From assembly GCF_010501075.1 (NCBI RefSeq), contig NZ_QVMN01000003.1, positions 386,292-450,291 of the forward strand: 64,000 nucleotides of DNA, written 5' to 3'. Positions 1 to 64,000 of the stretch are shown piece after piece. Each line of letters opens with the position of its first letter. Position 1 is the stretch's first letter. The notes beneath the pieces were generated by a model, which made no database searches, had not been told where the DNA came from, and saw nothing but the letters and a program-made list of their open reading frames with translations. The translations under genes and the position numbers were made by a program. This DNA comes from Dysgonomonas sp. 25 (lineage in GTDB: Bacteria > Bacteroidota > Bacteroidia > Bacteroidales > Dysgonomonadaceae).

Positions 1-1
1 A

Positions 2-679
2 GGGCAGGAGGTGATGCGGATTCCTCCCGACGGATGTATCGATATTCTTTTTACATTCACCTCTACTGCTAAAGATGGGTTGAAAGCAAATACTCCCTAT
101 CTGGTGGGTACGATGACTTCCTACTCTGAAGTCCCTTTTCAGGGACGTGTCGAGATGTTTGGTATCCGTTTCCGTCCGGCAGCTATTGCGGCATTTGTCC
201 GTTTGCCTGCCTATGAATATACCAATGGCAGGGTGGATATGTCGTTGGAAAACATGGTTTTCGATAATTGCTTTTACGATAATTTATCCGGATTAACGTC
301 GATGGGAGAGAGGGTTTTATACATAAATAACTACCTGCTCTCTAAACTACCCTTTGCCAACGAGCCGGACAGGCAGATAATATATGCAACCGATCTGATA
401 AGGAAATCGGGCGGACTGCTCTCTACGGCTGCCGTTGCAGAAACAACATGCCTTAGCGAGCGGCAATTGCAGCGCCGATTCAAAGCAGCAGTAGGCATTT
501 CGCCCAAAATGTTTAGTAAAGTGATGAGGTTTAAGCATGCGCGGCACTATATCCGTCAGCATCCCGAAGCAAATTTATATACGATTGCTTTCGATTGTGG
601 CTACTATGACCACGCCCATCTGATAAAAGATTTTAAGGATTTCGAAGGAGGTTTACCCTCCGATTTCCGCGAACAATGA
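2..679 (+). CDS. AraC-family transcriptional regulator, C-terminal part (5' end outside window)
   Basis: The reading frame is open to the left edge of the window, so the true start lies upstream; the GTG/ATG at 11-16 is internal. The first visible residues (PPDGCIDILF) resemble the DUF6597-type sensor domain that often precedes an AraC domain. The last 90 or so residues form a double helix-turn-helix: LSERQLQRRFKAAVGISPK, then YTIAFDCGYYDHAHLIKDF. It is therefore a DNA-binding regulator; the ligand and targets cannot be read from the sequence. The radical SAM gene begins 10 bp after its stop on the same strand, so the two are probably co-transcribed. Confidence 0.85.
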   Translation, partial: GQEVMRIPPDGCIDILFTFTSTAKDGLKANTPYLVGTMTSYSEVPFQGRVEMFGIRFRPAAIAAFVRLPAYEYTNGRVDMSLENMVFDNCFYDNLSGLTSMGERVLYINNYLLSKLPFANEPDRQIIYATDLIRKSGGLLSTAAVAETTCLSERQLQRRFKAAVGISPKMFSKVMRFKHARHYIRQHPEANLYTIAFDCGYYDHAHLIKDFKDFEGGLPSDFREQ

Positions 680-689
680 TAAGAAGAAT

Positions 690-1583
690 ATGCCCGAAAG
701 ACAATACATACCGGTCGATTGCTCGTCTGCCCTGAATAAGCTGAAACGAAAAGTCCCATACGAATGGGATCTGAATATATACCGGGGCTGCGAACATGGC
801 TGCAAGTATTGCTATGCTATATATTCGCACGACTATCTGAAGGACGGCGCTTTCTTTGATAGGGTATATGTCAAGCAGAACATCCTCGAACACCTCGAAA
901 AAGAGCTTCGTTCTCCTTCGTGGAAACGCGATATTGTCAATATCGGCGGAGTGACGGACAGCTACCAGCCTATAGAACAGGAATATCAGCTGATGCCCGA
1001 AATACTGAAGCTGCTTATCAAATACAAAACGCCCGCAATTATCTCTACCAAGTCGGATCTGATATTGCGCGATTACGACCTGATAGACCGCTTGTCGCGT
1101 ATCACTTATATCAATGTGGCGGCAACTGTGACAACAATGGACGAATCTGTCCGTCAGCAATTAGAGCCCAACGGATGCGAATCCGTAAAACGCTTTGCGA
1201 TGCTTAAAGAGTTCCGCAAAACGAATGCCTCCGTAGGCTTGCATGTGATGCCTATCGTCCCCTATCTGACCGATACGGAGGAGAATATCGACAGCCTTTT
1301 TGCCTGTGCGAAAGATAGCAATGTGCATTATGCCTTGCCCGGGACGCTCTATCTACGAGGGAAAACGCGCCCTTACTTCCTCGAATTCATAAAGACCGAT
1401 TATCCCCAGATTTATGAGCAGATGTGCGAACTGTACAAAAAAGGAGGGGCGGGCAAAGAATATAAGGATGTGTTGTATGAAAGGGTAAACCGTTTGCGGA
1501 AGAAATACAATCTTTCGGGCAGCTATACCATTGCCATCAAAGAGAAGATGTATAGAGAGCCGGACTTATTCAGTGGTATGTAA
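690..1583 (+). CDS. SplB-like radical SAM protein
   Basis: This 297-residue protein carries the radical SAM cluster motif CEHGCKYC with cysteines at residues 34, 38 and 41, preceded by NIYRG, as in spore photoproduct lyase-like proteins (SPL / Rv2578c group). Those bind a [4Fe-4S] cluster and cleave S-adenosylmethionine. The classical SplB enzyme repairs UV photoproducts in spore formers. In a non-sporulating Bacteroidota host the substrate is unknown, so only the family is claimed. It follows the AraC-type gene by 10 bp, which suggests that regulator may control it. No terminator is seen between this gene and the next. Confidence 0.85.
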   Translation: MPERQYIPVDCSSALNKLKRKVPYEWDLNIYRGCEHGCKYCYAIYSHDYLKDGAFFDRVYVKQNILEHLEKELRSPSWKRDIVNIGGVTDSYQPIEQEYQLMPEILKLLIKYKTPAIISTKSDLILRDYDLIDRLSRITYINVAATVTTMDESVRQQLEPNGCESVKRFAMLKEFRKTNASVGLHVMPIVPYLTDTEENIDSLFACAKDSNVHYALPGTLYLRGKTRPYFLEFIKTDYPQIYEQMCELYKKGGAGKEYKDVLYERVNRLRKKYNLSGSYTIAIKEKMYREPDLFSGM

Positions 1584-1622
1584 AATGTCGTTTTTTTACA
1601 CAAAAAAACTATGTACGATGCA

Positions 1623-1630
1623 TATATTTG
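1623..1630 (+). promoter_or_regulatory. Candidate -7 box of a Bacteroidota promoter
   Basis: TATATTTG matches the TAnnTTTG -7 consensus of the Bacteroidota primary sigma factor and lies 27 bp before the ATG of the first VOC gene. No clear -33 TTTG is visible at the right distance, so the call rests on the -7 box and its position. Confidence 0.5.
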
Positions 1631-1657
1631 TAGCTTAAACTATAAAGCAAAATAATT

Positions 1658-2065
1658 ATGAAATTCAAAGATTTATCTACCACGTTCCATACTACCAAAA
1701 TTGCTGAATGTAAGGAGTTTTACCTGAAATACTTCGATGTAAAAGTTACCTTCGACTGCGACTGGTATGTAACCATCCATTTCGATAGCGAGGTTAATCC
1801 TTATATTTTCTTATCTTTCATGGCGCCCCCTTGCGATATGGATCCTAAAGAAGCGGCAGGCGGTGTAACACTCAATCTGATGGTCGACGATGTAGATGCC
1901 GAATATAACAAGTTGAAACAGACCGATATTGCTATCCTGGATGCTATTGCCGACCATGAATGGGGCGATCGTTCTTTCACGGTAGCAGATCCGATAGGCA
2001 ATATTCTGTACATCTACTCCCCGCGCGAGATGGCAGAAAAATATAAAGATGCTCTAAAAGCATAA
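1658..2065 (+). CDS. VOC-fold (glyoxalase/bleomycin resistance-like) protein
   Basis: A 135-residue single-domain protein with the vicinal oxygen chelate pattern: an N-terminal beta-alpha unit (FHTTKIAECKEFYLKYF), a middle strand region (GVTLNLMVDDVDAEYNKL) and the closing DPIGNILYIY strand. The family covers metal-dependent lyases, dioxygenases and drug-binding proteins, and the substrate cannot be told from the sequence. It is separated by 4 bp from a second VOC gene, so the two form an operon. Confidence 0.85.
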   Translation: MKFKDLSTTFHTTKIAECKEFYLKYFDVKVTFDCDWYVTIHFDSEVNPYIFLSFMAPPCDMDPKEAAGGVTLNLMVDDVDAEYNKLKQTDIAILDAIADHEWGDRSFTVADPIGNILYIYSPREMAEKYKDALKA

Positions 2066-2069
2066 ACCT

Positions 2070-2822
2070 ATGAAATATCAATCGTTATCTCCCAATATAG
2101 GGGTAAAGAGTGTAGATGAGACAGTACGCTTCTATACCGAAGTGTTAGGCTTTCAGCTGGTGATGAGTGTTCCCGAAACAGGGACGCTTCAGTGGGCGAT
2201 GGTCGTTTCGGGCGATGTCAGCATTATGTTTCAGGAGATGAAGAACCTCTTGGAAGAATATCCGCATTTGCAAGGTCGTAGCATCACAGCTACCCAGACG
2301 TTTTACGTGAAGATGAAGGGTATGCAGGAATTGTACCGGAAGGTGAAAGATACTGCCTATCTGGCAAAAGAAATGCACAAAACCTTTTACGGTGCGGATG
2401 AATTTGCGATGTATGATAACAATGGCTACATCCTGACGATTACGGAAGATGCGAATGATGCTGCAATCAAAAATTACGATAACTTCTTTTTCCCTGTCGA
2501 CGACTACGAAGCGAGCAAACGCTTTTATGCAGAGACATTAGGGCTGGAAAAGAAATTCGAATTCGAGGAACAAGGGATGGTTGCTTTCCGTGTGGGCGCG
2601 GAAGAGCCTGCTATAATACTCAAAGACAAGAAGAAATTTCCGGACGCAAAACCTACCGTATGGATTGAGGTGGAGGACGTGAAAGCGCTCTATGCTGACA
2701 TGCAGAATAAGGGTGTCCGCTTCCTTACAGAGCCATTTGCCATTCGTACAGGATGGGCGGTAGAACTTGAAGATCCATCCGGAAATCGCCTTGGCTTCAC
2801 CGATTACAAAAAGGATTCGTAA
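2070..2822 (+). CDS. Two-domain VOC-fold protein
   Basis: At 250 residues this is about twice the length of its neighbour and holds two VOC domains in tandem. The first covers about residues 1-130 (VKSVDETVRFYTEVLGFQL, ending with NNGYILTITE). The second covers about 135-248 (VDDYEASKRFYAETLGLEK, ending with EDPSGNRLGFTDY). Each domain shows the usual start helix and the closing D/N-P/N-x-G strand. The fused domains could form one intramolecular active site of the kind made by dimers elsewhere; that is inference. A strong terminator follows 27 bp after the stop. Confidence 0.85.
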   Translation: MKYQSLSPNIGVKSVDETVRFYTEVLGFQLVMSVPETGTLQWAMVVSGDVSIMFQEMKNLLEEYPHLQGRSITATQTFYVKMKGMQELYRKVKDTAYLAKEMHKTFYGADEFAMYDNNGYILTITEDANDAAIKNYDNFFFPVDDYEASKRFYAETLGLEKKFEFEEQGMVAFRVGAEEPAIILKDKKKFPDAKPTVWIEVEDVKALYADMQNKGVRFLTEPFAIRTGWAVELEDPSGNRLGFTDYKKDS

Positions 2823-2848
2823 CAAACTTGAAAATATGTTGTATAGCA

Positions 2849-2885
2849 CAGAAGCTCCGAAAAACAGAGCTTCTGTGTTTTGTTT
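2849..2885 (+). terminator. Rho-independent terminator after the VOC pair
   Basis: A 10-bp perfect stem, ACAGAAGCTC (2849-2858) with GAGCTTCTGT (2868-2877), has a 9-nt loop and is followed by GTTTTGTTT. It ends the transcript of the two VOC genes. The rest of the gap up to 3115 is AT-rich, and I see nothing else in it. Confidence 0.8.
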
Positions 2886-3114
2886 ATCGGATATTTTATT
2901 TAATTTCGTAGTCGAATCAACAAACTGTGCATTGAGAAGAATTCTCTTATATATAGGCGCTTAATATTGGTCTGCATTCCTGTAGACTGATATTGTTGCA
3001 TTCGGGTGAGCACCTGAATGTATTTCCATTATTATATTTTATCAAAACCGTTCATGACATTCGCTGTATATGCAGGAGTCATGTGCCTATATAAACATCA
3101 TAAATAAGAATATT

Positions 3115-3804
3115 ATGTCTTTAGAAAACAATATAAAAAGAGAATTAGAATCCCTTGGTGCCGAGTTTGTACATTATGTAGATATATCCCATCTGTCTGC
3201 CGAACAGAACAGGGGCTATCCTGTTGCTATTCTGTTGGGGCTTCCCTTATCCCTCCCTTATGTGAAAAACCTGATCGACAATCCCGACTATGTCAAGAAT
3301 CTGTTCGAAAATAATCAATTGCATCTGGATGAGTTTTGCCTCAAAGAAAAGAAAGCCGACCAAATGGCCGATCATATTGCAGCCTATCTTTCGGATAAAG
3401 GCTATTCGGCTTTTTCCCAATCGGAAGAAGGGATAGAGAAATCGGGAACTTACAATGTGGCTGAAAAAAGAACTCCATTGCCACATAAAACGATTGCCGT
3501 TTATGCCGGATTAGGCTGGATAGGAAATGCTAATTTGCTGATAACCGCCGATTACGGCAGCGCATTCTGTATGTGCTCCGTGCTGACAGATGCGCCGCTA
3601 AAAACGGTTTTGCATAAGCCGGAAGAATCGAAATGCGGGAAGTGTGTTATCTGCCGGAATATCTGTCCTACGCAGGCAATTAAGGGAAATAGCTGGAAAG
3701 TGGGGACGGCAAGGGAAGAATTGGTTGATGTACACAACTGTTATTGTTGTCTCAAATGTCTGGCTCATTGCCCGTTTACGAAAACTCATATAAAGGACAT
3801 GTAA
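3115..3804 (+). CDS. Ferredoxin-like double [4Fe-4S] protein related to epoxyqueuosine reductase
   Basis: From the ATG at 3115 the protein has 229 residues. An upstream in-frame ATG at 3070 would add 15 residues of weak character. The middle holds the QueG-like segment AVYAGLGWIGNANLL. The C-terminus carries two cysteine clusters, CGKCVICRNICP (C174, C177, C180, C184) and CYCCLKCLAHCP (C209-C219), typical of two [4Fe-4S] centres. QueG, which reduces epoxyqueuosine in tRNA, is about 370 residues and has C-terminal HEAT-like repeats that are absent here. A queuosine role is therefore uncertain; it may be a separate Fe-S reductase. Confidence 0.75.
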   Translation: MSLENNIKRELESLGAEFVHYVDISHLSAEQNRGYPVAILLGLPLSLPYVKNLIDNPDYVKNLFENNQLHLDEFCLKEKKADQMADHIAAYLSDKGYSAFSQSEEGIEKSGTYNVAEKRTPLPHKTIAVYAGLGWIGNANLLITADYGSAFCMCSVLTDAPLKTVLHKPEESKCGKCVICRNICPTQAIKGNSWKVGTAREELVDVHNCYCCLKCLAHCPFTKTHIKDM

Positions 3805-3822
3805 TTTGAAAGCTGGTTATAG

Positions 3823-3843
3823 CAGGAGGCGGAAGGCCTCCTG
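3823..3843. terminator. Hairpin between convergent genes
   Basis: CAGGAGGC (3823-3830) pairs with GCCTCCTG (3836-3843) across a 5-nt loop, between the convergent Fe-S and Fic genes. The following T-run is weak, so terminator function is probable rather than certain. Confidence 0.55.
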
Positions 3844-3868
3844 TTGTGATATCATTCTATATCCTCTA

Positions 3869-4756
3869 TTAAGTTGCGATCTTGAAATAGTTGAGTATGT
3901 CTTTATACTTATCTTGGGCAGTCAGGCAAGTATCAATCAGATAACCATGTACTTTTTCCCACTCCTGCAATCCGCGATAATAAAACCATTTCAAATCTTC
4001 ATCAATGATAAAAGGTATTAGGTTGTTAGCCAGACATTCTTTAAATATAATGAGGCGGCCTACACGCCCGTTACCGTCCTGAAATGGGTGTATACACTCA
4101 AATTGATAATGAAACTCAATTATATCCTCAATCGTCTTATTTTTTCGAGAATGATAATTGTTGAGTAATTCCTTCATCCTATTTTGAACTTCCTCAGGCG
4201 GAGACGTCTCCGTTCCTCCCACTTCGTTAGGTAGTTTCTTATAATCGCCTACCCTGAACCAATCTTTTCGGCTATCCGAAGTGCTGGATTTGAGTATATA
4301 GTGTAACTCTTTTATAAACGATTCGGTAAGTTTTGACTTTGCCTTTTCGATAATCAAGTCGATACAACGGAAGTGGTTGGATGTTTCGATTATATCATCC
4401 ACGTTAATAGTTTCATTGGTTACTCCTATTGTATTTGTTTCAAAGATATAGCGGGTTTGTTCTTCCGTTAGTTTACTACCTTCGATGCGGTTGGAGTTGT
4501 AGGTTAAGTCGATTTGAGTACGATGGTAGATACCTCCTTTCAGCTTCATATCCTTCTGCTCTTTAAGGATATTGAGCAAGGGATTATCACTGAATCGAGA
4601 GTGGCTCTTTTGTGGCAGAAGGGCATCTTCGGGTATATTCCATGTTTTACCTGTTAAGAAAGCTCCTTTTATTCTTCCTGTCGCACAGTAGTTGCGGATA
4701 GTCCTTTCCGGTACACCCCATTTCTGTGCAAACTGACTGACTGATAGATATCGCAT
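3869..4756 (-). CDS. Fic-domain protein (AMPylase type) with N-terminal helix-turn-helix
   Basis: The 295-residue protein has the complete Fic active-site motif HPFQDGNGRVGR at residues 223-234, including the catalytic His and the GNGR phosphate-binding loop. Such enzymes transfer AMP, or occasionally other phosphoryl groups, to target hydroxyls. The segment SNRIEG at 88-93 fits the inhibitory motif [S/T]xxxE[G/N] placed before the Fic core (class II auto-inhibition). Residues 1-50 look like an excisionase or MerR-type helix-turn-helix (LSVSQFAQKWGVPERTIRNY), so the protein probably binds DNA. Two similar palindromes lie just upstream of the start. The gene is alone on its strand, with no recognisable antitoxin beside it. 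Confidence 0.88.
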   Translation of the reverse strand: MRYLSVSQFAQKWGVPERTIRNYCATGRIKGAFLTGKTWNIPEDALLPQKSHSRFSDNPLLNILKEQKDMKLKGGIYHRTQIDLTYNSNRIEGSKLTEEQTRYIFETNTIGVTNETINVDDIIETSNHFRCIDLIIEKAKSKLTESFIKELHYILKSSTSDSRKDWFRVGDYKKLPNEVGGTETSPPEEVQNRMKELLNNYHSRKNKTIEDIIEFHYQFECIHPFQDGNGRVGRLIIFKECLANNLIPFIIDEDLKWFYYRGLQEWEKVHGYLIDTCLTAQDKYKDILNYFKIAT

Positions 4757-4768
4757 AACCCTAATAAA

Positions 4769-4836
4769 TTGCTGTTATCGGCAAGAATTGTTTAAAATGA
4801 GTATTAAATATACATATTTTTGCCGATATAGGCAAG
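4769..4836 (-). promoter_or_regulatory. Paired palindromic sites, candidate operator of the Fic gene
   Basis: Two 17-bp sites lie at 4769-4785 (TTGCTGTTATCGGCAAG) and 4820-4836 (TTGCCGATATAGGCAAG). They match at 14 of 17 positions, and the second has TTGCC/GGCAA half-sites. Their starts are 51 bp apart, close to five helical turns. They lie 13 and 64 bp upstream of the Fic start codon. Given the helix-turn-helix in Fic, autoregulation is a reasonable inference. Confidence 0.5.
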
Positions 4837-4911
4837 TTCTTCATGGCGAATGATAAATTTCATTAGAAAAATGAATAGGTATGGAATAATTATTTATATT
4901 TGCAGAATATA

Positions 4912-4968
4912 GGATGCGCCTCGGCAATTACAAGCAAGCTTGATTGCACTCGGCTTTCGCTATATTTG
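4912..4968 (+). repeat. Palindromic intergenic element carrying a -7 box
   Basis: The core GCAAT-TA-CAAGC-AA-GCTTG-ATTGC (about 4924-4947) is a 24-bp imperfect palindrome bracketed by two CTCGGC words. The element ends in TATATTTG (4961-4968). From memory, similar CTCGGC-bracketed palindromes occur ahead of other Bacteroidales genes, but this is the only copy I see here. It probably lies at the promoter of the methyltransferase transcript. Confidence 0.45.
4940..4968 (+). promoter_or_regulatory. Candidate promoter of the methyltransferase transcript
   Basis: TTG (4940-4942) and TATATTTG (4961-4968) are spaced by 18 bp, near the Bacteroidota -33/-7 layout. A start near 4975 would give a leader of about 210 nt before the ATG at 5186. 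A second TATATTTG lies at 4895-4902. Confidence 0.45.
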
Positions 4969-5112
4969 CATTTGTAAAAATCGCTTATGTTTAAAGTTAA
5001 GAAGGATTTGGTTGGGTAAATAATTTGTAACACCTGTTGCAGATTATCCTTTTGTTTTTTACTCGAAGAGCTCTCTTCGGGGCATAATCATTATAATTTA
5101 TTAAAAATACGT

Positions 5113-5157
5113 TGTTGTGCTCGGCATGGGAGGGATCTCTCAATGGTGCGACATGGC
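5113..5157 (+). ncRNA. Possible structured RNA leader of the methyltransferase gene
   Basis: TTGTTG near 5113 pairs with CAACAA near 5163-5168 and encloses a compact GC-rich core with GAGGGATCTCTC and GGTGCGACATGGCAACC. The surrounding sequence is AT-rich. The core contains AGGGA and GGCAACC, words also found in the SAM-I aptamer, but the remaining SAM-I signature (the CCCGATGA region) is missing. It lies 20-70 nt before the start codon of an S-adenosylmethionine-dependent methyltransferase, so a SAM- or product-sensing element is possible. The class is not identified. Confidence 0.35.
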
Positions 5158-5185
5158 AACCCCAACAATTTAAAAATTAGAAATC

Positions 5186-5959
5186 ATGAGTAACGAAATT
5201 AAAACTATACACGACTTCGACTTTAACCTTATTTGCGAATATTTTTCCGGCCTCGAACGTCAAGGTCCCGGCAGCCCTGAAATAACTCGTAAAGCATTGA
5301 GTTTTATAGATAACCTCACGCCGGACGCGAAGATTGCCGATATAGGCTGCGGAACGGGCGGTCAGACGCTTGTTTTGGCCGAAAATACCGAAGGTCAGAT
5401 AACAGCGATAGATTTCTTTTCCAAGTTTATCGATATTTTCAACCATCAGATGCAGGAACACCATTTCGACAACCGCGTGAAAGGTATCGTGGGAGATATG
5501 AACGATTTGTCTTTCGAAGAGGAATCGTTAGACCTCATCTGGTCCGAAGGGGCTATCTATAATGTCGGTTACGAACGCGGCTTGAACGAGTGGCGCAAAT
5601 ACCTCAAAACAGGAGGTTATATCGCCGTTACGGAGGCGACGTGGTTCACAGAAGAGCGCCCGAAGGAAATTTTTGATTTCTGGAACGAGTCTTATCCCGA
5701 AATAGATACCATTCCGGTGAAAGTGGCACAAATGCAGCAGGCAGGCTATATACCTGTGGCGACGTTTGTTCTTCCCGAAAATACATGGACAGAGCATTTT
5801 TATGCTCCGCAACCTCCTGTACAAGAGGCTTTCCTCAAGAAATATGCAGGAAACCGAATGGCTATCGATTTGATTGACAGCCAGCGCCACGAAACTCAAT
5901 TGTATTATAAATACAAGGAGTATTACGGCTATGTATTTTACATCGGTAAGAAAATCTAA
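5186..5959 (+). CDS. Class I SAM-dependent methyltransferase
   Basis: The 257-residue protein has motif I (ADIGCGTGG, residues 51-59) for S-adenosylmethionine binding, then an acidic end of strand 2 (ITAIDFF) and the post-motif [15 protein letters not shown]. These fit a free-standing small-molecule methyltransferase of the Rossmann type. The C-terminal part (about 150-257) is a cap-like region with many aromatics. The substrate is unknown. It is transcribed alone: a 400-bp leader region with promoter and possible riboswitch lies upstream, and a strong terminator follows at 5990. Confidence 0.88.
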
Positions 5960-5989
5960 TCCGATTCAATAAGATAGACCTGATTAAAG

Positions 5990-6025
5990 CTGAGAGAAGA
6001 TTTTTCTTCTCTCAGTTACTTTTTA
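5990..6025 (+). terminator. Rho-independent terminator after the methyltransferase
   Basis: CTGAGAGAAG (5990-5999) pairs perfectly with CTTCTCTCAG (6006-6015) across a 6-nt loop and is followed by TTACTTTTTAT. Confidence 0.85.
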
Positions 6026-6063
6026 TCCGGCAAAAAATATACTTTTATAGAAAAAAAGAGACA

Positions 6064-6471
6064 ATGAATATAACTTATAAAGATACCCAGGTATTTGAGG
6101 CGAAGGATTTGCAGGAATTATTCCTGTCTGTTGAGTGGTCGTCGGGGCATTATCCCGAGAAACTTGTAGTTGCTATGCGTAATGCCGGAGCGGTTTTTAC
6201 GGCTTGGGACGGTGACAAATTAGTCGGCTTGATCATGGCGTTGGACGATAGCATTATGACAGCTTATGTACATTATTTGCTCATCCATCCCGATTACCAG
6301 CATAAGCACATTGGCAAAGAACTGGTCGGCATGGTGACTGAAAAATACAAAGACTACCTTCGCGTTGTACTGATAGCTTACGAAAAAGAAGTCGGCTTCT
6401 ACGAACGTACGGGCTTCAAAACTGCCGGCGACGATAAAGTGCCGATGTTTATAACTTCCCTTTGGACATGA
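6064..6471 (+). CDS. GNAT-family N-acetyltransferase
   Basis: A 135-residue GNAT-fold protein. The acetyl-CoA pyrophosphate loop region reads YQHKHIGKELVGMV, preceded by the strand AYVHYLLIHPDY, and the C-terminus has VGFYERTGFK, the usual GNAT ending. The acceptor cannot be predicted. Its stop is 7 bp before the Fpg/Nei-like gene, so the two are probably co-transcribed. Confidence 0.85.
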   Translation: MNITYKDTQVFEAKDLQELFLSVEWSSGHYPEKLVVAMRNAGAVFTAWDGDKLVGLIMALDDSIMTAYVHYLLIHPDYQHKHIGKELVGMVTEKYKDYLRVVLIAYEKEVGFYERTGFKTAGDDKVPMFITSLWT

Positions 6472-6478
6472 TGCAACT

Positions 6479-7303
6479 ATGATCGAAATACCTGAATCTA
6501 TCACACTTGCCCGTCAGGCGCAAAGCATTCTTGCCGGAAAGGTTATCGCCAACGTCTATCAAGCTACCAGCCCGCACAAATTCACGTGGTACAACGGCGA
6601 TCCTATTCACTATGCCAAGCTGCTTGCCGGAAGGCAAATCGAATCTGTTGTAGGGCATAATGAATTTGTAACGATGCATTGCGATTCGGATGTTCATATC
6701 TCCATCGCATACGGGACAAATATGAATTATTATCCGCCATCCCAGAAGCATCCGGCAAAGCACCAGTTGTTGATAGAATTCGATGACAAGAGTTTTTTGG
6801 CTTTTACCGTTTCGATGTATGGTGCGATTTATGCTTTCGAAAAAGATCTCGATAATCCTTATTATCAGGGGAGTCTGACGAAATTGATTCCCTTAGACGA
6901 TGCTTTCGACGAAGCCTATTTCCAACAGCTATTTGCCAATGCCAAACAGAATCTTTCGATAAAAGCTTTGCTGGCAACCGAACAGCGTATACCGGGATTG
7001 GGTAATGGTGTTTTGCAGGATATACTGTTTCTTGCGGGATTGAACCCTAAAAGAAAGATCGCTACTATCGACGATATGCAGCGAGGCGACTTGTTTCATT
7101 GCCTGAGGCATACGCTGCGGAGTATGACCGATAAAGGCGGACGCGACACGGAAAAAGATTTTTATGGAAATAAAGGAGGCTATAAATGTATTCTTTCCAA
7201 AAATACGTATAAAGAACCTTGCCCGAATTGTGGCGATGAAATCATAAAAGAGGCTTATCTGGGAGGTTCGGTCTATTATTGTCCTTCGTGCCAACCTCTA
7301 TAA
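6479..7303 (+). CDS. Fpg/Nei-family DNA glycosylase-like protein lacking the catalytic proline
   Basis: The 274-residue protein has the family layout. An N-terminal beta-sandwich begins MIEIPE, a helix-two-turn-helix includes QRIPGLGNGVLQDILFLAGL (about 168-187), and a C-terminal zinc finger has C248, C251, C268 and C271. In Fpg and Nei the residue after the initiator Met is the Pro that attacks the base lesion; here it is Ile. The acidic residues of the PE..PE pattern (E3, E6) are kept, as is a Lys in HPAKHQLLIEF that could match the conserved Lys. The zinc-finger Arg of the GGR motif reads GGS. Databases tend to call such proteins endonuclease VIII, but standard bifunctional chemistry looks impossible. 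Confidence 0.8.
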   Translation: MIEIPESITLARQAQSILAGKVIANVYQATSPHKFTWYNGDPIHYAKLLAGRQIESVVGHNEFVTMHCDSDVHISIAYGTNMNYYPPSQKHPAKHQLLIEFDDKSFLAFTVSMYGAIYAFEKDLDNPYYQGSLTKLIPLDDAFDEAYFQQLFANAKQNLSIKALLATEQRIPGLGNGVLQDILFLAGLNPKRKIATIDDMQRGDLFHCLRHTLRSMTDKGGRDTEKDFYGNKGGYKCILSKNTYKEPCPNCGDEIIKEAYLGGSVYYCPSCQPL

Positions 7304-8437
7304 CTACCTGTACACAAAGGCTATATTGGAAGGGATATTCCCTGCCGTCGTACGCCATTTCAGCTTACCCTCTTTGTCGAAGCAATAGATAAGCCCTGTG
7401 ACAATATAATTCTGGGCATCGGTAATGTAAATATCCTTCGTCTCGGGATGCACGGCAAGCCCGTAAGGAATCATAATGTTGCTGTCGCTACCGTCGGTAA
7501 TGATTTTGTCCGAGATAACCGTCTTGTCACGCGTATCCAAGATACCGTAAGTCACGTTATTTGTCTGGGTTATATCGCTCCAGCCAACGCTGTAATAATA
7601 GAGCGAATCGCCTACCATACACATCTCGCTGACAGGAATGTCCAGATGCTGTTTCACATCGTCCGTATTGCTGTCTATCACGTGTAGCGAGGCGGGTACT
7701 TTGCGGTGGTCGCCACGCGATGACACATAAATATCGCCGCGGCTGTCGATCGCCATCCGGTGTAGGTTGATGGCTACATCTATCTTTTTTATCTCGGTGA
7801 ACGATGCCAGATCGATAACCGATATGGTGCGGTCGTAGTTGGGTACGCGATATCCCCCCGAATTGGCGACATATAGTTTGCCGTTGTGTATAATCATTTC
7901 TTCGGGCTGATAGCCCACCTGTACTTTTCTCGTAATCTGAAATGTCCGGGTATCTATTTCGGCTACAAAACCCTGATCGGCATCGGGATCGATGCTTACC
8001 GGCCCGGCGTAGGAACTGATATAGGCTTTGCCGTCGTGAAAAGCCAGATAGCGGCAGTTGGGTACTTCTATCGTTGCCACTCGTTGAGCCGTCCACTTGT
8101 TCATCACCTCTATCTTGTTCGAGCAATTGATAACTGCCCACAACTTGTCGCCGTATATCTTCAGGTCGTTGCCTACATCGCCCAATTCTTTTACCACTGT
8201 CGGGTTGCGTTCGGAATAGATGTCTACTGTATAGGTTCCCTGTCGGCTGTTGAAAAAGTCGATGCTGGCGCGGTTCATACCCATATTGCCTTCGTTGAGC
8301 AGATAGAAACCTTCTATCTCTCCATCCAATTCGGGTTCGGTCACTGCCGTGGCATGCGAAGGAAAGATAACCTCGTCTTCGCGGCACGAAGCGAATAATA
8401 GTACGATTGCCGATAATAGTAGGATTAACTGTTTCAT
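7304..8437 (-). CDS. btuG: BtuG-like surface lipoprotein, beta-propeller cobalamin-binding protein
   Basis: A 377-residue lipoprotein with the signal MKQLILLLSAIVLLFASC (lipid-anchored Cys18) and YncE/YVTN-like propeller repeats such as DNGKLYVANSGG-type blades (HNGKLYVANSGGYRVPNYD, SRGDIYVSSRGDHRK, KDIYITDAQNYIVTG). It overlaps the upstream btuB by 4 bp (ATGA), and the pair lies behind a cobalamin riboswitch. In Bacteroides thetaiotaomicron, BtuG is a surface propeller that captures vitamin B12 with very high affinity and passes it to BtuB. The same role is inferred here from fold, lipobox, operon and riboswitch. It is convergent with the Fpg-like gene, with no intergenic gap. Confidence 0.85.
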   Translation of the reverse strand: MKQLILLLSAIVLLFASCREDEVIFPSHATAVTEPELDGEIEGFYLLNEGNMGMNRASIDFFNSRQGTYTVDIYSERNPTVVKELGDVGNDLKIYGDKLWAVINCSNKIEVMNKWTAQRVATIEVPNCRYLAFHDGKAYISSYAGPVSIDPDADQGFVAEIDTRTFQITRKVQVGYQPEEMIIHNGKLYVANSGGYRVPNYDRTISVIDLASFTEIKKIDVAINLHRMAIDSRGDIYVSSRGDHRKVPASLHVIDSNTDDVKQHLDIPVSEMCMVGDSLYYYSVGWSDITQTNNVTYGILDTRDKTVISDKIITDGSDSNIMIPYGLAVHPETKDIYITDAQNYIVTGLIYCFDKEGKLKWRTTAGNIPSNIAFVYR

Positions 8438-10476
8438 AAGTCTATGCTAAAAGTAAAACGGAATGTCCGCAAAGGCATGGGATAGTTATAGATAACCTCA
8501 TAGTCCTGTGCCAGAAGGTTGTTCACTTCGACGGATACCTTTGCCGCTATGTCGTTGATATGGAATTTCTTTTGTAATGATATATCGTGTGTGTACCAAG
8601 GCTGTACGCGGTTGACAGGGATATTGTTAACCCCTCCGTTGTATCGCTTGCCTACATAGATAAAGCTATAATTCAAGTCCCATGTTTTGTACGTCGTATT
8701 CAACACGGCCGATCCGCTATGCCATGGCGTGTAAGGAATCTGGTCGCCATAGGATGTCAGCCATTTATTGGAATAATCCCTTGCACTGGAATAGGTGTAA
8801 GAGAGGTTTGTCGCCAATTTCACTTTTCCTACGTGCATCCCTATATTGGCAACGGTTTCTATTCCGCGTCCTTTTACCTTTCCCGTGTTCGACATCATCC
8901 AGCGGAAGAGGCTTCCTGTGGGCGATGCTATTATTTTGTCTTTGGTGCGGGTGATATAGGCATCGGCTTGCAATGTGAAGCTGTCGAAAAAAGGCGAATT
9001 GTTGAATTGCCGCGCATAGGTAAAACCGATATTGTATTGATTCATATATTCGGGCTTCAATGTAGACGAGCCTACCTGTGCATAATACATATCGTTGAAT
9101 GTAGGCATACGGAACGAGCGTTTGGCAAAAGCCCGCAGATTGAAGTCATAATCCTCGAAAGGTTTGTAGCCGATAAATGCGGCAGGAGTAACCACCCTTT
9201 TGTTTTCGGTTTTGGTATCGTCTTTCACCGATTCGTCTATATAATTGCCTACGATACTTGCCATCGCTTTCACCTTGCCCAAATCGACAGAGGTAGCCAA
9301 CGAGGCTACGATAGAATTCCGGCGAGGGTAGGGGAACTTGGTCTTGATGTATTTGCGTGTGCCGTTCAGTTTGTTCCATTGATAGTCGGCCGACAGCGAC
9401 ACATCCCACCACGAGTTGATATTGTAGAGGTTGATGACTGACAGGTAAGCCTCCTGCTGATAATAGCGGTCGTTCGACCAGAGGGATTCTTTCGCTCCTT
9501 CGTTATTGACTTCTGTTGTGTCTTGCGCGAGATAGTGCAGGTAGTCGAAGGAGAATTTACCTTTTACCTGCAAATGGTATTTCTCGTCGATGTCTTTTGT
9601 TAAGCGTCCTTGTGCGAAGAAGCTTCTGTCGGATTGCCGGTAGCCGTCGGAGAATTTTCCGGCGACGATGGCCCCGGGTGAACCACGGTCGGAATCGTAG
9701 TAATAGAGCTTGGCATACCAGCTGCCGTCGGTTATTTGTCCGTAAACGCCTGTTTCGATACGGAAGGCTTCTATGTCGCTGTTCTTTCGGATGGCGGTGG
9801 TATCATAGGCTGTGCTGCCATCGGGGAATACACGTTTGTAATGGTATTTGTACCGTCCGTTGGATTTTTGGTATTCTCCACTGACATTCATGCTGACTTT
9901 ATCGCTTAGCTTCTGCTCCAATCGCAGAGAAGGGTTGATGTAGTCGATAGACATGGTGCGGTAGCGGAGTGTGAGGTTCGTATTCTTGCCTTCTTTGAAT
10001 TTGGGTTTCTTCGACCACATGTAGACGGTGGAAGCGGACATAAATTCTTTTGCCGATTGAAAAATCTCGCTTTTTTGCCCGTTGTAGAGGGAGATAGACT
10101 CCATATCGTCGAGCGAAAAGCGTCCCATATCGACCACGCCATTCTGGGCATTCCCAATTTCGATGCCATCGTAGAAGTTGCCTATATGGTGTGTTCCCAT
10201 ATTGCGGACGTCTATTGTTTTCAATCCACCCAATCCGCCGTAATCTTTTACCTGTACTCCGGCAAAATAGCGCAAGGCGTCGGCTACCGACAGGCTGTTC
10301 ATCCGCTCTAATTTCTGACCGGATAAGGATTGCACAGGAATGACTTCGGTGAAAGGCTTGGCTGTGATAATAACAGCCTTCAGTTCCTGCAGGCTATCGA
10401 TAGAAGTTTGGGCTGCGACATACGAGGGCAGCAACAAACAAAGGAAGAATAAAACACTTTTTTTCAGTAAAGACAT
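8434..10476 (-). CDS. btuB: BtuB-like TonB-dependent outer membrane receptor for cobalamin
   Basis: A 680-residue receptor with a signal peptide ending at about AAQ (residue 23). The plug domain includes LSVADALRYFAGVQVKDYGG and the TIDVRNMGTHHIG segment. A 22-strand-type barrel follows and ends in an aromatic-rich strand (FRFTFSIDL). Substrate assignment rests on the cobalamin riboswitch in its leader and on the translationally coupled BtuG. Residues just after the signal (LKAVIITAKPF) may hold the TonB box. It imports corrinoids across the outer membrane using TonB energy. The inner-membrane ABC carrier BtuCDF is not in this window. Confidence 0.9.
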   Translation of the reverse strand: MSLLKKSVLFFLCLLLPSYVAAQTSIDSLQELKAVIITAKPFTEVIPVQSLSGQKLERMNSLSVADALRYFAGVQVKDYGGLGGLKTIDVRNMGTHHIGNFYDGIEIGNAQNGVVDMGRFSLDDMESISLYNGQKSEIFQSAKEFMSASTVYMWSKKPKFKEGKNTNLTLRYRTMSIDYINPSLRLEQKLSDKVSMNVSGEYQKSNGRYKYHYKRVFPDGSTAYDTTAIRKNSDIEAFRIETGVYGQITDGSWYAKLYYYDSDRGSPGAIVAGKFSDGYRQSDRSFFAQGRLTKDIDEKYHLQVKGKFSFDYLHYLAQDTTEVNNEGAKESLWSNDRYYQQEAYLSVINLYNINSWWDVSLSADYQWNKLNGTRKYIKTKFPYPRRNSIVASLATSVDLGKVKAMASIVGNYIDESVKDDTKTENKRVVTPAAFIGYKPFEDYDFNLRAFAKRSFRMPTFNDMYYAQVGSSTLKPEYMNQYNIGFTYARQFNNSPFFDSFTLQADAYITRTKDKIIASPTGSLFRWMMSNTGKVKGRGIETVANIGMHVGKVKLATNLSYTYSSARDYSNKWLTSYGDQIPYTPWHSGSAVLNTTYKTWDLNYSFIYVGKRYNGGVNNIPVNRVQPWYTHDISLQKKFHINDIAAKVSVEVNNLLAQDYEVIYNYPMPLRTFRFTFSIDL

Positions 10477-10526
10477 GTCAAGCTTTTTTAATAAAACCCG
10501 AAAGCTTTTCGATTATAACTTATTTT

Positions 10527-10745
10527 GGCAGGTCTTCTGACTTACTCCCGATTGTATTGCCTTCCCATTTTATTAGCTTTTTACTAACAGCTATCAGCTA
10601 ACAGCTTATTTAACGGTGGCCTGAGATTTATACAATCGTTTGGTAAAGAGCTTACAGCAGCGGGTCTGTTCAGGATTTGCACCTGATTCCCTTTTCATTA
10701 CTATCGGGCAATGCCGAATCGTAACACCAAAATCTGCGTGCAAAG
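10527..10745 (-). ncRNA. Cobalamin riboswitch
   Basis: Read on the minus strand, the element has the B12-box elements in order: GGGAATCAGGTGCAAATCC, then ACCCGCTGCTGTAAG, then GGCCACCG, then GGGAG-TAAGTCAGAAGACC and TGCC. The 3' end of the aptamer is 51 nt from the btuB ATG. The 7-bp hairpin 10480-10486/10501-10507 ends 3 nt before that ATG and could mask the ribosome site, so control of translation initiation is likely (inference). The variable arm (about 10577-10605) consists of the dispersed word AACAGCTATCAGCTAAC. Confidence 0.92.
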
Positions 10746-10748
10746 ATA
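10741..10748 (-). promoter_or_regulatory. Candidate -7 box for the btuB-btuG transcript
   Basis: TATCTTTG on the minus strand fits TAnnTTTG and would start RNA a few bases before the riboswitch. No good -33 box is seen. Confidence 0.5.
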
Positions 10749-10811
10749 TACATTTTATTTGATATAAGTGGTTACAGAATTGATTATCCAACAAATGGCT
10801 TAAAATGACAG

Positions 10812-11477
10812 TTAATCAAATACTGCTTTCACCTTTTCAATCATAAAAGCCTGTATTTCTTTAGCTGTAATTTTGTATTTGGGTTCAAGTTCTTCGAATG
10901 ACGAGTCGTTATTAAACCGTTCGGAATTGGCTAAAATCCCGATTAGATTTTTGCTTTTAAGTTGGTGTCCCGAGTATTTCAGCGCATTGTCTATGATACT
11001 TTTGATTTGCTCCGGGCTCTTTTTTCTTAAGATACAATATAGGTCATAATAATCTCTGAAAAAGGTTCTCCTCATCAAGGTTTCCATCTTGAGAGATGCG
11101 ATTGTATCCTCGTCCGCCAAGACGATATTGTTTAAATATTTCTTTGTGGATAATTTAGGAGGTCTTTTCTCGGGGGCATAAAAGGAGATTTTCACACCTC
11201 CATCTATGCCAATAACATAGTGATTTGCTTCATATATATCCTGGGATTCCAATGTATGGCCATGTTTCTTAATATCAGCTAATATAGCCCCTATATTAAT
11301 TCCCATTTTTTCGTTTTTGACATTTTGCCAGCGCATAAAGTCCAGATCTTCACTCAACCGATGTGCTAATTGTAAAGACAAAGCTGTTCCTCCAACAAGT
11401 ATATAGGGCTTTATAGAGTCCCATTCAGAGACAGCCTTTATGACTTTAAGAGTTCTTTCGACAAGGGCTTTATCCAT
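10812..11477 (-). CDS. AbiEii/AbiGii-family nucleotidyltransferase toxin
   Basis: The ATG at 11477 gives 221 residues; a TTG three codons earlier is possible. The segment ILVGGTALSLQLAHRLSEDLDF is the nucleotidyltransferase signature (GG-T-A then S-x-D-x-D) of the AbiEii family. AbiEii acts as the toxin of type IV toxin-antitoxin systems and of phage abortive infection. Downstream residues KLSTKKYLNNIVLADEDTIA and FFRDYYDLYCIL are typical of the family. The start overlaps the stop of the upstream partner by 8 bp, which indicates translational coupling. Whether it protects against phage cannot be read from the sequence. Confidence 0.85.
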   Translation of the reverse strand: MDKALVERTLKVIKAVSEWDSIKPYILVGGTALSLQLAHRLSEDLDFMRWQNVKNEKMGINIGAILADIKKHGHTLESQDIYEANHYVIGIDGGVKISFYAPEKRPPKLSTKKYLNNIVLADEDTIASLKMETLMRRTFFRDYYDLYCILRKKSPEQIKSIIDNALKYSGHQLKSKNLIGILANSERFNNDSSFEELEPKYKITAKEIQAFMIEKVKAVFD

Positions 11478-11811
11478 AATTTGCAATTTTATTGAAGTGT
11501 CTTGTTTCCATCGAGCGGAGGTATTGCAATGGCTTTTTTATGTCGAAATATATGATTGCAAAACATATATTCATTGATTTAAGAAAGTCGCCTTGTGGAA
11601 CTAATTCCTTTAGCCACACTTCTTTTATTTTACTTTTAGGATATATTTCGAACAGGTGGTTTATATCCTCAATATCAAGGTTGATAAGCACAAATTTTAT
11701 TAAATCCCAGTCAGATAAGTTCTTACAGGAATCTTTGTTATAAGACCAAAAAGCATTTGCATCAAATAGCTTTTTCTCCAATTGTTTTTTTATTTGAGCT
11801 TTCTTTTCCAT
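11470..11811 (-). CDS. Probable antitoxin partner of the AbiEii-like protein (DUF6922-like)
   Basis: A 113-residue protein of no clear domain, starting MEKKAQIKKQLEKKLFDANAF and rich in Lys and Ile. The region FWSYNKDSCKNLSDWDLIKFVL recalls the short DUF6922-type proteins that precede AbiEii genes in Bacteroidota. It is encoded immediately upstream and overlaps the toxin by 8 bp, the usual antitoxin position. A -7-like TATCTTTG lies at 11825-11832. Antitoxin function is inferred from position and size. Confidence 0.65.
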   Translation of the reverse strand: MEKKAQIKKQLEKKLFDANAFWSYNKDSCKNLSDWDLIKFVLINLDIEDINHLFEIYPKSKIKEVWLKELVPQGDFLKSMNICFAIIYFDIKKPLQYLRSMETRHFNKIANYG

Positions 11812-11897
11812 ATCTATTATAACTCAAAGATAATGATTATTGTTTAAACTCGATTTATTTGACGTTTTTGCAGATCATTATCGTCCGGGATAAAAAG

Positions 11898-11931
11898 AAA
11901 CGGAGCTGAGAATTAGTCCCCGGCTCCGTTT
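11898..11931 (-). terminator. Terminator of the galE operon
   Basis: AAACGGAGC (11898-11906) and GCTCCGTTT (11923-11931) form a 9-bp stem. On the minus strand it is followed by CTTTTTATC. It lies 25 bp after the galE stop. Confidence 0.8.
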
Positions 11932-11955
11932 ATTTTATGATCAAAGATTTATTTT

Positions 11956-12990
11956 TTACATAATTCCTTTCTCGCGTAGTTTCAATTGCCATTTCCATGC
12001 CGAAGCCAGTGTATCGTCCAGCGATTCCTTAGCAGTCCAGCCTAATACATGGTTTGCTTTGTATGGCTCGGCCCATATCTTTTCGATGTCTCCTGCGCGG
12101 CGTCCTACTATTTTGTAGTTAAGCTTTACGCCGGTTACTTTCTCGAATGTATTGATAAGTTGGAGAACAGATACCCCGTTCCCTGTTCCGAGGTTGAAGA
12201 TTTCTACTTTATCGTCCGATTTGTTTTCGAGCATGCGGTCGAGGGCGACAACATGCGCCTTGGCCAAATCTACTACATTGATAAAGTCGCGGACACAAGA
12301 GCCGTCAGGCGTATTGTAATCGTCGCCGAAAACGCTCAATTGTTCGCGTATTCCCATAGCCGTTTGTGTGATATATGGTATGAGGTTTTGCGGAACACCG
12401 TTCGGTAATTCTCCGATTTCTGCCGATGGATGCGCTCCTATCGGATTGAAATAGCGGAGGATAATACTTTTTATAGGTGCGCCTGATTTAACTGTGTCGC
12501 GGATGATTTCTTCGTTGATTTGCTTTGTATTTCCATAAGGCGATTCGGCAGGTTTCACAGGAGCCGTTTCGTCTATCGGATTTTTATCCGGTTCGCCGTA
12601 TACTGTACAAGATGAGGAGAATACAATATTCGGAATATTATACTGTGGCATCAATTCGAGTAAGTTGATGAGTGACAGTAAGTTGTTTTTGTAGTACAAA
12701 AGCGGCTTTTGCACCGATTCTCCTACCGCTTTGCTTGCAGCAAAATGGATAATCCCGTTAATGCCTTTATGCGTTTCGAACAGTTTTTTCAGTCCTTCCA
12801 TGTCGTTGCAATCGAGCTTCTCGAAAACAGGTCTTTTGCCTGTAATGCGTTCGATTCCGTCAATCATGTCTTCGCTCGAATTGGAGAGGTCATCGATAAT
12901 GATCACTTCGTATCCGGCATTTTGCAGTTCGACAGCAGTATGCGATCCGATGAATCCGGCTCCTCCGGTTACTAATATTTTTCCTTTCAT
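11956..12990 (-). CDS. galE: UDP-glucose 4-epimerase
   Basis: From the ATG at 12990 the protein has 344 residues, a normal GalE length; a TTG two codons upstream is a weaker start. It shows the NAD-binding TGGAGFIGSH near the N-terminus, the Ser of SSSCTVYG, and YGNTK, the catalytic YxxxK pair of the extended SDR family. It interconverts UDP-glucose and UDP-galactose and so feeds polysaccharide and LPS synthesis. It is the last gene of a minus-strand run with the capsule export genes, which suggests it supplies UDP-sugars to the exported polymer, and it ends at a terminator. Confidence 0.95.
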   Translation of the reverse strand: MKGKILVTGGAGFIGSHTAVELQNAGYEVIIIDDLSNSSEDMIDGIERITGKRPVFEKLDCNDMEGLKKLFETHKGINGIIHFAASKAVGESVQKPLLYYKNNLLSLINLLELMPQYNIPNIVFSSSCTVYGEPDKNPIDETAPVKPAESPYGNTKQINEEIIRDTVKSGAPIKSIILRYFNPIGAHPSAEIGELPNGVPQNLIPYITQTAMGIREQLSVFGDDYNTPDGSCVRDFINVVDLAKAHVVALDRMLENKSDDKVEIFNLGTGNGVSVLQLINTFEKVTGVKLNYKIVGRRAGDIEKIWAEPYKANHVLGWTAKESLDDTLASAWKWQLKLREKGIM

Positions 12991-13019
12991 TCTCAATTAA
13001 TAGTTATAGGGTTTTAGTT

Positions 13020-15401
13020 TTAGTCTTCGAAATAGTCGTCGTGATAATATGAGCTCTTCTTCCTCAGGTAATATGTCCGGTCGCCGTAGTAACGGGATGT
13101 TCCGTAATATCCTTCGCGTCCTTTCACGTCGTTGAATACGAGAGCTACATTTTCGATGCCATCGGTACGCACCTGTGTGATAACGCTCTTGAAGAAAGAT
13201 TTACTTGTCTTGGCACGGCGTACGACAAACAGGGATGTATCGACGATTTTACCTAATATATACGCATCCGATACCAATCCTACGGGGCTACAGTCGATGA
13301 TGACATAGTCGTAGACGGATTGCAGATGTTTGATGAGTTCGCGTGTTTTTTCGGTACGTATCAACTCGCTCGGGTTTGGAGGTAACGTTCCTGCCGTGAT
13401 AATATCGAATCCGTAACTTGGGTTGGATACAATAATCTCGTCGAGGGTAACTTGTCCTATCAGGTAGTTGGATACCCCTTTGTTATTTGGTATTTGCAGC
13501 GTTTTGGCCACTGATGGACGCCTCAAGTCCAAGTCGACTATTATGACCTTCTTGCCGAGCAATTGGTACACCGATGCAATATTGGTTGCAATGAATGTTT
13601 TACCATCCGCCGGCTCGGTCGAAGTAATCAATATGGTTATATGATTCTCTTTCCGCGCCATGTATTCTATACGTACCCGCATATTACGGAACGATTCGGC
13701 AAAACTTGACTTCGGATAGTTCTTGACAAGTGTGACGCCTTTGCCTAATTTCTTAGATACGTTTTCTATTGTCCCGATTACCGGATAGCCTGACAATCGC
13801 TCACATTCTTCTTTGGAGGATATCGTGAAATTCAGCACTTCCTCTTTCAAAATGACAAATATAAGCGGGATCAGGATACCTATTATCAGATAACTCAGGT
13901 AGTCTGCGGAGCCTCCACTGCTTGTAGTGCTTATTCTTCTTGGCCATTCGAGGACGAAGTTGTCGGAAGTGTTGGATGCTTTTTGTATTTGTGCTTCGTA
14001 TTTACGCTGAGTCAAGAAACGTTGATACATTTCGTTGAGCGCATATACACGTTGATATTTTACGAGCTGGCGTTCGAGGGGCGGAAGATTTTCTATTTCG
14101 TTTTCTGTCTCCATGTAATCTACCCGCATTTGCTCTTTTTCTTTTTCGTTTCTTGCAACGATTTGCTGCATTTCGGTGAGTAGCAATCTGCGTTGTTCGT
14201 TCAGTGCCGAAGCTACTCTCTCGAAAGTGGGGCTTTTTACTCCCACATATTGGGCACTTTTTAGTGCGGCGTTATATGCTTTTACGTTTGCCGAAAGGGT
14301 CGGTTCTTCCAATCCAAACATCTGGGGATCTATCATTTCTGTGTTATCTCTGATTGCAGTGGCTAATCTGTCAGCTACGATCAGGATAGCTTTTTCCCGG
14401 AGCCTGAGTTTTTCTATTTCTTTGTCGGCTTCGCGCACTTCATCTCTGAGTGTCGGTGTACTTATAGCATATACACCCGTCTCTCGTTGAAAGCGATCTA
14501 ATGCAATTCTCGAGTTTTCGAGCGAATCGTTTATTATGACGAGCTGTTTGTCGATAAAATCGATCGTAAGCGTAGCCTGCGAGTTTTTCAACGAGAGGTT
14601 GTAGTTCTGGAACTCGTCGAGGAATGCTGTCAGATAATCGATATCTTTCGACCATTCTTGTCCTATCATGGCAATGTCTAATGCTGTAGCCTTCTCGTTT
14701 ACCAATTTGCTGTTGACACGCCCGTAATAGGTTCCGATCATTTGGTCCTTGTTGAGGAACTGAAAGCTGAATGTATCGAAATCCGGGACAAAGTGTTTTG
14801 TCTTTTTCAGTACAATCTTAAAGTTCCCGTTGTCGATGACTTTGTTGAACGGTACTACAATAGAGTAGGAAGGGTGATATTCTGTTTCTTCGTAGAACAC
14901 CTGACAGTGGTCGTTGTCGACGTAGGCAATGTTGTATGTATAAACGTAAGCAGCGTTGGTCAGTTCTACCGTTTGCACTTCTACCGGGCTGACGCCATAC
15001 ATCGTGAACCGTTTGAACCTCGTTTTCCGGAAGTAGTTAATCCACATCTTTTTCGGAAGGTTCTCAACGGTTTGTTCTACCAAACCGCGCGATTTTAAAA
15101 CGATTTGTTGATTCGCTGTGTTTTGTATAATCGATCCGAGTGGAACGACTCCAGCTACGGGGCTCACATCTCCGCGGGCTTCCAACATCAGGAGAGCCGA
15201 TATCTGATGCGTATCTACACCTTTCCGACTTTCTATATTAGCTAAGATAAGAGATGTAATAATGGCAATGGCAAATAAATACCAGTATTTGAGTATGCGA
15301 TAGAACCAGAGAACAAAGTCGAAAGAAAACCCTGTTTTGGCCTTTATGTCATCAAAATATGGATCGTTTATAGGAAGTTGGCTTTTATCTGTTTGGCTCA
15401 T
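13020..15401 (-). CDS. Wzc-like polysaccharide co-polymerase with tyrosine autokinase domain
   Basis: A 793-residue inner membrane protein. An N-terminal Wzz-type domain follows a first membrane segment (about residues 31-48). A long periplasmic coiled-coil region covers about 250-490, and a second membrane segment (YLSYLIIGILIPLIFVIL) follows. The cytoplasmic BY-kinase domain has the Walker A STEPADGKTFIATNIA, Walker A' IIVDLDLRRPS and Walker B VIIDCSPVG. The C-terminus is a tyrosine cluster (YYGTSRYYGDRTYY, SSYYHDDYF), the site of autophosphorylation in this family. Together with the two Wza-like proteins upstream it forms a trans-envelope exporter for capsule or exopolysaccharide. No glycosyltransferases of the locus are in the window. 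Confidence 0.92.
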   Translation of the reverse strand: MSQTDKSQLPINDPYFDDIKAKTGFSFDFVLWFYRILKYWYLFAIAIITSLILANIESRKGVDTHQISALLMLEARGDVSPVAGVVPLGSIIQNTANQQIVLKSRGLVEQTVENLPKKMWINYFRKTRFKRFTMYGVSPVEVQTVELTNAAYVYTYNIAYVDNDHCQVFYEETEYHPSYSIVVPFNKVIDNGNFKIVLKKTKHFVPDFDTFSFQFLNKDQMIGTYYGRVNSKLVNEKATALDIAMIGQEWSKDIDYLTAFLDEFQNYNLSLKNSQATLTIDFIDKQLVIINDSLENSRIALDRFQRETGVYAISTPTLRDEVREADKEIEKLRLREKAILIVADRLATAIRDNTEMIDPQMFGLEEPTLSANVKAYNAALKSAQYVGVKSPTFERVASALNEQRRLLLTEMQQIVARNEKEKEQMRVDYMETENEIENLPPLERQLVKYQRVYALNEMYQRFLTQRKYEAQIQKASNTSDNFVLEWPRRISTTSSGGSADYLSYLIIGILIPLIFVILKEEVLNFTISSKEECERLSGYPVIGTIENVSKKLGKGVTLVKNYPKSSFAESFRNMRVRIEYMARKENHITILITSTEPADGKTFIATNIASVYQLLGKKVIIVDLDLRRPSVAKTLQIPNNKGVSNYLIGQVTLDEIIVSNPSYGFDIITAGTLPPNPSELIRTEKTRELIKHLQSVYDYVIIDCSPVGLVSDAYILGKIVDTSLFVVRRAKTSKSFFKSVITQVRTDGIENVALVFNDVKGREGYYGTSRYYGDRTYYLRKKSSYYHDDYFED

Positions 15402-15431
15402 AATCTATCCGGTTATTTCAATGCTGTTTTT

Positions 15432-16208
15432 TTATTTGAAACTTACTCTGCTAACCATAATCAAGAAAGTTATCGGCATGAGGATGGTATTGACCAGAGA
15501 GCTCAGGGATGTTATATTAAAGAATGATTTGCTGCTGGTAGGGAAGTAGAGCATATCATTGGGATATATATAATAAAATTCCGATTCGATAACATCTTTA
15601 CTCCTCAAATCGAAACTCTTTTGTATCGTATTGCCATCGGCATCTCTTCTTACAATGGTTACTTTTCTCAGATCGAAAGAGTTGTCTCCGTACGACTGGG
15701 AGCCTACTTGCGCTAACGCCTGAAAAATGGTCATATTTTCTTTGTATATATCATGTCGTCCCCGTCGTTGTCCTTGGTCGGATAAGACATAATAATAATT
15801 GTTGACAAGCTGGATATTGACTTCGACATCTGTTATAGCATCTCTCATAAATGCCTGTATCTTATCTTCCGCTTCGGTAATTGTTAATCCGGCCACTTCT
15901 ATTTCGCCAAAATAGGGGAGCAGTATTTTCCCGTTCAGATGGATAAGGTAGGGGATATTTGAAGATTGTTCGCTTGTTCCGATTACCCGGTTAAATATCT
16001 GGCTAAATTCCTTATTATGTGTGTATATGGCACACGAAATCTGGTCGCCGGTCTGAAGCTTATATTCTTTATATTCTTGTTTCTGATAGGGTAGGTTGAT
16101 TGTCTGCAGATAATTTGTCTCTTCGGCAGATATACAAGAAGATAATAACATGGGTAAAAGAGTTATTATCAATCCGAAATAGAAATATATGATCTTTCTT
16201 GTCATCAT
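15432..16208 (-). CDS. Wza-like polysaccharide export lipoprotein (second copy)
   Basis: A 258-residue protein with a lipoprotein signal (LLPMLLSSC, Cys about 25), a polysaccharide export domain (KLQTGDQISCAIYTHNKEF), an SLBB-like segment (VYVLSDQGQRRGRHDIYKEN region) and a C-terminal hydrophobic stretch (NTILMPITFLIMVS). Wza proteins form the outer membrane channel for capsule. It lies 2 bp downstream of a paralogue and 30 bp upstream of the wzc-like gene. The two copies share layout and the signature FDLRSKDVIESEFYYIYPND versus FDLRSKDIVDSEFYYVQPND, so they are a tandem duplication that has diverged. Confidence 0.9.
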   Translation of the reverse strand: MMTRKIIYFYFGLIITLLPMLLSSCISAEETNYLQTINLPYQKQEYKEYKLQTGDQISCAIYTHNKEFSQIFNRVIGTSEQSSNIPYLIHLNGKILLPYFGEIEVAGLTITEAEDKIQAFMRDAITDVEVNIQLVNNYYYVLSDQGQRRGRHDIYKENMTIFQALAQVGSQSYGDNSFDLRKVTIVRRDADGNTIQKSFDLRSKDVIESEFYYIYPNDMLYFPTSSKSFFNITSLSSLVNTILMPITFLIMVSRVSFK

Positions 16209-16210
16209 AA

Positions 16211-16942
16211 TCAGAATAGCTTTAATAACATTACACCAAGACCTATCAATCCAGTCAATATACCTATTATTCCACCCAACGTGGAGGCTGTTCCTCCAGT
16301 GTACATTTCTCGTGCGAGCTTAGGCATGTATATCACATCATTAGGTTGTACATAATAGAATTCACTATCGACGATGTCTTTCGAACGGAGGTCGAATTCC
16401 TTGATTACGGAGCCGGCAGAAGTTTGCCTCAGGATAGTGACTCTTTTTCTGTCTCCTCTGAAGTTTTGACCTGTGGAGGTAGATAATACTTCGTATATAG
16501 TCATTATAGGTTTGTCCATAATCACCCGTCCTTGTCCGGTTTCGCCGAGGAATGTGATGTACATGGATGTTAGCTGGACGGTGGCTGTTGTGCCGTCGGC
16601 TAATGCGCTGAATTTCTCGGATAAAATCTTACCTATTTCGTAGAGTGTATAACCTTCGACGTATACTTTGCCCATGAAAGGAATTTTGATTGTTCCGTCG
16701 GCACGTACATTTAATGTCCCTCCCTGCGAAAAAGAACCTAATGTTTCCTGTAAAGCCTTTGGTTCCATTGTGTAAACAGTGATTAAAAGCTCGTCGCCAA
16801 CTATAACTTTGTATTCAGGCTCTTTGATTTTTTCATATTCTTTATGAATATCCTGAAAGAAGTTTGTGTCGCGTGTGGTTACGCAAGAACTCAGTAGCCA
16901 AATGGCCGGAAGGAGCAGAAGTAATATTTTCTTACTTTTCAT
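16211..16942 (-). CDS. Wza-like polysaccharide export lipoprotein (first copy)
   Basis: A 243-residue lipoprotein (signal ending AIWLLSSC, Cys about 20) with an export domain (YKVIVGDELLITVYTMEPK), the conserved GTIKIPFMGKVYVEG segment, an SLBB-type repeat (GETGQGRVIMDKPIMTIYEVL) and a Gly-rich C-terminal membrane helix (GIIGILTGLIGLGVMLLKLF). It is the first exporter gene after def and is followed almost directly by its paralogue. One copy may make the channel and the other an adaptor or a hetero-oligomer; this is inference. Confidence 0.9.
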   Translation of the reverse strand: MKSKKILLLLLPAIWLLSSCVTTRDTNFFQDIHKEYEKIKEPEYKVIVGDELLITVYTMEPKALQETLGSFSQGGTLNVRADGTIKIPFMGKVYVEGYTLYEIGKILSEKFSALADGTTATVQLTSMYITFLGETGQGRVIMDKPIMTIYEVLSTSTGQNFRGDRKRVTILRQTSAGSVIKEFDLRSKDIVDSEFYYVQPNDVIYMPKLAREMYTGGTASTLGGIIGILTGLIGLGVMLLKLF

Positions 16943-16956
16943 AGAAAGTAGTTGTT

Positions 16957-17517
16957 TTACTTTTTATTGACGGCTTTCACTCGGTAATGGCAATTGACTT
17001 TCCCTTTGAGCATGTTGTTCAGCTTGCTCTTTATCAATTGCTTGCGGATGCCCGAAATATGGTCTATCAGCAAAGTCGCTTCCAGATGATCGTATTCGTG
17101 TTGTATGCACCTCGCAAAAAATCCGCTGTAGGTCTCGTCATGACTGTTGAAATTCTCATCCAGATATTGAATGCGGATAGCCTCTTCGCGTTCTACGGCT
17201 TCCGAGATACCCGGAAGGCTCAGGCAGCCTTCGTTCATTTTCACAATATTGCCGGTGCGCTCTACTATCCGGGGATTGATAAAAACTTTCTTGAAATCGG
17301 CATATTGCGGATCGTCCTCTGCCAAAGGCTCGAGATCGACAATGAAAAGACGTATATCCAATCCTATTTGCGGAGCTGCCAGCCCGACGCCATCGGCATT
17401 ATACATCGTTTCGAACATATTTTCTATCAGCTCTTTCAGATTAGGATAATCTTTTGCGATCTCTTTCGTCTCCTTTCTTAGTATCGGCTGACCATATAGA
17501 TATATCGGTAATATCAT
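16957..17517 (-). CDS. def: Peptide deformylase
   Basis: The ATG at 17517 gives 186 residues starting MILPIYLYG, the normal start of the family; a longer frame that runs into ruvX is rejected. All three motifs are present: [10 protein letters not shown] (43-52), EGCLS (96-100) and HEYDHL (140-145), which together supply the metal ligands and catalytic Glu. The enzyme removes the formyl group from nascent proteins. It starts 7 bp after the ruvX stop, so the two are co-transcribed. Confidence 0.95.
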
Positions 17518-17524
17518 AAAAATC

Positions 17525-17947
17525 TTATAGTTTAAAGCGGAGGCTTTCCATGTAGCTTTGCAGAATGATTGTGGCACTCACTTCATCGACCAGCGCTTTG
17601 TTTTGTCTATCTTTCTTTTTTAGTCCACTGTCGATGATGGCTTGTTGCGCTATAACCGAAGTGAAACGTTCGTCATACTGTTCTATTGTTATATCCGGAT
17701 AAAGGGCTTTCAGCTTTTTCACGAACGGACGGATATGCTTCATGCTCTCCGAATCCTCATTGTTCATCTGTTTGGGCATACCAACAACGATACACTCTAC
17801 ATTCTCCTTAGCCAGATATGTTTTCAAAAAGTCAAAAAGGGTGTGCGTAGGCACAGTAGTAAGGCCATTAGCAATAATCTTCAACGGATCGGAGACAGCA
17901 ATACCTGTTCGTTTCGTGCCGTAGTCGATAGCCAATAGTCTTCCCAT
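17525..17947 (-). CDS. ruvX: Putative Holliday junction resolvase / pre-16S rRNA nuclease YqgF
   Basis: A 140-residue YqgF-family protein with the RNase H-like signature [17 protein letters not shown], the middle motif [11 protein letters not shown], the segment [14 protein letters not shown] and the closing [13 protein letters not shown]. In Escherichia coli the enzyme matures the 5' end of 16S rRNA, and a role at Holliday junctions has also been proposed. It is the first gene of the minus-strand run ruvX-def-wza-wza-wzc-galE. A -7-like TACCTTTG lies at 17953-17960. Confidence 0.93.
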
Positions 17948-18041
17948 AGGCGCAAAGGTAGCTAAATTTATTTATTCATTTATACTATTACCTTGACAAA
18001 TAACGTATTTATATGGGCTTTAATTGTTTTTCTTTATGAGA

Positions 18042-18655
18042 TTATTTAATGCCCAATGTCTGCTTTGCTATCGCTATCTCGCCTATGTCGCCCGTGTGTT
18101 TGCCCGATGCATCCGACAGTTTAATCGCTTCGAGGTAGCCGCCCTCGCGCGAATCGGCTTTCACGTGCGAAAGTTTGATGACGATATTCAGCGGTTTTGC
18201 CCCGACGTCGTTCGAGAAGAACGTGCCGATACCATACGTATCGTGGATGCGGTTTCTGACGTAGCTCTTTATCTCCTTCACTCGGAGAACATCCAACGAA
18301 TCGCTGAATACAATCGTCTTAGACGTAGGGTCTATCCGCATCTGTTCGTAGAAACGGACTGCCTTATCGGCGAAAGTCAGCGGATCGCCGCTGTCGCACC
18401 GTACACCGTCGAACAGCTTGGCTTGTTGCAGATTGAAAGAAGAGAAAAATGCGTCGGTCGTATACGTATCTGTCAAGGTGATACCCAAACTGCCGTTATA
18501 CACCTTCACCCAAGCGTCCAATGCCAGCGACGTGGCAGCGCGGTAGCCGTACAATGCGCCGTGATACTGACATACGACCAGGGATAGAGGCGCTGGATAG
18601 CATGCATTACCGAGAACTTATATAGGTCATTGTCTGTAAAGTACTTTATAATCAT
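18042..18655 (-). pseudogene. pncB: Nicotinate phosphoribosyltransferase remnant with internal deletion and frame change
   Basis: The first 30 or so codons from the ATG at 18655 match the start of PncB (IIKYFTDNDLYKFSVMHAIQ). Near 18565-18575 the homology switches frame and jumps to the C-terminal half (YGYRAATSLALDAW, then LFDGVRCDSGDPLTFADKA, IVFSDSLD, GIGTFFSNDVG, NIVIKLS, LSDASGKHTGD). A full protein is about 390 residues; roughly 185 central residues are missing, including much of the substrate-binding core. PncB makes nicotinate mononucleotide in NAD salvage, and this copy cannot. An assembly error is the main alternative. Confidence 0.85.
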
Positions 18656-18704
18656 AGCAATGTTGAATAGTGGTATATACCGATGAAACAACAAAGGTAG
18701 CATA

Positions 18705-18737
18705 TTTGTTTTGGTATTGGCTTTTTCGCTATATTTG
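18705..18737 (+). promoter_or_regulatory. Promoter of the SUI1-addA transcript
   Basis: TTTG (18705-18708) and TATATTTG (18730-18737) are 21 bp apart, the Bacteroidota -33/-7 arrangement, and lie 18 bp before the SUI1 start codon. Confidence 0.65.
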
Positions 18738-18754
18738 TATCAAAACAGACAAAT

Positions 18755-19099
18755 ATGAAACCAAACGACTGGAAAGACCGCCTGAATGTGGTATACTCGA
18801 CTAATCCCGACTTCAAATACGAAAGTGAAGACGAGCAGGAAGCCGAAACCATTGCCAAAGAGAAGCAACAATTGCGTATCTCCCTCGACAAGCGCAACCG
18901 CAAGGGGAAGGCTGTGACACTCATTACAGGCTTTGTCGGCGCGACGGACGATCTGGAAGCATTGGGTAAGATGTTGAAAGTGAAGTGCGGTGTCGGCGGA
19001 TCGGCCAAGGATGGCGAAATCATCATTCAAGGCGATTTCCGGAATAAGGTACTCGAACTCCTGCAAAAAGAAGGATATGCCAAATCGCGTATCATCTGA
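18755..19099 (+). CDS. SUI1/eIF1-like translation factor (YciH family)
   Basis: A 114-residue protein whose C-terminal two thirds is the SUI1 fold: LRISLDKRNRKGKAVTLITGF, then LEALGKMLKVKCGVGGSAKDG and IIIQGDFRNKVLELLQKEGY. In bacteria, YciH proteins are thought to act on initiation fidelity; this is family knowledge. The N-terminal 50 residues are charged and probably flexible. The helicase-nuclease gene starts inside its last codons, so the two are translated together. Confidence 0.92.
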   Translation: MKPNDWKDRLNVVYSTNPDFKYESEDEQEAETIAKEKQQLRISLDKRNRKGKAVTLITGFVGATDDLEALGKMLKVKCGVGGSAKDGEIIIQGDFRNKVLELLQKEGYAKSRII

Positions 19100-22000
19100 A
19101 CAGTCAGCGCTTTCTGTCTACAAAGCGTCGGCAGGATCGGGTAAGACACACCGTTTGACGAGTGAGTACCTGAGCCTCCTGTTCCGTTCGCCTTTTGCCT
19201 ATAAGCATATTCTCGCCGTGACCTTTACCAATAAGGCGACCGACGAGATGAAGACCCGTATTGTCAAAGAACTTGCCAATCTGGCATTAGGAGAGGGTTC
19301 GGATTACCTTACCCGTCTTTGTCAGGAAAATAACTTCTCCGAAGAGCAAGTCAGGGCAAAGGCCAAGGAGACGCTCACATATATCTTGCACGACTATTCG
19401 GCTTTCTCGGTCAGTACTATCGACCGCTTTTTTCAGCAGACGATGCGCGCCTTTACCCGTGAAATTGGCTTGGGCGGAGGATACAACGTGGAACTGGATG
19501 CCGACAAAGTATTGAACGAAGCCATCGACTCCCTCCTGTTCGACCTCGAGAAGAACGACAATCAGGACTTGCTCGAGTGGCTTATCCGCTTCTCCTCCGA
19601 GAAGGTAGAGAAAGGTGAGACATGGAACATCCGTGCCGATATACAATCCCTTTCGCGCGAGATATTCAAAGAAAGCTACAAAGCCTTCCGCACTGAGGTG
19701 CAAACCGACATCTCCGACAAGGCACTGATGGACGACTACAAGCAGATGCTGTTCTCCTACATCAATACCTTTCAGGCAACCTCGCAGCAAATAGGGGAGA
19801 AGGCGCTCAATATCATGACGCGCTGCGATCTCACCCCAACGGATTTCAAAGGAGGAGGTAAGTCTCCCTTCTTCGCTTTCCTGCGGTGGGCGAATGGCGA
19901 AACCAAAGAGCCTACGGCGACCTTTCGCAAGTTGGACGGCGATGTCTCCGGCTGGTATACCAAAACCGGCACCGATGCTACTACCCGAGCGAAGATAGAG
20001 GATGTCTATGCCCAAGGCTTGAGCCAATGCGTGAGCGATATTATTGCCCATTACGATAATATGTCGATGTATCAGACGGCCTACGAGATTAACCGCTACT
20101 TCTTCACGCTGGGCATCTTAGGCGACATCGACAAGAAGATACGCGAATATACGACCGAGAACAACCTCATGCTTATCTCGGACACAACCGAACTACTGAA
20201 CACCATCATACAGGGGAGCGATACCCCTTTCGTCTACGAGAAAGTCGGCACACGGGTCGACAACTATATGATAGACGAGTTCCAGGATACCTCCCGCATG
20301 CAGTGGGAGAACTTCTACCCCTTGGTCAGCAACAGTCTGGCAAGCGGCGAGAAGAACTTCATCGTGGGCGACGTCAAACAGAGTATCTACCGTTGGCGAA
20401 ACTCCGATTGGAAGCTGCTGGACGAACAGCTGGATATCGACTTTGCCAATGAAGGGATCAACCACGAAACCCTCGATACCAACTGGCGAAGTGCCCGCAA
20501 CGTGGTCGACTTCAACAATACTATCTTCTCCCAAGGGGCTACCCTCCTGCAAGAGACTTATAACAGTGTTCTCCCTGCCGATTCCTCCGATCAGCGGATT
20601 GCTGCCTATTCCACCCGCATAGAGCAGGCCTACAACGAAGTGCAGCAACAGGTCTGCAGTGGCAAGAAAGGTCAGGCGGGACATGTCAGGATAACCTTTG
20701 TAGACGGCGCAACATACGATTGGAAAGCGCATGTACTGGAGCAACTCCCTCTGACCATCGAGCAATTGCAGGATAAAGGCTATTCGCTGAAAGATATTGC
20801 CATCCTCACCCGCACCAAGAAGGAGGGAGCCGATGTGGCCAATTGCCTGCTGCAATATAAGGAGCAGCACCCGGATTCGCGCTATCGCTACGATATTATC
20901 TCGGATGAGGCGCTGTATATCAACAGTTCGCAGAGTATCAAGCTGATAATAGCCCTCCTGAAATACCTGCGCAACCCCTTGGATGAATCGCTGAAAGTGC
21001 TTGCCGTATACGAATACTATAAGTATAGCAACCAACTGAAAGCCGAAGATGCGCTGCAACAGTACTTCTCCAAGCAGAGCGAGTTACCCGAAGACGTCCG
21101 CCGGTCGCTGGATCATATCCGCGAACTGCCTTTGTATGAGATGACTGAGGAGCTGTCCGGGCTTTTCCGTCAGGCGATGGATGAGGACGAGCAGATCTAC
21201 ATCCAGTCGTTTCTGGATATGGTACTCGATTTCACGGTGCGCTATTCGTCCGATCTCGACGCCTTCCTCAACTGGTGGGACGAGACGGGTTCGGCTAAGA
21301 CGATATTCACCCCCGACGGGCAGGATGCCATTCGCATAATGACTATCCACAAGTCGAAAGGCTTGGGCTTCGAGGTGGTACTGATTCCTTTCTGCGACTG
21401 GAAGATAGATCATCAGCTGACGACTATCCTCTGGTGTCATCCGCAGGTAGCGCCTTTCGATCGCTTACACCTTGTGCCGGTCAACTATTCGCAGAACCTG
21501 AAGAATACTATCTTCAAGGATGAGTACTTCAACGAGCGCCTCTATGCTTTTATCGACAACTTCAATATCCTTTATGTCGCCTTTACCCGTGCCAAACAGG
21601 AGTTGATTGCGTTTGCCCCCGAGCCTAAGACGGACAAGGTCGGCAGCATCTCCTCATTGCTCTGGAAGTGCATAAACGATACCGCTTCGCTCTCCTTTAA
21701 TCTCAGAGACAGTGTGTTCGAGCTCGGGCAGGATTATGCACCCTCATTACTTGGCAAAGGCCGCGATCAAGGCAATGAGATTCAGGTGGATACCTTGTCG
21801 AGTATTCCGTTCGATAACCGCCTGCAGCTATTGCTGAACAATAAGTACTTCTTCACCGACACAGGCGCCCGCGACTATGGCACGTTGATGCACGAGATTG
21901 TCAGTAAGATTCAGACAATCGGCGAGATAGAAGATATTGTCGAAACCTATTATATCGCCGGAAGCATCACCAGTGAACAGAAAGCCGATCTGATATCCAT

Positions 22001-22298
22001 GCTCCGCCAATACCTTTCGGACGAAACCGTTTCGCAATGGTACTCGGGCGAATATCGTGTCCTCAACGAGGTGCAGATTCTTCAACCGAACGGAACGTTT
22101 ATCCGCCCCGACCGTGTGATGCTCAAGGGGGATGAGGTGGTCGTTATTGACTACAAGTTCGGCGAAAAGGAAGACCGCAGGCACTCCCGCCAAGTCAAGC
22201 ACTATGTTACCCAAATCCGCAAGATGGGTTATGCCGAGGTAAAAGGCTATATCTGCTACATCAAACTCGGTAAGGTGGTCGAAGCCGACCTCGGTTGA
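19077..22298 (+). CDS. addA: AddA-like UvrD-type helicase with C-terminal nuclease domain
   Basis: The start at 19077 is chosen because AAGGA sits just before it and the ATP-binding loop then begins at residue 19 (AGSGKT); the longer frame runs back into SUI1. The protein has 1073 residues. It shows superfamily 1 helicase motifs: Walker A, VTFTNKAT, IDEFQDTSRMQW, GDVKQSIYRWR, TIHKSKGLGFEVV and YVAFTRAKQE. The end carries a RecB-type nuclease motif, VVVIDYKFGE. AddA works with AddB in resection of double-strand breaks at recombination hotspots. AddB is not next to it here. It overlaps the SUI1 stop by 23 bp. Confidence 0.9.
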   Translation: MPNRVSSEQSALSVYKASAGSGKTHRLTSEYLSLLFRSPFAYKHILAVTFTNKATDEMKTRIVKELANLALGEGSDYLTRLCQENNFSEEQVRAKAKETLTYILHDYSAFSVSTIDRFFQQTMRAFTREIGLGGGYNVELDADKVLNEAIDSLLFDLEKNDNQDLLEWLIRFSSEKVEKGETWNIRADIQSLSREIFKESYKAFRTEVQTDISDKALMDDYKQMLFSYINTFQATSQQIGEKALNIMTRCDLTPTDFKGGGKSPFFAFLRWANGETKEPTATFRKLDGDVSGWYTKTGTDATTRAKIEDVYAQGLSQCVSDIIAHYDNMSMYQTAYEINRYFFTLGILGDIDKKIREYTTENNLMLISDTTELLNTIIQGSDTPFVYEKVGTRVDNYMIDEFQDTSRMQWENFYPLVSNSLASGEKNFIVGDVKQSIYRWRNSDWKLLDEQLDIDFANEGINHETLDTNWRSARNVVDFNNTIFSQGATLLQETYNSVLPADSSDQRIAAYSTRIEQAYNEVQQQVCSGKKGQAGHVRITFVDGATYDWKAHVLEQLPLTIEQLQDKGYSLKDIAILTRTKKEGADVANCLLQYKEQHPDSRYRYDIISDEALYINSSQSIKLIIALLKYLRNPLDESLKVLAVYEYYKYSNQLKAEDALQQYFSKQSELPEDVRRSLDHIRELPLYEMTEELSGLFRQAMDEDEQIYIQSFLDMVLDFTVRYSSDLDAFLNWWDETGSAKTIFTPDGQDAIRIMTIHKSKGLGFEVVLIPFCDWKIDHQLTTILWCHPQVAPFDRLHLVPVNYSQNLKNTIFKDEYFNERLYAFIDNFNILYVAFTRAKQELIAFAPEPKTDKVGSISSLLWKCINDTASLSFNLRDSVFELGQDYAPSLLGKGRDQGNEIQVDTLSSIPFDNRLQLLLNNKYFFTDTGARDYGTLMHEIVSKIQTIGEIEDIVETYYIAGSITSEQKADLISMLRQYLSDETVSQWYSGEYRVLNEVQILQPNGTFIRPDRVMLKGDEVVVIDYKFGEKEDRRHSRQVKHYVTQIRKMGYAEVKGYICYIKLGKVVEADLG

Positions 22299-22459
22299 TT
22301 TCTGCCTCTCGCAGAAAGTGACATCGCGTCAACATATTGAGTCGCCTACGCTCCTCGAAACAATTGTTGGCTCCGCCGATTTCCAATTCGACGAACGAAG
22401 GTGAGTCAATGAGTACCAAGCGTTTCTTTACAGGACTGATATAGTAGCCAAGTTTTGTT
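22299..22459. other. Intergenic stretch with a short hairpin
   Basis: TTTCTGC (22299-22305) and GCAGAAA (22311-22317) form a hairpin right after the addA stop, without a T-run. I see no gene or further motif before the outer repeat begins at about 22460. Confidence 0.4.
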
Positions 22460-22542
22460 AAAAACCTACTTCACTGATTATCAATCGAAATTTAGTTAAA
22501 ACTTGACACTCTTGACATATATTACGCGATACAGTGTTTTTT
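22460..22542 (-). repeat. Outer inverted repeat, left copy
   Basis: About 83 bp match the reverse complement of 58753-58836 with only a handful of differences. Both contain ACCTACTTC, TTTAGTTAAAACTTGACAC and TCTTGACATAT. The repeat lies on the 3' side of the FISUMP gene in both copies. The doubled TTGACA words 9 bp apart are noteworthy. Confidence 0.85.
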
Positions 22543-22553
22543 CACCCCTCCAA

Positions 22554-22602
22554 CCTCCCCCAAACAACGTTCGCCGAAGCGAAGGCGAGGCAAAAGGGGA
22601 GG
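22554..22602. repeat. REP-like hairpin
   Basis: CCTCCCC (22554-22560) pairs with GGGGAGG (22596-22602) around an inner stem TTCGCC/GGCGA. It resembles the C-rich/G-rich palindromes repeated through this region. Confidence 0.6.
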
Positions 22603-22635
22603 CTATTATATAGATAAAGTTGTTTTATTTTATTA

Positions 22636-22671
22636 CCCCCTCTTGCGGAGGGGGATATAGGGGGAGGTGGG
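22636..22671. repeat. CCCCCTC/GAGGGGG palindrome abutting the FISUMP gene A stop
   Basis: CCCCCTCttgcggaGGGGG followed by ATATAGGGGGAGGTGGG directly precedes the stop codon. The same 36-bp block, with one difference in the loop, sits at 30299-30334 in the same place after the third FISUMP gene, so it travels with the gene ends. Confidence 0.75.
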
Positions 22672-24807
22672 TTAGTCTTTCTTGCACCTAACCGAGAACA
22701 AGTAGCGGCGATTGGTGGCATTGCGGCCCACCTGCGAGTTGCCGCTACCGAAGATCCGAAACCATGCAGTGGTGGCGGAGTAGCTACTGGCCGACCAGAA
22801 ATAGGCGAGGCTGCCGTAACCGTAGGCCGAGCCACCGTCGGCGTGGCCCGCAAGGAAGACATCCATGCCGGGACGTGCCGTAGAGGAGAGGCCGTTGGAG
22901 GCTCCCTTGAAGTTGCCGGTGCCCGGTTCGCAGATTTCTTTCATTGCGTTGCCATGACCATTAACGTCATTCTGTAAGCCACGATAGCTTGTATTTCCGG
23001 TGTAGGTGGTAGTGGTGGCAGCAGCTGCACGATCGACACTCGTCAACTCGGCTGTTAAAGCAGACCCGGTACTGGTTGGCAAGCTTGAAAATGTATTTTT
23101 GTTCTTTACTATTTCCTGTTCCAATAAACTCCATTCATCATCGCTCGGTAAATGCCATCCGTTAGGGCAAATGCCTTGACGACGTTTCTGCTCAGTGGTA
23201 GCTGTACCTTCCCGGCGTCCACTTTCTTGTATGGCGCCATCCATATTCAGTTGACCGGTGTTACCACCCTTGCCCGCAGTAGCAGCATCCCATGTATAGA
23301 GTAGACCAAGGCGAGGGTTTTGGGTGTAGGTAGTAGTCGTCATACTACCATTGTTTGTCCCACCATTAGGATAAGCATAGTAAGGATTTTTATAAGCATT
23401 GTTATTGATAGTTGTAGCCGGAGTGCCCGGAGGAACACCATCAGCATTGTAGGGGCGAAGTTGTTTGTTGGCTAGTGTAGCAGCACCGGTATAATTTTGC
23501 CCGGTATCGAATTTCGTCGCCGCCAGGTTGTGGATCATCCATCGCATATCGCTGTCTTTGGGGTTTGTGCCGAAGTTGGACGAAAGGAACAGGTTGTCGC
23601 TTTGGTCCAAATGGAGCTGTACCCCATTGGATAGTATACGAGAGCTGAGACCACCATCATTAGGAGCCGTCTTCCCTTTCACAGCATCTATCTCGGCTTG
23701 GCTAAAGCCGGCAAATAATGCCCACTGTTCGATACTGGGCTGTTGACCCACATTTGTACATTGCAGCACGGTAAGTGCAACATTGTCGAATCGTTTGGGA
23801 TTATTGGCATCCTCGAAAATGAGGTAGCTATAACGAGCCTTGCTTGCACTCACCGTTACAGTATAGCTCAAATTGTTGGCTGTGCCTGTGCCTTGGTTGT
23901 CATTGCGTTCGTAGCCCGTTACATCTGTTGAAAAAGGAAGTGTATTCCCGTCCAATTGCAAGGTACTGATAGCATTCGTTGTACCAACAGGAAACTGCGT
24001 TACCTTCCAATTCGCATTGGCGGTAAGGGTATTGGTTGCGTTGGTAGTAGCAGTATATTCTTTCGTTGGGGTAGAAAGAGTCAACGCCTTGTTGGTTTGG
24101 TTGATGATGCGTACCTCGGTTATGTCTGTTCCGCATTCGTTAGCCACCTTAAAGGTCAAGGTATTCTGCTTTGTGCGAAACGGATTGGCCGCAATCTCGG
24201 CAGCAGTCATCGCATTAGGCAGTAAGCTAAAGGCAGCAGGAGTAGTGGTCAGGTTGCCGCTGGCAGGCGGTGTGTCAGCACCATTGAAGCTGATACCACC
24301 CCAGGTAGCATGTGGTGTGTTGGTGTAGACCGCAGGATTGTCGGTCGGTGTCCAGCTCGCAGTGAAGGTTTCGGGAGTGGAGGGTAGCGTGCGTGCATCT
24401 CGCCCGCTGGGGAAGTAGATATCCGCACCGCTGAGGGTGAGTGTAGGAAGCTCGGCCGTTTTTATGTTTATCCCCTGCCACGTTTCACCATCCCATATAT
24501 AGATGCCATCGGGGATAAGAGCACATTTAGGGATGGGCGCGCCCGAGACGTTGTACACCAGCAGCCCGGTGTGTTTGTCGCGTTCCGCTCCGGTTAGCTC
24601 GGCTGCTGTTCCTATTTTCAGCTTGGTCCGGTCGCTGAGTTTCACCCGAGGCAGTGCCAGTCCTTTGGTTGTTGCCCCGTCCATTTTCAGGTCAAGCAGT
24701 GCTCCCGGTGCCGGAGGTTGTCCGCTTCCCATAGTTACCTGCCCTTGCAAGCTAATTGTTGTGAGTAAGGCTATTATAATGATAGCCTGTGTCAAAGTTC
24801 TTTTCAT
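22672..24807 (-). CDS. Secreted FISUMP-domain protein, cassette A (intact)
   Basis: A 711-residue protein with a signal peptide (LTQAIIIIALLTTISLQGQ), then a block shared with the other two copies (VTMGSGQPPAPGALLDLK, ALPRVKLSD, HTGLLVYN, GIYIWDGETWQ). Ig-like segments follow at about 140-370. The C-terminal FISUMP domain (TIGR02145-like) begins at about 500, with GLLYTWDAATAGK, GICPNGWHLPSDDEW, YFWSAS and the closing SVRCKKD. The domain is abundant in Fibrobacter and Bacteroidota surface proteins; its function is unknown. No type IX sorting tail is seen. A good promoter lies at 25496-25526, giving a leader of about 680 nt full of hairpins. Confidence 0.88.
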   Translation of the reverse strand: MKRTLTQAIIIIALLTTISLQGQVTMGSGQPPAPGALLDLKMDGATTKGLALPRVKLSDRTKLKIGTAAELTGAERDKHTGLLVYNVSGAPIPKCALIPDGIYIWDGETWQGINIKTAELPTLTLSGADIYFPSGRDARTLPSTPETFTASWTPTDNPAVYTNTPHATWGGISFNGADTPPASGNLTTTPAAFSLLPNAMTAAEIAANPFRTKQNTLTFKVANECGTDITEVRIINQTNKALTLSTPTKEYTATTNATNTLTANANWKVTQFPVGTTNAISTLQLDGNTLPFSTDVTGYERNDNQGTGTANNLSYTVTVSASKARYSYLIFEDANNPKRFDNVALTVLQCTNVGQQPSIEQWALFAGFSQAEIDAVKGKTAPNDGGLSSRILSNGVQLHLDQSDNLFLSSNFGTNPKDSDMRWMIHNLAATKFDTGQNYTGAATLANKQLRPYNADGVPPGTPATTINNNAYKNPYYAYPNGGTNNGSMTTTTYTQNPRLGLLYTWDAATAGKGGNTGQLNMDGAIQESGRREGTATTEQKRRQGICPNGWHLPSDDEWSLLEQEIVKNKNTFSSLPTSTGSALTAELTSVDRAAAATTTTYTGNTSYRGLQNDVNGHGNAMKEICEPGTGNFKGASNGLSSTARPGMDVFLAGHADGGSAYGYGSLAYFWSASSYSATTAWFRIFGSGNSQVGRNATNRRYLFSVRCKKD

Positions 24808-24823
24808 GTTATAAAAGAATTAA

Positions 24824-24855
24824 CCACCTCCCCCTGCCCCCTCCTACAGAGGGGG
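24824..24855. repeat. C-rich/G-rich palindrome before FISUMP gene A
   Basis: CCACCTCCCCCTGCCCCCTC followed by CTACAGAGGGGG is another member of the CCCCCTC/GAGGGGG family, placed about 17 bp upstream of the start codon. Confidence 0.7.
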
Positions 24856-24896
24856 TAGCAGAAAAAGATGAAGTGAATAATAAGTTTGTTTGAGCC

Positions 24897-25190
24897 CCAC
24901 TAAACCTCCCCGTGGGAGAGGCTAAGGGAAGGATATATTTTCGTTTTTTATTGAATGGTGGTACAAACCCATTTCCCCCTCTGGGGGATAAAGGGGGCCG
25001 GTTATTGTCATCCCGAGTGGATACGAGGGATCTCGTTTCGTTATGGTGTAGGGGCAGACCTGTGTGTCTGCCCGATATATCGGTTTGCGGGCGCACACGC
25101 AGGTGCGCCCCTACAAAAGCTCTATTGTTCACTGATAACTGCTCACTGTTAACTGAAAAATCCCGCTTCTCCTCACGGAGAAGACGGGAT
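24897..25190. repeat. Left field of short hairpin repeats
   Basis: There is no gene here. The stretch is built of several palindromes. These are CCTCCCCGTGGGAGAGG near 24910; CCCCCTCTGGGGG at 24974-24986; a GTCATCCCGAGT...ATCTCGTTTCG unit at 25007-25042; and a composite at 25048-25114 that begins GTAGGGGC and ends GCGCCCCTAC and contains two hairpins (GGGCAGAC/GTCTGCCC and GGGCGCAC/GTGCGCCC). Then come AACTG/CACTG words at 25126-25156 and CCCG-TTCTCC/GGAGAAG-CGGG at 25161-25190. These look like REP/BIME-type elements. Confidence 0.75.
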
Positions 25191-25205
25191 GAAATGGGGG
25201 TTCTT

Positions 25206-25374
25206 CCCCTGACATTAACACAAGCAATTTGGCACCCCCTCCCTGCCTCCCCCACAAGGGGAGGAGATAGGAAAAGAGTATATATTTTTACTCCCCCTCT
25301 GTTGGAGGGGGATGGGGGGAGGTGACTCTTTTTTCTAAAAAACTTCCTAAAACCTTGGATTAATCCGAAATATT
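25206..25374 (-). repeat. Inner 169-bp inverted repeat, left copy
   Basis: Read by eye, all 169 bases are the exact reverse complement of 55725-55893. The copy lies 400 bp upstream of FISUMP gene A. It includes two C-rich palindromes and the word TTCGGATTAATCC. The identity is far higher than that of the two genes it accompanies. Confidence 0.9.
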
Positions 25375-25381
25375 TACTATA

Positions 25382-25404
25382 TTTTTTTTTTTTGTGTGTG
25401 TGTG
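25382..25404. repeat. Poly-T and (GT)n tract beside the left inner repeat
   Basis: A T-run is followed by GTGTGTGTGTG. A longer (AC)n tract sits at the matching edge of the right copy (55692-55713). Homology between the two copies stops at about these tracts. Confidence 0.8.
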
Positions 25405-25495
25405 ATGTGGCTATATTGCATGCTAACTACACTGGTGTGTAGCGAATTAATATAAAATATCGTATGTTTTGTTTCTACCTGTTTCATTACTTAGG

Positions 25496-25526
25496 CAAAG
25501 GTAGTATATTTTCGGGCTAAAGCAAA
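25496..25526 (-). promoter_or_regulatory. Promoter reading toward FISUMP gene A
   Basis: On the minus strand TTTG (25526-25523) and TACCTTTG (25503-25496) are separated by 19 bp, a textbook Bacteroidota promoter. It lies downstream of the glycosyltransferase stop and on the far side of the inner repeat from gene A, inside the segment between the two inner repeats. Confidence 0.65.
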
Positions 25527-25549
25527 TATTATTTCTTTCGGATTATTGG

Positions 25550-26611
25550 TTATTGTATCTGAACCCTGTTTTGCAGATATTTTTCGAGCATTTTATCCAA
25601 TTCTGTCCATACCCGTTGAGGTGTTATCAGGTTGAATTTTTCTCTGAAAGGTATCTCTTCACTTTCAGCAACTCCGGGGTCTATAATTTCAGGGCCTATC
25701 CCTTTGAATCGTTCCTCCATATTCGGCAACCAGCGCTCTACCCCTATACTCGGCGGGAAGATGGCATACGACGGGATTTCGAAGGCCTGCGATATATGGC
25801 GCGGTCCGCCTTCGTTGCCGAAAAAGAACTGCGAATTGGCAAAAGCTGCTGCCAGTTGGCGCAACGAGTTTGCTTCTATATTGATGAAGATACGCGGGTC
25901 GCGGCCTAAATCTTCATACAATTGGTAAGCGATCTTCTTTTCCTTGTCTCCGGCAAAGTTGAATACCAATTGTACATCCTTGTATTTTTGGAGGATATTA
26001 GACAATATCTCTTTCATGTTCTCCAGCGGCCATATTTTATGGTCGAGGCGCGCGGCAACTGCGCATACGATTACAGGACGGCTGATATTTATGCCTTTCG
26101 ATATCATGTAATCCTTATATGCTTGTATTTCCTTCTCGGTGCAATAGAGCCTGAAGAGTGAATTTTCTGTTATCTTGTAATCTCCGTTCAACGGATTGGT
26201 CATCATCATCAGTTGCCTTACCATTTTCGGCTCGTGCTTATCTACCCGGTGGTTGTATATGAAGCGTGTATAGCTTTTTTTTAGCCCTATCCGGTATTTA
26301 GTCCGTAGCGAAAAGAGTGGGAAGAATAATGTATTTATCGTCGAACGGGCATCTATGATGATGTCGTATTGCCCTTCTTGCATGATGTGCCTTATCTTTT
26401 TCAGGTACCTGAAAAGCGAGTGCGTCTCTTTATCCGAGAAGGATATGACGCGATCGATGTCGGGATGATTCTCGAACAATGGCGCTATATTTTCGTTGAG
26501 TACATAATGAACTTCGCAATCGGGAATCGATTGCTTCAAGGTGGTGCAAATACTGGATGTTAATACTGCGTCGCCCACACGACGAAATCGTATAACTAAT
26601 GCTTTAGGCAT
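25550..26611 (-). CDS. Glycosyltransferase family 9 (heptosyltransferase-like)
   Basis: The 353-residue protein starts PKALVIRFRRVGDAVLTS, the GT9 N-terminal motif (RxxxxGDxxLT). It also has the C-terminal nucleotide-sugar site FFGNEGGPRHISQAFEIP. GT9 enzymes such as WaaC, WaaF and WaaQ add heptose, or in some cases other sugars, to LPS core. The exact sugar is not predictable. The gene is alone between the FISUMP cassette and the porN operon and reads on the same strand as both. Confidence 0.88.
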   Translation of the reverse strand: MPKALVIRFRRVGDAVLTSSICTTLKQSIPDCEVHYVLNENIAPLFENHPDIDRVISFSDKETHSLFRYLKKIRHIMQEGQYDIIIDARSTINTLFFPLFSLRTKYRIGLKKSYTRFIYNHRVDKHEPKMVRQLMMMTNPLNGDYKITENSLFRLYCTEKEIQAYKDYMISKGINISRPVIVCAVAARLDHKIWPLENMKEILSNILQKYKDVQLVFNFAGDKEKKIAYQLYEDLGRDPRIFINIEANSLRQLAAAFANSQFFFGNEGGPRHISQAFEIPSYAIFPPSIGVERWLPNMEERFKGIGPEIIDPGVAESEEIPFREKFNLITPQRVWTELDKMLEKYLQNRVQIQ

Positions 26612-26707
26612 ATATGTGTAATAATAAGTTTGTTAACAAGTCAACTGTTGTATATGTATATAAAAAAAGTGTGTCTCAAAAAAAAGATTAAGGTTTTTAG
26701 CTGTACC

Positions 26708-27721
26708 CTAACGTCTGTCGCGTGCCGAATATTTCGCTCCGCTACCGCCGCTGCCTTTTGCCCCTTTAGGCTGGTCGCGCTTTGTTTTGTTCTTATTCTT
26801 CGGTTTGATTCCTTTTTCAATGTCCGATTTCAGGTACGACGAATCGTTTGTCACCCAAAGGCGTTTGTCGAATTCTATCAACTCGCTCTCAATTTTCTCG
26901 CGTGCGGCCTCCAATTCTTCGGGAGTTTTGTATATCTCCGTCAGCACTTTATTGGCCATATTGCCTGTTTTGTATATTTCCCCTTCGTACATGCGCAGGC
27001 GGAAGAAATCGTCTATCGAGTTGTTGAGTACATTGTTTTTCTCCGAAACCATAATTGGCATATTCGCTGCATACGGGCGGATATTTTCGTATGGAATCCA
27101 GAATTGCGGTGCACGTTCGCCGCCTATGCCGTAGTCGTCGTAGAACGTCAGTACGGGGCAGATAGCTATTATCTTCACATCCATCGTGCCGGTCGTATTG
27201 TCGAAGTACCAGCCTTCTTTGACGTAGTAACCCATCACGTCGTTTGCGGGGATGTCGTATTCGTTGTAGACATATCCTGTTCCTTGTTGCTGGATAGGAA
27301 TATTCAGTTTTTCGAGGACGGTTTTGAAATCGACCTTGTATTCATCAGTAAACACTTCGCGCGCCGTCATATATTCGTAGACAGTCAGCTTATCCTGTGC
27401 CATCAGTTTGAATATCATGGTGTAGAGGCTCATGCGGTTGCCGATAGGCTGCGTCGGATAAACGAGCGCTGCATTGCGTCCTTTGCTGATGTCGACGAAA
27501 CGGTAAATTTCGCGCATCCATGTCGCGTTGCTCATGTCCTGTGTCTGCTCGTCGTTGAACATTTGTGCGCGGACGGTCATTTCAGGTGTTTTTGCTCCCT
27601 GTGGTTGCGATTGTTGCTGTTTCTTAGCCAAGCGGTCGCGCAGCGATTCCTGTGCAGCAGCAGTTTGTGTGCTGACAATGCAGAGGAGCAATATAATAGA
27701 TAACTGATATATTCTTTTCAT
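26708..27721 (-). CDS. porN: Type IX secretion / gliding protein PorN (GldN)
   Basis: A 337-residue periplasmic protein with signal MKRIYQLSIILLLCIVSTQT...AQ and the GldN/PorN core: MSNATWMREIYRFVDISKGR, ALVYPTQPIGNRMSLYTMIF, YEYMTAREVFTDEYKVDF. The Lys/Arg/Gly-rich tail (from about residue 310) is typical of the family. PorN binds the lipoprotein PorK to form the large periplasmic ring of the type IX secretion system. Normally porL and porM lie between porK and porN; here porN starts only 6 bp after porK ends. Confidence 0.92.
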   Translation of the reverse strand: MKRIYQLSIILLLCIVSTQTAAAQESLRDRLAKKQQQSQPQGAKTPEMTVRAQMFNDEQTQDMSNATWMREIYRFVDISKGRNAALVYPTQPIGNRMSLYTMIFKLMAQDKLTVYEYMTAREVFTDEYKVDFKTVLEKLNIPIQQQGTGYVYNEYDIPANDVMGYYVKEGWYFDNTTGTMDVKIIAICPVLTFYDDYGIGGERAPQFWIPYENIRPYAANMPIMVSEKNNVLNNSIDDFFRLRMYEGEIYKTGNMANKVLTEIYKTPEELEAAREKIESELIEFDKRLWVTNDSSYLKSDIEKGIKPKNKNKTKRDQPKGAKGSGGSGAKYSARDRR

Positions 27722-27727
27722 AATTTT

Positions 27728-29158
27728 TTACTTCTTCGATTTAGCGAAACCTAATTGCGTTCTCACGCATCTGAATCCGATATAAGAGCGGGGCTGGTTC
27801 TGATATTCCCCTTCGCGCATATCGGCACGGATATACATGCCTACGTCTTTCCACGAACCGCCTTTCACGACCTTCTTCTTCGATGCGTAAGGGTCTTCCT
27901 TGGCAGCGTTGTATTTCAGGTCGGGGTTCATATCACTCATATTCTCAAGTCCCGATTCGGTGTAAGCAGTCGAAGTCCATTCGGCGACGTTTCCGGCGAG
28001 GTCGTACACTCCGAAGTCGTTAGGCGAATACGATGCTACTTTGGCAGGAATCATATTGCCGTCCTTGGTGTAGTTCCCCTCTCCCGGTTTGAAGTTGGCC
28101 ATAAAGCAACCTTTGGATGTCTGTGTGCCTTGTATATCCCACGGATATTTGTTTTCGGTGCGTCCGTTGCGGGCAGCAAATTCGTATTCGGCTTCGGTCG
28201 GCAAGCGGTAAGGCTCGATACGGCGTGAGCCTTTCTTCTGCCCCATATAATAGAAAATTGTGCGCCAGTGGCAGAAAGCTGTCGCCTGCTCCCACGTAAC
28301 GCCTACCACCGGATATTCGTTATAGCCCGGATGCGAGAAATAGAGCCGCATGTAAGGCTCGTTGTATGCATTCTTGAAATCGTTTACCCAAACAGTCGTG
28401 TCGGGATAAATATTGGTGATTTTGGTATGTACGAAATCGTAAAGCGAGCTTAGCGGGCGGACGATGGTCTCGTTGATTGGTATGCCGCTCTCGTCTACAT
28501 AGGCGGTATCTTTCGAAATCATAATGACTTCTTCGAGATTCGGTGTTATATCCGTATTCAATATCCTATCGTTCGGATTTAAGCGGTAGCGGCGCTTTGC
28601 AGCTTCGGTGTGGTCGTACCATTCGTACATGAAATTCATCTGCATCGGATCGAGATAACTCTCGCCCGTAATCGGATGAACATGGTATATGCTGTTGATA
28701 GCAGCTATTTCTTCGTCGAGCAGGTTGCGTGTCGGTATCCGCTTGCTCCAGTCGAGATGCGGTTTTACGGGATCGCCGTATTCGTCTACGTCTATCTTGA
28801 ATGTCTCGTCATTCCCGTATTCGGGGCTGGCGAGGCGTTCGCGGATGATGGAGTCGCGTACCCAGTAAACAAACTGGCGGTACTTGGAGTTGGTGACTTC
28901 CGTTTCGTCCATCCAGAAGTTATCTACCGAAATACCTTTCGAATTGGCTTGTATGTCCCACAAAGAGTCGCCTTCGGACACGCCCATATCGAGAGAGCCG
29001 CGCGAAACCAGCACCATGCCATACGGCTTCGGTTCAGCCCACGACGAGCTGCGTTCGCCTACAACTTCGCCTCCTACGGTGTTGTTGAGCGACTTTCCGC
29101 ACGAACCGGCTATGATAAGCAGTACGCCTGCGAAAATAATATATTGTAGTTTTTTCAT
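27728..29158 (-). CDS. porK: Type IX secretion ring lipoprotein PorK (GldK)
   Basis: A 476-residue lipoprotein (MKKLQYIIFAGVLLIIAGSC, Cys20) with a formylglycine-generating-enzyme-like (SUMF1) domain adapted as in PorK: GMVLVSRGSLDMG, VDNFWMDETEVTNSKYRQF, HPGYNEYPVVGVTWEQA, YRLPTEAEYEFAARNG, GNVAEWTSTAY and WKDVGMYIRADMREG. PorK and PorN make the outer-membrane-associated ring of the secretion machine. The gene sits between porP and porN. A -7-like box is at 29183-29190, so it may have its own promoter. Confidence 0.92.
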   Translation of the reverse strand: MKKLQYIIFAGVLLIIAGSCGKSLNNTVGGEVVGERSSSWAEPKPYGMVLVSRGSLDMGVSEGDSLWDIQANSKGISVDNFWMDETEVTNSKYRQFVYWVRDSIIRERLASPEYGNDETFKIDVDEYGDPVKPHLDWSKRIPTRNLLDEEIAAINSIYHVHPITGESYLDPMQMNFMYEWYDHTEAAKRRYRLNPNDRILNTDITPNLEEVIMISKDTAYVDESGIPINETIVRPLSSLYDFVHTKITNIYPDTTVWVNDFKNAYNEPYMRLYFSHPGYNEYPVVGVTWEQATAFCHWRTIFYYMGQKKGSRRIEPYRLPTEAEYEFAARNGRTENKYPWDIQGTQTSKGCFMANFKPGEGNYTKDGNMIPAKVASYSPNDFGVYDLAGNVAEWTSTAYTESGLENMSDMNPDLKYNAAKEDPYASKKKVVKGGSWKDVGMYIRADMREGEYQNQPRSYIGFRCVRTQLGFAKSKK

Positions 29159-29182
29159 AATCTGTTTCGTGTAATCCGGCTA

Positions 29183-29190
29183 CAAAGTTA
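29183..29190 (-). promoter_or_regulatory. Candidate -7 box before porK
   Basis: TAACTTTG on the minus strand fits TAnnTTTG and lies 25 bp before the porK ATG. No -33 TTTG is visible. Confidence 0.4.
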
Positions 29191-29248
29191 GCAGTTAAAA
29201 GATTATCCGATTATATTTTTTTCTTTTTTGTTATTCTCTAATCTATTT

Positions 29249-30196
29249 TTATAATACCCTGATGCTTTTGTGCCGTCCGTCCACTTTCTTCTTAACGATT
29301 GGTATACAATACCGTACCGAAAATTCGTGCGAACCGCTGCTGGCTTTTGCAATTTCCGATGTCGAAAGGTCGAACGAATAGCCCGCCTCGATATTTTTCA
29401 ATTTCAATCCCAGCAAAAACACAAAACCGTCATCCTTCCTCCATGTAACACCTCCGCTGAATAAATTGTTGTATTCGGCGCGTGCTGTGACATCTATTTG
29501 CGTCACGATGGCATCCGATTTCACAAGAAAGGACGGCTGCATTTCAAATAACGAATTATTTATCGGGATATTGCATCCACCAGTCAGATAATATGCCCGC
29601 CCGATAAATGACCTGTGTGTATCGTCTAATTCATATTTTGGCTCCCAAAGGTGCGTGACGGAGAAACCGGCATAATACCATGGCGTTATCCACGATATAC
29701 CCAACCCCATGTCGATTGTTTTGTCTTCGCCGCCGGTCGGTTTGGCGGGGTCGTTCTTGTCGTGATAGTCGCTGTCGGGGATATGGATGCCGGCAGCATC
29801 GAAGTCGATGCTCATCGAAGAGCCTTGCAGGCCGATGTTGAGCGTTTTTCCGTTTTTGAAGTCAAATTTGTAGGCATATTGCAGCGAGATATTGGTATTG
29901 GAGAACAATCCGATTTTCTCGTTGAAAAAATGGATACCCGCACCATGCTTTTTATCGAGGAAGTTGAAAGGCATATGTGCCGATGCGATAGTTGTTTTGG
30001 GGGCATTGGTAGTCCCTATCCATTGCATGCGGTGCATGGCGGAGATGTCGATATTGTTTGTCTCGCCCACGAACGACGGATTATAGTATGTCTTTGCGCG
30101 CCAGTATTGGCTGACCTGTGCGTCCCACTGGCCATAGGCCGACAGGGCGCATAAGAATATGAGCGAAAGAAATAGTATAATCGTTTTGAGCTTCAT
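29249..30196 (-). CDS. porP: PorP/SprF-family type IX secretion outer membrane protein
   Basis: From the ATG at 30196 (the first in-frame codon, TTG, is unlikely) the protein has 315 residues. It has a signal peptide ending CALSAYGQ, then the PorP hallmark WDAQVSQYWRAKTYYNPSFVG, HRMQWIGTTNAPKT and HGAGIHFFNEKIGLFSN. The rest is beta-barrel-like and ends with SHEFSVRYCIPI. PorP is required for type IX secretion and is usually the first gene of porPKLMN, as here. Confidence 0.92.
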   Translation of the reverse strand: MKLKTIILFLSLIFLCALSAYGQWDAQVSQYWRAKTYYNPSFVGETNNIDISAMHRMQWIGTTNAPKTTIASAHMPFNFLDKKHGAGIHFFNEKIGLFSNTNISLQYAYKFDFKNGKTLNIGLQGSSMSIDFDAAGIHIPDSDYHDKNDPAKPTGGEDKTIDMGLGISWITPWYYAGFSVTHLWEPKYELDDTHRSFIGRAYYLTGGCNIPINNSLFEMQPSFLVKSDAIVTQIDVTARAEYNNLFSGGVTWRKDDGFVFLLGLKLKNIEAGYSFDLSTSEIAKASSGSHEFSVRYCIPIVKKKVDGRHKSIRVL

Positions 30197-30298
30197 CAAT
30201 AAAAACAGTATTCCGACTGCAAAGAAAGTGATTATTTATTGATTATTAACGGTTGTGGGCGAGATAAATTGTGTAAGTGGTTTGTGTAATAAAAAAGT

Positions 30299-30334
30299 CC
30301 CCCTCTTACGGAGGGGGATATAGGGGGAGGTGGG
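30299..30334. repeat. CCCCCTC/GAGGGGG palindrome after FISUMP gene C
   Basis: This block differs by one base from 22636-22671 and occupies the same place, directly before the stop codon of a minus-strand FISUMP gene. The sequence similarity continues into the codons GTTAGTCTTTCTTGCA. Confidence 0.8.
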
Positions 30335-31600
30335 TTAGTCTTTCTTGCAGCGGACGGAGAGTAATATTCGCCTCCCCTCCCATCTTCGATCGATGTAGGC
30401 AATAGAGTCTCTGATAATATACCGTACCCATGCTTGATTATTATTCATATAACTACTACTTGCAGTCCAAAAATATGCATGGTCACCGTAATATCCTATT
30501 GCGTTATTAAGGGCTGCTCCCGCACGGATGGCGTTAAATCCACCTTGTTTTGGAGATAAACTTTTCCCCTCGGTAGCGCCGACAATGCTGCCTATAGGTT
30601 CACATATAGAAAGCATGGCGCCAGCATGGCTATCAGTTGCTCCATTAGGACGGAGGTAGATAGCAGGGGTGGTGAATCCGTATTCCCAGCCTGATGACCA
30701 AGGGATCCAAGCATTTTTTTCACTTTCTGTATATTCGCTGTATAAATGAGCATTGTTATAGATTTCCCGTTCCAAATCGTTCCATTCTTTGTCGCTGGGT
30801 AGATGCCATCCATCTGGGCAAATGCCTCGGATAGGAGTAGATATAAGATCGCTGCCGTCAGATGCTTGTCCTTGTTCGAGATTTCCGGGGTTTGGTGTTT
30901 GCCCTGTTCCGGTTCCCATATTGATAGCTGCAGGCCAATTGTAGAGTATTCCGTTCTTCTTTTTACTTGGCCACTCCGAAGATGGATGATCGGCAAGTAT
31001 ATAAGTAACAAGGGTTCCACCAGTAGGGGTTGCTGTTTCAGCGTAAACGTAATGTTTATTCGTGTTACTGCTCGCAGCAGAGTGTACGTAGTTATTAAAA
31101 CGACCACCTTCGTGGATGGGATCGGGTACGTAGCGTACGCTTTCTAACATCCAATCGCCGGCAATAGAGCCAAAATTACGTGCTAAATAAACTTCATTGT
31201 CTCTATCGTCAGTAAATTCATATACACCTGCAGCCAAGCCTTCGTCCTTGAGGCTTTGCCATCTGTTGCCGTTCCAAATATACAAGCCGTCACCTTGTGC
31301 GCTAAAGTCTACACAGGCATTGGTGTTATACACTAAAAGTCCGATGTGCTTGTCCAAGTCCCATGTGTCGCTTGCTCCGACAGACTGGGCTAATTCGGTA
31401 GGGGTGGTAGGTGTAAGATTAGTCAACTTTACCCTCGGCAGCCCAAGTCCCTTCGTCGTCGTTGCTCCCTCTGTCAGTTGTAGCAAAGCGCCATCCAATG
31501 GTTTCTGGTTGCTCCCGATCGTTACTTGTGCATTAATTGTTGTCGTAAAACATAAAATGATAAGTGCAAAAAATATTTGCGTTGTAGTTTTTTTGTTCAT
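30335..31600 (-). CDS. Secreted FISUMP-domain protein, copy C
   Basis: A 421-residue protein with a signal peptide (IFFALIILCFTTTINA/Q), the same N-terminal block as copies A and B (VTIGSNQKPLDGALLQL, LGLPRVKLT, HIGLLVYN, GLYIWNGNRWQ) and the C-terminal FISUMP domain (GILYNWPAAINMG, GICPDGWHLPSDKEW, YFWTASS, LLSVRCKKD). It lacks the Ig-like middle of copy A, so it is shorter. It follows the porP operon on the same strand and shares the 3' palindrome with copy A, but I do not see the 169-bp repeat upstream. Confidence 0.88.
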   Translation of the reverse strand: MNKKTTTQIFFALIILCFTTTINAQVTIGSNQKPLDGALLQLTEGATTTKGLGLPRVKLTNLTPTTPTELAQSVGASDTWDLDKHIGLLVYNTNACVDFSAQGDGLYIWNGNRWQSLKDEGLAAGVYEFTDDRDNEVYLARNFGSIAGDWMLESVRYVPDPIHEGGRFNNYVHSAASSNTNKHYVYAETATPTGGTLVTYILADHPSSEWPSKKKNGILYNWPAAINMGTGTGQTPNPGNLEQGQASDGSDLISTPIRGICPDGWHLPSDKEWNDLEREIYNNAHLYSEYTESEKNAWIPWSSGWEYGFTTPAIYLRPNGATDSHAGAMLSICEPIGSIVGATEGKSLSPKQGGFNAIRAGAALNNAIGYYGDHAYFWTASSSYMNNNQAWVRYIIRDSIAYIDRRWEGRRILLSVRCKKD

Positions 31601-31810
31601 GAAATATTTGAATTAAATCTTAAAACCAAGTTTGTGTACTAAATATGCTGAAAATTTAAATTGTTGTTATAGATAATGCCCCTGCAAAGGAACAAATTTT
31701 ATTTGAAAGAGCAAATAACCTAAACGATATTCTGTAAATAACTTATCGATAATGTGCAACTTTCTGCTTATTTTTGAGTCTATTATATATAAGCTGAAAT
31801 AACAAAAGGT

Positions 31811-32788
31811 ATGAAAAAAACGATAATTCTTTTGCTGGCATTGCTGTTTGTCGCCGGAGTTGCGCAGGCGCAAAAAGAGTTTAAATTGAAAAGTCCTGAA
31901 GAGGGTTCGGTTTCGTTATATGGCAGAGTCGGGTTTCTTGATTCGCGCGAAAATAGGCATTCGATAGGCGAAGATGTCATCGAAAATCCACCGTTTGCTG
32001 TTCAGTTGCAAAACTATGTCAATCAACTCGAAATGGCATCGGATGCGAATAAGATATTCGTTTTACAACTGCGGGATTTGTATTTCTTTAAAGGGAAAGA
32101 GGATGGCAAAGCCGTAGGCCTGTGCCGTATACGTGCCAATGCATACGACCAGCAAGGCGACGATTATTATTTTATCAATCGGATAGATGTTGTTGTTACA
32201 GCCAAACCTAAAGAAATATATGCCGAGGCGGCGGATGCGTTAGGTACTTTTATTCGCGAAAGTATATCGGCTGCCCGCATGGGCGATTTTCCTTTTACCT
32301 TGGCGGAAGTGAAAGATATAGACACTTTTGAAAAACAAGATATTCCCCTGTTTAATGCCCCGGCCTTTGCCGATGGCGTGTATTACGATTATCTTGACTT
32401 TGCCGATCAAAAACCTACGTCCATAGAAATGCAACCGAAGATGAAGGATGAAACATTGAAAGAGGTAAAAATTTACGACGAAAGCAAAAAGAAATGGCAA
32501 AAGCTCTCCCCCGACAATGTGTATGCAGTTGTTATTGGCGGGCAGCCTTACATCGCTTACGATGGGAAATTCTGGGCGGGCTATCTGAGCGATAATAATT
32601 TCCTGTTCAATATTTCTTATAAAGTAAACTCAGGTAACGGAGGATTTTCGATAGGTATCGGCATGGGTGGCGGTTCGCGTCATGGCGGTATGGGTGGCGG
32701 AATAGGTTATACTTTCGGCGCAAAGAAGACTGTGACCCAACTGATGAAAATAGATCACCTGAATGGTACGGCAATCCCTGCCGAATAG
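31811..32788 (+). CDS. Secreted protein of unknown function
   Basis: A 325-residue protein with a clear signal peptide (TIILLLALLFVAGVAQA/Q). I do not recognise a domain. The body alternates strands and helices. The C-terminal part has a Gly-rich run of about 25 residues (GGFSIGIGMGGGSRHGGMGG) before FGAKKTVTQLMKIDH, perhaps a membrane-active or flexible segment. A -7-like TATTTTTG lies at 31769-31776, 35 bp before the ATG. The 210-bp gap before it, shared with the divergent FISUMP gene, shows nothing else. Confidence 0.75.
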   Translation: MKKTIILLLALLFVAGVAQAQKEFKLKSPEEGSVSLYGRVGFLDSRENRHSIGEDVIENPPFAVQLQNYVNQLEMASDANKIFVLQLRDLYFFKGKEDGKAVGLCRIRANAYDQQGDDYYFINRIDVVVTAKPKEIYAEAADALGTFIRESISAARMGDFPFTLAEVKDIDTFEKQDIPLFNAPAFADGVYYDYLDFADQKPTSIEMQPKMKDETLKEVKIYDESKKKWQKLSPDNVYAVVIGGQPYIAYDGKFWAGYLSDNNFLFNISYKVNSGNGGFSIGIGMGGGSRHGGMGGGIGYTFGAKKTVTQLMKIDHLNGTAIPAE

Positions 32789-32851
32789 CTAAATATTGTT
32801 ACTTTTCGAACCTTTTTGCTGATAGTGTAACTGTCTGTGGCGCTTTTTTTT

Positions 32852-32859
32852 TACTTTTG
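32852..32859 (+). promoter_or_regulatory. Candidate -7 box before the LytM-like gene
   Basis: TACTTTTG fits TAnnTTTG and lies 57 bp before the ATG at 32917; no clear -33 box. Confidence 0.4.
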
Positions 32860-32916
32860 TACATTAGAAGAAGTGTACACCTGGATGAAATTCGGATATA
32901 AGCTACACAGTTGCAG

Positions 32917-33792
32917 ATGAGAAATAAGAAAAAAGATAAACATAGTTTCTGGAAACGGATACGGTTCAAATACCGTTTGTCTGCCTTTAACGAAAACACG
33001 CTCGAAGAAGTATGGAAAATACGGGCCTCGGCCTTTTCGGGCATTGTCCTGTTTTTGTTGGTGGCGGGGATTCTTATTGCTGTGACGTCCGTAATCATTA
33101 TTACCACGCCCGTACGTTATTACCTGCCCGGCTACCTCGATTCGGAGGTGCGCGATAAAGCAGTGCGCAATGCCATCCTGGCCGATTCCATCGAAACCGA
33201 GCTGATTGTGAACAGGCAGTACGTGGATAATGCACGCAAGATATTTACAGGGACAATGGAGATAGATTCGGTGACCAGTGTAGCCGATACGTTGTACATC
33301 CCCGAGAATGATCCTTCGTTGCAAAAATCGGAATTGGAACGGCGTTTTGTAGAGCAATACGAAGAGGATGAGAGATACAACCTTTCGCTCCTTCCGTATA
33401 CGGTTTCGCAGAACGATGCCGTTGCCCTTTTTGCCCCGTTGAAAGGGATTGTTACTACCCATTTCGATGCGAATAGCCGCCGCTATGGTATCGAGATTCT
33501 GGGTGCGGGAAAATCGACCGTTACGGCAGTTGCCGGAGGAACGATCGTCTATTCGGGATATGATATATCGAATAGCTATGTCATTCAGATTCAACACAAG
33601 AACGGATATATTTCTTTCTATAAAGGATGCTCTGCCGTACTGAAGTCGGTAGGGGACGAAGTCCGTTCGGGCGAGGCTATTGCCGTACTCGAAACACATA
33701 AGGTGAACGGAAAAGATGAGGCTACACCGCTTTGCTTTGAGCTTTGGCACGATGGTTATCCCGTGAATCCGGAGGGATATATCACCTTTTAA
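32917..33792 (+). CDS. Membrane-anchored LytM/M23-like protein with degenerate active site
   Basis: The ATG at 32917 gives 291 residues; a TTG 6 bp upstream is less likely. A basic cytoplasmic N-terminus is followed by one membrane helix (IVLFLLVAGILIAVTSVIII, about 43-62), a helical linker, and a C-terminal M23 fold (about 165-291: FAPLKGIVTTHFDANSRRYG, VTAVAGGTIVYSGY, KSVGDEVRSGEAIAVL, PLCFELWHDGYPVNPEGYI). The zinc ligands of active enzymes (HxGxD and HxH) read RYGIE and CFE, so it is probably inactive, like EnvC or NlpD activators of amidases. It precedes dxr by 17 bp. Confidence 0.8.
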   Translation: MRNKKKDKHSFWKRIRFKYRLSAFNENTLEEVWKIRASAFSGIVLFLLVAGILIAVTSVIIITTPVRYYLPGYLDSEVRDKAVRNAILADSIETELIVNRQYVDNARKIFTGTMEIDSVTSVADTLYIPENDPSLQKSELERRFVEQYEEDERYNLSLLPYTVSQNDAVALFAPLKGIVTTHFDANSRRYGIEILGAGKSTVTAVAGGTIVYSGYDISNSYVIQIQHKNGYISFYKGCSAVLKSVGDEVRSGEAIAVLETHKVNGKDEATPLCFELWHDGYPVNPEGYITF

Positions 33793-33809
33793 AAAAATAT
33801 GAAAACAAT

Positions 33810-34955
33810 ATGTCGCGCAAAATAGCAATTTTAGGTTCTACCGGTTCGATTGGTACGCAGGCGCTCGAAGTAGTACGCGAACACAAAGACCTGTTCGAGA
33901 TATATGCCCTCACAGCCAACAATCAGGTCGACCTGCTGATAAAGCAGGCTCGCGAATTCTTGCCCGAGGTGGTTGTGATAGCGAATGAGGAGAAATACGA
34001 GGTGTTGAAAGATGCCTTGTCCGATTTGCCGATAAAAGTCTGGACGGGGAGCGATTCCATCGCGCAGGTCGTTCAGAGCGAGCCAATAGACATGGTGCTC
34101 ACGGCAATGGTCGGCTATTCGGGCTTGTTGCCTACGATTAACGCTATAAAAGCAGGAAAAGCGATAGCTCTTGCCAACAAAGAAACGTTGGTTGTTGCCG
34201 GAGAATTAATCACGGCGCTGGCAATGGAACATCGAGTTCCCATATTGCCTGTCGATTCCGAGCATTCTGCGATATTTCAATGCCTGAATGGAGAGCAATC
34301 GCCGATAGAGAAAATACTACTGACGGCATCGGGAGGCCCTTTCCGCAATCATACCAGAGAGCAACTGGCGAAGGTGACGAAAGCCGAAGCGCTGAAACAT
34401 CCGAACTGGGATATGGGGGCGAAGGTGACTATCGATTCGGCTTCGCTGATGAATAAAGGTTTCGAGATGATGGAGGCCGTTTGGCTGTTCGGTATCGAAC
34501 CGTCGCAGGTGGAAGTCGTTGTACATCCGCAATCCATTATTCATTCGATGGTGCAGTTCGAGGATTCGTCCGTTATGGCGCAACTGGGATTGCCCGATAT
34601 GCGTTTGCCGATACAGTACGCGTTCGGTTATCCGCACCGGCTGAAATCGAATTTCGAACGTCTCGACTTCTTCAAGCTTGGGACGATGACTTTCGAAAAA
34701 CCGGATATGGAGCGTTTCCGCAATCTGGCTTTTGCTTTCGAAGCGATACGCCGCCGGGGTAATATGTGCTGCATACTGAATGCGGCTAACGAAATAGTTG
34801 TCGCTGCATTTCTGCGGGATGAAATAGGATTCTTGCAAATGAGCGATATAATAGAAAAAACCATGCAAAAGGCTTCCTTTATCGAACGCCCGACTTACGA
34901 AGATTATGTGCGGACGGACGAGGAGGCAAGGCGCATAGCATGCGAATTGATTTAA
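33810..34955 (+). CDS. dxr: 1-deoxy-D-xylulose 5-phosphate reductoisomerase
   Basis: The ATG at 33810 gives 381 residues starting MSRKIAILGSTGSIGTQ, the NADPH-binding start of Dxr; the longer frame overlaps the LytM-like gene and is rejected. The catalytic segments LANKETLVVAGELI, PVDSEHSAIFQCL, LTASGGPFRNH and NWDMGAKVTIDSASLMNKG are intact. The enzyme makes 2-C-methyl-D-erythritol 4-phosphate, the committed step of the MEP isoprenoid pathway. It is followed by rseP after 38 bp, a common gene order. Confidence 0.96.
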   Translation: MSRKIAILGSTGSIGTQALEVVREHKDLFEIYALTANNQVDLLIKQAREFLPEVVVIANEEKYEVLKDALSDLPIKVWTGSDSIAQVVQSEPIDMVLTAMVGYSGLLPTINAIKAGKAIALANKETLVVAGELITALAMEHRVPILPVDSEHSAIFQCLNGEQSPIEKILLTASGGPFRNHTREQLAKVTKAEALKHPNWDMGAKVTIDSASLMNKGFEMMEAVWLFGIEPSQVEVVVHPQSIIHSMVQFEDSSVMAQLGLPDMRLPIQYAFGYPHRLKSNFERLDFFKLGTMTFEKPDMERFRNLAFAFEAIRRRGNMCCILNAANEIVVAAFLRDEIGFLQMSDIIEKTMQKASFIERPTYEDYVRTDEEARRIACELI

Positions 34956-34993
34956 ACGAAACGACAGGAAATCGAAATACAGCAAAATATTGA

Positions 34994-36337
34994 ATGGAGA
35001 CATTATTGATTAAGGCATTGCAACTCATCTTGAGTCTATCTATATTGGTCCTTGTACACGAATTGGGGCACTTCCTGTTTGCCCGGCTATTCAAAATAAG
35101 GGTAGAAAAATTCTATCTCTTTTTCGATGCCGGCTTTGCACTGCTCCGCTTCAAACCGAAGAATAGCCATACCGAATACGGCATCGGCTGGTTGCCTTTG
35201 GGCGGCTATTGCAAAATATCGGGGATGATAGACGAATCCATGGACATGGAGCAAATGAAAACGGAGCCTAAGCCGTGGGAGTTTCGCTCCAAACCGGCAT
35301 GGCAACGCCTGCTGGTAATGCTCGGAGGGGTATTGTTCAATTTCATACTGGCAATATTTATCCTGTCGATGATGGTTTTTGTATGGGGCGATACGTATAT
35401 CCCTTACAAGAACTTCAAAGATGGCATGACGTTTTCGGAGAATGTGAAGAAAGCAGGCTTCCGCGATGGAGATATTCTCGTAAGCGCCGATGGCAGGGAA
35501 TTGCGCTTGTATGATGGTATTATGTCGGCCAATTCCATGATGGACTTTTTCGATGCCGAACAGGTACAGGTCGAACGCGATGGGCAAATGGTGAATATCG
35601 TATTGCCCGAGAATTTTATTGACAATATTCTCGATAAAGCGAATCCTCCTTTTGCCTTTAAATGGCAAGAAGGGTTGTTCCCGGTTATGGTGGATAGCGT
35701 GTCGGCAGATAGCGAAGCCGGACGAATCGGGTTACAACGGGGAGATAGTATTGTTGCTGTAAACGACTCGGCGACTATAACATATTTGGACTTTCGGAAT
35801 ACGGTAATGAATTATAGAGGTGATACGATTTCTCTTGTTTACTACCGTGCTGGGGTGTCTGATACTGTATCAGCTGTTTTGGACACTAATGCAGTTTTAG
35901 GTTTTAGCCTTCCTTCTCCAGAGTATGTAGTGGACAAATACGGATTTTTCGCCTCCTTCCCTGTCGGGATAGAAAAGGGTATCAATACGTTGAGAGGTTA
36001 TATTTCGCAAAGCAAATTGATATTCAGTAAAGAAGGTGTCAAGAATTTAGGAGGCTTCGGTACAATGGGGAGCATGTTTTCCCCGACATGGAATTGGGAA
36101 TCTTTCTGGTCGATGACGGCTTTCCTGTCTATCGTATTGGCATTTATGAATATATTGCCTATACCGCTGCTCGATGGCGGACATATTATGTTCCTGCTTT
36201 ACGAGATGATTACGCGGCGCAAGCCGAATGAGAAATTTCAGGAATATGCCACATGGATTGGTATCTTCCTGATTCTGGGATTGCTTATCGTGGCCAATGG
36301 AAACGATATAATAAGAGCTATATTTGGAGATTGGTAA
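34994..36337 (+). CDS. rseP: RseP-like site-2 zinc metalloprotease
   Basis: A 447-residue polytopic membrane protein of the M50 family. HELGH (22-26) in the first membrane helix supplies zinc ligands, and the matching NILPIPLLDGGH lies near residue 390. Two PDZ-like regions sit between (about 130-210 and 225-300, the latter with GRIGLQRGDSIVAVNDSA). RseP-type proteases cut membrane-bound regulators after a first cleavage and also clear signal peptides. In Bacteroidota the anti-sigma substrates are of many kinds, so the target is open. It is co-transcribed with dxr. Confidence 0.93.
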   Translation: METLLIKALQLILSLSILVLVHELGHFLFARLFKIRVEKFYLFFDAGFALLRFKPKNSHTEYGIGWLPLGGYCKISGMIDESMDMEQMKTEPKPWEFRSKPAWQRLLVMLGGVLFNFILAIFILSMMVFVWGDTYIPYKNFKDGMTFSENVKKAGFRDGDILVSADGRELRLYDGIMSANSMMDFFDAEQVQVERDGQMVNIVLPENFIDNILDKANPPFAFKWQEGLFPVMVDSVSADSEAGRIGLQRGDSIVAVNDSATITYLDFRNTVMNYRGDTISLVYYRAGVSDTVSAVLDTNAVLGFSLPSPEYVVDKYGFFASFPVGIEKGINTLRGYISQSKLIFSKEGVKNLGGFGTMGSMFSPTWNWESFWSMTAFLSIVLAFMNILPIPLLDGGHIMFLLYEMITRRKPNEKFQEYATWIGIFLILGLLIVANGNDIIRAIFGDW

Positions 36338-36340
36338 CGC

Positions 36341-36577
36341 ATGGAGTATAGATATTATCTGGCAATATTAGCTTGTTTTTTTATCGTTTTTTTGCTTACG
36401 TCGCGAAAGAAACTCGAGATAGAAAAGGAAGAGAAACAACAGGATAACAGCACCTACAAAATAGTGAAAATCGCACGCATCGTATCGTTGATCGTATTGC
36501 TGTTAGCTGGTATATATTTTGTAGGATATTCAATGCTCGGATTGTTAAATACAATAGTCGAATTCTTAAAAGGATAA
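36341..36577 (+). CDS. Small membrane protein of unknown function
   Basis: A 78-residue protein with two hydrophobic helices (YYLAILACFFIVFLL near the N-terminus and IVSLIVLLLAGIYFVGYSML near the C-terminus) separated by a charged linker (KKLEIEKEEKQQD). It starts 4 bp after rseP and ends 7 bp before metF, so it is in the same operon. No family is recognised. Confidence 0.7.
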   Translation: MEYRYYLAILACFFIVFLLTSRKKLEIEKEEKQQDNSTYKIVKIARIVSLIVLLLAGIYFVGYSMLGLLNTIVEFLKG

Positions 36578-36583
36578 CTCGGA

Positions 36584-37534
36584 ATGACAGTAACGGAACT
36601 GATAAACAAACATAATAAGACGGCTTTCTCGTTCGAAATACTTCCCCCATTGAAAGGGAACAGTATAGAGAAAGTATACAAAATTGTAGATAAATTGATC
36701 GAATTTGAGCCGCAATATATCAATATTACGACCCATCACAGCGAATATTTAGACAAGGAAATGCCCGACGGCATGGTCAAGCGCGTCAATGTGCGCAAGC
36801 GCCCGGGTTCGGTGGCTATTGCCGCTGCCTTGCAGAACAGGTATAAAGTAGCCGCTATTCCGCATGTTATCTGCAAAGGATTTACGCAGGAGGAAACCGA
36901 GTATGCGCTTATCGACCTCGATTTTTTGAATGTGCATAACCTGTTACTGTTGCGGGGAGATGCTAAAAAACTCCAATCCGATCAGTTGTCAGGAAATACT
37001 AACGAATATGCGACAGACCTGCAGCAACAGGTCAACCGCTTCAACGAAGGGATAGATATGTATGGCTTGCCATTCGATCAACCTTCGGCGCCTTTCTCGT
37101 ACGGAATGGCGTGTTATCCCGAAGTACACGAAGATGCTCCCGATCTCGAATCGGATCTTCGCTATATGAAGATGAAAGCGGAGCAAGGTGCCGAATACTT
37201 TGTTACGCAGATGTTCTTCGACAATGAGAAATATTACTCATTTGTTGAGCGTTGCCGGCAAGAAGGCATTACCCAGCCTATTATTCCGGGGGTAAAGCCG
37301 ATTGTGCTTATGAACCAGTTGACCGTGTTGCCGAAGATATTCCGTTCGAGCATACCGGAAGCACTGGAAAAAGAATTATTGAAATGCAAGACCGACGACG
37401 AAGCCAAAGAAGTCGGTATAGAGTGGGGTATAACACAATGTAGAGACCTGATTGCGCATGGCGTTCCGAGCCTCCACTTCTATTCGCTCATGGCTACCGA
37501 AAGTGTCAGGCGCATTGCAAAAGAGATTTATTAA
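36584..37534 (+). CDS. metF: 5,10-methylenetetrahydrofolate reductase
   Basis: A 316-residue TIM-barrel flavoprotein. Recognisable segments are TAFSFEILPPLKGNSIEKVY, YINITTHHSEY, IPHVICKGFTQEETEYALIDL, LLLRGD, EQGAEYFVTQMFFDNEKYY and IPGVKPI. It reduces methylene-THF to methyl-THF for methionine synthesis. It is part of the same plus-strand run as dxr and rseP. Confidence 0.95.
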   Translation: MTVTELINKHNKTAFSFEILPPLKGNSIEKVYKIVDKLIEFEPQYINITTHHSEYLDKEMPDGMVKRVNVRKRPGSVAIAAALQNRYKVAAIPHVICKGFTQEETEYALIDLDFLNVHNLLLLRGDAKKLQSDQLSGNTNEYATDLQQQVNRFNEGIDMYGLPFDQPSAPFSYGMACYPEVHEDAPDLESDLRYMKMKAEQGAEYFVTQMFFDNEKYYSFVERCRQEGITQPIIPGVKPIVLMNQLTVLPKIFRSSIPEALEKELLKCKTDDEAKEVGIEWGITQCRDLIAHGVPSLHFYSLMATESVRRIAKEIY

Positions 37535-37557
37535 CCCAAATTGAAATAATTGAAATT

Positions 37558-38304
37558 ATGAAAAAAAGTCTGTACCTATTATTGTTCTTGTCACCAGTGT
37601 TTTTCTTGTCATCTTGCAGCGATGATGATAATGGGTTTAAAGTGCCCGAATTGGTTGGCTCTAATACGATCGATCTTACGGCAGGTGGTGGAAGCGAGGG
37701 TATTGTTTCGCTTGCACTGAAAGGCGAAAAGATATATATCGATTGGGGCGACGGAAAAGTTACTAAGGCTAAATCACCTGACGAATTATCTGTTTATCAG
37801 CATAAATATGATAAAGAATATTCATGGCAGATTCGCATATGGAGCGAAGAAATCACATCCTTTATAATTGATGGTAAAGTATATACCATGGATGTTGATT
37901 ATCTGGGCTTTGGGCATTGTCCTAAGCTGGAAACTTTGCATGTCAGCAGTGTGGATTATCTTGATGGTCTTGGAGATCGTGATTTCCCGGAACTGACTGC
38001 TATCTGTGCCTATAATATCCGCAAAACACCTTTTATCGACTTTAGGGGAGCTCCTAATCTGGAAGTATTGTATTGTTATGATAATCCAGCGTTGATGACG
38101 TTGTATGTAAATGGAAATCCGAAACTGAAGAAATTGGTTGTCTATAATAACCGTTTCGGTGTTTGGGATATGAATCGCATGTTTCTGGGTTTACCACAAG
38201 GCACACCCGATTGTGAGGTGTTCTGCTATGGCAATCCCGGTTCGGCTACCTGCAATACATCTATTGCCGAAGACAAAGGCTGGTCTGTGACTAATTTCGA
38301 ATAA
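37558..38304 (+). CDS. Lipoprotein with leucine-rich-like repeats
   Basis: A 248-residue lipoprotein (signal ending FFLSSC, Cys20, followed by SDDDNG, an acidic tail start seen in Bacteroidota lipoproteins sent to the cell surface). The second half has short repeats of the kind LEVLYCYDNPALMTLYVNG and LKKLVVYNN, resembling LRR or BspA-like units. The function is unknown. It is followed 2 bp later by holB, so it lies within a housekeeping operon. Confidence 0.75.
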   Translation: MKKSLYLLLFLSPVFFLSSCSDDDNGFKVPELVGSNTIDLTAGGGSEGIVSLALKGEKIYIDWGDGKVTKAKSPDELSVYQHKYDKEYSWQIRIWSEEITSFIIDGKVYTMDVDYLGFGHCPKLETLHVSSVDYLDGLGDRDFPELTAICAYNIRKTPFIDFRGAPNLEVLYCYDNPALMTLYVNGNPKLKKLVVYNNRFGVWDMNRMFLGLPQGTPDCEVFCYGNPGSATCNTSIAEDKGWSVTNFE

Positions 38305-38306
38305 GT

Positions 38307-39431
38307 ATGTTTTTTAGAGATATAGTAGGACAAGAAGAAATAAAACAACGGCTGATAAGTTCGGTACAGGAGGGATTTGTTCCTCATGCACAACTATTCG
38401 GAGGGCTCGAAGGGGTAGGTAAACTGCCTCTTGCCATTGCCTATGCACAATATCTCAATTGCGACAATCCATCCGAAACAGATTCCTGCGGCGTTTGTCC
38501 GTCTTGTGTCAAATACAACCATCTGGCGCATCCCGATTTGCACTTCGTTTTCCCGATAGTCAAGAAGGCCGCCAAGAAAAAGGAAGTTTGCGACGATTAC
38601 ATCTCCGAGTGGCGCGAAACGTTTGCCGAGAATGTTTATTTCGGCTATAACCAATGGTTGCAGGCGATAGAAGCCGAAAACTCGCAAGCCATTATCTATT
38701 CCAAAGAAAGCGAGGAGATTATCCGCAAACTCAGCCTGAAAATATACGAAGGGCGCTACAAGGTGATGGTCATCTGGCTACCCGAAAAAATGCACGAATC
38801 GTGTGCTAACAAGCTACTGAAAATAATCGAAGAGCCTACCCCCGATACCGTATTCCTGCTGGTGTCGGACGCTCCCGACAATATCATCGGTACGATACAA
38901 TCGCGTTGCCAGCGGATAAATATTCCGCCGGTGGCTAAATCGGCAATCGAAGAGGCGCTGGTTACACAATATGTGGTAGACAAAGCCGATGCCGAAAATA
39001 TAGCGCATCTTGCGTGCGGCAGTTACCTGAAAGCATTAGAGACTATCAGTCTGGATGAAGAACATAAATTCTTTTTCGATTTGTTTGTCAATATGATGCG
39101 TTCGTCCTATGCCCGCAACATCAAATCTATCAAGGCTATTGCTGCCGAATTGGCGACTATCGGCCGCGAACGGCAAAAGAATTTTCTGATGTATACGCAA
39201 CGAATGATACGCGAATATTTCGTAAGTAACCTGAATCAGCCCGAAATTGTGTATCTTAGCAGCGACGAAAATAGTTTCGGTATCCGTTTCGCTCCTTTCA
39301 TCAACGAGCGCAATATTATGGATTTTGCCGATGAATTGGGCAAAGCCGAAATGCATATCGAGCAAAATGTGAATGCACGCATGGTATTTTTCGACCTCTG
39401 TCTGAAAATTACGATGCTGCTGAAAAGATGA
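38307..39431 (+). CDS. holB: DNA polymerase III delta prime subunit
   Basis: A 374-residue clamp-loader AAA+ protein. It has a degenerate Walker A (GLEGVGKLPLA), a zinc module (CDNPSETDSCGVCPSC region), the sensor region VIWLPEKMHESCANKLLKIIEEP and SDAPDNIIGTIQSRCQRI. Delta prime lacks ATPase activity and acts as the stator of the clamp loader. It is the last gene before an AT-rich insert of two genes. Confidence 0.9.
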   Translation: MFFRDIVGQEEIKQRLISSVQEGFVPHAQLFGGLEGVGKLPLAIAYAQYLNCDNPSETDSCGVCPSCVKYNHLAHPDLHFVFPIVKKAAKKKEVCDDYISEWRETFAENVYFGYNQWLQAIEAENSQAIIYSKESEEIIRKLSLKIYEGRYKVMVIWLPEKMHESCANKLLKIIEEPTPDTVFLLVSDAPDNIIGTIQSRCQRINIPPVAKSAIEEALVTQYVVDKADAENIAHLACGSYLKALETISLDEEHKFFFDLFVNMMRSSYARNIKSIKAIAAELATIGRERQKNFLMYTQRMIREYFVSNLNQPEIVYLSSDENSFGIRFAPFINERNIMDFADELGKAEMHIEQNVNARMVFFDLCLKITMLLKR

Positions 39432-39488
39432 TTGAAATAACATTATAAAGTATCAAAATGCTTTATCAATATAAAGAAAACATTTGTT

Positions 39489-40805
39489 ATGAAAGTTTCT
39501 TTTGAAAATTTAGGTGTAGTCAAGCGAATTGATTTAGACTTGTCTAAAAAGTTATCTGTTTTTTGTGGTCCTAATGGAACGGGGAAGACATATGTATGTT
39601 ATGCTGTGTATGAGTATATAAGACCAATTATTGTAAATAGTGGCGTATTCGACCTGGATCTTCTTATTAAAGAAAAGAAATTGGTGATTTCTTTGGATTA
39701 TGATATGCTTTTTGAATTAAAAAAAGAATATAATAAAAGGTTGCCTTTGGATTATGCTTTTGGAGTGAAAAAAGAAAGCTTTTTCTCTGACTTTAATATC
39801 TCTTTAAATGTTGATAAGGAAGAGTTTATTTCTAAATTGAGATATTCTAAGTTTATCTTTTCACTAGCGAATGAGAATATGAAGATTAGTTATGAAAAAG
39901 ATGCAGGAAGCGATGAATTGAATATTATTTTGGAGAATTTTGAGAGTTTAGATTCTTCTGATTCTTTGGAAACAGCTGATGTTTTTCAAAATTCTCTATT
40001 AGTTAAGTGCTTGTCTTTTTCTTCTTTATTGAAAGTTTTTATTTTGCCTGTAGAAAGAAATTCAGCTTACACATTTGCTAATGAGTTAGCCAAGAATAGA
40101 TTGTCATCAGATGTTTATAGTAATCGTTATCCACGTGCTATTCAAGACACTTTGGCAACTGCGATTGACTTAAACCATATAAAGAAACAAACGTCAGAAT
40201 ATTATTGGCTTGCAGAGGAAATAGAGAATACTATATTGCATGGAGATGTAAAAGTTTCTGAAAATGGAGAATTACAATTTGCCCCAAGAAGAGGAAGAAA
40301 TACAGTTTTATCTATTCATCTTTCGGCATCCATTATCAAGAACTTATCGGGTTTATTGATATATCTTAAGCATCAAGCTAGGAAAAATGATTTGTTGATT
40401 ATTGATGAGCCGGAGCTAGGTTTGCATCCTGATAATCAAATTCTATTGGCTCGTATCTTTGCAAAATTGATAAATAATGGTATTCGCCTTTTAATTAGTA
40501 CCCATAGCGATTATATTATCAGAGAACTGAATAATTTAATAATGTTATCAGGTAATACTCCTGAAATAGAAAAACATCGTGAAGAGTGGGGCTATAAAGA
40601 AGATGAGTGCATTAAACCAGAGGATGTAGGTGCCTACTTATTCAATTTCACAGAAGAAAATCCGTCGCATGTTGTAGTTGAAAATCTCTCTGTGGACGAA
40701 ACAGGTTTTGAAGTAAAAACAATAGATGAAGCTATTTGTAACTTGAATTCACTTTCAGAAGACATTTATTATGCGTTGAAGTATGGCGAAGACAAGATGC
40801 AATAA
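39489..40805 (+). CDS. AAA-family (OLD/RecF-like ABC-type) ATPase
   Basis: A 438-residue ATPase of the AAA_15/AAA_21 type found in many defence modules. It has Walker A GPNGTGKT (27-34), a helical middle, the signature-like LSASIIKNLSGLL (278-290), Walker B LLIIDEPELGLHP (302-313) and the H-loop STHSDYIIREL (H339). There is no TOPRIM nuclease domain, unlike true OLD proteins. The gene is clearly more AT-rich than its neighbours (many TTT, AAA and ATT codons), a sign of transfer. Its 3' end overlaps the next gene by 23 bp. Confidence 0.85.
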   Translation: MKVSFENLGVVKRIDLDLSKKLSVFCGPNGTGKTYVCYAVYEYIRPIIVNSGVFDLDLLIKEKKLVISLDYDMLFELKKEYNKRLPLDYAFGVKKESFFSDFNISLNVDKEEFISKLRYSKFIFSLANENMKISYEKDAGSDELNIILENFESLDSSDSLETADVFQNSLLVKCLSFSSLLKVFILPVERNSAYTFANELAKNRLSSDVYSNRYPRAIQDTLATAIDLNHIKKQTSEYYWLAEEIENTILHGDVKVSENGELQFAPRRGRNTVLSIHLSASIIKNLSGLLIYLKHQARKNDLLIIDEPELGLHPDNQILLARIFAKLINNGIRLLISTHSDYIIRELNNLIMLSGNTPEIEKHREEWGYKEDECIKPEDVGAYLFNFTEENPSHVVVENLSVDETGFEVKTIDEAICNLNSLSEDIYYALKYGEDKMQ

Positions 40806-41358
40806 TCCTGATAGGATAGAGAGAATAAGAAAGATTATCTCTGATTCTTTTTTAGCAAAGGATCAGACAAAAATCCTTGAAGATAAATCTTGCGATGCAG
40901 GGCATTCTTTTTATATGGAAAGGAAGATTGTTCCGTTTTCTGAGTCTGAGTATGTGCTTTATCGGTTCGATCCCGATGAGAGTGATATATTTCCCTATTT
41001 CAAGGAAACGAAGGATTTAAAGAAGATATGTGATTATGTTCTATTTGTTGAGCATGGAGATGCCTTTTATACCTTTCTTATTGAATTGAAATGGGGAAGT
41101 AAGTCTTCATTAAAGCAGCTAGAAGCTTCTGAAATGTTCATTAAACATATTTTGGAGCATGCAGGAAGGATCGATTATTGTATAGAAAATCCTATTTATA
41201 GAAAAATAAGGATAAATGAAAGCCAAGCAAAAGGAAAAATAAAAGGAACAACAAAAGTTAAGGAACTTACTTTTGATGAAAATAATATTTTAGTATATAC
41301 AAGGATGACAGATTTTAGAATAAAGGAGATATTACATTGTAATAATAGAGTATCTTGA
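40783..41358 (+). CDS. PD-(D/E)XK nuclease-like partner of the AAA ATPase
   Basis: A 191-residue protein with no obvious named family. Residues 82-111 read CDYVLF...FLIELKWGSKSSLKQ, giving D84, E101 and K103, the spacing and strand context of a PD-(D/E)XK nuclease (Asp, then E-x-K on the next strand). A charged helix follows. This is a motif-level reading and not a sequence match. The gene starts inside the ATPase gene, which suggests coupled translation and a complex. It shares the AT-rich composition. ATPase plus small nuclease pairs are common in phage defence; the function here is inferred. Confidence 0.6.
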   Translation: MAKTRCNNPDRIERIRKIISDSFLAKDQTKILEDKSCDAGHSFYMERKIVPFSESEYVLYRFDPDESDIFPYFKETKDLKKICDYVLFVEHGDAFYTFLIELKWGSKSSLKQLEASEMFIKHILEHAGRIDYCIENPIYRKIRINESQAKGKIKGTTKVKELTFDENNILVYTRMTDFRIKEILHCNNRVS

Positions 41359-41388
41359 TAAAATCTTTATCATAGAAATTAATTATAA

Positions 41389-42969
41389 ATGGAATCAGAT
41401 CAAAATAGAGATAACGATAAAGAACCTATCATAGACTGTGAAGGGACATGCAAAACGCCTGTCGGCTGCACATGCGGAAATATGGAGGATGCAAAGGATG
41501 AGGTGCCGGAAGTGCTGGAGGTACAGGTAGCGCAGGCTCAGCCGGAACAAGTGGAAGAAGCACCCAAAATTGTGGTGACTGTTGCCGGGAAAACGGAATC
41601 CGAATCGAAAGAAAAAAGCTGTCAGACACCTACTTGTTGCAAGACGACCACAGGCAGTTGCTGCAAAAATAATACCTGTTGCCCGGGACGCAACAAGCTG
41701 GAAGTGTATGATTGGCTGAGGGATATCCCGCAAGCCCAGTTGGATACGCAGATGGTGGAAGTGCAATTCAAAAATACCCGCAAAAGCTATTATCTGAACA
41801 GTAATAATCTGGAGTTGCATGTGGGCGATATGGTTGCCGTAGAGGCGACACCGGGGCATGACATAGGCGAAGTAACCCTTACGGGGAAGCTTGTCCAGTT
41901 GCAGATGAAAAAGACTAATTTCAGGAGTGAAGTGAAACGCGTCTACCGTTTAGCCAAGCCGCACGACTTGGATAAATGGCGGGAAGCACGTGCCAAAGAG
42001 CACAAAACAATGCTTCGTGCGCGCGAGATAGCCGAAAACCTGAAGTTGGAGATGAAGATAAGCGATGTCGAGTTTCAAGGCGATGGCAACAAAGCTATAT
42101 TCTATTATATTGCCGACGGACGTGTCGATTTCCGCCAATTGATAAAAGACTATGCCGCCGAATTTCGCATCAAGATAGAGATGAAACAGATCGGCGCACG
42201 GCAGGAAGCCGGACGTGTAGGTGGTATTGGGCCTTGTGGACGCGAGCTGTGCTGTTCGAGCTCGATGTCTAATTTTGTTTCAGTTTCTACATCGGCAGCG
42301 CGCTTGCAGGATATTCCGCTGAATCCGCAAAAGCTTGCCGGACAGTGTGGTAAATTGAAATGCTGCCTCAACTTCGAAGTCGACGTATATGTCGAGGCAC
42401 AACGTAAGCTTCCTGCCCGCGATATGATACTCGAGACGAAAGATAATAACTATTACCATTTCAAGACGGATGTGTTGTCGGGTATGATGACCTATTCGAC
42501 CGATAAGCATTTCGGAGCAAACCTCGTTACCATTTCCAAAGATCGTGTCTTTGAAATTTCGAGAATGAATAAGAATGGGAAAAAACCGCTGCATCTGGCT
42601 ACGGATGAGGAGAAGGAACAACAGAAACCTGTTTCGTACGACCTCTTGGCGAACGAGAATATCGACCGTTTCGACAACTTGAATGACCAGAAATCGAAGC
42701 GGAAAAAGAAGAGACGTAACAAAGGTCCGAAAGAAGGCAATGAAGTGAATGCTGAAGCTCAAAATGGCAGACAGCCTGCCGGTCAGCACCAACGGAACAA
42801 TAACCGTGAAAACAACAGGCCTGCTGCGGAAAATAACAACAACCAGGGGAATAACAATAATAACGAAAGGCGTTCGCGCAATAACAACAACAGGCGCCGT
42901 AAAGGGAATAATAACAGACCTCCACGGGACAATAATGGAAAACCTGATAATCAACAGTCGGAAGGCTAA
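41389..42969 (+). CDS. ricT: PSP1-domain protein RicT (YaaT-like)
   Basis: A 526-residue protein with the PSP1 domain in the middle (about 130-345). It is recognised by RAREIAENLKLEMKISDVEF, FYYIADGRVDFRQLIKDYA, RQEAGRVGGIGPCGRELCC and GQCGKLKCCLNFE. In Bacillus, RicT with RicA and RicF carries Fe-S clusters and helps RNase Y-dependent RNA maturation; the Bacteroidota role is less known. The N-terminal 100 residues hold cysteine clusters (CEGTCKTPVGCTCG and CCKTTTGSCCKNNTCC). The last 85 or so residues are an Asn/Arg-rich low-complexity tail. gldH starts within it. Confidence 0.9.
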   Translation: MESDQNRDNDKEPIIDCEGTCKTPVGCTCGNMEDAKDEVPEVLEVQVAQAQPEQVEEAPKIVVTVAGKTESESKEKSCQTPTCCKTTTGSCCKNNTCCPGRNKLEVYDWLRDIPQAQLDTQMVEVQFKNTRKSYYLNSNNLELHVGDMVAVEATPGHDIGEVTLTGKLVQLQMKKTNFRSEVKRVYRLAKPHDLDKWREARAKEHKTMLRAREIAENLKLEMKISDVEFQGDGNKAIFYYIADGRVDFRQLIKDYAAEFRIKIEMKQIGARQEAGRVGGIGPCGRELCCSSSMSNFVSVSTSAARLQDIPLNPQKLAGQCGKLKCCLNFEVDVYVEAQRKLPARDMILETKDNNYYHFKTDVLSGMMTYSTDKHFGANLVTISKDRVFEISRMNKNGKKPLHLATDEEKEQQKPVSYDLLANENIDRFDNLNDQKSKRKKKRRNKGPKEGNEVNAEAQNGRQPAGQHQRNNNRENNRPAAENNNNQGNNNNNERRSRNNNNRRRKGNNNRPPRDNNGKPDNQQSEG

Positions 42970-43441
42970 GCCTCTCTTACTATTATTAGTTGCCATAGCG
43001 TTGTCGGTACTCCCTTCGTGCCGGCACGAAGAGGTGTATTACCAATTTGGGCAGGTCGAAGATGCTAAGTGGTATCGCGATTCTGTTTTCACCTTTGTTG
43101 TCGATTCGGCTTTGTTCGACCTCGATACGCGCTATAATATAGACATAGAAATAACCAACAATACCAGTTATGCCTACCAGAATATCTGGTATGCTGTTTC
43201 TCATAATCTGGATAACGATACGCTTTTCACTACCAAACAAAACCAGTATTACCTCTCGGACGAAGATGGTGTGTGGTTAGGCTCGGGTTTTGGTTCGCTG
43301 TATCATATTTCCATCCCTTTCCGTCAGGGTGTTGTGTTTTCGGAGAAGCGTGACTACTCGTTCCGTATTTCGCAAGCCATGCGCGACGAGCCGCTTATCG
43401 GAATAGAAAAGGTGGGGCTGAAGATATCCAAAGTCTCATAA
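42935..43441 (+). CDS. gldH: Gliding motility lipoprotein GldH
   Basis: The ATG at 42935 gives 168 residues with an N-terminus MENLIINSRKAKPLLLLLVA and a lipobox LPSC at Cys29. The gene overlaps ricT by 35 bp in another frame, and the ATG lies in the Asn-rich tail of RicT. GldH features are EVYYQFGQVEDAKWYRDSVF, NTSYAYQNIWYAVSHN and the C-terminal GIEKVGLKISK. GldH is needed for gliding in Flavobacterium and is kept in many non-gliding Bacteroidales. It joins the porP/K/N genes as a third T9SS-related item in this window. Confidence 0.88.
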   Translation: MENLIINSRKAKPLLLLLVAIALSVLPSCRHEEVYYQFGQVEDAKWYRDSVFTFVVDSALFDLDTRYNIDIEITNNTSYAYQNIWYAVSHNLDNDTLFTTKQNQYYLSDEDGVWLGSGFGSLYHISIPFRQGVVFSEKRDYSFRISQAMRDEPLIGIEKVGLKISKVS

Positions 43442-43464
43442 ATATCTTTAAATGACTTAAGAAA

Positions 43465-44154
43465 ATGAAGAAGATTGATTTCATATTTTGTATTCTGTTA
43501 TTTTTGTTATTTAGTTGTAGTTGTGTAAATAAAAGAGAAAGGATAAAGATTAATAAATGGGTTGTAGTAGGAAATTCGATAACATGGCATCCGATAAATG
43601 AGAATTGGAGTGGAGAATGGGGGATGGCGGCAACATCGAAGGAAAATGATTATGTCCATTTATTAGATGCCGTTTTTAAACAAAATTCTGACAGCTCTTC
43701 TTTTAAAATATCTTCGGCTGTAAATTGGGAAATCGATCATAATAATTTTGACTTGAAGTATTTCGACTCTTTCTTTGATGGAGATGAAGAACTGGTTATT
43801 GTTAGATTGGGTGAAAACCCTCAAGATATTAATAATTATGAAAAAAATTTCACTAAATTAATCCGATATCTTAAAGGGTTATCTCCCAATGCAAAATTTA
43901 TCATTACAGACATTTTTATGTCGGAAGCTATCTATTTGAAGGAAAAAATAGCTATTCAAAAAAGAGTTTGTGATCAGGAAAGATGCATATGGGTTCCTAT
44001 AAATCATCTCGATACAAAAAGGAATAGAAATTATGTAGGAAATGTTGTAAATGATAAGGTCATAGAAAATCCTACAGTTGCAAATCACCCTGGAGATAAA
44101 GGGATGGAAGCTATTGCAGAAGCTATTATAGACGTATTAGAAGATATTGAATAA
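43465..44154 (+). CDS. SGNH/GDSL-like lipoprotein hydrolase
   Basis: A 229-residue protein with a lipoprotein signal (ILLFLLFSCSC) and the SGNH blocks. Block I is VVVGNSITWHP, a modified block III is VRLGENPQDIN, and block V is NHPGDKGMEAIAEAI with the catalytic His. In block I the Ser follows GN rather than GD, a common variant. Members of the family are esterases and acyl- or acetyl-xylan hydrolases. The substrate is unknown. Composition is more AT-rich than gldH before it. Confidence 0.8.
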   Translation: MKKIDFIFCILLFLLFSCSCVNKRERIKINKWVVVGNSITWHPINENWSGEWGMAATSKENDYVHLLDAVFKQNSDSSSFKISSAVNWEIDHNNFDLKYFDSFFDGDEELVIVRLGENPQDINNYEKNFTKLIRYLKGLSPNAKFIITDIFMSEAIYLKEKIAIQKRVCDQERCIWVPINHLDTKRNRNYVGNVVNDKVIENPTVANHPGDKGMEAIAEAIIDVLEDIE

Positions 44155-44221
44155 TTGTACTATAGTAGTCTCTTCCTTAAAGGCTAATTATATTGATATT
44201 TCAATTCTTTATAAATAGTCC

Positions 44222-44266
44222 GATGAAGAGCAAAGCAATGAGATTACCGCATTTTTGTTCTTCATC
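44222..44266. terminator. Hairpin between convergent genes, probable bidirectional terminator
   Basis: GATGAAGAGCAA (44222-44233) pairs with TTGTTCTTCATC (44255-44266), a 12-bp stem with one G-U pair. It lies between the SGNH and TlpA-type genes. Confidence 0.65.
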
Positions 44267-44281
44267 ATTGTTTATTGGCAT

Positions 44282-45877
44282 CTAAGGCAATAACTCTTCT
44301 ATATCCTTCTTAATCGTTCCATTTCCCGGATAGCCGATATATTTGTTCTTTAATTCGCCTTCCGTGTCGAAAATGAGATAAGCAGGTATGCCGTCTAAAT
44401 CGTATTGCTCGGAAAGATATTGCTTTTCCTCCTTTGTCAGATAATAATGCTCGCCACCTATTCCTTCGAGCATGCTTTCCCATTTATCCCGTGGAGAAGA
44501 GGCATTTGTTATATATACAAATACTACATCCTTACCTTTCATTTTGGCTTTAAGCCTTCTCGACTCCTTCATCGCATTGAGGCAAGGACCGCACCACGTA
44601 GCCCAAAAGTCTACCACAACGACTTTGCCGCGATATTTGGAGATGATGGTTTCCATTAATTTGTTTTCGGATACCGATGGCGTCTGGTGAATAACAAAAG
44701 GCGTTTTGCCGACAGATAATTCTTCAATTTCTTGGTTTTTTCTTAGGATGTTGTCCTCAAAAGCGTTGCCTTTGAAGTATGCCTTGATATTTTCCTTTTG
44801 CTTTTCGGATAGAGGCGTAAGTGTATTTTTGAATTGCACCGCATAAGAGCGGGCAGCCAATAAGTCATAAAACAGGCCATTGTCAAAACCAACTAAAGGT
44901 GCTAAAGTCTTTTTTGTATCGGCCAGCCAGCTTTCGATAGGTGTATCTTTTATCGGTGGAATATTGAGTGTTTTATCAGCCAGTATTAGCTCCAAAAGCG
45001 TAGGGAAAGTTGTTGCATATAAATTTTGTGGGTTGTTTAAGTTAAACTCTTTAAGGAAGATATAATAGGATATATCGGGTCTTGCGGGTACAAAGCTCGG
45101 CGTCTCATCCTTTTTACTCACTACCTCCACTTCTGTTTCGCCACAATACGAAACAGGATACTTAGGCGTGCTATCACTTTCGCTGGTTATATCATACAAT
45201 TCCGATATCACTCCTGTGAAGTTGAAAAACTGTGAAGCGAAATGTAATTTAAAGTCATTCAGGAGGTTATTTCTCCCGGCTTCTGATATGGTTGTGTCAT
45301 TCTTTGCTGGAAGCAATCGCTGACCCAAATCATGCCTCATGGCATACGGGATGTATTCTAACGGATTGTTTATAAACCGGTTTACGCTGTCTCTGTTTAC
45401 ATCTTTAAATTTTAGCTCAGGTCCGAGAAAATCCATTTTGGCAAATAAATCACCCCAAATGTCGAGTTCGTTTGTTACGAAATTATTGCCACTGATGACA
45501 GCCATCTTTCCTTTACCTTCGTTGTCCCGGGTAAATTCTAATTTCGTTTCCTGATTAGCCTCAAAACTGAATAAATAGGATTCGTCGAATCCTCTCAAAT
45601 GCAAAAAGCCAATACAAGGGGTGGTTTCGATTGGTAGGTCTATTGAGAAAGTGCCATCTTCTGCCAGTTTTATCGGAAGCCTTTCGAAGTCGGATGTAAC
45701 AGGTTGTACGAGTCCGATTTCCATTTCAGCATCTTTTCCTGCTTCATAGTTTATCAATTTGCCTGATATTCGGGCATTACCTGATGTTATCTGAGGTTCA
45801 GGGAATTGGTCTTTATTGGATGACGAACAGGATGCTAAGAGGAATACGATAAATAGCAGGGCTGACAGATTTCTCAT
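44282..45877 (-). CDS. TlpA-type thioredoxin-fold lipoprotein
   Basis: A 531-residue lipoprotein (LLFIVFLLASC, Cys17). The C-terminal thioredoxin domain (about 390-531) has VVVVDFWATWCGPCLNAMKES with the WCGPC redox motif, YITNASSPRDKWES and GIPAYLIFDTEGE. The long N-terminal region (about 25-380) is of the kind found in Bacteroidota TlpA proteins, with a DUF4369-like beta domain followed by a helical part. These proteins reduce or isomerise disulfides in the periplasm. It is transcribed alone and ends at the hairpin at 44222-44266. Confidence 0.88.
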   Translation of the reverse strand: MRNLSALLFIVFLLASCSSSNKDQFPEPQITSGNARISGKLINYEAGKDAEMEIGLVQPVTSDFERLPIKLAEDGTFSIDLPIETTPCIGFLHLRGFDESYLFSFEANQETKLEFTRDNEGKGKMAVISGNNFVTNELDIWGDLFAKMDFLGPELKFKDVNRDSVNRFINNPLEYIPYAMRHDLGQRLLPAKNDTTISEAGRNNLLNDFKLHFASQFFNFTGVISELYDITSESDSTPKYPVSYCGETEVEVVSKKDETPSFVPARPDISYYIFLKEFNLNNPQNLYATTFPTLLELILADKTLNIPPIKDTPIESWLADTKKTLAPLVGFDNGLFYDLLAARSYAVQFKNTLTPLSEKQKENIKAYFKGNAFEDNILRKNQEIEELSVGKTPFVIHQTPSVSENKLMETIISKYRGKVVVVDFWATWCGPCLNAMKESRRLKAKMKGKDVVFVYITNASSPRDKWESMLEGIGGEHYYLTKEEKQYLSEQYDLDGIPAYLIFDTEGELKNKYIGYPGNGTIKKDIEELLP

Positions 45878-45957
45878 GATTATTTAGGTTTAGGTTTAAC
45901 ACAAATATACAAATATTTTCTGTGCTTTCTGTTCGAAACCTAATCTAATAAATGGGA

Positions 45958-46155
45958 TCAGTCGATTTTCAACTTTGTTATTAGCTGATATTTTTCCTTT
46001 ATGCGTTCTCTTTTCTCTTCATCCAGAGAATCGAGATACCTTTTCCAGCCCGGGCAGAAATTAATGTGCCAACGCCAAAACCGTCCAATAAACGACTTGG
46101 GATTCTGATCATATTTCTTCCGTATAACACAATTGTCACAGTTGTGGTTCATCAT
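45958..46155 (-). CDS. Small Cys-containing conserved protein
   Basis: A 65-residue protein, MMNHNCDNCVIRKKYDQNPK then FWRWHINFCPGWKRYLDSL. The CDNC pair, the aromatic-rich WRWH and the CPGWK motif look conserved by pattern and recall small proteins annotated as hypothetical in other Bacteroidales. It may bind a metal through its Cys and His residues. It precedes (in transcription, follows) the tRNA-Arg gene on the same strand. Confidence 0.65.
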   Translation of the reverse strand: MMNHNCDNCVIRKKYDQNPKSFIGRFWRWHINFCPGWKRYLDSLDEEKRERIKEKYQLITKLKID

Positions 46156-46186
46156 AAGTGCCGCCCTTCCTTTTTCTTTCTTTGTG

Positions 46187-46258
46187 TAGCACGACCGGGA
46201 ATCGAACCCGGATCTAAAGTTTAGGAAACTTCTATTCTATCCATTGAACTATCGCGCC
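46187..46258 (-). tRNA. tRNA-Arg (anticodon CCT)
   Basis: The minus strand folds into a cloverleaf. The acceptor GGCGCGA pairs with TCGTGCT, and the D-arm starts GTTC. The anticodon stem GAAGT/ACTTT has loop TTCCTAA, and the T-arm is CCGGG-TTCGATT-CCCGG. The anticodon CCT reads AGG. The 3' CCA is not encoded. Confidence 0.95.
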
Positions 46259-46417
46259 ATCCGGTTTGCATATCCAAACCATCTGCAAAAGTAAACTATT
46301 TTCCGACACAAGGCAAATTTTTATTTCGGGCAACTTCAGAAAAATAAAATGTGTTAATCTTATCCAATTTGGCAAATAAGAAAGCTTTGTAACAGTACAA
46401 AAGTGAGCAAAAAAGAT

Positions 46418-46425
46418 TATATTTG
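46418..46425 (+). promoter_or_regulatory. Candidate -7 box before the DUF3109 gene
   Basis: TATATTTG fits TAnnTTTG and lies 34 bp before the ATG. TTTG at 46386-46389 is 28 bp away, longer than the usual spacing. Confidence 0.5.
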
Positions 46426-46459
46426 CTGAAATTTAACAAAACCATATTCCAAAAAGAGA

Positions 46460-47041
46460 ATGATTCAGATAGGAGATGCTATAGTTGCATTGGATATCAT
46501 AGAAGAAAACTTTCTGTGCGATTTGTCGGCCTGTAAAGGAGAATGCTGTGTCGAAGGAGATTCGGGGGCACCCCTCGAAGACGGTGAAGTAGCCGAAATA
46601 GAAAAAGCCCTGCCACATATTTGGGACGATCTTTCGCCCGAAGCCCGTGAACTAATCGAACGACAAGGTGTTGCATATAAAGACCATGACGGAGATATGG
46701 TGACCTCCATTGTGGAAGGCGAGAATTGTGTGTTCACCTATTACGACGGCGAGGGCATCTGCAAATGTGCGTTGGAGAAAGCCTATAAAGAAGGCAAAAT
46801 CGACTTTTATAAGCCTGTCTCCTGCCATCTCTACCCAATCCGCTTGCAGGCGTATAAGGATTTTACGGCGGTCAACTACCACCGTTGGCGGGTTTGCAAA
46901 GCTGCTGTAGAATTGGGGAACCTGAAAGGATTGAAAATATACCAGTTCCTCAAAGAGCCGCTTATCCGTCGTTTCGGCAAAGAATGGTATGACGAACTTT
47001 GCTTTGTTGCCGAAGAATATAACAAACAAAAAGAACAATAA
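46460..47041 (+). CDS. DUF3109-family Cys-rich protein
   Basis: A 193-residue protein recognised by its cysteine pattern: CDLSACKGECCVEGDSG at about 20-36, GICKCALEKAYKEGKI near 100-115, then KPVSCHLYPIR and VCKAA. The cysteines probably bind a zinc or Fe-S centre. The family is widespread in Bacteroidota and has no known function. The NUDIX gene follows after 1 bp, so they are co-transcribed. Confidence 0.88.
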   Translation: MIQIGDAIVALDIIEENFLCDLSACKGECCVEGDSGAPLEDGEVAEIEKALPHIWDDLSPEARELIERQGVAYKDHDGDMVTSIVEGENCVFTYYDGEGICKCALEKAYKEGKIDFYKPVSCHLYPIRLQAYKDFTAVNYHRWRVCKAAVELGNLKGLKIYQFLKEPLIRRFGKEWYDELCFVAEEYNKQKEQ

Positions 47042-47042
47042 T

Positions 47043-47570
47043 ATGACTATGGCTCATCCACTCGCTCAATTCAAGTTTTGCCCGAAATGCGGCTCGAACA
47101 GATTTGTCGAAAACAACTTCAAATCGAATCGTTGCGAGGATTGTGGATTTGTCTATTATTTCAATTCATGTGCTTCGACTATCGCGCTGATTATAAACGA
47201 GCAGAATGAGTTGCTCGTTGCCACGCGTGCACACGAGCCGGCCAAAGGGACATACGATCTTCCGGGAGGTTTTGTGGATATGTACGAAAGTGGCGAAGAA
47301 GCCGTTATAAGAGAAGTAAAAGAGGAAACAAATCTGGATGTACGCGATGTCCGTTATTTATTTTCGCTGACGAACATCTATAATTATTCGGGCTTTGACG
47401 TCCATACGCTCGACTTGGTCTATCGCTGCGATGTAGGGGCTTATGATGCACTGAAAGCCGAAGACGATGTGGCCCGGTTGGAATTTAAGGAAATAGCCCA
47501 ACTCAACCCCGACGATTTCGGGTTGTTCTCGGTCAAAGAAGTGATAAAGAGAATTAAAGAAACGTTTTAG
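47043..47570 (+). CDS. NUDIX hydrolase with N-terminal zinc ribbon
   Basis: The ATG at 47043 gives 175 residues; a longer frame runs into the previous gene. A zinc ribbon (C13, C16, C31, C34) is followed by a full Nudix box GGFVDMYESGEEAVIREVKEETNLDV-type segment at about 75-100 (G-x5-E-x7-REVKEET). The ribbon resembles that of NudC (NADH pyrophosphatase), but NudC is longer and carries SQPWPFPxS, which I do not see. The substrate is unclear; nucleoside diphosphate-linked compounds are likely. Confidence 0.88.
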   Translation: MTMAHPLAQFKFCPKCGSNRFVENNFKSNRCEDCGFVYYFNSCASTIALIINEQNELLVATRAHEPAKGTYDLPGGFVDMYESGEEAVIREVKEETNLDVRDVRYLFSLTNIYNYSGFDVHTLDLVYRCDVGAYDALKAEDDVARLEFKEIAQLNPDDFGLFSVKEVIKRIKETF

Positions 47571-47616
47571 GCAATTATCTGGAACGGCTAATTATAATAA
47601 AACCAATAACTAAGAC

Positions 47617-50600
47617 ATGAGAAAGCTGCTTATTGTACTGGCATGTATTTGTACCGCACAAATAGCTTATGCCCAGAGGTCTGTGTATGATACTCATCCC
47701 CAACGCTTATACAATCAGGGGCGCGAGATGTTTCTCAACAACAACTATTCGGGCACGGTGAATACCTTGCGCGAATTTGTCGATCACTCTAAAGATACCC
47801 AGCTCAACGAGGAAGCCGAATTTATGATTCTGGCGTCGGACTATTACATGGGTACTCCCGGCATCGGGAATAAGCTGAAAGGGTATATGGAACAATACCC
47901 GGGCACCATCCACCGCAGCCAGTTGAGCCTGTATATCGGTTCTATCCATTTTCAGGAAAAAGATTGGGACAAAACGCTCTATTGGTTGTCTCAGGCCGAC
48001 CTCGACCACCTCAATGTCGCCGAGCAGGAAGACTATACCTATCGCATGGCATACTCGTCGTTGCAGATAGGAAAATATAAAGAGAAAGCCAAACAGATGT
48101 TCGGCATGTTGGAGCGCAACAGCGACAAATACCGCGAGCCGGCATCTTACTACTATGCTTATCTCGATTTTCAGGATGGGAACTACAAAGAAGCGGCTGC
48201 CGTTTTCCGCAAATTGCAGTCGAAACCCGAATATAAGGAAAATGCCTCTTTCTATCTGATACAATCGTCTTTTCTCGATGGCAACATAGACGAAACCATC
48301 TCGACGGGAAAAGCGTATGTCTCGGAATATCCGAAGAGCGACAACGCTCCCGAAGTATACCGCCTCTTGGGTAACTGCTACTACAAACGCGGCGATTTGG
48401 TCAACTCGGTACTGAATTACGAACGTTTCCTGCAATCGGGCAACGAAGTTTTCCGCGAAGATATGTATCAGCTGGCCGATGCTTACTATCAGAACAATAC
48501 TTATCAGCAGGCAATAGGAGCATTGAAAATGGTCGCTTCCAACGACGACTTGCTGGGGCAGGCCGGATATATGCTGCTCGGGCAATGTTACCTGAAAACG
48601 GGTAGTGATGCTAATGCGCTGATGGCTTTCGATGCTGCATCGCACGCTACGTTTAACCGCTCGATAAGCGAAGATGCCCTTTACAACTATGTGTTGTTGG
48701 TGAGCAAAGGCTCGGTTTCGGCATTCGACGAATCCATCGATGCTTTCCAGCGCTTCCTGAACGAATATCCTAATTCGAAATACAGCGGCGAAATCAACAA
48801 CCTGCTGGCAAATACATTGTTGTCGACTAAGAACTATGCAGCAGCACTGAATGCTATTGCCCGCATCAAGTCGCCAAACCAAAAAATATTGGAAGCCAAA
48901 CAGATGATTCTTACCCAACAGGGTATTCAGGAATATATCAACAACGATTACACCAAAGCGCTGAACGATTTCAATGCCGCCATCGCTATGGGGACATATA
49001 ACAAAGAAGCTTCGGACGAAGCGTATTTCTGGCGGGGCGAAATCTATTACAATCAAGGAGATTACAGCGCTGCCGTCCGCGACTATTCGTCCTACATTTC
49101 TACGGCCTCTACTTCGCAGCAGAATTATGCTTTAGCTCTTTACAATCTGGGTTATTGTTACTTCCAGCAGAAGAATTATACTCAGGCAGCGACATTCTTC
49201 AAACGCTATACTTCTTCCGAAAAGAATAAGAATACAAAGACATATGCCGACGCATTGAACCGCATCGGGGATACATACTTGCACAACCGCAACTATCGCG
49301 AAGCCGAAGCCTATTATACACAGGCTGTAGGCGCCAATCCGGGTTCGGGCGACTATGCCGAATTCCAGAAAGCATTGGTTAAAGGTTTGCAGCGCGACCA
49401 TCGCGGCAAGATTACTATCCTGAACGATATGATGGCTAAATATCCGGATTCGCAGTATTACGATAGTGCGTTGATGGAGAAAAGTAAGGCTTACGTTGCC
49501 CTCAATAACGAAAGCGATGCTATTCCGGTACTCGAAAAGCTGTTGCGCGAATATCCGCGTTCGGCTATTGCTCCGCAGGCAGGCGTATTGTTGGGGCAGC
49601 TTTACTTTAATACTGATAATCCGCAGAAATCGATTGCTGCCTACAAGCAGGTTATTTCTACTTATCCGAATACCGAAGAAGCCCGCATTTCCATTAAGAG
49701 TCTGGAAGGGGTTTACAAAGAAGTGAACGATATCAGCGGGTATGCCAACTATATGAACTCGTTGGGAGGAAATTATAAAGTTTCTGCTTCCCGTCAGGAT
49801 TCATTGACTTATCTGGCAGCCGAAGCGCTTTACCTGAAAGGGCAGACTACACAGGCCAAGTCGGCATTGGGTAAATACCTGCAAGCTTATCCTAACGGAG
49901 GATATAGCGGCGAAGCCAACTACAATCTCGGGCTGATGGCCTTTGAGGCGAAAGACCACCAAACGGCATTGCCTTATTTCCGCGAAGCGATAAAAGCCAA
50001 TAACCCGAAATACATGGATGATGCACTGATTTATGCTTCGGGCATCGAGTTCGACAACAAGGATTACGATGCAGCTTACAGTACGTACGAACACCTTAGC
50101 CAAGCCGGAACGACAGCCGACAATCGCGGTATCGGGCAGTTGGGTATGTTGCGTTGTGCTTACCTCACCAACAAAGACCAAGAGGTTATCGATGCTGCCG
50201 ACAAAGTATTGGCAAACAGCAAGCTCTCTGCTTCTATCACCAACGAAGCCCGTTTCTATCGCGGCCGTTCGCTGAACAGGGTAGGGCGCTTCGATGAGGC
50301 TATCAAAGATTTGACGGAGGTAGGTGAAGATACGCGTAACGCTTTCGGGGCGGAATCGCAATACATCCTCGCACAGATATACTATGACAGAGGCATGTAC
50401 GATACGGCCGAAAAACAGGTAACCGGCTTTATGCAGAAAGGAACGCCCCACCAATATTGGATGGCTCGTTCGTTGATTGTCCTTGCCGATTCGTATGCTG
50501 CTAAGGGCGATTATTTCCAGGCGCGCCAGTATCTCGAAAGCTTGAATACAAACTATAAAGGTGGCGAAGCCGATATCAGGCAGATGGTTGAAGAACGTAT

Positions 50601-50622
50601 GACTAACCTCGAAAACAAATAA
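47617..50622 (+). CDS. Large periplasmic TPR-repeat protein
   Basis: A 1001-residue protein with a signal peptide (LLIVLACICTAQIAYA/Q) and tetratricopeptide-like repeats over almost its entire length, for example AEFMILASDYYMG, LYNQGREMFLNNNYSGTV, EAYFWRGEIYYNQGDYSAAV, ADALNRIGDTYLHNRNYREA and PKYMDDALIYASGIEFDNKDYDAAY. Such proteins are scaffolds for envelope complexes. The outer membrane barrel gene starts 5 bp later, so the two probably act together; a link to cell envelope assembly is inference. Confidence 0.88.
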   Translation: MRKLLIVLACICTAQIAYAQRSVYDTHPQRLYNQGREMFLNNNYSGTVNTLREFVDHSKDTQLNEEAEFMILASDYYMGTPGIGNKLKGYMEQYPGTIHRSQLSLYIGSIHFQEKDWDKTLYWLSQADLDHLNVAEQEDYTYRMAYSSLQIGKYKEKAKQMFGMLERNSDKYREPASYYYAYLDFQDGNYKEAAAVFRKLQSKPEYKENASFYLIQSSFLDGNIDETISTGKAYVSEYPKSDNAPEVYRLLGNCYYKRGDLVNSVLNYERFLQSGNEVFREDMYQLADAYYQNNTYQQAIGALKMVASNDDLLGQAGYMLLGQCYLKTGSDANALMAFDAASHATFNRSISEDALYNYVLLVSKGSVSAFDESIDAFQRFLNEYPNSKYSGEINNLLANTLLSTKNYAAALNAIARIKSPNQKILEAKQMILTQQGIQEYINNDYTKALNDFNAAIAMGTYNKEASDEAYFWRGEIYYNQGDYSAAVRDYSSYISTASTSQQNYALALYNLGYCYFQQKNYTQAATFFKRYTSSEKNKNTKTYADALNRIGDTYLHNRNYREAEAYYTQAVGANPGSGDYAEFQKALVKGLQRDHRGKITILNDMMAKYPDSQYYDSALMEKSKAYVALNNESDAIPVLEKLLREYPRSAIAPQAGVLLGQLYFNTDNPQKSIAAYKQVISTYPNTEEARISIKSLEGVYKEVNDISGYANYMNSLGGNYKVSASRQDSLTYLAAEALYLKGQTTQAKSALGKYLQAYPNGGYSGEANYNLGLMAFEAKDHQTALPYFREAIKANNPKYMDDALIYASGIEFDNKDYDAAYSTYEHLSQAGTTADNRGIGQLGMLRCAYLTNKDQEVIDAADKVLANSKLSASITNEARFYRGRSLNRVGRFDEAIKDLTEVGEDTRNAFGAESQYILAQIYYDRGMYDTAEKQVTGFMQKGTPHQYWMARSLIVLADSYAAKGDYFQARQYLESLNTNYKGGEADIRQMVEERMTNLENK

Positions 50623-50627
50623 GGATT

Positions 50628-52424
50628 ATGAAAGCAATATATAAAATCTCCATTATAATAGGTCTGGCCGTAACAGCCCTTTCGGCGAATGCGCAACAAA
50701 CGTCGCGCGATACGGTTTTGCATCGTCAGGTAACTGTTCAGCGCGACTATAACCCGACCATTCAGGATGCTTCCAAGATAAATACTACTCCCGCTGTTTA
50801 CGAGCCGGTAGTGTCGGCTAAGAACCTGAATTTTCAGTTTGGGGCACCCCGCCTGAATATCAATAATATGCATCTCGGCGAATCGAAATCGGGCGATGTG
50901 AAGTCTGATATAGAGTTCGACAAACGCAGAGGTTATTTCAACTTCGGCTTCGGGATGTATGCCAACATAGATGCTTCGGCGGGCTATCGAGTAGTGAATG
51001 CGGAGAATGACAAGCTGAACGTTTACGGTTCGTTCAATGCTACTTCGGGTAAAATCAATTACCTCAAAAAAGGATTTGACCGCAAGAAGGAAAAAGCCAA
51101 AGATACCGAGTTTAAGATAGCGTTGGATTATCAGCACAAATTCGAGCCGTCTACGCTGGATATTAAAGCTTCTTACCTGAACGATTCGTATAACTACTAC
51201 GGTAATCCGTTTATCGATCCGTCGTTTGTCGGTACATTGCCCGATGTCAGCAAAAAACAAGGTTTCTCTACCTTCGGATTCGGTGTAGGGTTGAAGTCAA
51301 ACGACGGCAACAATATCATCCGCTATGATGGTACTATCGGCTACGATTATTTCAAGAATAAATATGGCCCGACCATCAATGACGACGGGCTGAAAGGCGG
51401 CGTAATCCATTTCGACGGAGATGTCAATGCCGATTTGGATGGCGACAAGGTTGTCGGAATCAAAGCCCGCATTATGCATCAGTCTATCAGCGATGCCACA
51501 TCGGCTATCCCTGTCTTTGCCGACGAATCGAAACATTCGTTGCTGAACCTGTATGCTGCCCCTTATATCGCTTTCGAAGGAATGAACTGGAATGCAAGTC
51601 TGGGAGTGAAAGTCGGAAGCGTATTCGATGAAAAGAACAGCTTTGTTGTTGCGCCGGACATCTACGCCTCGGTGAAGTTAGGTGACTGGAATACGGTCTA
51701 TGCCAGCATCACGGGAGGTGTGAACGAGAATACTGTAATGCAGATGTTCCGTGAAAACAAATTCGTCAATCCGCTGAACAGGGTAGGCTATTCCAAAACT
51801 TTGTACGATTTGAATGCCGGATTCAAACTGGGCGCTTTCGAAGGTGTCGAGTTCGAAGCCTTTGCTGGATATAAACAAGTAAACAGAGATCATTTGTTTA
51901 CTACCAATGATTATCAATCTTCTGCCGGTGCTTATAGCTGGGGCAACCTGAGCAACGTGGTATATGCAGACGTTTCTACCGGCAAATTCGGTATTTTGGG
52001 TAAAACGACGCTTATCCCGTATACTAACCTTTGGGCACGCCTGACAGGATATTCTTATACCGTGAAGTACAAAGGCGGAAACTTAACCAGTACGGAGACG
52101 ATGAATTACCCTACTTCGAAAAAAGCATGGGGACGCCCGACTTTCACAATGGAACTGAATGCCGATGTTGTGGATGCTATTATCCCTGACCTGACTATCT
52201 CGGCCAATTATCTGTTGGCAGGTGGACGCAAGGCCTATTGGAATGGCGGTGTTGTATCGATGAAAGCAATCAACGAATTGAACTTCCGCGGCGAATACCG
52301 TGTCTTAGACTGGGTGTCGGTGAATGTGCACTTCAATAATGTCTTGAATCAGCGGTACGAGCAGTATTACGGCTATGCTTTGCAAGGATTTAATGCGATG
52401 GGAGGAGTGAGCCTGAAGTTTTAG
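50628..52424 (+). CDS. TonB-dependent receptor-like outer membrane beta-barrel
   Basis: A 598-residue outer membrane protein with a signal peptide (MKAIYKISIIIGLAVTALSANA/Q). A short N-terminal region (TVQRDYNPTIQDASKINTTP) is followed by many alternating strands and a TonB-receptor-like end (INELNFRGEYRVLDWVSVNV, then a terminal strand ending SLKF). No plug domain of normal length is visible, so it is more likely a plain barrel than a true TonB receptor. It is coupled to the TPR gene by 5 bp. Confidence 0.82.
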   Translation: MKAIYKISIIIGLAVTALSANAQQTSRDTVLHRQVTVQRDYNPTIQDASKINTTPAVYEPVVSAKNLNFQFGAPRLNINNMHLGESKSGDVKSDIEFDKRRGYFNFGFGMYANIDASAGYRVVNAENDKLNVYGSFNATSGKINYLKKGFDRKKEKAKDTEFKIALDYQHKFEPSTLDIKASYLNDSYNYYGNPFIDPSFVGTLPDVSKKQGFSTFGFGVGLKSNDGNNIIRYDGTIGYDYFKNKYGPTINDDGLKGGVIHFDGDVNADLDGDKVVGIKARIMHQSISDATSAIPVFADESKHSLLNLYAAPYIAFEGMNWNASLGVKVGSVFDEKNSFVVAPDIYASVKLGDWNTVYASITGGVNENTVMQMFRENKFVNPLNRVGYSKTLYDLNAGFKLGAFEGVEFEAFAGYKQVNRDHLFTTNDYQSSAGAYSWGNLSNVVYADVSTGKFGILGKTTLIPYTNLWARLTGYSYTVKYKGGNLTSTETMNYPTSKKAWGRPTFTMELNADVVDAIIPDLTISANYLLAGGRKAYWNGGVVSMKAINELNFRGEYRVLDWVSVNVHFNNVLNQRYEQYYGYALQGFNAMGGVSLKF

Positions 52425-52603
52425 AGGCTCGTTAACATACTCATCCATAGCTTCTTTTTAGACTTTTTGAAAAATGTTCGTTAAAATTATTCTGTTTTCA
52501 TACTAATTTATACAAAAAATATGTTTACTTTGCCTAAGTTTTAACGTTGAAAGTTAAATGCGTTTTTTGTATAATTAATTAATAATTCAAAATTTTTACA
52601 AAC

Positions 52604-52918
52604 ATGAAAAAAGTTTTATTTGGTCTAGCAATAGCAACAGCTGCTTTGCTTTCTAGCTGTGGTGGTGTTCAGTCTCCAATCGGTGGTGCTCTTTACACAG
52701 ATGTAACTTCAGGTCATTCAGTAACAAGCAACACTTTAGGTTCTAAAGTTGGTCGTGCTACTGCTAAAGGATACCTTGGTTTGATCGCTACAGGTGATGC
52801 AAGCATCGAAACTGCTGCTAAATCTGCAGGTATCAGAAAAGTTACTCACGTAGACCAATACGCTAACTCTATTCTTGGTATCATCAACACTTACGAAATT
52901 GTTGTTTACGGAGAATAA
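52604..52918 (+). CDS. TRL-like small lipoprotein
   Basis: A 104-residue lipoprotein (MKKVLFGLAIATAALLSSC, Cys19) with the TRL-like family pattern SPIGGALYTDVT, GSKVGRATAKGYLGLIATGDASIETAAKSAGI, then HVDQYANSILGIINTYEIVVYGE. The function is unknown. Codons are strongly biased and a strong terminator follows, both signs of high expression. The 180-bp AT-rich gap upstream has a weak -7-like TTACTTTG at 52525-52532. Confidence 0.88.
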   Translation: MKKVLFGLAIATAALLSSCGGVQSPIGGALYTDVTSGHSVTSNTLGSKVGRATAKGYLGLIATGDASIETAAKSAGIRKVTHVDQYANSILGIINTYEIVVYGE

Positions 52919-52941
52919 TCATTAGCAATAATGATAAAGAA

Positions 52942-52969
52942 AAGAAACCCATTGCGGGTTTCTTTTTTT
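52942..52969 (+). terminator. Rho-independent terminator after the TRL-like gene
   Basis: AAGAAACCC (52942-52950) and GGGTTTCTT (52956-52964) form a 9-bp stem with a 5-nt loop, followed by a T-run. Confidence 0.9.
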
Positions 52970-53007
52970 ATTTCCTATATTTGCCTTAACTTATAATACA
53001 GAGAATT

Positions 53008-53538
53008 ATGGTAAAGAAAACTTTTTTGATGATTGCCGCTTTCATGCTGCTTGCAGCCGCTTCGTTGCAGGCGCAGGATGTGAAAGGGAAATATATATTG
53101 CGTTCTGTTGAGGGCGGTTCTATCGTGTTCATATATCCGCAGGAAGGGTATAAAAGCAAGGAGATGGCGAGCAAGCTCGTTTACGATCTCACCTATTCTT
53201 CGGTGACGGATAGCGTAGCGGTCAATTTCACATACACCAATAAGGTGCAAACTCCGGCTCCGCTCGATTCTATCGTATTTGTGACCTCTTCGGCCCGTTA
53301 TGCGGCTCCGGCATCAATGCTGTATATAGAGCCTAAGAAAAGTGACAAATGGGAGAACAGGGCGTCTGCCAATTTCCCGGGCGATGATATAAAAGCGATT
53401 ACGGCCGAACAAAATCCGGCACAAATTATACTTTATATTCAGGGTAAAGAATATCTGTTCGAGATTCCCGAAAAAGTTTGGCGGAAGAATACCGGAATAA
53501 TCAATAAGGTATTCGATGTAGCTAAATACAATTATTAA
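53008..53538 (+). CDS. Secreted protein of unknown function
   Basis: A 176-residue protein with a signal peptide (FLMIAAFMLLAAASLQA/Q) and an all-beta body. No family is recognised. Its stop overlaps the stop of the convergent lipoprotein gene by 4 bp, so no terminator separates them. Confidence 0.75.
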   Translation: MVKKTFLMIAAFMLLAAASLQAQDVKGKYILRSVEGGSIVFIYPQEGYKSKEMASKLVYDLTYSSVTDSVAVNFTYTNKVQTPAPLDSIVFVTSSARYAAPASMLYIEPKKSDKWENRASANFPGDDIKAITAEQNPAQIILYIQGKEYLFEIPEKVWRKNTGIINKVFDVAKYNY

Positions 53539-54179
53539 TTTTTGAAGAAGTCTTGTGTCTGGGTGTACATATCATCCAGATTCTCCTTGAGCGTGACCAA
53601 TGTCTGATGTTGCTGATGTTCAGGTGGATATTGGTTCATTCTTTTTGTTATTTCTTTCTCTGCCTCGTCCTTTTTGTTCTGATAGAGGTAAATACTGATC
53701 TTTGTGATGAAGTATTCACCTTTTTCCCCATCCATAGCCAGTTCGGCGTTGCATTTCTGGATAGCCTTGTCGAAGTAGCTGTTGGCCAATGTTTCGTCAT
53801 TTTTTAATTTCGCCGAAACGCCGTTGTAGAGAAGGCGGTCTATGCTTTCGGGGTCTTGATTCGTTGTCTTATCCTGCAAAGTGAACGCTTCTTTCTTCTT
53901 TCCCAAAGCAGTTAATAGTTGCGATTTGCGGATGGTGCCGAAATATTGTCCCTCCTCCGTGCGGTCTAAAGACAATACCATGTCACTCAACTCCAACGCG
54001 TGAAGCATGGAAGCTGTATCCTTATTCGCCTGAAAATCCTTGAATATTGCTGTTATGGAGTCGTTTAGCTTTAGGATTGTTTCGTCGTCGGCCAATTGTC
54101 CTGCCGATGCCGGTTTCTTGTCCTGACAACTGAAAAGTAACAGTCCCGATAAGAGTATGAGTGCAGATATGTATTTCAT
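53535..54179 (-). CDS. Lipoprotein with TPR-like helices
   Basis: A 214-residue lipoprotein (ALILLSGLLLFSC, Cys18) with helical repeats of TPR type (AELAMDGEKGEYFITKISIY, LYQNKKDEAEKEITKRMNQY). No specific family is recognised. Confidence 0.75.
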   Translation of the reverse strand: MKYISALILLSGLLLFSCQDKKPASAGQLADDETILKLNDSITAIFKDFQANKDTASMLHALELSDMVLSLDRTEEGQYFGTIRKSQLLTALGKKKEAFTLQDKTTNQDPESIDRLLYNGVSAKLKNDETLANSYFDKAIQKCNAELAMDGEKGEYFITKISIYLYQNKKDEAEKEITKRMNQYPPEHQQHQTLVTLKENLDDMYTQTQDFFKN

Positions 54180-54228
54180 TTTGATATTGTTTTTTTAACC
54201 GGAAGCAAAGGTATATATTTTCCTGCTT

Positions 54229-55407
54229 TTATCTCAATCTTTTGCGCTCAAATACTTTCATCGAGAACAATCGGTATACAATGGTGCTGAGCAGGCATAG
54301 TCCCGAAGATACGAGGAATAGGGTTTCGAACGAAAAATGTCCGCTGATATATCCGCCTATCAGCATGCCGAGCGCCAGCCCCAAATCGAATCCGACAAGG
54401 TAGGTCGAATTGGCTGTTCCGCGCTGATTGTTGTGTGCCATATTGATATAGAGCGTTTGCAGCGCCGGGAACATCATCCCGAATCCCACGCCGATAAACA
54501 ATCCCGCCGTACAGAAAGCATAGATATTATGATAGAGGGCGAATACACCGAAAGCGGCCGCAACGATAAGCATGGCGGTGGTGTTGACGAGGTGTATCTT
54601 GCCTTTGTCTACCAATTTCCCGGCAAAGATGCGCGATACGATAATGCCGCCTGCCCAGAAAAGGAAAAATATACCTGCATTCGGGATGCTGATTTCTTTT
54701 CCGTATTGGGCTACGAAAGGCCCTATTGTACCCCATGCAAAGGTGGGTAGCAGCTGGTTGAGGAAGATAGGCCACCCTTTGACAAGGAAAAAGCGGTCGA
54801 GCGAAATTTTCTCGCGTTCTACTTTCGGCCTCTCGGGAGCTCTGATCAGCATAACGGCGATAATGCCTAATATCCCCATCGAAATGGCGCTCCACAGGAG
54901 GATTTGGAAGCCGTAGTTGTTGTAGATATGGATAGCGATAAAAGGGCCGATAGCCATTGCCACGTTCATAAATGTGCCGTAAAAGCCTATCCCTTCGGCG
55001 CGTCGCTCGGATGGTGTGACGTCGATGGCCAAGGTGCTGGACGAAACAGTGGACAGCCCCCATGTGACGCCGTGCATGAACCGTACAATAATAAAAATAA
55101 GTATGGTGGTGGCATAGAAATATCCGAAGAAAATAAGGACGTAGCAGGCGAAAGAGATCAGTAATATTTTCTTTCGCGAAAAGAGGTCGACCATATATCC
55201 CGAGAAAGGGCGGACAAACATGAGCGCGATGGCATACGATGCCAGCACAATACCTGTCTGCGATTGCGGCACTCCCATCTGTTCCGTTATGTAAAGCGGG
55301 ATGGAGGGCATAAGCAGGTTGAACGAGCAGGCCATAAGAAAATTGACCATGCAGACATTGAAGTAGTTGAGCGTCCAGAGTTTAGGCTTGGGCTGTTGTA
55401 TGTCCAT
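54229..55407 (-). CDS. Major facilitator superfamily transporter
   Basis: The ATG at 55407 gives 392 residues starting MDIQQPKPKLWTLNYFNVC; the longer frame begins at a non-canonical upstream codon. Twelve hydrophobic segments are visible, with MFS motif A-like SGYMVDLFSRKKILLISF between helices 2 and 3 and again AGKLVDKGKIHLV after helix 8. The closest pattern is drug/sugar efflux carriers of the bacterial MFS_1 group. The cargo is unknown. A -7-like TACTTTTG is at 55433-55440. Confidence 0.88.
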   Translation of the reverse strand: MDIQQPKPKLWTLNYFNVCMVNFLMACSFNLLMPSIPLYITEQMGVPQSQTGIVLASYAIALMFVRPFSGYMVDLFSRKKILLISFACYVLIFFGYFYATTILIFIIVRFMHGVTWGLSTVSSSTLAIDVTPSERRAEGIGFYGTFMNVAMAIGPFIAIHIYNNYGFQILLWSAISMGILGIIAVMLIRAPERPKVEREKISLDRFFLVKGWPIFLNQLLPTFAWGTIGPFVAQYGKEISIPNAGIFFLFWAGGIIVSRIFAGKLVDKGKIHLVNTTAMLIVAAAFGVFALYHNIYAFCTAGLFIGVGFGMMFPALQTLYINMAHNNQRGTANSTYLVGFDLGLALGMLIGGYISGHFSFETLFLVSSGLCLLSTIVYRLFSMKVFERKRLR

Positions 55408-55691
55408 GTTGTATCTTTTGCGAAAAATTGCACAAAAGTAATAAAATGAAATCACCCGGGCTTCTTTTCTTCCTTTTTATTCTTGTCGTTTTTGAGAAGT
55501 TTAACAGAGGGCTTTATTTTGCATAAGGCAATTTTCGGTTAATTTTTTAGGCTAAAATTGCTTTTTCGAAGAATTTTGTGTTCCTTTGTGGTGTCACACA
55601 AAATGAATATCGTGCAGAAAAACAGGAGGTTTACGGATATTTTGTCAGCTAATATATTGTATTCTAATATGATATATTCTGCACCTTACGT

Positions 55692-55713
55692 ACACACACA
55701 CACACACACACAC
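55692..55713. repeat. (AC)n tract beside the right inner repeat
   Basis: Eleven AC units sit at the outer edge of the homology between the two cassettes, matching the (GT)n tract at 25391-25404. Length could vary by slippage. It is about 880 bp from the gene start, so a direct effect on translation is unlikely. Confidence 0.85.
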
Positions 55714-55724
55714 GAAATATAATG

Positions 55725-55893
55725 AATATTTCGGATTAATCCAAGGTTTTAGGAAGTTTTTTAGAAAAAAGAGTCACCTCCCCCCATCCCCCTCCAACAG
55801 AGGGGGAGTAAAAATATATACTCTTTTCCTATCTCCTCCCCTTGTGGGGGAGGCAGGGAGGGGGTGCCAAATTGCTTGTGTTAATGTCAGGGG
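55725..55893 (+). repeat. Inner 169-bp inverted repeat, right copy
   Basis: Exact reverse complement of 25206-25374 by eye. Immediately beyond it the two copies diverge for about 20 bp and then share the next hairpin. It lies 700 bp upstream of FISUMP gene B. Confidence 0.9.
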
Positions 55894-55908
55894 CATGTCC
55901 CCTTATTC

Positions 55909-56413
55909 ATCCCGCCTTCTCCGTGAGGAGAAGCGGGATTCTTTTCGGGCAGTTAACAGTCAACAGCAATATTCAGTCAACAGTGAGCAGTCAACAGTCA
56001 ACAGAATTAATGTAGGGGCGAAAAATCTTTCGCCCGCAAAAATGACATACATACCTGCTCAAGCGGGTATATACGGGGCAATGTTTATTGCCCCCTACAA
56101 AGCTATAACGAGCTTCCCCGTAGTCACTTGGGATGGCAAAGTTAGCAGCTATCAGTCAACAGATAACACTCTAATGTTGGCACGCCTTTTAAGGCGTGGA
56201 TATGATTGTATTTTTCAGGAGATGACTTTAGTCAAAAGATATTTGGCTAAAGCCATTTTTGAACCAACCTTTCGAGACCTCCACTTAAAAGTGGAGGCAA
56301 TTAAAAAGAATATACATGTATGTGTGCGCCTGCAAATCGATATATCGGGCAAACACACAGGTCTGCCCCTACGCAGTAACGAGACGAGATGCTTCGCTTT
56401 CGCTCAGCATGAC
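55909..56413. repeat. Right field of short hairpin repeats
   Basis: No gene is present; a 244-codon open frame here is a product of the repeats. Distinct hairpins are: 55909-55939 (same as the left field); AGTCAACAG words at 55950-56002; GGGCGAAA/TTTCGCCC at 56012-56035; GGGGCAAT/ATTGCCCC at 56075-56097; CACGCCTT/AAGGCGTG at 56181-56198; CCTCCACTT/AAGTGGAGG at 56278-56297; GGGCA/TGCCC at 56346-56372; and a GAGACGAGATGCTTCG...CATGAC unit at 56379-56413. The GTAGGGGC start links it to REP-type palindromes. 56414-56590 is AT-rich with repeated CATTATCACATTAG-like words. Confidence 0.75.
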
Positions 56414-56590
56414 AATAAAACTAACAGCTATCAGCTAATGGCTTACAAAACTAATGTCTTAATGTGTCAATGTGTTGATGAGCTAATAGAAAAGCACATC
56501 TTCACTATCGTACTATCCGGCATTATCACATTAGCATATTACCACATTATTATATTATCTCATTATCATATTAACTAATTATTTTTTATT

Positions 56591-58614
56591 ATGAAATAGA
56601 AAATCTTGACACAGGCTATCTTGATATTAGCCTTCTTAACAACAACAATCGCCCTGCAAGCGCAGGTAACTATTGGAAGTAATCAGCCACCGGTTGATGG
56701 TGCGTTGTTAGACCTTACGCAAGGGACGACTACCTCCAAAGGATTGGCTATGCCTCGCGTAAAACTCACTGACACGGATAAGCTATTTCCTATGTTTGAC
56801 GGTATCAGTGGCTCTAACTATACCCAAAGCGGCACCCACTACGACAAAGCGACTGAAGATGCCAATCATACGGGGCTTATCGTGTACCACAGTGATAAAT
56901 GTACCATGAGCGGCAAAGGTCTGTATGTGTGGACGGGTAGCGAATGGAATAAGATAGGTGACAATACTCCTGCCGGATTGAATTTCAATCAGGACTACTT
57001 TGACTTGCCCAGCGGGCACGATGCCCGCCCGCTCACCGCACAAAATCTTAAAATAACATGGAATGGAGGGCTTGTTCCGACATGGGCTTCGGCGGCTTCG
57101 GGTGGATTGACTGCTATTGATTTTACGGGGACACCGTTAGCACCAACTACTTTGACGGCTTCTCCTACCGACATGACTTTGCTGCCTGATGCAATGACTA
57201 TCAACCCGGCTTCGCCGTGGGCAAGCAAGCAAACCGGCCTGATCTTCACTTATACCGAGTGCGGGCAAACGAAGACGATTACCCTCAACCAGACGAATTA
57301 TGCGTTGAAGGTAAATAATTCTTCACTAACAGTCAGATTATCTATACCACCCCTACCAGCGGAAGCCTCAATGTACAAGGTAATGCTGCATGGACAACAA
57401 CGATAACAGGTACTCCGGGATTGGCAAACACCAGCCCGACTACAGGCGGAACAGATCTGAAAAACGGTACTAACAGTACGCAAAACGTCCAATATAATGT
57501 CGGAACAGGCAATCGTTATGATGTAGCCAATATAACCTTTTCGGATACCGAAACAAACAAACGCTTCGAGGATATAACCGTATCTGTTCTCAACTGTGGC
57601 ACCACTACCGACAACGACCTCACCATGCTACAATGGGCTGAACGAGCCGGCTTCAGTGCTGCACAATTGACAGCTATACAAGCTCTGCCCAATGGCGGCA
57701 CTCTTGGAGGTGATGCCACCCCTACCACCCTGCCCAATGGTGTACAGGCACATAAAGACCAGAGCGGCAATATTTTTCTTTCGGGTGACTTTGGCACTGA
57801 TGCCGGTAGCCTCGACGGACGCAACCGCTGGATGCTCAACAATCTGGCTGCCACCAGCTTTGCTACGGGAGCGAGAACCGGCGTAGACGTCAACGTTTCG
57901 GTTAACTTACCAGCTTCGCCGTCTGCTTCGGTCGACAATTACAAGAACCCGTTATGGACATACCCCAACATAAGTGGCAACGGCACCTCCGCCACCCTCT
58001 ACAATAACAATCCACGACTTGGACGCCTTTACAATTGGGCGGCTGCAACTAACAGCAAAGGAAGTACATTTGATAACGGGGCAAACGACGCAGCCTATGC
58101 AAACGGACAAAAACCATATAGCGATGGTGAGATAGCTCCTGCTACCGACCCGCAGACTGCTCGTCGACAAGGTATTTGCCCGAACGGTTGGCATCTGCCG
58201 TCCGATTACGAATGGACACAACTGGAGCAGGAAATAAACACCCATACCAGCCAATACGCCGCTATCCCCGATGCGAACGGCACTATCACTGTTGGGCAAG
58301 CAGCAAACCGGGGTAGTACTCACGGCCAGGGTATGAAAGATGTTTGCCCGGCACCTACCTCATCAATAGCCTCCAACGGTGCATCAAACATCATCAATGA
58401 CACCACCATGAGACCGGGCTTTAGCGCTATGTCTGTGGGTCACGCTAGTGGCGGTGTGGTCGGTAATTATGGGGGGTTCGCGAACTTTTGGTCAGCCAGC
58501 GGCGTCGGTGCTACTAATGTGTGGCATCGGTACATCAGTTCTGCCAATGCGCAAATGAACAGGATTACAAATGCCCGTTACTCCTTTGAGAGTGTGAGGT
58601 GCAAGAAAGACTAA
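56591..58614 (+). pseudogene. FISUMP-domain gene, cassette B, with nonsense codon and frameshift
   Basis: The gene starts ATG AAA TAG: codon 3 is amber, while the intact copy A has AGA. After this the frame matches copy A (LTQAILILAFLTTTIALQAQ, VTIGSNQPPVDGALLDL). Between 57319 and about 57345 the frame changes. One frame ends at 57406, and the other carries on (IIYTTPTSGSLNVQG..., then the FISUMP end GRLYNWAAATNSKG, GICPNGWHLPSDYEW, FWSASG, SVRCKKD). A TTG at 56606 could restart translation, but the frameshift still breaks the protein. Sequencing error is the alternative for either lesion; two independent ones make decay more likely. Confidence 0.85.
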
Positions 58615-58649
58615 TAATCAGTTAGCGGTTATCAAATAAATTATCTATA

Positions 58650-58690
58650 CAGGGAAGTAGTCCGCGAGGACTGTTTCCCTGTGTTCTTTG
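58650..58690 (+). terminator. Long hairpin after FISUMP gene B
   Basis: CAGGGAA (58650-58656) with TTCCCTG (58676-58682) and an inner AGTCC/GGACT stem form one hairpin, followed by TGTTCTTTGCTTTG. It probably ends the cassette B transcript, but it also resembles a REP unit. Confidence 0.55.
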
Positions 58691-58752
58691 CTTTGTGACC
58701 TCTGTGTAAAAACTTCGTGTCCTCTGTGGTTAAGTAATAAAAAAATGACAAG

Positions 58753-58836
58753 AAAAAAACACTGTGTCGCGTCAAATATGTCAAGAGTGTCAAGTTTTAA
58801 CTAAATTTTGATTGATTATCAGCGAAGTAGGTTTTT
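58753..58836 (+). repeat. Outer inverted repeat, right copy
   Basis: Reverse complement of 22460-22542 with few differences. It contains TGTCAAGAGTGTCAAG and GAAGTAGG. Further TGACA words follow at 58834-58855, so the spacing of TTGACA/TGTCAA units is unusual. Confidence 0.85.
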
Positions 58837-59064
58837 GACATAACTTGACAACTGTTATTTTTATAAAGCACATGCTGTTTTGTTAAGTTTTTCTTATAGT
58901 ATCGGTCTGATAACCAATAGGTAATGCTCGAAAAACAGCGTGGCAAAAAAATGATACGTTTGATTACTCTTTTAAGTTGGAGGCGAAACGTATTTCTATA
59001 TCCTAAGCTACTGGCTGTTAAGCAAGTTTTTAGCTGTATAGCGTATAGTTACGAAAATAATATG

Positions 59065-59072
59065 TATTTTTG
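59065..59072 (+). promoter_or_regulatory. Candidate -7 box of gltX
   Basis: TATTTTTG fits TAnnTTTG and lies 26 bp before the gltX start codon. The rest of 58837-59064 is AT-rich with no recognisable gene. Confidence 0.5.
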
Positions 59073-59098
59073 TAGCCGTTTTTCTAACCATTACAAAT

Positions 59099-60613
59099 AT
59101 GTCTCAGCCAGTAAGAGTACGTTTCGCGCCCAGCCCCACAGGCCCTCTCCACATCGGAGGAGTGCGTACAGCATTATATAACTACCTCTTTGCCAAACAG
59201 CATAAAGGAGCTTTTATTCTTCGCATCGAAGATACCGATTCACAGCGTTTCGTTCCCGGAGCCGAAGAGTATATCATCGAAGCCCTTACGTGGCTTGGAC
59301 TTCAGTTCGACGAAGGTACGCACATCGGCGGGCAATACGGCCCCTATCGCCAGTCCGATCGTAAGGATATCTACCGCCAATACGTAGATATATTGCTGGA
59401 GAAAGGCGCTGCCTATATAGCGTTCGACACCCCGCAGGAATTGGATGCAAAGCGCGAATCGACGCCTAACTTCCAATACGATGCCTCTACCCGTGGCGAT
59501 ATGCGTAACTCGCTTACGATGAGCGCCGACGAAGTGCAAAAACTGATAGATGGAGGCACACAATACGTTGTGCGCTTCAGGATAGAACCCAACGAAGACG
59601 TTATCGTGAACGATATGATTCGCGGTGAGGTGAAGATAAACTCTTCCGTCCTCGACGACAAGGTGTTATACAAATCGCAGGACAACCTGCCGACATACCA
59701 CCTGGCCAATATCGTGGACGACCATTTGATGGAGATTACACACGTTATCCGTGGCGAAGAGTGGCTGCCGTCTGCGCCGCTGCACGTCTTGCTTTACCGT
59801 GCTTTCGGCTGGGAAGATACTATGCCGTCATTCGCACATCTGCCGCTCCTGTTGAAACCTGACGGAAAAGGCAAATTGAGTAAACGCGACGGCGATCGCT
59901 TGGGATTCCCTGTCTTCCCGTTGGAATGGAAAGATCCAAAGACAGGCGAAATCTCTTCAGGCTACCGCGAAAGCGGCTATCTGCCCGAAGCGGTTGTCAA
60001 CTTCCTCGCCTTGTTAGGCTGGAATCCGGGCAATGATCAGGAAATGCTGTCGATGGACGAGCTTATCCGCCTGTTCTCATTGGAACGCGTAAGCAAAAGC
60101 GGTGCGAAGTTCGACTACGAAAAAGGTAAATGGTTCAACCACCAATATATCCAGCAAAAGCCGGACAGCGAATTAGCCGGCCTGTTTGCTCCCATACTGA
60201 AAGAGCATGGAATAGAAGCAGACAAAGGCTACATCGAGCAGGTAGTCGGTTTAGTCAAAGAGCGTGTCTCTTTCGTGAAAGAACTGTGGGATCAGGCATC
60301 ATTTTTCTTTGTTGCTCCTGCGGCATACGATGAAAAGACCGTCAAAAAGCGCTGGAAAGAAGAAACTCCGGCACAATTAGGCGAGTTGATCGACGTATTG
60401 AAAGGCATTGGTGACTTCTCGGCTCACCATCAGGAAGAAGTCGTGAAAGGCTGGATAGAAACAAAAGGCTATCACTTGGGTAATATCATGAATGCCTTCC
60501 GTCTGGCTCTCGTCGGCGAATCCAAAGGGCCTCACATGTTCGACATCACAGCTGCCATCGGCAAAGAAGAAACTATCCGCAGATTAGAAGCTGCTATTAA
60601 GAACATTAAATAA
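59099..60613 (+). CDS. gltX: Glutamate-tRNA ligase
   Basis: A 504-residue class I synthetase. The HIGH-type motif is [12 protein letters not shown] (11-22) and the KMSKS-type motif is [16 protein letters not shown] (about 259-274). Other segments are [21 protein letters not shown] and [26 protein letters not shown]. It charges tRNA-Glu, and if the cell uses the indirect route it also supplies Glu-tRNA-Gln. waaA follows 6 bp later, so the two are co-transcribed. Confidence 0.97.
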
Positions 60614-60619
60614 ACGGGA

Positions 60620-61858
60620 ATGCTTTTCTATAACATAGGTATATTCCTCTATGCACTGGTTGTCCGCATCATTTCGCCTTTCCACCGGAAGGCACGGAAG
60701 ATGATAGTAGGGCACAAAGAGACTTATACCATCCTTCGTAAGAAAGTAGATCCCAATGCTCAATATATCTGGTTTCATGCCGCTTCGCTTGGCGAGTTCG
60801 AGCAAGGACGCCCGATTATCGAGCAGGTAAAGAAGCAACATCCGGAATATAAAATACTCCTCACGTTCTTCTCCCCATCGGGATATGAGGTGCGCAAGGA
60901 TTACCCATTAGCCGATGTGGTTTGCTATCTGCCATTCGACAAGAAACGCAATGTGCGCAAGTTCCTCGGATTGGTACAACCGAAGATGGCCGTCTTTATC
61001 AAGTACGAGTTCTGGTACAACTTTGTCAGCCAGTTGCACAAGAGAGATATCCCTGTGTATATGGTATCGGCTATCTTCCGTCCTAAGCAGATATTCTTCC
61101 GCTGGTATGGCAAGTCTATGCAGAAGCTATTGCACATGTACCACTGTCTGTGCGTACAGGACGAAGCTTCCAAAGACCTGCTGAAAACAATAGATGTAAC
61201 CAATGTCGAAGTCTGTGGCGATACCCGCTTCGACCGCGTATTGGATATCAGCAAGCAGGCAAAGGATATAGACCTGATAGCCCGCTTCGCCACTAAGGCA
61301 CAAGCCGATGGACAGAAGATATTGGTTGCCGGAAGCTCGTGGCCGAAAGATGAAGACATCTTTGTCACATACTTCAATGCCACATCTCATCTCAAACTGA
61401 TCATCGCGCCGCACGAGATACACGAGGCGCACCTGAAATATATCGAAGAGAACCTGCAACGCCCTTTCGTCCGCTATTCCAAGGCTACAGCCGAGGACGT
61501 CGAAAAGGTCGATTGTATTATCCTCGATACCATGGGGATGCTCTCATCCGTCTACCGCTATGGGCAGATAGCCTATGTGGGAGGAGGATTCGGAGTAGGC
61601 ATCCATAACGTACTCGAGGCTGCGGTATATGGAATTCCTGTCCTTTTCGGCCCGAACTTCAAGAAGTTCATTGAGGCAATCGGCCTCATCGAAAGTGGCG
61701 GAGGCTACTCGGTCAACGATTACGAGACTTTCCGCGGGCTGATGGACGAACTGATAGAATACCCCGAATCATTGAGTTCGGCAGGTAATCATGCAAGACA
61801 ATATGTCATAGAACACACAGGGGCGGTAGATAAGGTAGTGAGCCTTCTTCCCCTCTGA
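60620..61858 (+). CDS. waaA: 3-deoxy-D-manno-octulosonic acid transferase
   Basis: A 412-residue inner membrane-anchored GT30 glycosyltransferase. An N-terminal membrane helix (about 1-18) is followed by WFHAASLGEFEQGRPIIEQ, the catalytic-Glu region, then IFRPKQIFFRWYG, AGSSWPKDEDIF, IAPHEIHEAHL, YVGGGFGVGIHNVLEAAVYG and VLFGPNFKKF. It adds Kdo residues to lipid A. Confidence 0.95.
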   Translation: MLFYNIGIFLYALVVRIISPFHRKARKMIVGHKETYTILRKKVDPNAQYIWFHAASLGEFEQGRPIIEQVKKQHPEYKILLTFFSPSGYEVRKDYPLADVVCYLPFDKKRNVRKFLGLVQPKMAVFIKYEFWYNFVSQLHKRDIPVYMVSAIFRPKQIFFRWYGKSMQKLLHMYHCLCVQDEASKDLLKTIDVTNVEVCGDTRFDRVLDISKQAKDIDLIARFATKAQADGQKILVAGSSWPKDEDIFVTYFNATSHLKLIIAPHEIHEAHLKYIEENLQRPFVRYSKATAEDVEKVDCIILDTMGMLSSVYRYGQIAYVGGGFGVGIHNVLEAAVYGIPVLFGPNFKKFIEAIGLIESGGGYSVNDYETFRGLMDELIEYPESLSSAGNHARQYVIEHTGAVDKVVSLLPL

Positions 61859-61875
61859 CCAAAACAACCAATGCG

Positions 61876-62937
61876 ATGAAGATAGGCGATAAAGTACGAT
61901 TCCTGAATACAACCGGCGGAGGCATTGTCAAAGGCTTTCAGGGACGGGATATTGTCCTTGTAGAAGACGAAGACGGCTTCGACATTCCCGTACTTATCCG
62001 CGAATGTGTCATCATCGAGGAAGGAAAAGACAATCAGGTACGCAACCAGCCTCAGCAGGAAGCTGCGATACAGCAAATTGTCCACACCTACCAATCGCAA
62101 CCCACCAAACAGGAGGAAGCGTACATCCCCGTCGAAACGAAGGAAGGCGAACAACTTACGGTTGCTTTAGCCTATCTCCCTATAGATGCCAAATCGCTCA
62201 GTTCGACGAATTTCGAGTGCTATCTGATAAACGACAGCAACTATTACCTGTCGTACAGCTACCTCTCTCATACCGGGCAGGCTTGGATAAGCCGCCAGAC
62301 AGGTGTGATAGAGCCCAATACCAAAATCTTCGTCGAAGAGTTTGCCCATGATATGCTCAACGATCTGGAGCGTGTTTGCTTGCAATTCTTTGCCTACAAA
62401 CAGGATAAAGCCTTCGACCTGAAGAATACCTATTCGATAGATTTGCGCATCGACACGGTCAAATTCTATAAGCTACACAGTTTCAAAGACAACGACTACT
62501 TCGACGAGGATGCGTTGCTCTATACGCTGGTTCGCAGAGATTTGCCCGAACGCGAATTGAAGGTATCAGCCGAAGATCTTGCCCTTGCCATGCAGGAAAA
62601 GAAACAAGCCGACAGACGTCCGCGTATACAACCTTTGCACAAGAAAGAAAAGAGCGCTATCGTCGAGATAGATTTACATATCGATGCTCTGTTAGATACC
62701 ACAGCCGGATTGTCCAATGCTGATATCCTCGATTACCAGCTTTCCAAATTCAGGGAGGTAATGGACGAGAATCTCAAAAACAAGGGGCAGAAAATCGTCT
62801 TCATCCACGGCAAAGGAGACGGTGTATTAAAGAACGCTGTCATAGACGAATTGAAGAAGAAATACAAATCAGCCTATTATCAGGATGCTTCTTTCCGCGA
62901 ATACGGATACGGGGCAACGATGGTAACTATCAAATAA
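61876..62937 (+). CDS. DUF2027-Smr domain protein
   Basis: A 353-residue protein with a DUF2027-type N-terminal region (MKIGDKVRFLNTTGGGIVKG, then DIVLVEDEDGFDIPVLIREC) and a C-terminal Smr domain (about 270-353) beginning VEIDLHIDAL and holding FIHGKGDGVLKNAVIDELKKKY and FREYGYGATMV. Smr domains are nucleases or nucleic acid-binding modules, related to MutS2 tails. In Bacteroidota the fusion is widespread, and its target is unknown. Confidence 0.9.
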   Translation: MKIGDKVRFLNTTGGGIVKGFQGRDIVLVEDEDGFDIPVLIRECVIIEEGKDNQVRNQPQQEAAIQQIVHTYQSQPTKQEEAYIPVETKEGEQLTVALAYLPIDAKSLSSTNFECYLINDSNYYLSYSYLSHTGQAWISRQTGVIEPNTKIFVEEFAHDMLNDLERVCLQFFAYKQDKAFDLKNTYSIDLRIDTVKFYKLHSFKDNDYFDEDALLYTLVRRDLPERELKVSAEDLALAMQEKKQADRRPRIQPLHKKEKSAIVEIDLHIDALLDTTAGLSNADILDYQLSKFREVMDENLKNKGQKIVFIHGKGDGVLKNAVIDELKKKYKSAYYQDASFREYGYGATMVTIK

Positions 62938-62966
62938 TTGAATTACAAAACTATAAAACAATCAAT

Positions 62967-63551
62967 ATGAAAGTATTAAGAAGAATCGCAGCATTCCTGT
63001 TTGTTGCAACATTATTAGTCAGCTGCGATGCAGCTCAAAGCCTTTCGGGCGCTTACAATATGGTCAATTGTAAATATTCGTACAACTCTTTGTCGAATGT
63101 ATCGGTTTCGGGGATGAACCTCTCCAATGGATTGTCTTTGTCGAGCATACCGAAGCTAACTTCAATCCTCACCGGAACGGCAACGTCTATCCCTGTGGAT
63201 ATGACGGTCAACTTGGATGTGAACAATCCCAATGCATCCGAAGCGTTTCTAAACGGTTTGCAATATATCGTTACCATAGACAATCTGCAACTGACGTCGG
63301 GCTCTATCAATGAACGCCTGAGTGTTTCTGCTGGCGAAACCAAAACTATGCCTATCAATCTGCAACTGGATATTGCCCAGTATCTGAAAGGCGATTCCAA
63401 AGATACAATGGTTAATATCATTAAGAATATTGCAGGAATCGGCACAGAGAAGTCAAATGTTTCGATTCAGATAAAGCCATCTTTTATGATTGGATCTCAA
63501 CAAGTCGTGTCGCCGATATATATCCCTGTCAACTTCACGGTGGGCAAGTAA
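62967..63551 (+). CDS. Lipoprotein of unknown function with LEA-like fold
   Basis: A 194-residue lipoprotein (LFVATLLVSC, Cys20) with the pattern of LEA14-type beta-sandwich proteins: VNLDVNNPNASEAFLNGLQY, then NLQLTSGSINERLSVSAGETKTMPINLQLD, and QQVVSPIYIPVNFTV at the end. The LEA assignment is tentative. A bidirectional terminator lies between it and guaB. Confidence 0.72.
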   Translation: MKVLRRIAAFLFVATLLVSCDAAQSLSGAYNMVNCKYSYNSLSNVSVSGMNLSNGLSLSSIPKLTSILTGTATSIPVDMTVNLDVNNPNASEAFLNGLQYIVTIDNLQLTSGSINERLSVSAGETKTMPINLQLDIAQYLKGDSKDTMVNIIKNIAGIGTEKSNVSIQIKPSFMIGSQQVVSPIYIPVNFTVGK

Positions 63552-63577
63552 TTCTATCGTCCGACATCCTAATGATA

Positions 63578-63606
63578 AAAGGCAGCTCTCTCAGAAAGCT
63601 GCCTTT
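63578..63606. terminator. Bidirectional terminator between the lipoprotein gene and guaB
   Basis: AAAGGCAGCT (63578-63587) pairs perfectly with AGCTGCCTTT (63597-63606) across a 9-nt loop. Both sides have A/T runs, so it can serve both convergent genes. Confidence 0.85.
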
Positions 63607-63630
63607 AACATATATAGTCTTTTTTAGCGA

Positions 63631-64000
<370 letters not shown>

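Follow-up and report, generated by a model that had tools for sequence, protein, structure and literature searches.

The window analysed here, a 64,000-nucleotide stretch of the Dysgonomonas sp. 25 genome, contains two inverted copies of a 169-bp sequence about 30 kb apart, each upstream of a gene (A or B) for a FISUMP protein. An earlier note on this DNA suggested that recombination between the copies would invert the interval and could thereby switch surface protein expression, or that the pair is simply a recombination hotspot. The question is whether the pair acts as such a switch, or whether it is part of something else.

The inverted repeat is part of a multi-copy upstream module

Base-by-base comparison bears out the exactness of the repeat, with the two copies being reverse complements at 169 of 169 positions (Table 1). 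Inverted similarity extends beyond them at 93.3% over 254 columns (25156-25408 versus 55944-55692), and further inverted matches are found within the leaders of the two genes (25002-25098 versus 56418-56322, weaker at 84.5%) and 3' of the genes (22443-22542 versus 58853-58754, 90%). Both genes belong to the FISUMP family (PF09603) and point outward, and the repeat flanks are more alike than the genes, all as previously claimed. In gene A the FISUMP domain is C-terminal (Pfam, E 9e-15). In gene B a stop stands three codons past the apparent ATG at 56591, and the reading frame is broken near 57.4 kb in the assembly. As a separate observation, contig C3 connects gene B to another leader, possibly through an assembly artefact. 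A tract of (CA)6 or longer is absent before the third FISUMP gene of the window, and Rfam matches in the window are confined to a cobalamin riboswitch and a tRNA.

Table 1. Positions in the window of the repeat copies, module elements and FISUMP genes
Feature	Position	Strand	Basis or remark
169-bp repeat, left copy	25206..25374	-	start of gene A leader, read towards gene; sequence comparison
169-bp repeat, right copy	55725..55893	+	start of gene B leader; sequence comparison
Gene A module, upstream box, divergent CACCAGTGTA form	25428..25437	-	MAFFT alignment of 43 upstreams; PWM scan placed the site elsewhere
Gene A module, (CA)6 tract, then run of 12 A	25393..25404	-	
Gene A module, ATATAG box	25377..25382	-	45 bases from upstream box
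Remainder of gene A leader, mosaic of short repeats	24808..25205	-	
Gene A, 711 aa, signal-like N-terminus with QVTMGS motif	22672..24807	-	
Gene B module, upstream box TTCTAATATG	55662..55671	+	alignment and PWM scan
Gene B module, (CA)10C tract	55693..55713	+	
Gene B module, ATATAA box	55717..55722	+	45 bases from upstream box
Gene B, FISUMP family, broken in assembly	56591..58614	+	open pieces 56606-57406 and 57421-58614
Third FISUMP gene	30335..31600	-	

The 169-bp repeat is not confined to this pair. A genome search returned 65 matches at E<=0.001, including six further nearly full-length copies with 89-95% identity. The repeat is the leader portion of a multi-copy upstream module that consists, in this order, of a conserved box, a (CA)n tract, an ATATAR box and the leader containing the 169 bp. 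About 45 such modules occur in the 3.74-Mb genome, mostly with n of 10-12. We collected 45 distinct tracts of at least (CA)6 from 607 kb of this genome, after dropping an exact duplicate (C3:12303); in this gapped draft assembly of one strain, 42 of them measure (CA)9-14 and three (CA)6. Genome-wide, 128 of 132 windows matching a (CA)9 pattern are explained by the tracts examined, so about one such tract should lie beyond the set.

The modules are tied to a single secreted-protein family whose C-terminus is either FISUMP or an alternative. A family gene follows 3' on the same strand for 39 of the 45 tracts: 33 have the N-terminal motif QVTIGS within 2.5 kb downstream on that strand, and six more are followed there by a FISUMP domain. 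Five tracts have a contig end within 0.8 kb ahead, which leaves C9:3613 as the sole tract without a family gene after it. The motif was never found on the opposite side of a tract (0 of 45). In the same 607 kb, 13 family genes lack a tract. The possibility raised earlier, of a many-copy element unconnected with FISUMP genes, holds for the copy number and fails for the connection.

The distance between the boxes is conserved

Although n varies, the two boxes are 45, 46 or 48 bases apart in 37 of the 40 tracts with n of at least 9 (16, 12 and 9 tracts, respectively, with three at other distances). None of 20,000 permutations over 37 distinct upstreams was equally tight. Longer tracts go with shorter upstream distances (r=-0.72), and an alignment-free scan recovered the same spacing modes (r=-0.41). 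An inherited stretch of fixed length that gathers substitutions at its 5' edge could also give this anticorrelation. A few modules are off the mode by steps of about 2 bases; two of the 48-base class stand at 46 (C4:13542) and 44 (C21:499417), and C43:217793 has n=12 with a spacing of 50, versus n=10 and 46 at C1:61736. Neither box is known to fit a promoter consensus of Bacteroidota. In a hairpin search of 43 upstreams, the best stems averaged 5.8 bp versus 4.7 bp in shuffles; only some of those before the tract were significant, and we therefore claim no structure.

Since a block with tightly kept spacing precedes about 40 genes, we favour a switch by repeat length over a 30-kb flip as the working guess, and the better candidate would be the (CA)n tract that adjoins each repeat, an element absent from the earlier finding. 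Starting from the observed family link, strand and conserved spacing, we consider it probable (about 0.6) that the tract serves as a promoter spacer whose effect depends on its length and can be retuned by slippage. The two boxes would be promoter or activator sites, brought into register by the tract; gain or loss of CA units by slipped-strand events would shift a module into or out of register and so alter expression, one family member at a time. That most tracts have the modal spacing fits low instability or strong selection equally well as it fits a switch.

The strongest competitor, which we regard as unlikely, is that the tract is inert low-complexity filler, that only the total distance matters and that slippage is too rare to switch anything. 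Most modules have the modal distance between boxes, and the spacing is kept even where CA units have been lost: gene A and C1:14093, both with n=6, have spacings of 45 and 46. Against it, at least nine pure units persist in 40 of the 43 upstream-complete tracts, where unselected substitution should have disrupted them. Moreover, n differs between near-identical upstreams (8 of 15 module pairs whose upstream 50 bp are at least 90% alike), and in relatives the long dinucleotide tract that precedes FISUMP-like and SusC-type genes is a different one.

The 30-kb interval and other explanations of the repeat pair

An inversion switch would have the repeats recombine homologously, so that the 30-kb interval is inverted and the upstream boxes and CA tracts of A and B are exchanged. 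Those tracts do differ, (CA)6 plus an A run versus (CA)10, the repeat identity is exact, and the recent homogenisation suspected earlier finds statistical backing: in the 11 module pairs separated by less than 40 kb, identity averages 0.766, against 0.615 in 809 other pairs (permutation p 0.0014), and the top five of the 11 by similarity are inverted without exception. Similar inverted pairs occur elsewhere at distances of 2.5, 4.8 and 16 kb. Nearby inverted module copies are unusually alike and may recombine. Nevertheless, either orientation leaves a complete module with each gene, many other copies could recombine with each repeat, and the assembly has a single orientation at both loci. A Pfam scan of 24 of the window's ORFs revealed no recombinase family, and the repeats lie 30 kb apart around genes, not as the short inverted repeats around a promoter, with linked recombinase, that define an inverton. 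With about 45 modules and a full one before each gene, the inversion proposal keeps its tie to FISUMP genes and loses its place as the main reading; it is not needed to explain the pair, and we consider it rather improbable. The opposed placement of A and B at 30 kb would be a chance result of two family members being divergent. The identity of their leaders would come from recent recombination (gene conversion) or duplication, events to which copies that are close and inverted seem more prone than the rest, and inversion of the interval would be a possible side effect, not the purpose.

Comparison with relatives does not polarize the interval. The GT9 protein beside the left repeat is matched in one of 24 other genomes of the genus (E<=1e-60), on a short contig. 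The MFS protein is matched in 20 of the 24, and 13 stretches around it in relatives (12 of 15-19 kb, one of 4.5 kb) contain no match to gltX, the helicase or GT9 at E<=1e-20. Given this rarity and these surroundings, neither orientation can be called ancestral.

We consider it very unlikely that the repeat represents a mobile or REP-like intergenic element which simply built up in the neighbourhood of FISUMP genes. It is multi-copy, leaders contain many short GC-rich palindromic repeats, and fragments of the leader motif also precede the avd gene of a diversity-generating retroelement (DGR); yet order, strand and place are fixed relative to one gene family in 39 of 40 evaluable tracts, and the left boundary is, by eye, the spacing-conserved box and not a terminal repeat with target duplication. 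Least credible of all is a short-read assembly artefact as the source of the exact identity: the draft has 58 contigs with N gaps, C4 and C55 start at a (CA)n tract, and C3 duplicates stretches of C32 (11,856 bp) and C56 (7,291 bp) without difference, joined via 91 shared bases in a leader, but the flanks of the two copies differ on both sides and similarity drops to 93% over 254 columns, so that they are two assembled loci, and the family link is independent of their identity.

A candidate sister form in the genus

Long (AG)n tracts are present in 17 of 24 other genomes of the genus. They measure (AG)13-33, precede SusC-type and FISUMP-like genes and lie at a fixed place behind another fixed box, which 24 of the 26 distinct upstreams examined have in common; a tandem FISUMP pair in one relative (G007) has n=22 and 29. 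Most FISUMP genes examined in relatives have no long tract. The AG box followed by AGAGAG has no match in the whole window genome, and the box alone, with as many as 5 mismatches allowed, is likewise absent from the 607 kb. In a look for a mobile origin of the module, the exact pattern (CA)7-CG-DAATATAR proved absent from 100 other genomes of the taxonomic family, and a version one CA unit shorter is absent from genome-contig and viral-contig collections, which may omit the records of this genome. The odds seem about even that a dinucleotide-repeat contingency system acts at surface-protein promoters across the genus: most species would have (AG)n directly behind a fixed 30-base box, ahead of SusC-type and FISUMP-like genes, and the window species would have replaced this form by a (CA)n spacer between two boxes 45-48 bases apart, in front of some 40 genes of the FISUMP family, each retuned by slippage, with the DGR rewriting one member.

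Relation to known systems

As in simple-sequence contingency loci generally, the (CA)n tracts are long, pure repeats of a short unit at the locus. In Haemophilus hif and Neisseria porA, the spacing of promoter elements depends on a simple repeat that lies between them. The (CA)n tract would play the same part between the candidate promoter boxes here; those cases concern single genes, whereas a whole family with 45-48 bases between boxes is involved here.

A family-wide arrangement is that of vlhA in Mycoplasma gallisepticum, where surface lipoprotein paralogues have (GAA)n promoters with 6-12 repeats, the number varies, and 12 units were linked to expression (PMC6258824). Both systems combine a large surface family, a simple repeat upstream of each gene, conserved flanks and a narrow range of repeat numbers; here the combination holds for 39 of 45 tracts, with five at contig ends and one lacking it. 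They differ in the unit (trinucleotide GAA versus dinucleotide CA) and in proteins and phylum, which are unrelated, FISUMP being the family here; and repeat number varies there, whereas here most modules keep to one box-to-box spacing. For Bacteroides, a review on phase variation from 2025 (PMC11868660) describes switching by DNA inversion and cites invertase-driven control of SusC/SusD and capsule promoters. The likeness lies in Bacteroidales surface proteins under stochastic control, a candidate feature here; the differences are that we see no invertible promoter and no invertase family among the scanned window ORFs, and that our repeats are 169 bp long, 30 kb apart and present in about 45 copies.

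Our searches of an open-access library turned up no description of such a repeat-tract system. If our reading is correct, repeat-tract control of whole surface-protein families, in which the distance between boxes is conserved and relatives within the genus have a sister form, would be a second switching mechanism in Bacteroidales. It would be relevant to phage receptors and, through the SusC-type genes, to nutrient uptake, and modules in and out of register could be told apart from sequence, the candidates for the latter being C4:13542, C21:499417, C43:217793, C21:184629 and C1:75290.

The genome has one DGR, on contig C5, which fits one target. That target is a FISUMP gene, changed at 20 of 53 template A positions and at 0 of 124 others, which resembles the DGR target families described in PMC8144416 and PMC6642488; genes A and B differ from these in having no matching template in the genome. 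Gene A departs from the DGR template at 30 of 56 A positions and also at 29 of 130 others, unlike a DGR target, and BLAST of the genome with the template matched neither gene. The DGR was rejected as the cause of the family, the template having no close match to any other FISUMP gene. On whether the gene A domain has a C-type lectin fold, Foldseek with a model of pLDDT 67.6 and pTM 0.75 gave 0 PDB matches at E<=0.001, and the domain has no PDB sequence relative at E<=0.01. A second RVT_1 protein is encoded at C32:137113-137661.

The 169-bp repeat has many copies

Base comparison bore out the earlier note's claim that each 169-bp stretch is the exact reverse complement of the other, and PF09603 was found in both genes, A and B, which face away from the 30-kb segment with the repeats upstream of them. 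The repeat is multi-copy rather than a pair: the genome (58 contigs, 3,740,605 bases) holds 65 matches to it, consisting of two exact copies, six nearly full-length ones (89-95%) and partial ones. PF09603 itself gave 59 matches, 58 of them above the cut-off, a count inflated by two genes doubled through the repetition of the C32 end on contig C3, and by one gene split into two matches; with these removed, the number of FISUMP genes is nearer 55. Among the other genomes of the genus, only one has more matches (G020, 65); G011 has 42, G013 has 30 and the remaining 21 have 0-18 each.

By Pfam content, the 30-kb segment encodes, among others, a third FISUMP protein, GT9, DXP reductoisomerase, M50 protease, MTHFR, DnaX-type delta prime, PSP1, NUDIX, TPR and MFS proteins, as well as PorP/SprF, an FGE-sulfatase-domain protein and GldN. 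The last three are encoded consecutively, and we take the FGE-sulfatase-domain protein to be PorK/GldK-like. Type IX secretion loci have PorL and PorM between K and N, a pair of genes for which there is no space here. An AAA_15 ATPase ORF and the ORF that it overlaps are perhaps a defence pair.

Coordinates of features in the window and elsewhere in the genome
Feature	Location	Strand	Remark
Gene A	window 22672-24807	-	FISUMP
Repeat upstream of gene A	window 25206-25374		169 bp
Repeat upstream of gene B	window 55725-55893		169 bp
Gene B	window 56591-58614	+	FISUMP; broken in assembly (third codon a stop; frame break near 57.4 kb)
PorP/SprF, FGE-sulfatase-domain protein, GldN	window 26708-30196
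AAA_15 ATPase ORF and 191-aa ORF	window 39489-41358		191-aa ORF without Pfam family
Cobalamin riboswitch	window 10510-10746		Rfam RF00174
C3 overlap	C3:1-19409		vs C32:442448-454359 and C56:306272-313922
Tandem repeat copies	C55:242973-243250		separated by a single N
Family members with alternative C-terminus (PTCP), examples	C21:497479-498516; C5:29304-30413; C56:176144-177376
DGR FISUMP target	L081:3075-5120
DGR avd-like ORF	L081:5515-5853
DGR template	L081:6221-6406
DGR reverse transcriptase domain	L081:6776-7477

A (CA)n module precedes one gene family

When 16 repeat copies were aligned with their flanks, nearly all had a (CA)n tract bordering them upstream and, behind it, a D-AATATAR-like box. 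The second of the tandem copies on C55 (C55:243140, one of the 16 rows) has no (CA)n; the N between the two is probably an assembly gap. Genome-wide, there are 57 + 75 (CA)9 windows, and (CA)9-YRN-AATWTAR with at most two mismatches matches 41 sites, versus 4 + 9 for the reversed control. In 607 kb of DNA, a non-random sample picked around FISUMP genes, repeat copies and (CA)9 matches, there are 46 tracts of at least six units, or 45 after dropping C3:12303, an exact duplicate of C56:306816. These tracts account for 128 of the 132 (CA)9 windows, so that about one long tract was missed; the search covered (CA)9 genome-wide and tracts of 6-8 units within the 607 kb, where no other dinucleotide tract of six or more units was found. 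The number of units, n, is 10 in 16 tracts, 12 in 15, 11 in 9, 6 in 3, and 9 and 14 in one each.

The N-terminal motif QVTIGS..P..GALLDLK lies downstream on the same strand within 2.5 kb of 33 of the 45 tracts, at 324-1359 bases (median 714), and on the opposite side of none. Six more tracts are followed by a FISUMP domain (at 835-1830 bases), and in five the contig ends less than 0.8 kb downstream, leaving C9:3613, a (CA)10, as the sole tract of the 45 with other genes and no family gene after it. Seven tracts precede genes that have the family N-terminus but end in the alternative C-terminus (...PTCP) instead of FISUMP. Conversely, with two C3 duplicates set aside, the DNA examined contains 47 motif-bearing genes, 33 of them with a tract no more than 1.5 kb away, 13 with none and one that could not be judged.

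The distance between two boxes is conserved

A conserved box around TATCAATATG sits about 20 bases ahead of the tract, inside a block of about 45 bases. Its spacing to the ATATAR (or ATTTAR) box on the far side of the tract was measured for the 43 tracts whose upstream sequence was available. In the 40 tracts with n of at least 9 it is 45 in 16, 46 in 12 and 48 in 9, with one tract each at 44, 49 and 50; the three tracts with n=6 have 45 (gene A), 46 and 40. Equal spacing is reached at n=10, 11 and 12, a longer tract going with a shorter stretch before it (r=-0.72), and a spread as small was seen in none of 20,000 permutations (37 distinct upstreams). The three modes came out again (18, 7 and 9 of 40) in an alignment-free scan, which clearly misplaced one site (C9:3613); the correlation was weaker there (r=-0.41). 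It is thus the distance that is conserved, and not the repeat number. There are exceptions: the class at 48 includes two modules that deviate, to 46 and 44, and C1:61736 and C43:217793, both with 22 bases before the tract, have n=10 versus 12 and spacings of 46 versus 50. They are 2-base steps of the kind that slippage would make.

The sequences establish the position and strand of the tract, its tie to one gene family, the constant distance, a few 2-base departures and an AG counterpart. From these we infer that the (CA)n tract is a spacer that, by its length, would bring two putative regulatory boxes into register, as in vlhA (PMC6258824). The boxes would drive transcription, the tract would slip, and the resulting register may set expression. 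The main results against such a length switch are that most modules have a modal spacing and that gene A retains the distance despite the loss of tract.

Possible recombination between copies

Over the 190 bp behind the tract, 11 module pairs less than 40 kb apart have a mean similarity of 0.766, versus 0.615 for 809 others (permutation p 0.0014). Eight of the 11 are inverted and three direct; the top five in similarity, the window pair among them, are all inverted. This pattern could stem from gene conversion, from local duplication, or from deletion having removed direct pairs. On contig C3, an exact copy of the end of C32 (11,856 bp) is fused to an exact copy of C56 sequence (7,291 bp); the two meet in 91 shared bases of the gene B leader. 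Either C3 is a recombinant form or the assembler used the same DNA twice; another odd join, some 7 kb further along, favours the latter.

An (AG)n form in the genus

A parallel module exists in relatives. Their FISUMP loci (204 kb) have almost no long tracts, with (AG)31-32 at two; 17 of the other 24 genomes of the genus contain (AG)12, which is absent from this genome. Directly ahead of (AG)13-33, 24 of 26 distinct upstreams carry TGAAAATTTGGNNGTTAGNNNTATTTTNYT with at most 5/24 mismatches; of the other two, one has the box 2 bases closer (by eye) and one has no box. Of 101 genomes of the bacterial family, 19 have the box followed by AGAGAG: 17 belong to the genus, and two are among the six of one other genus. 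The reversed control had no match. In a non-random set of 27 distinct sites (all nine listed tracts of G005, four of G007, the first listed site elsewhere), the genes behind are 13 TonB-dependent SusC-type genes, 10 with the FISUMP-family N-terminus and four others; the FISUMP domain itself was found in three of the 10, both of G007's and one other. Among genomes G005-G023 (e.g., loci L278-L289), long (AG)n tracts with a fixed 30-base box in front of them recur ahead of SusC-type TonB transporter and FISUMP-like genes. In G007, a tandem FISUMP gene pair has n=22 and 29, with 200-bp upstreams that are 88.5% identical.

A diversity-generating retroelement

A complete diversity-generating retroelement (DGR) with a FISUMP target lies on contig C5 (locus L081); its target is one of the 13 family genes without a tract. 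Over 177 aligned bases, target and template differ at 20 of 53 A positions and at none of 124 others, a clean A-only pattern. Template comparison ruled out genes A and B as present targets. Ahead of the avd-like ORF is a piece of the leader motif that belongs to the 169-bp repeat.
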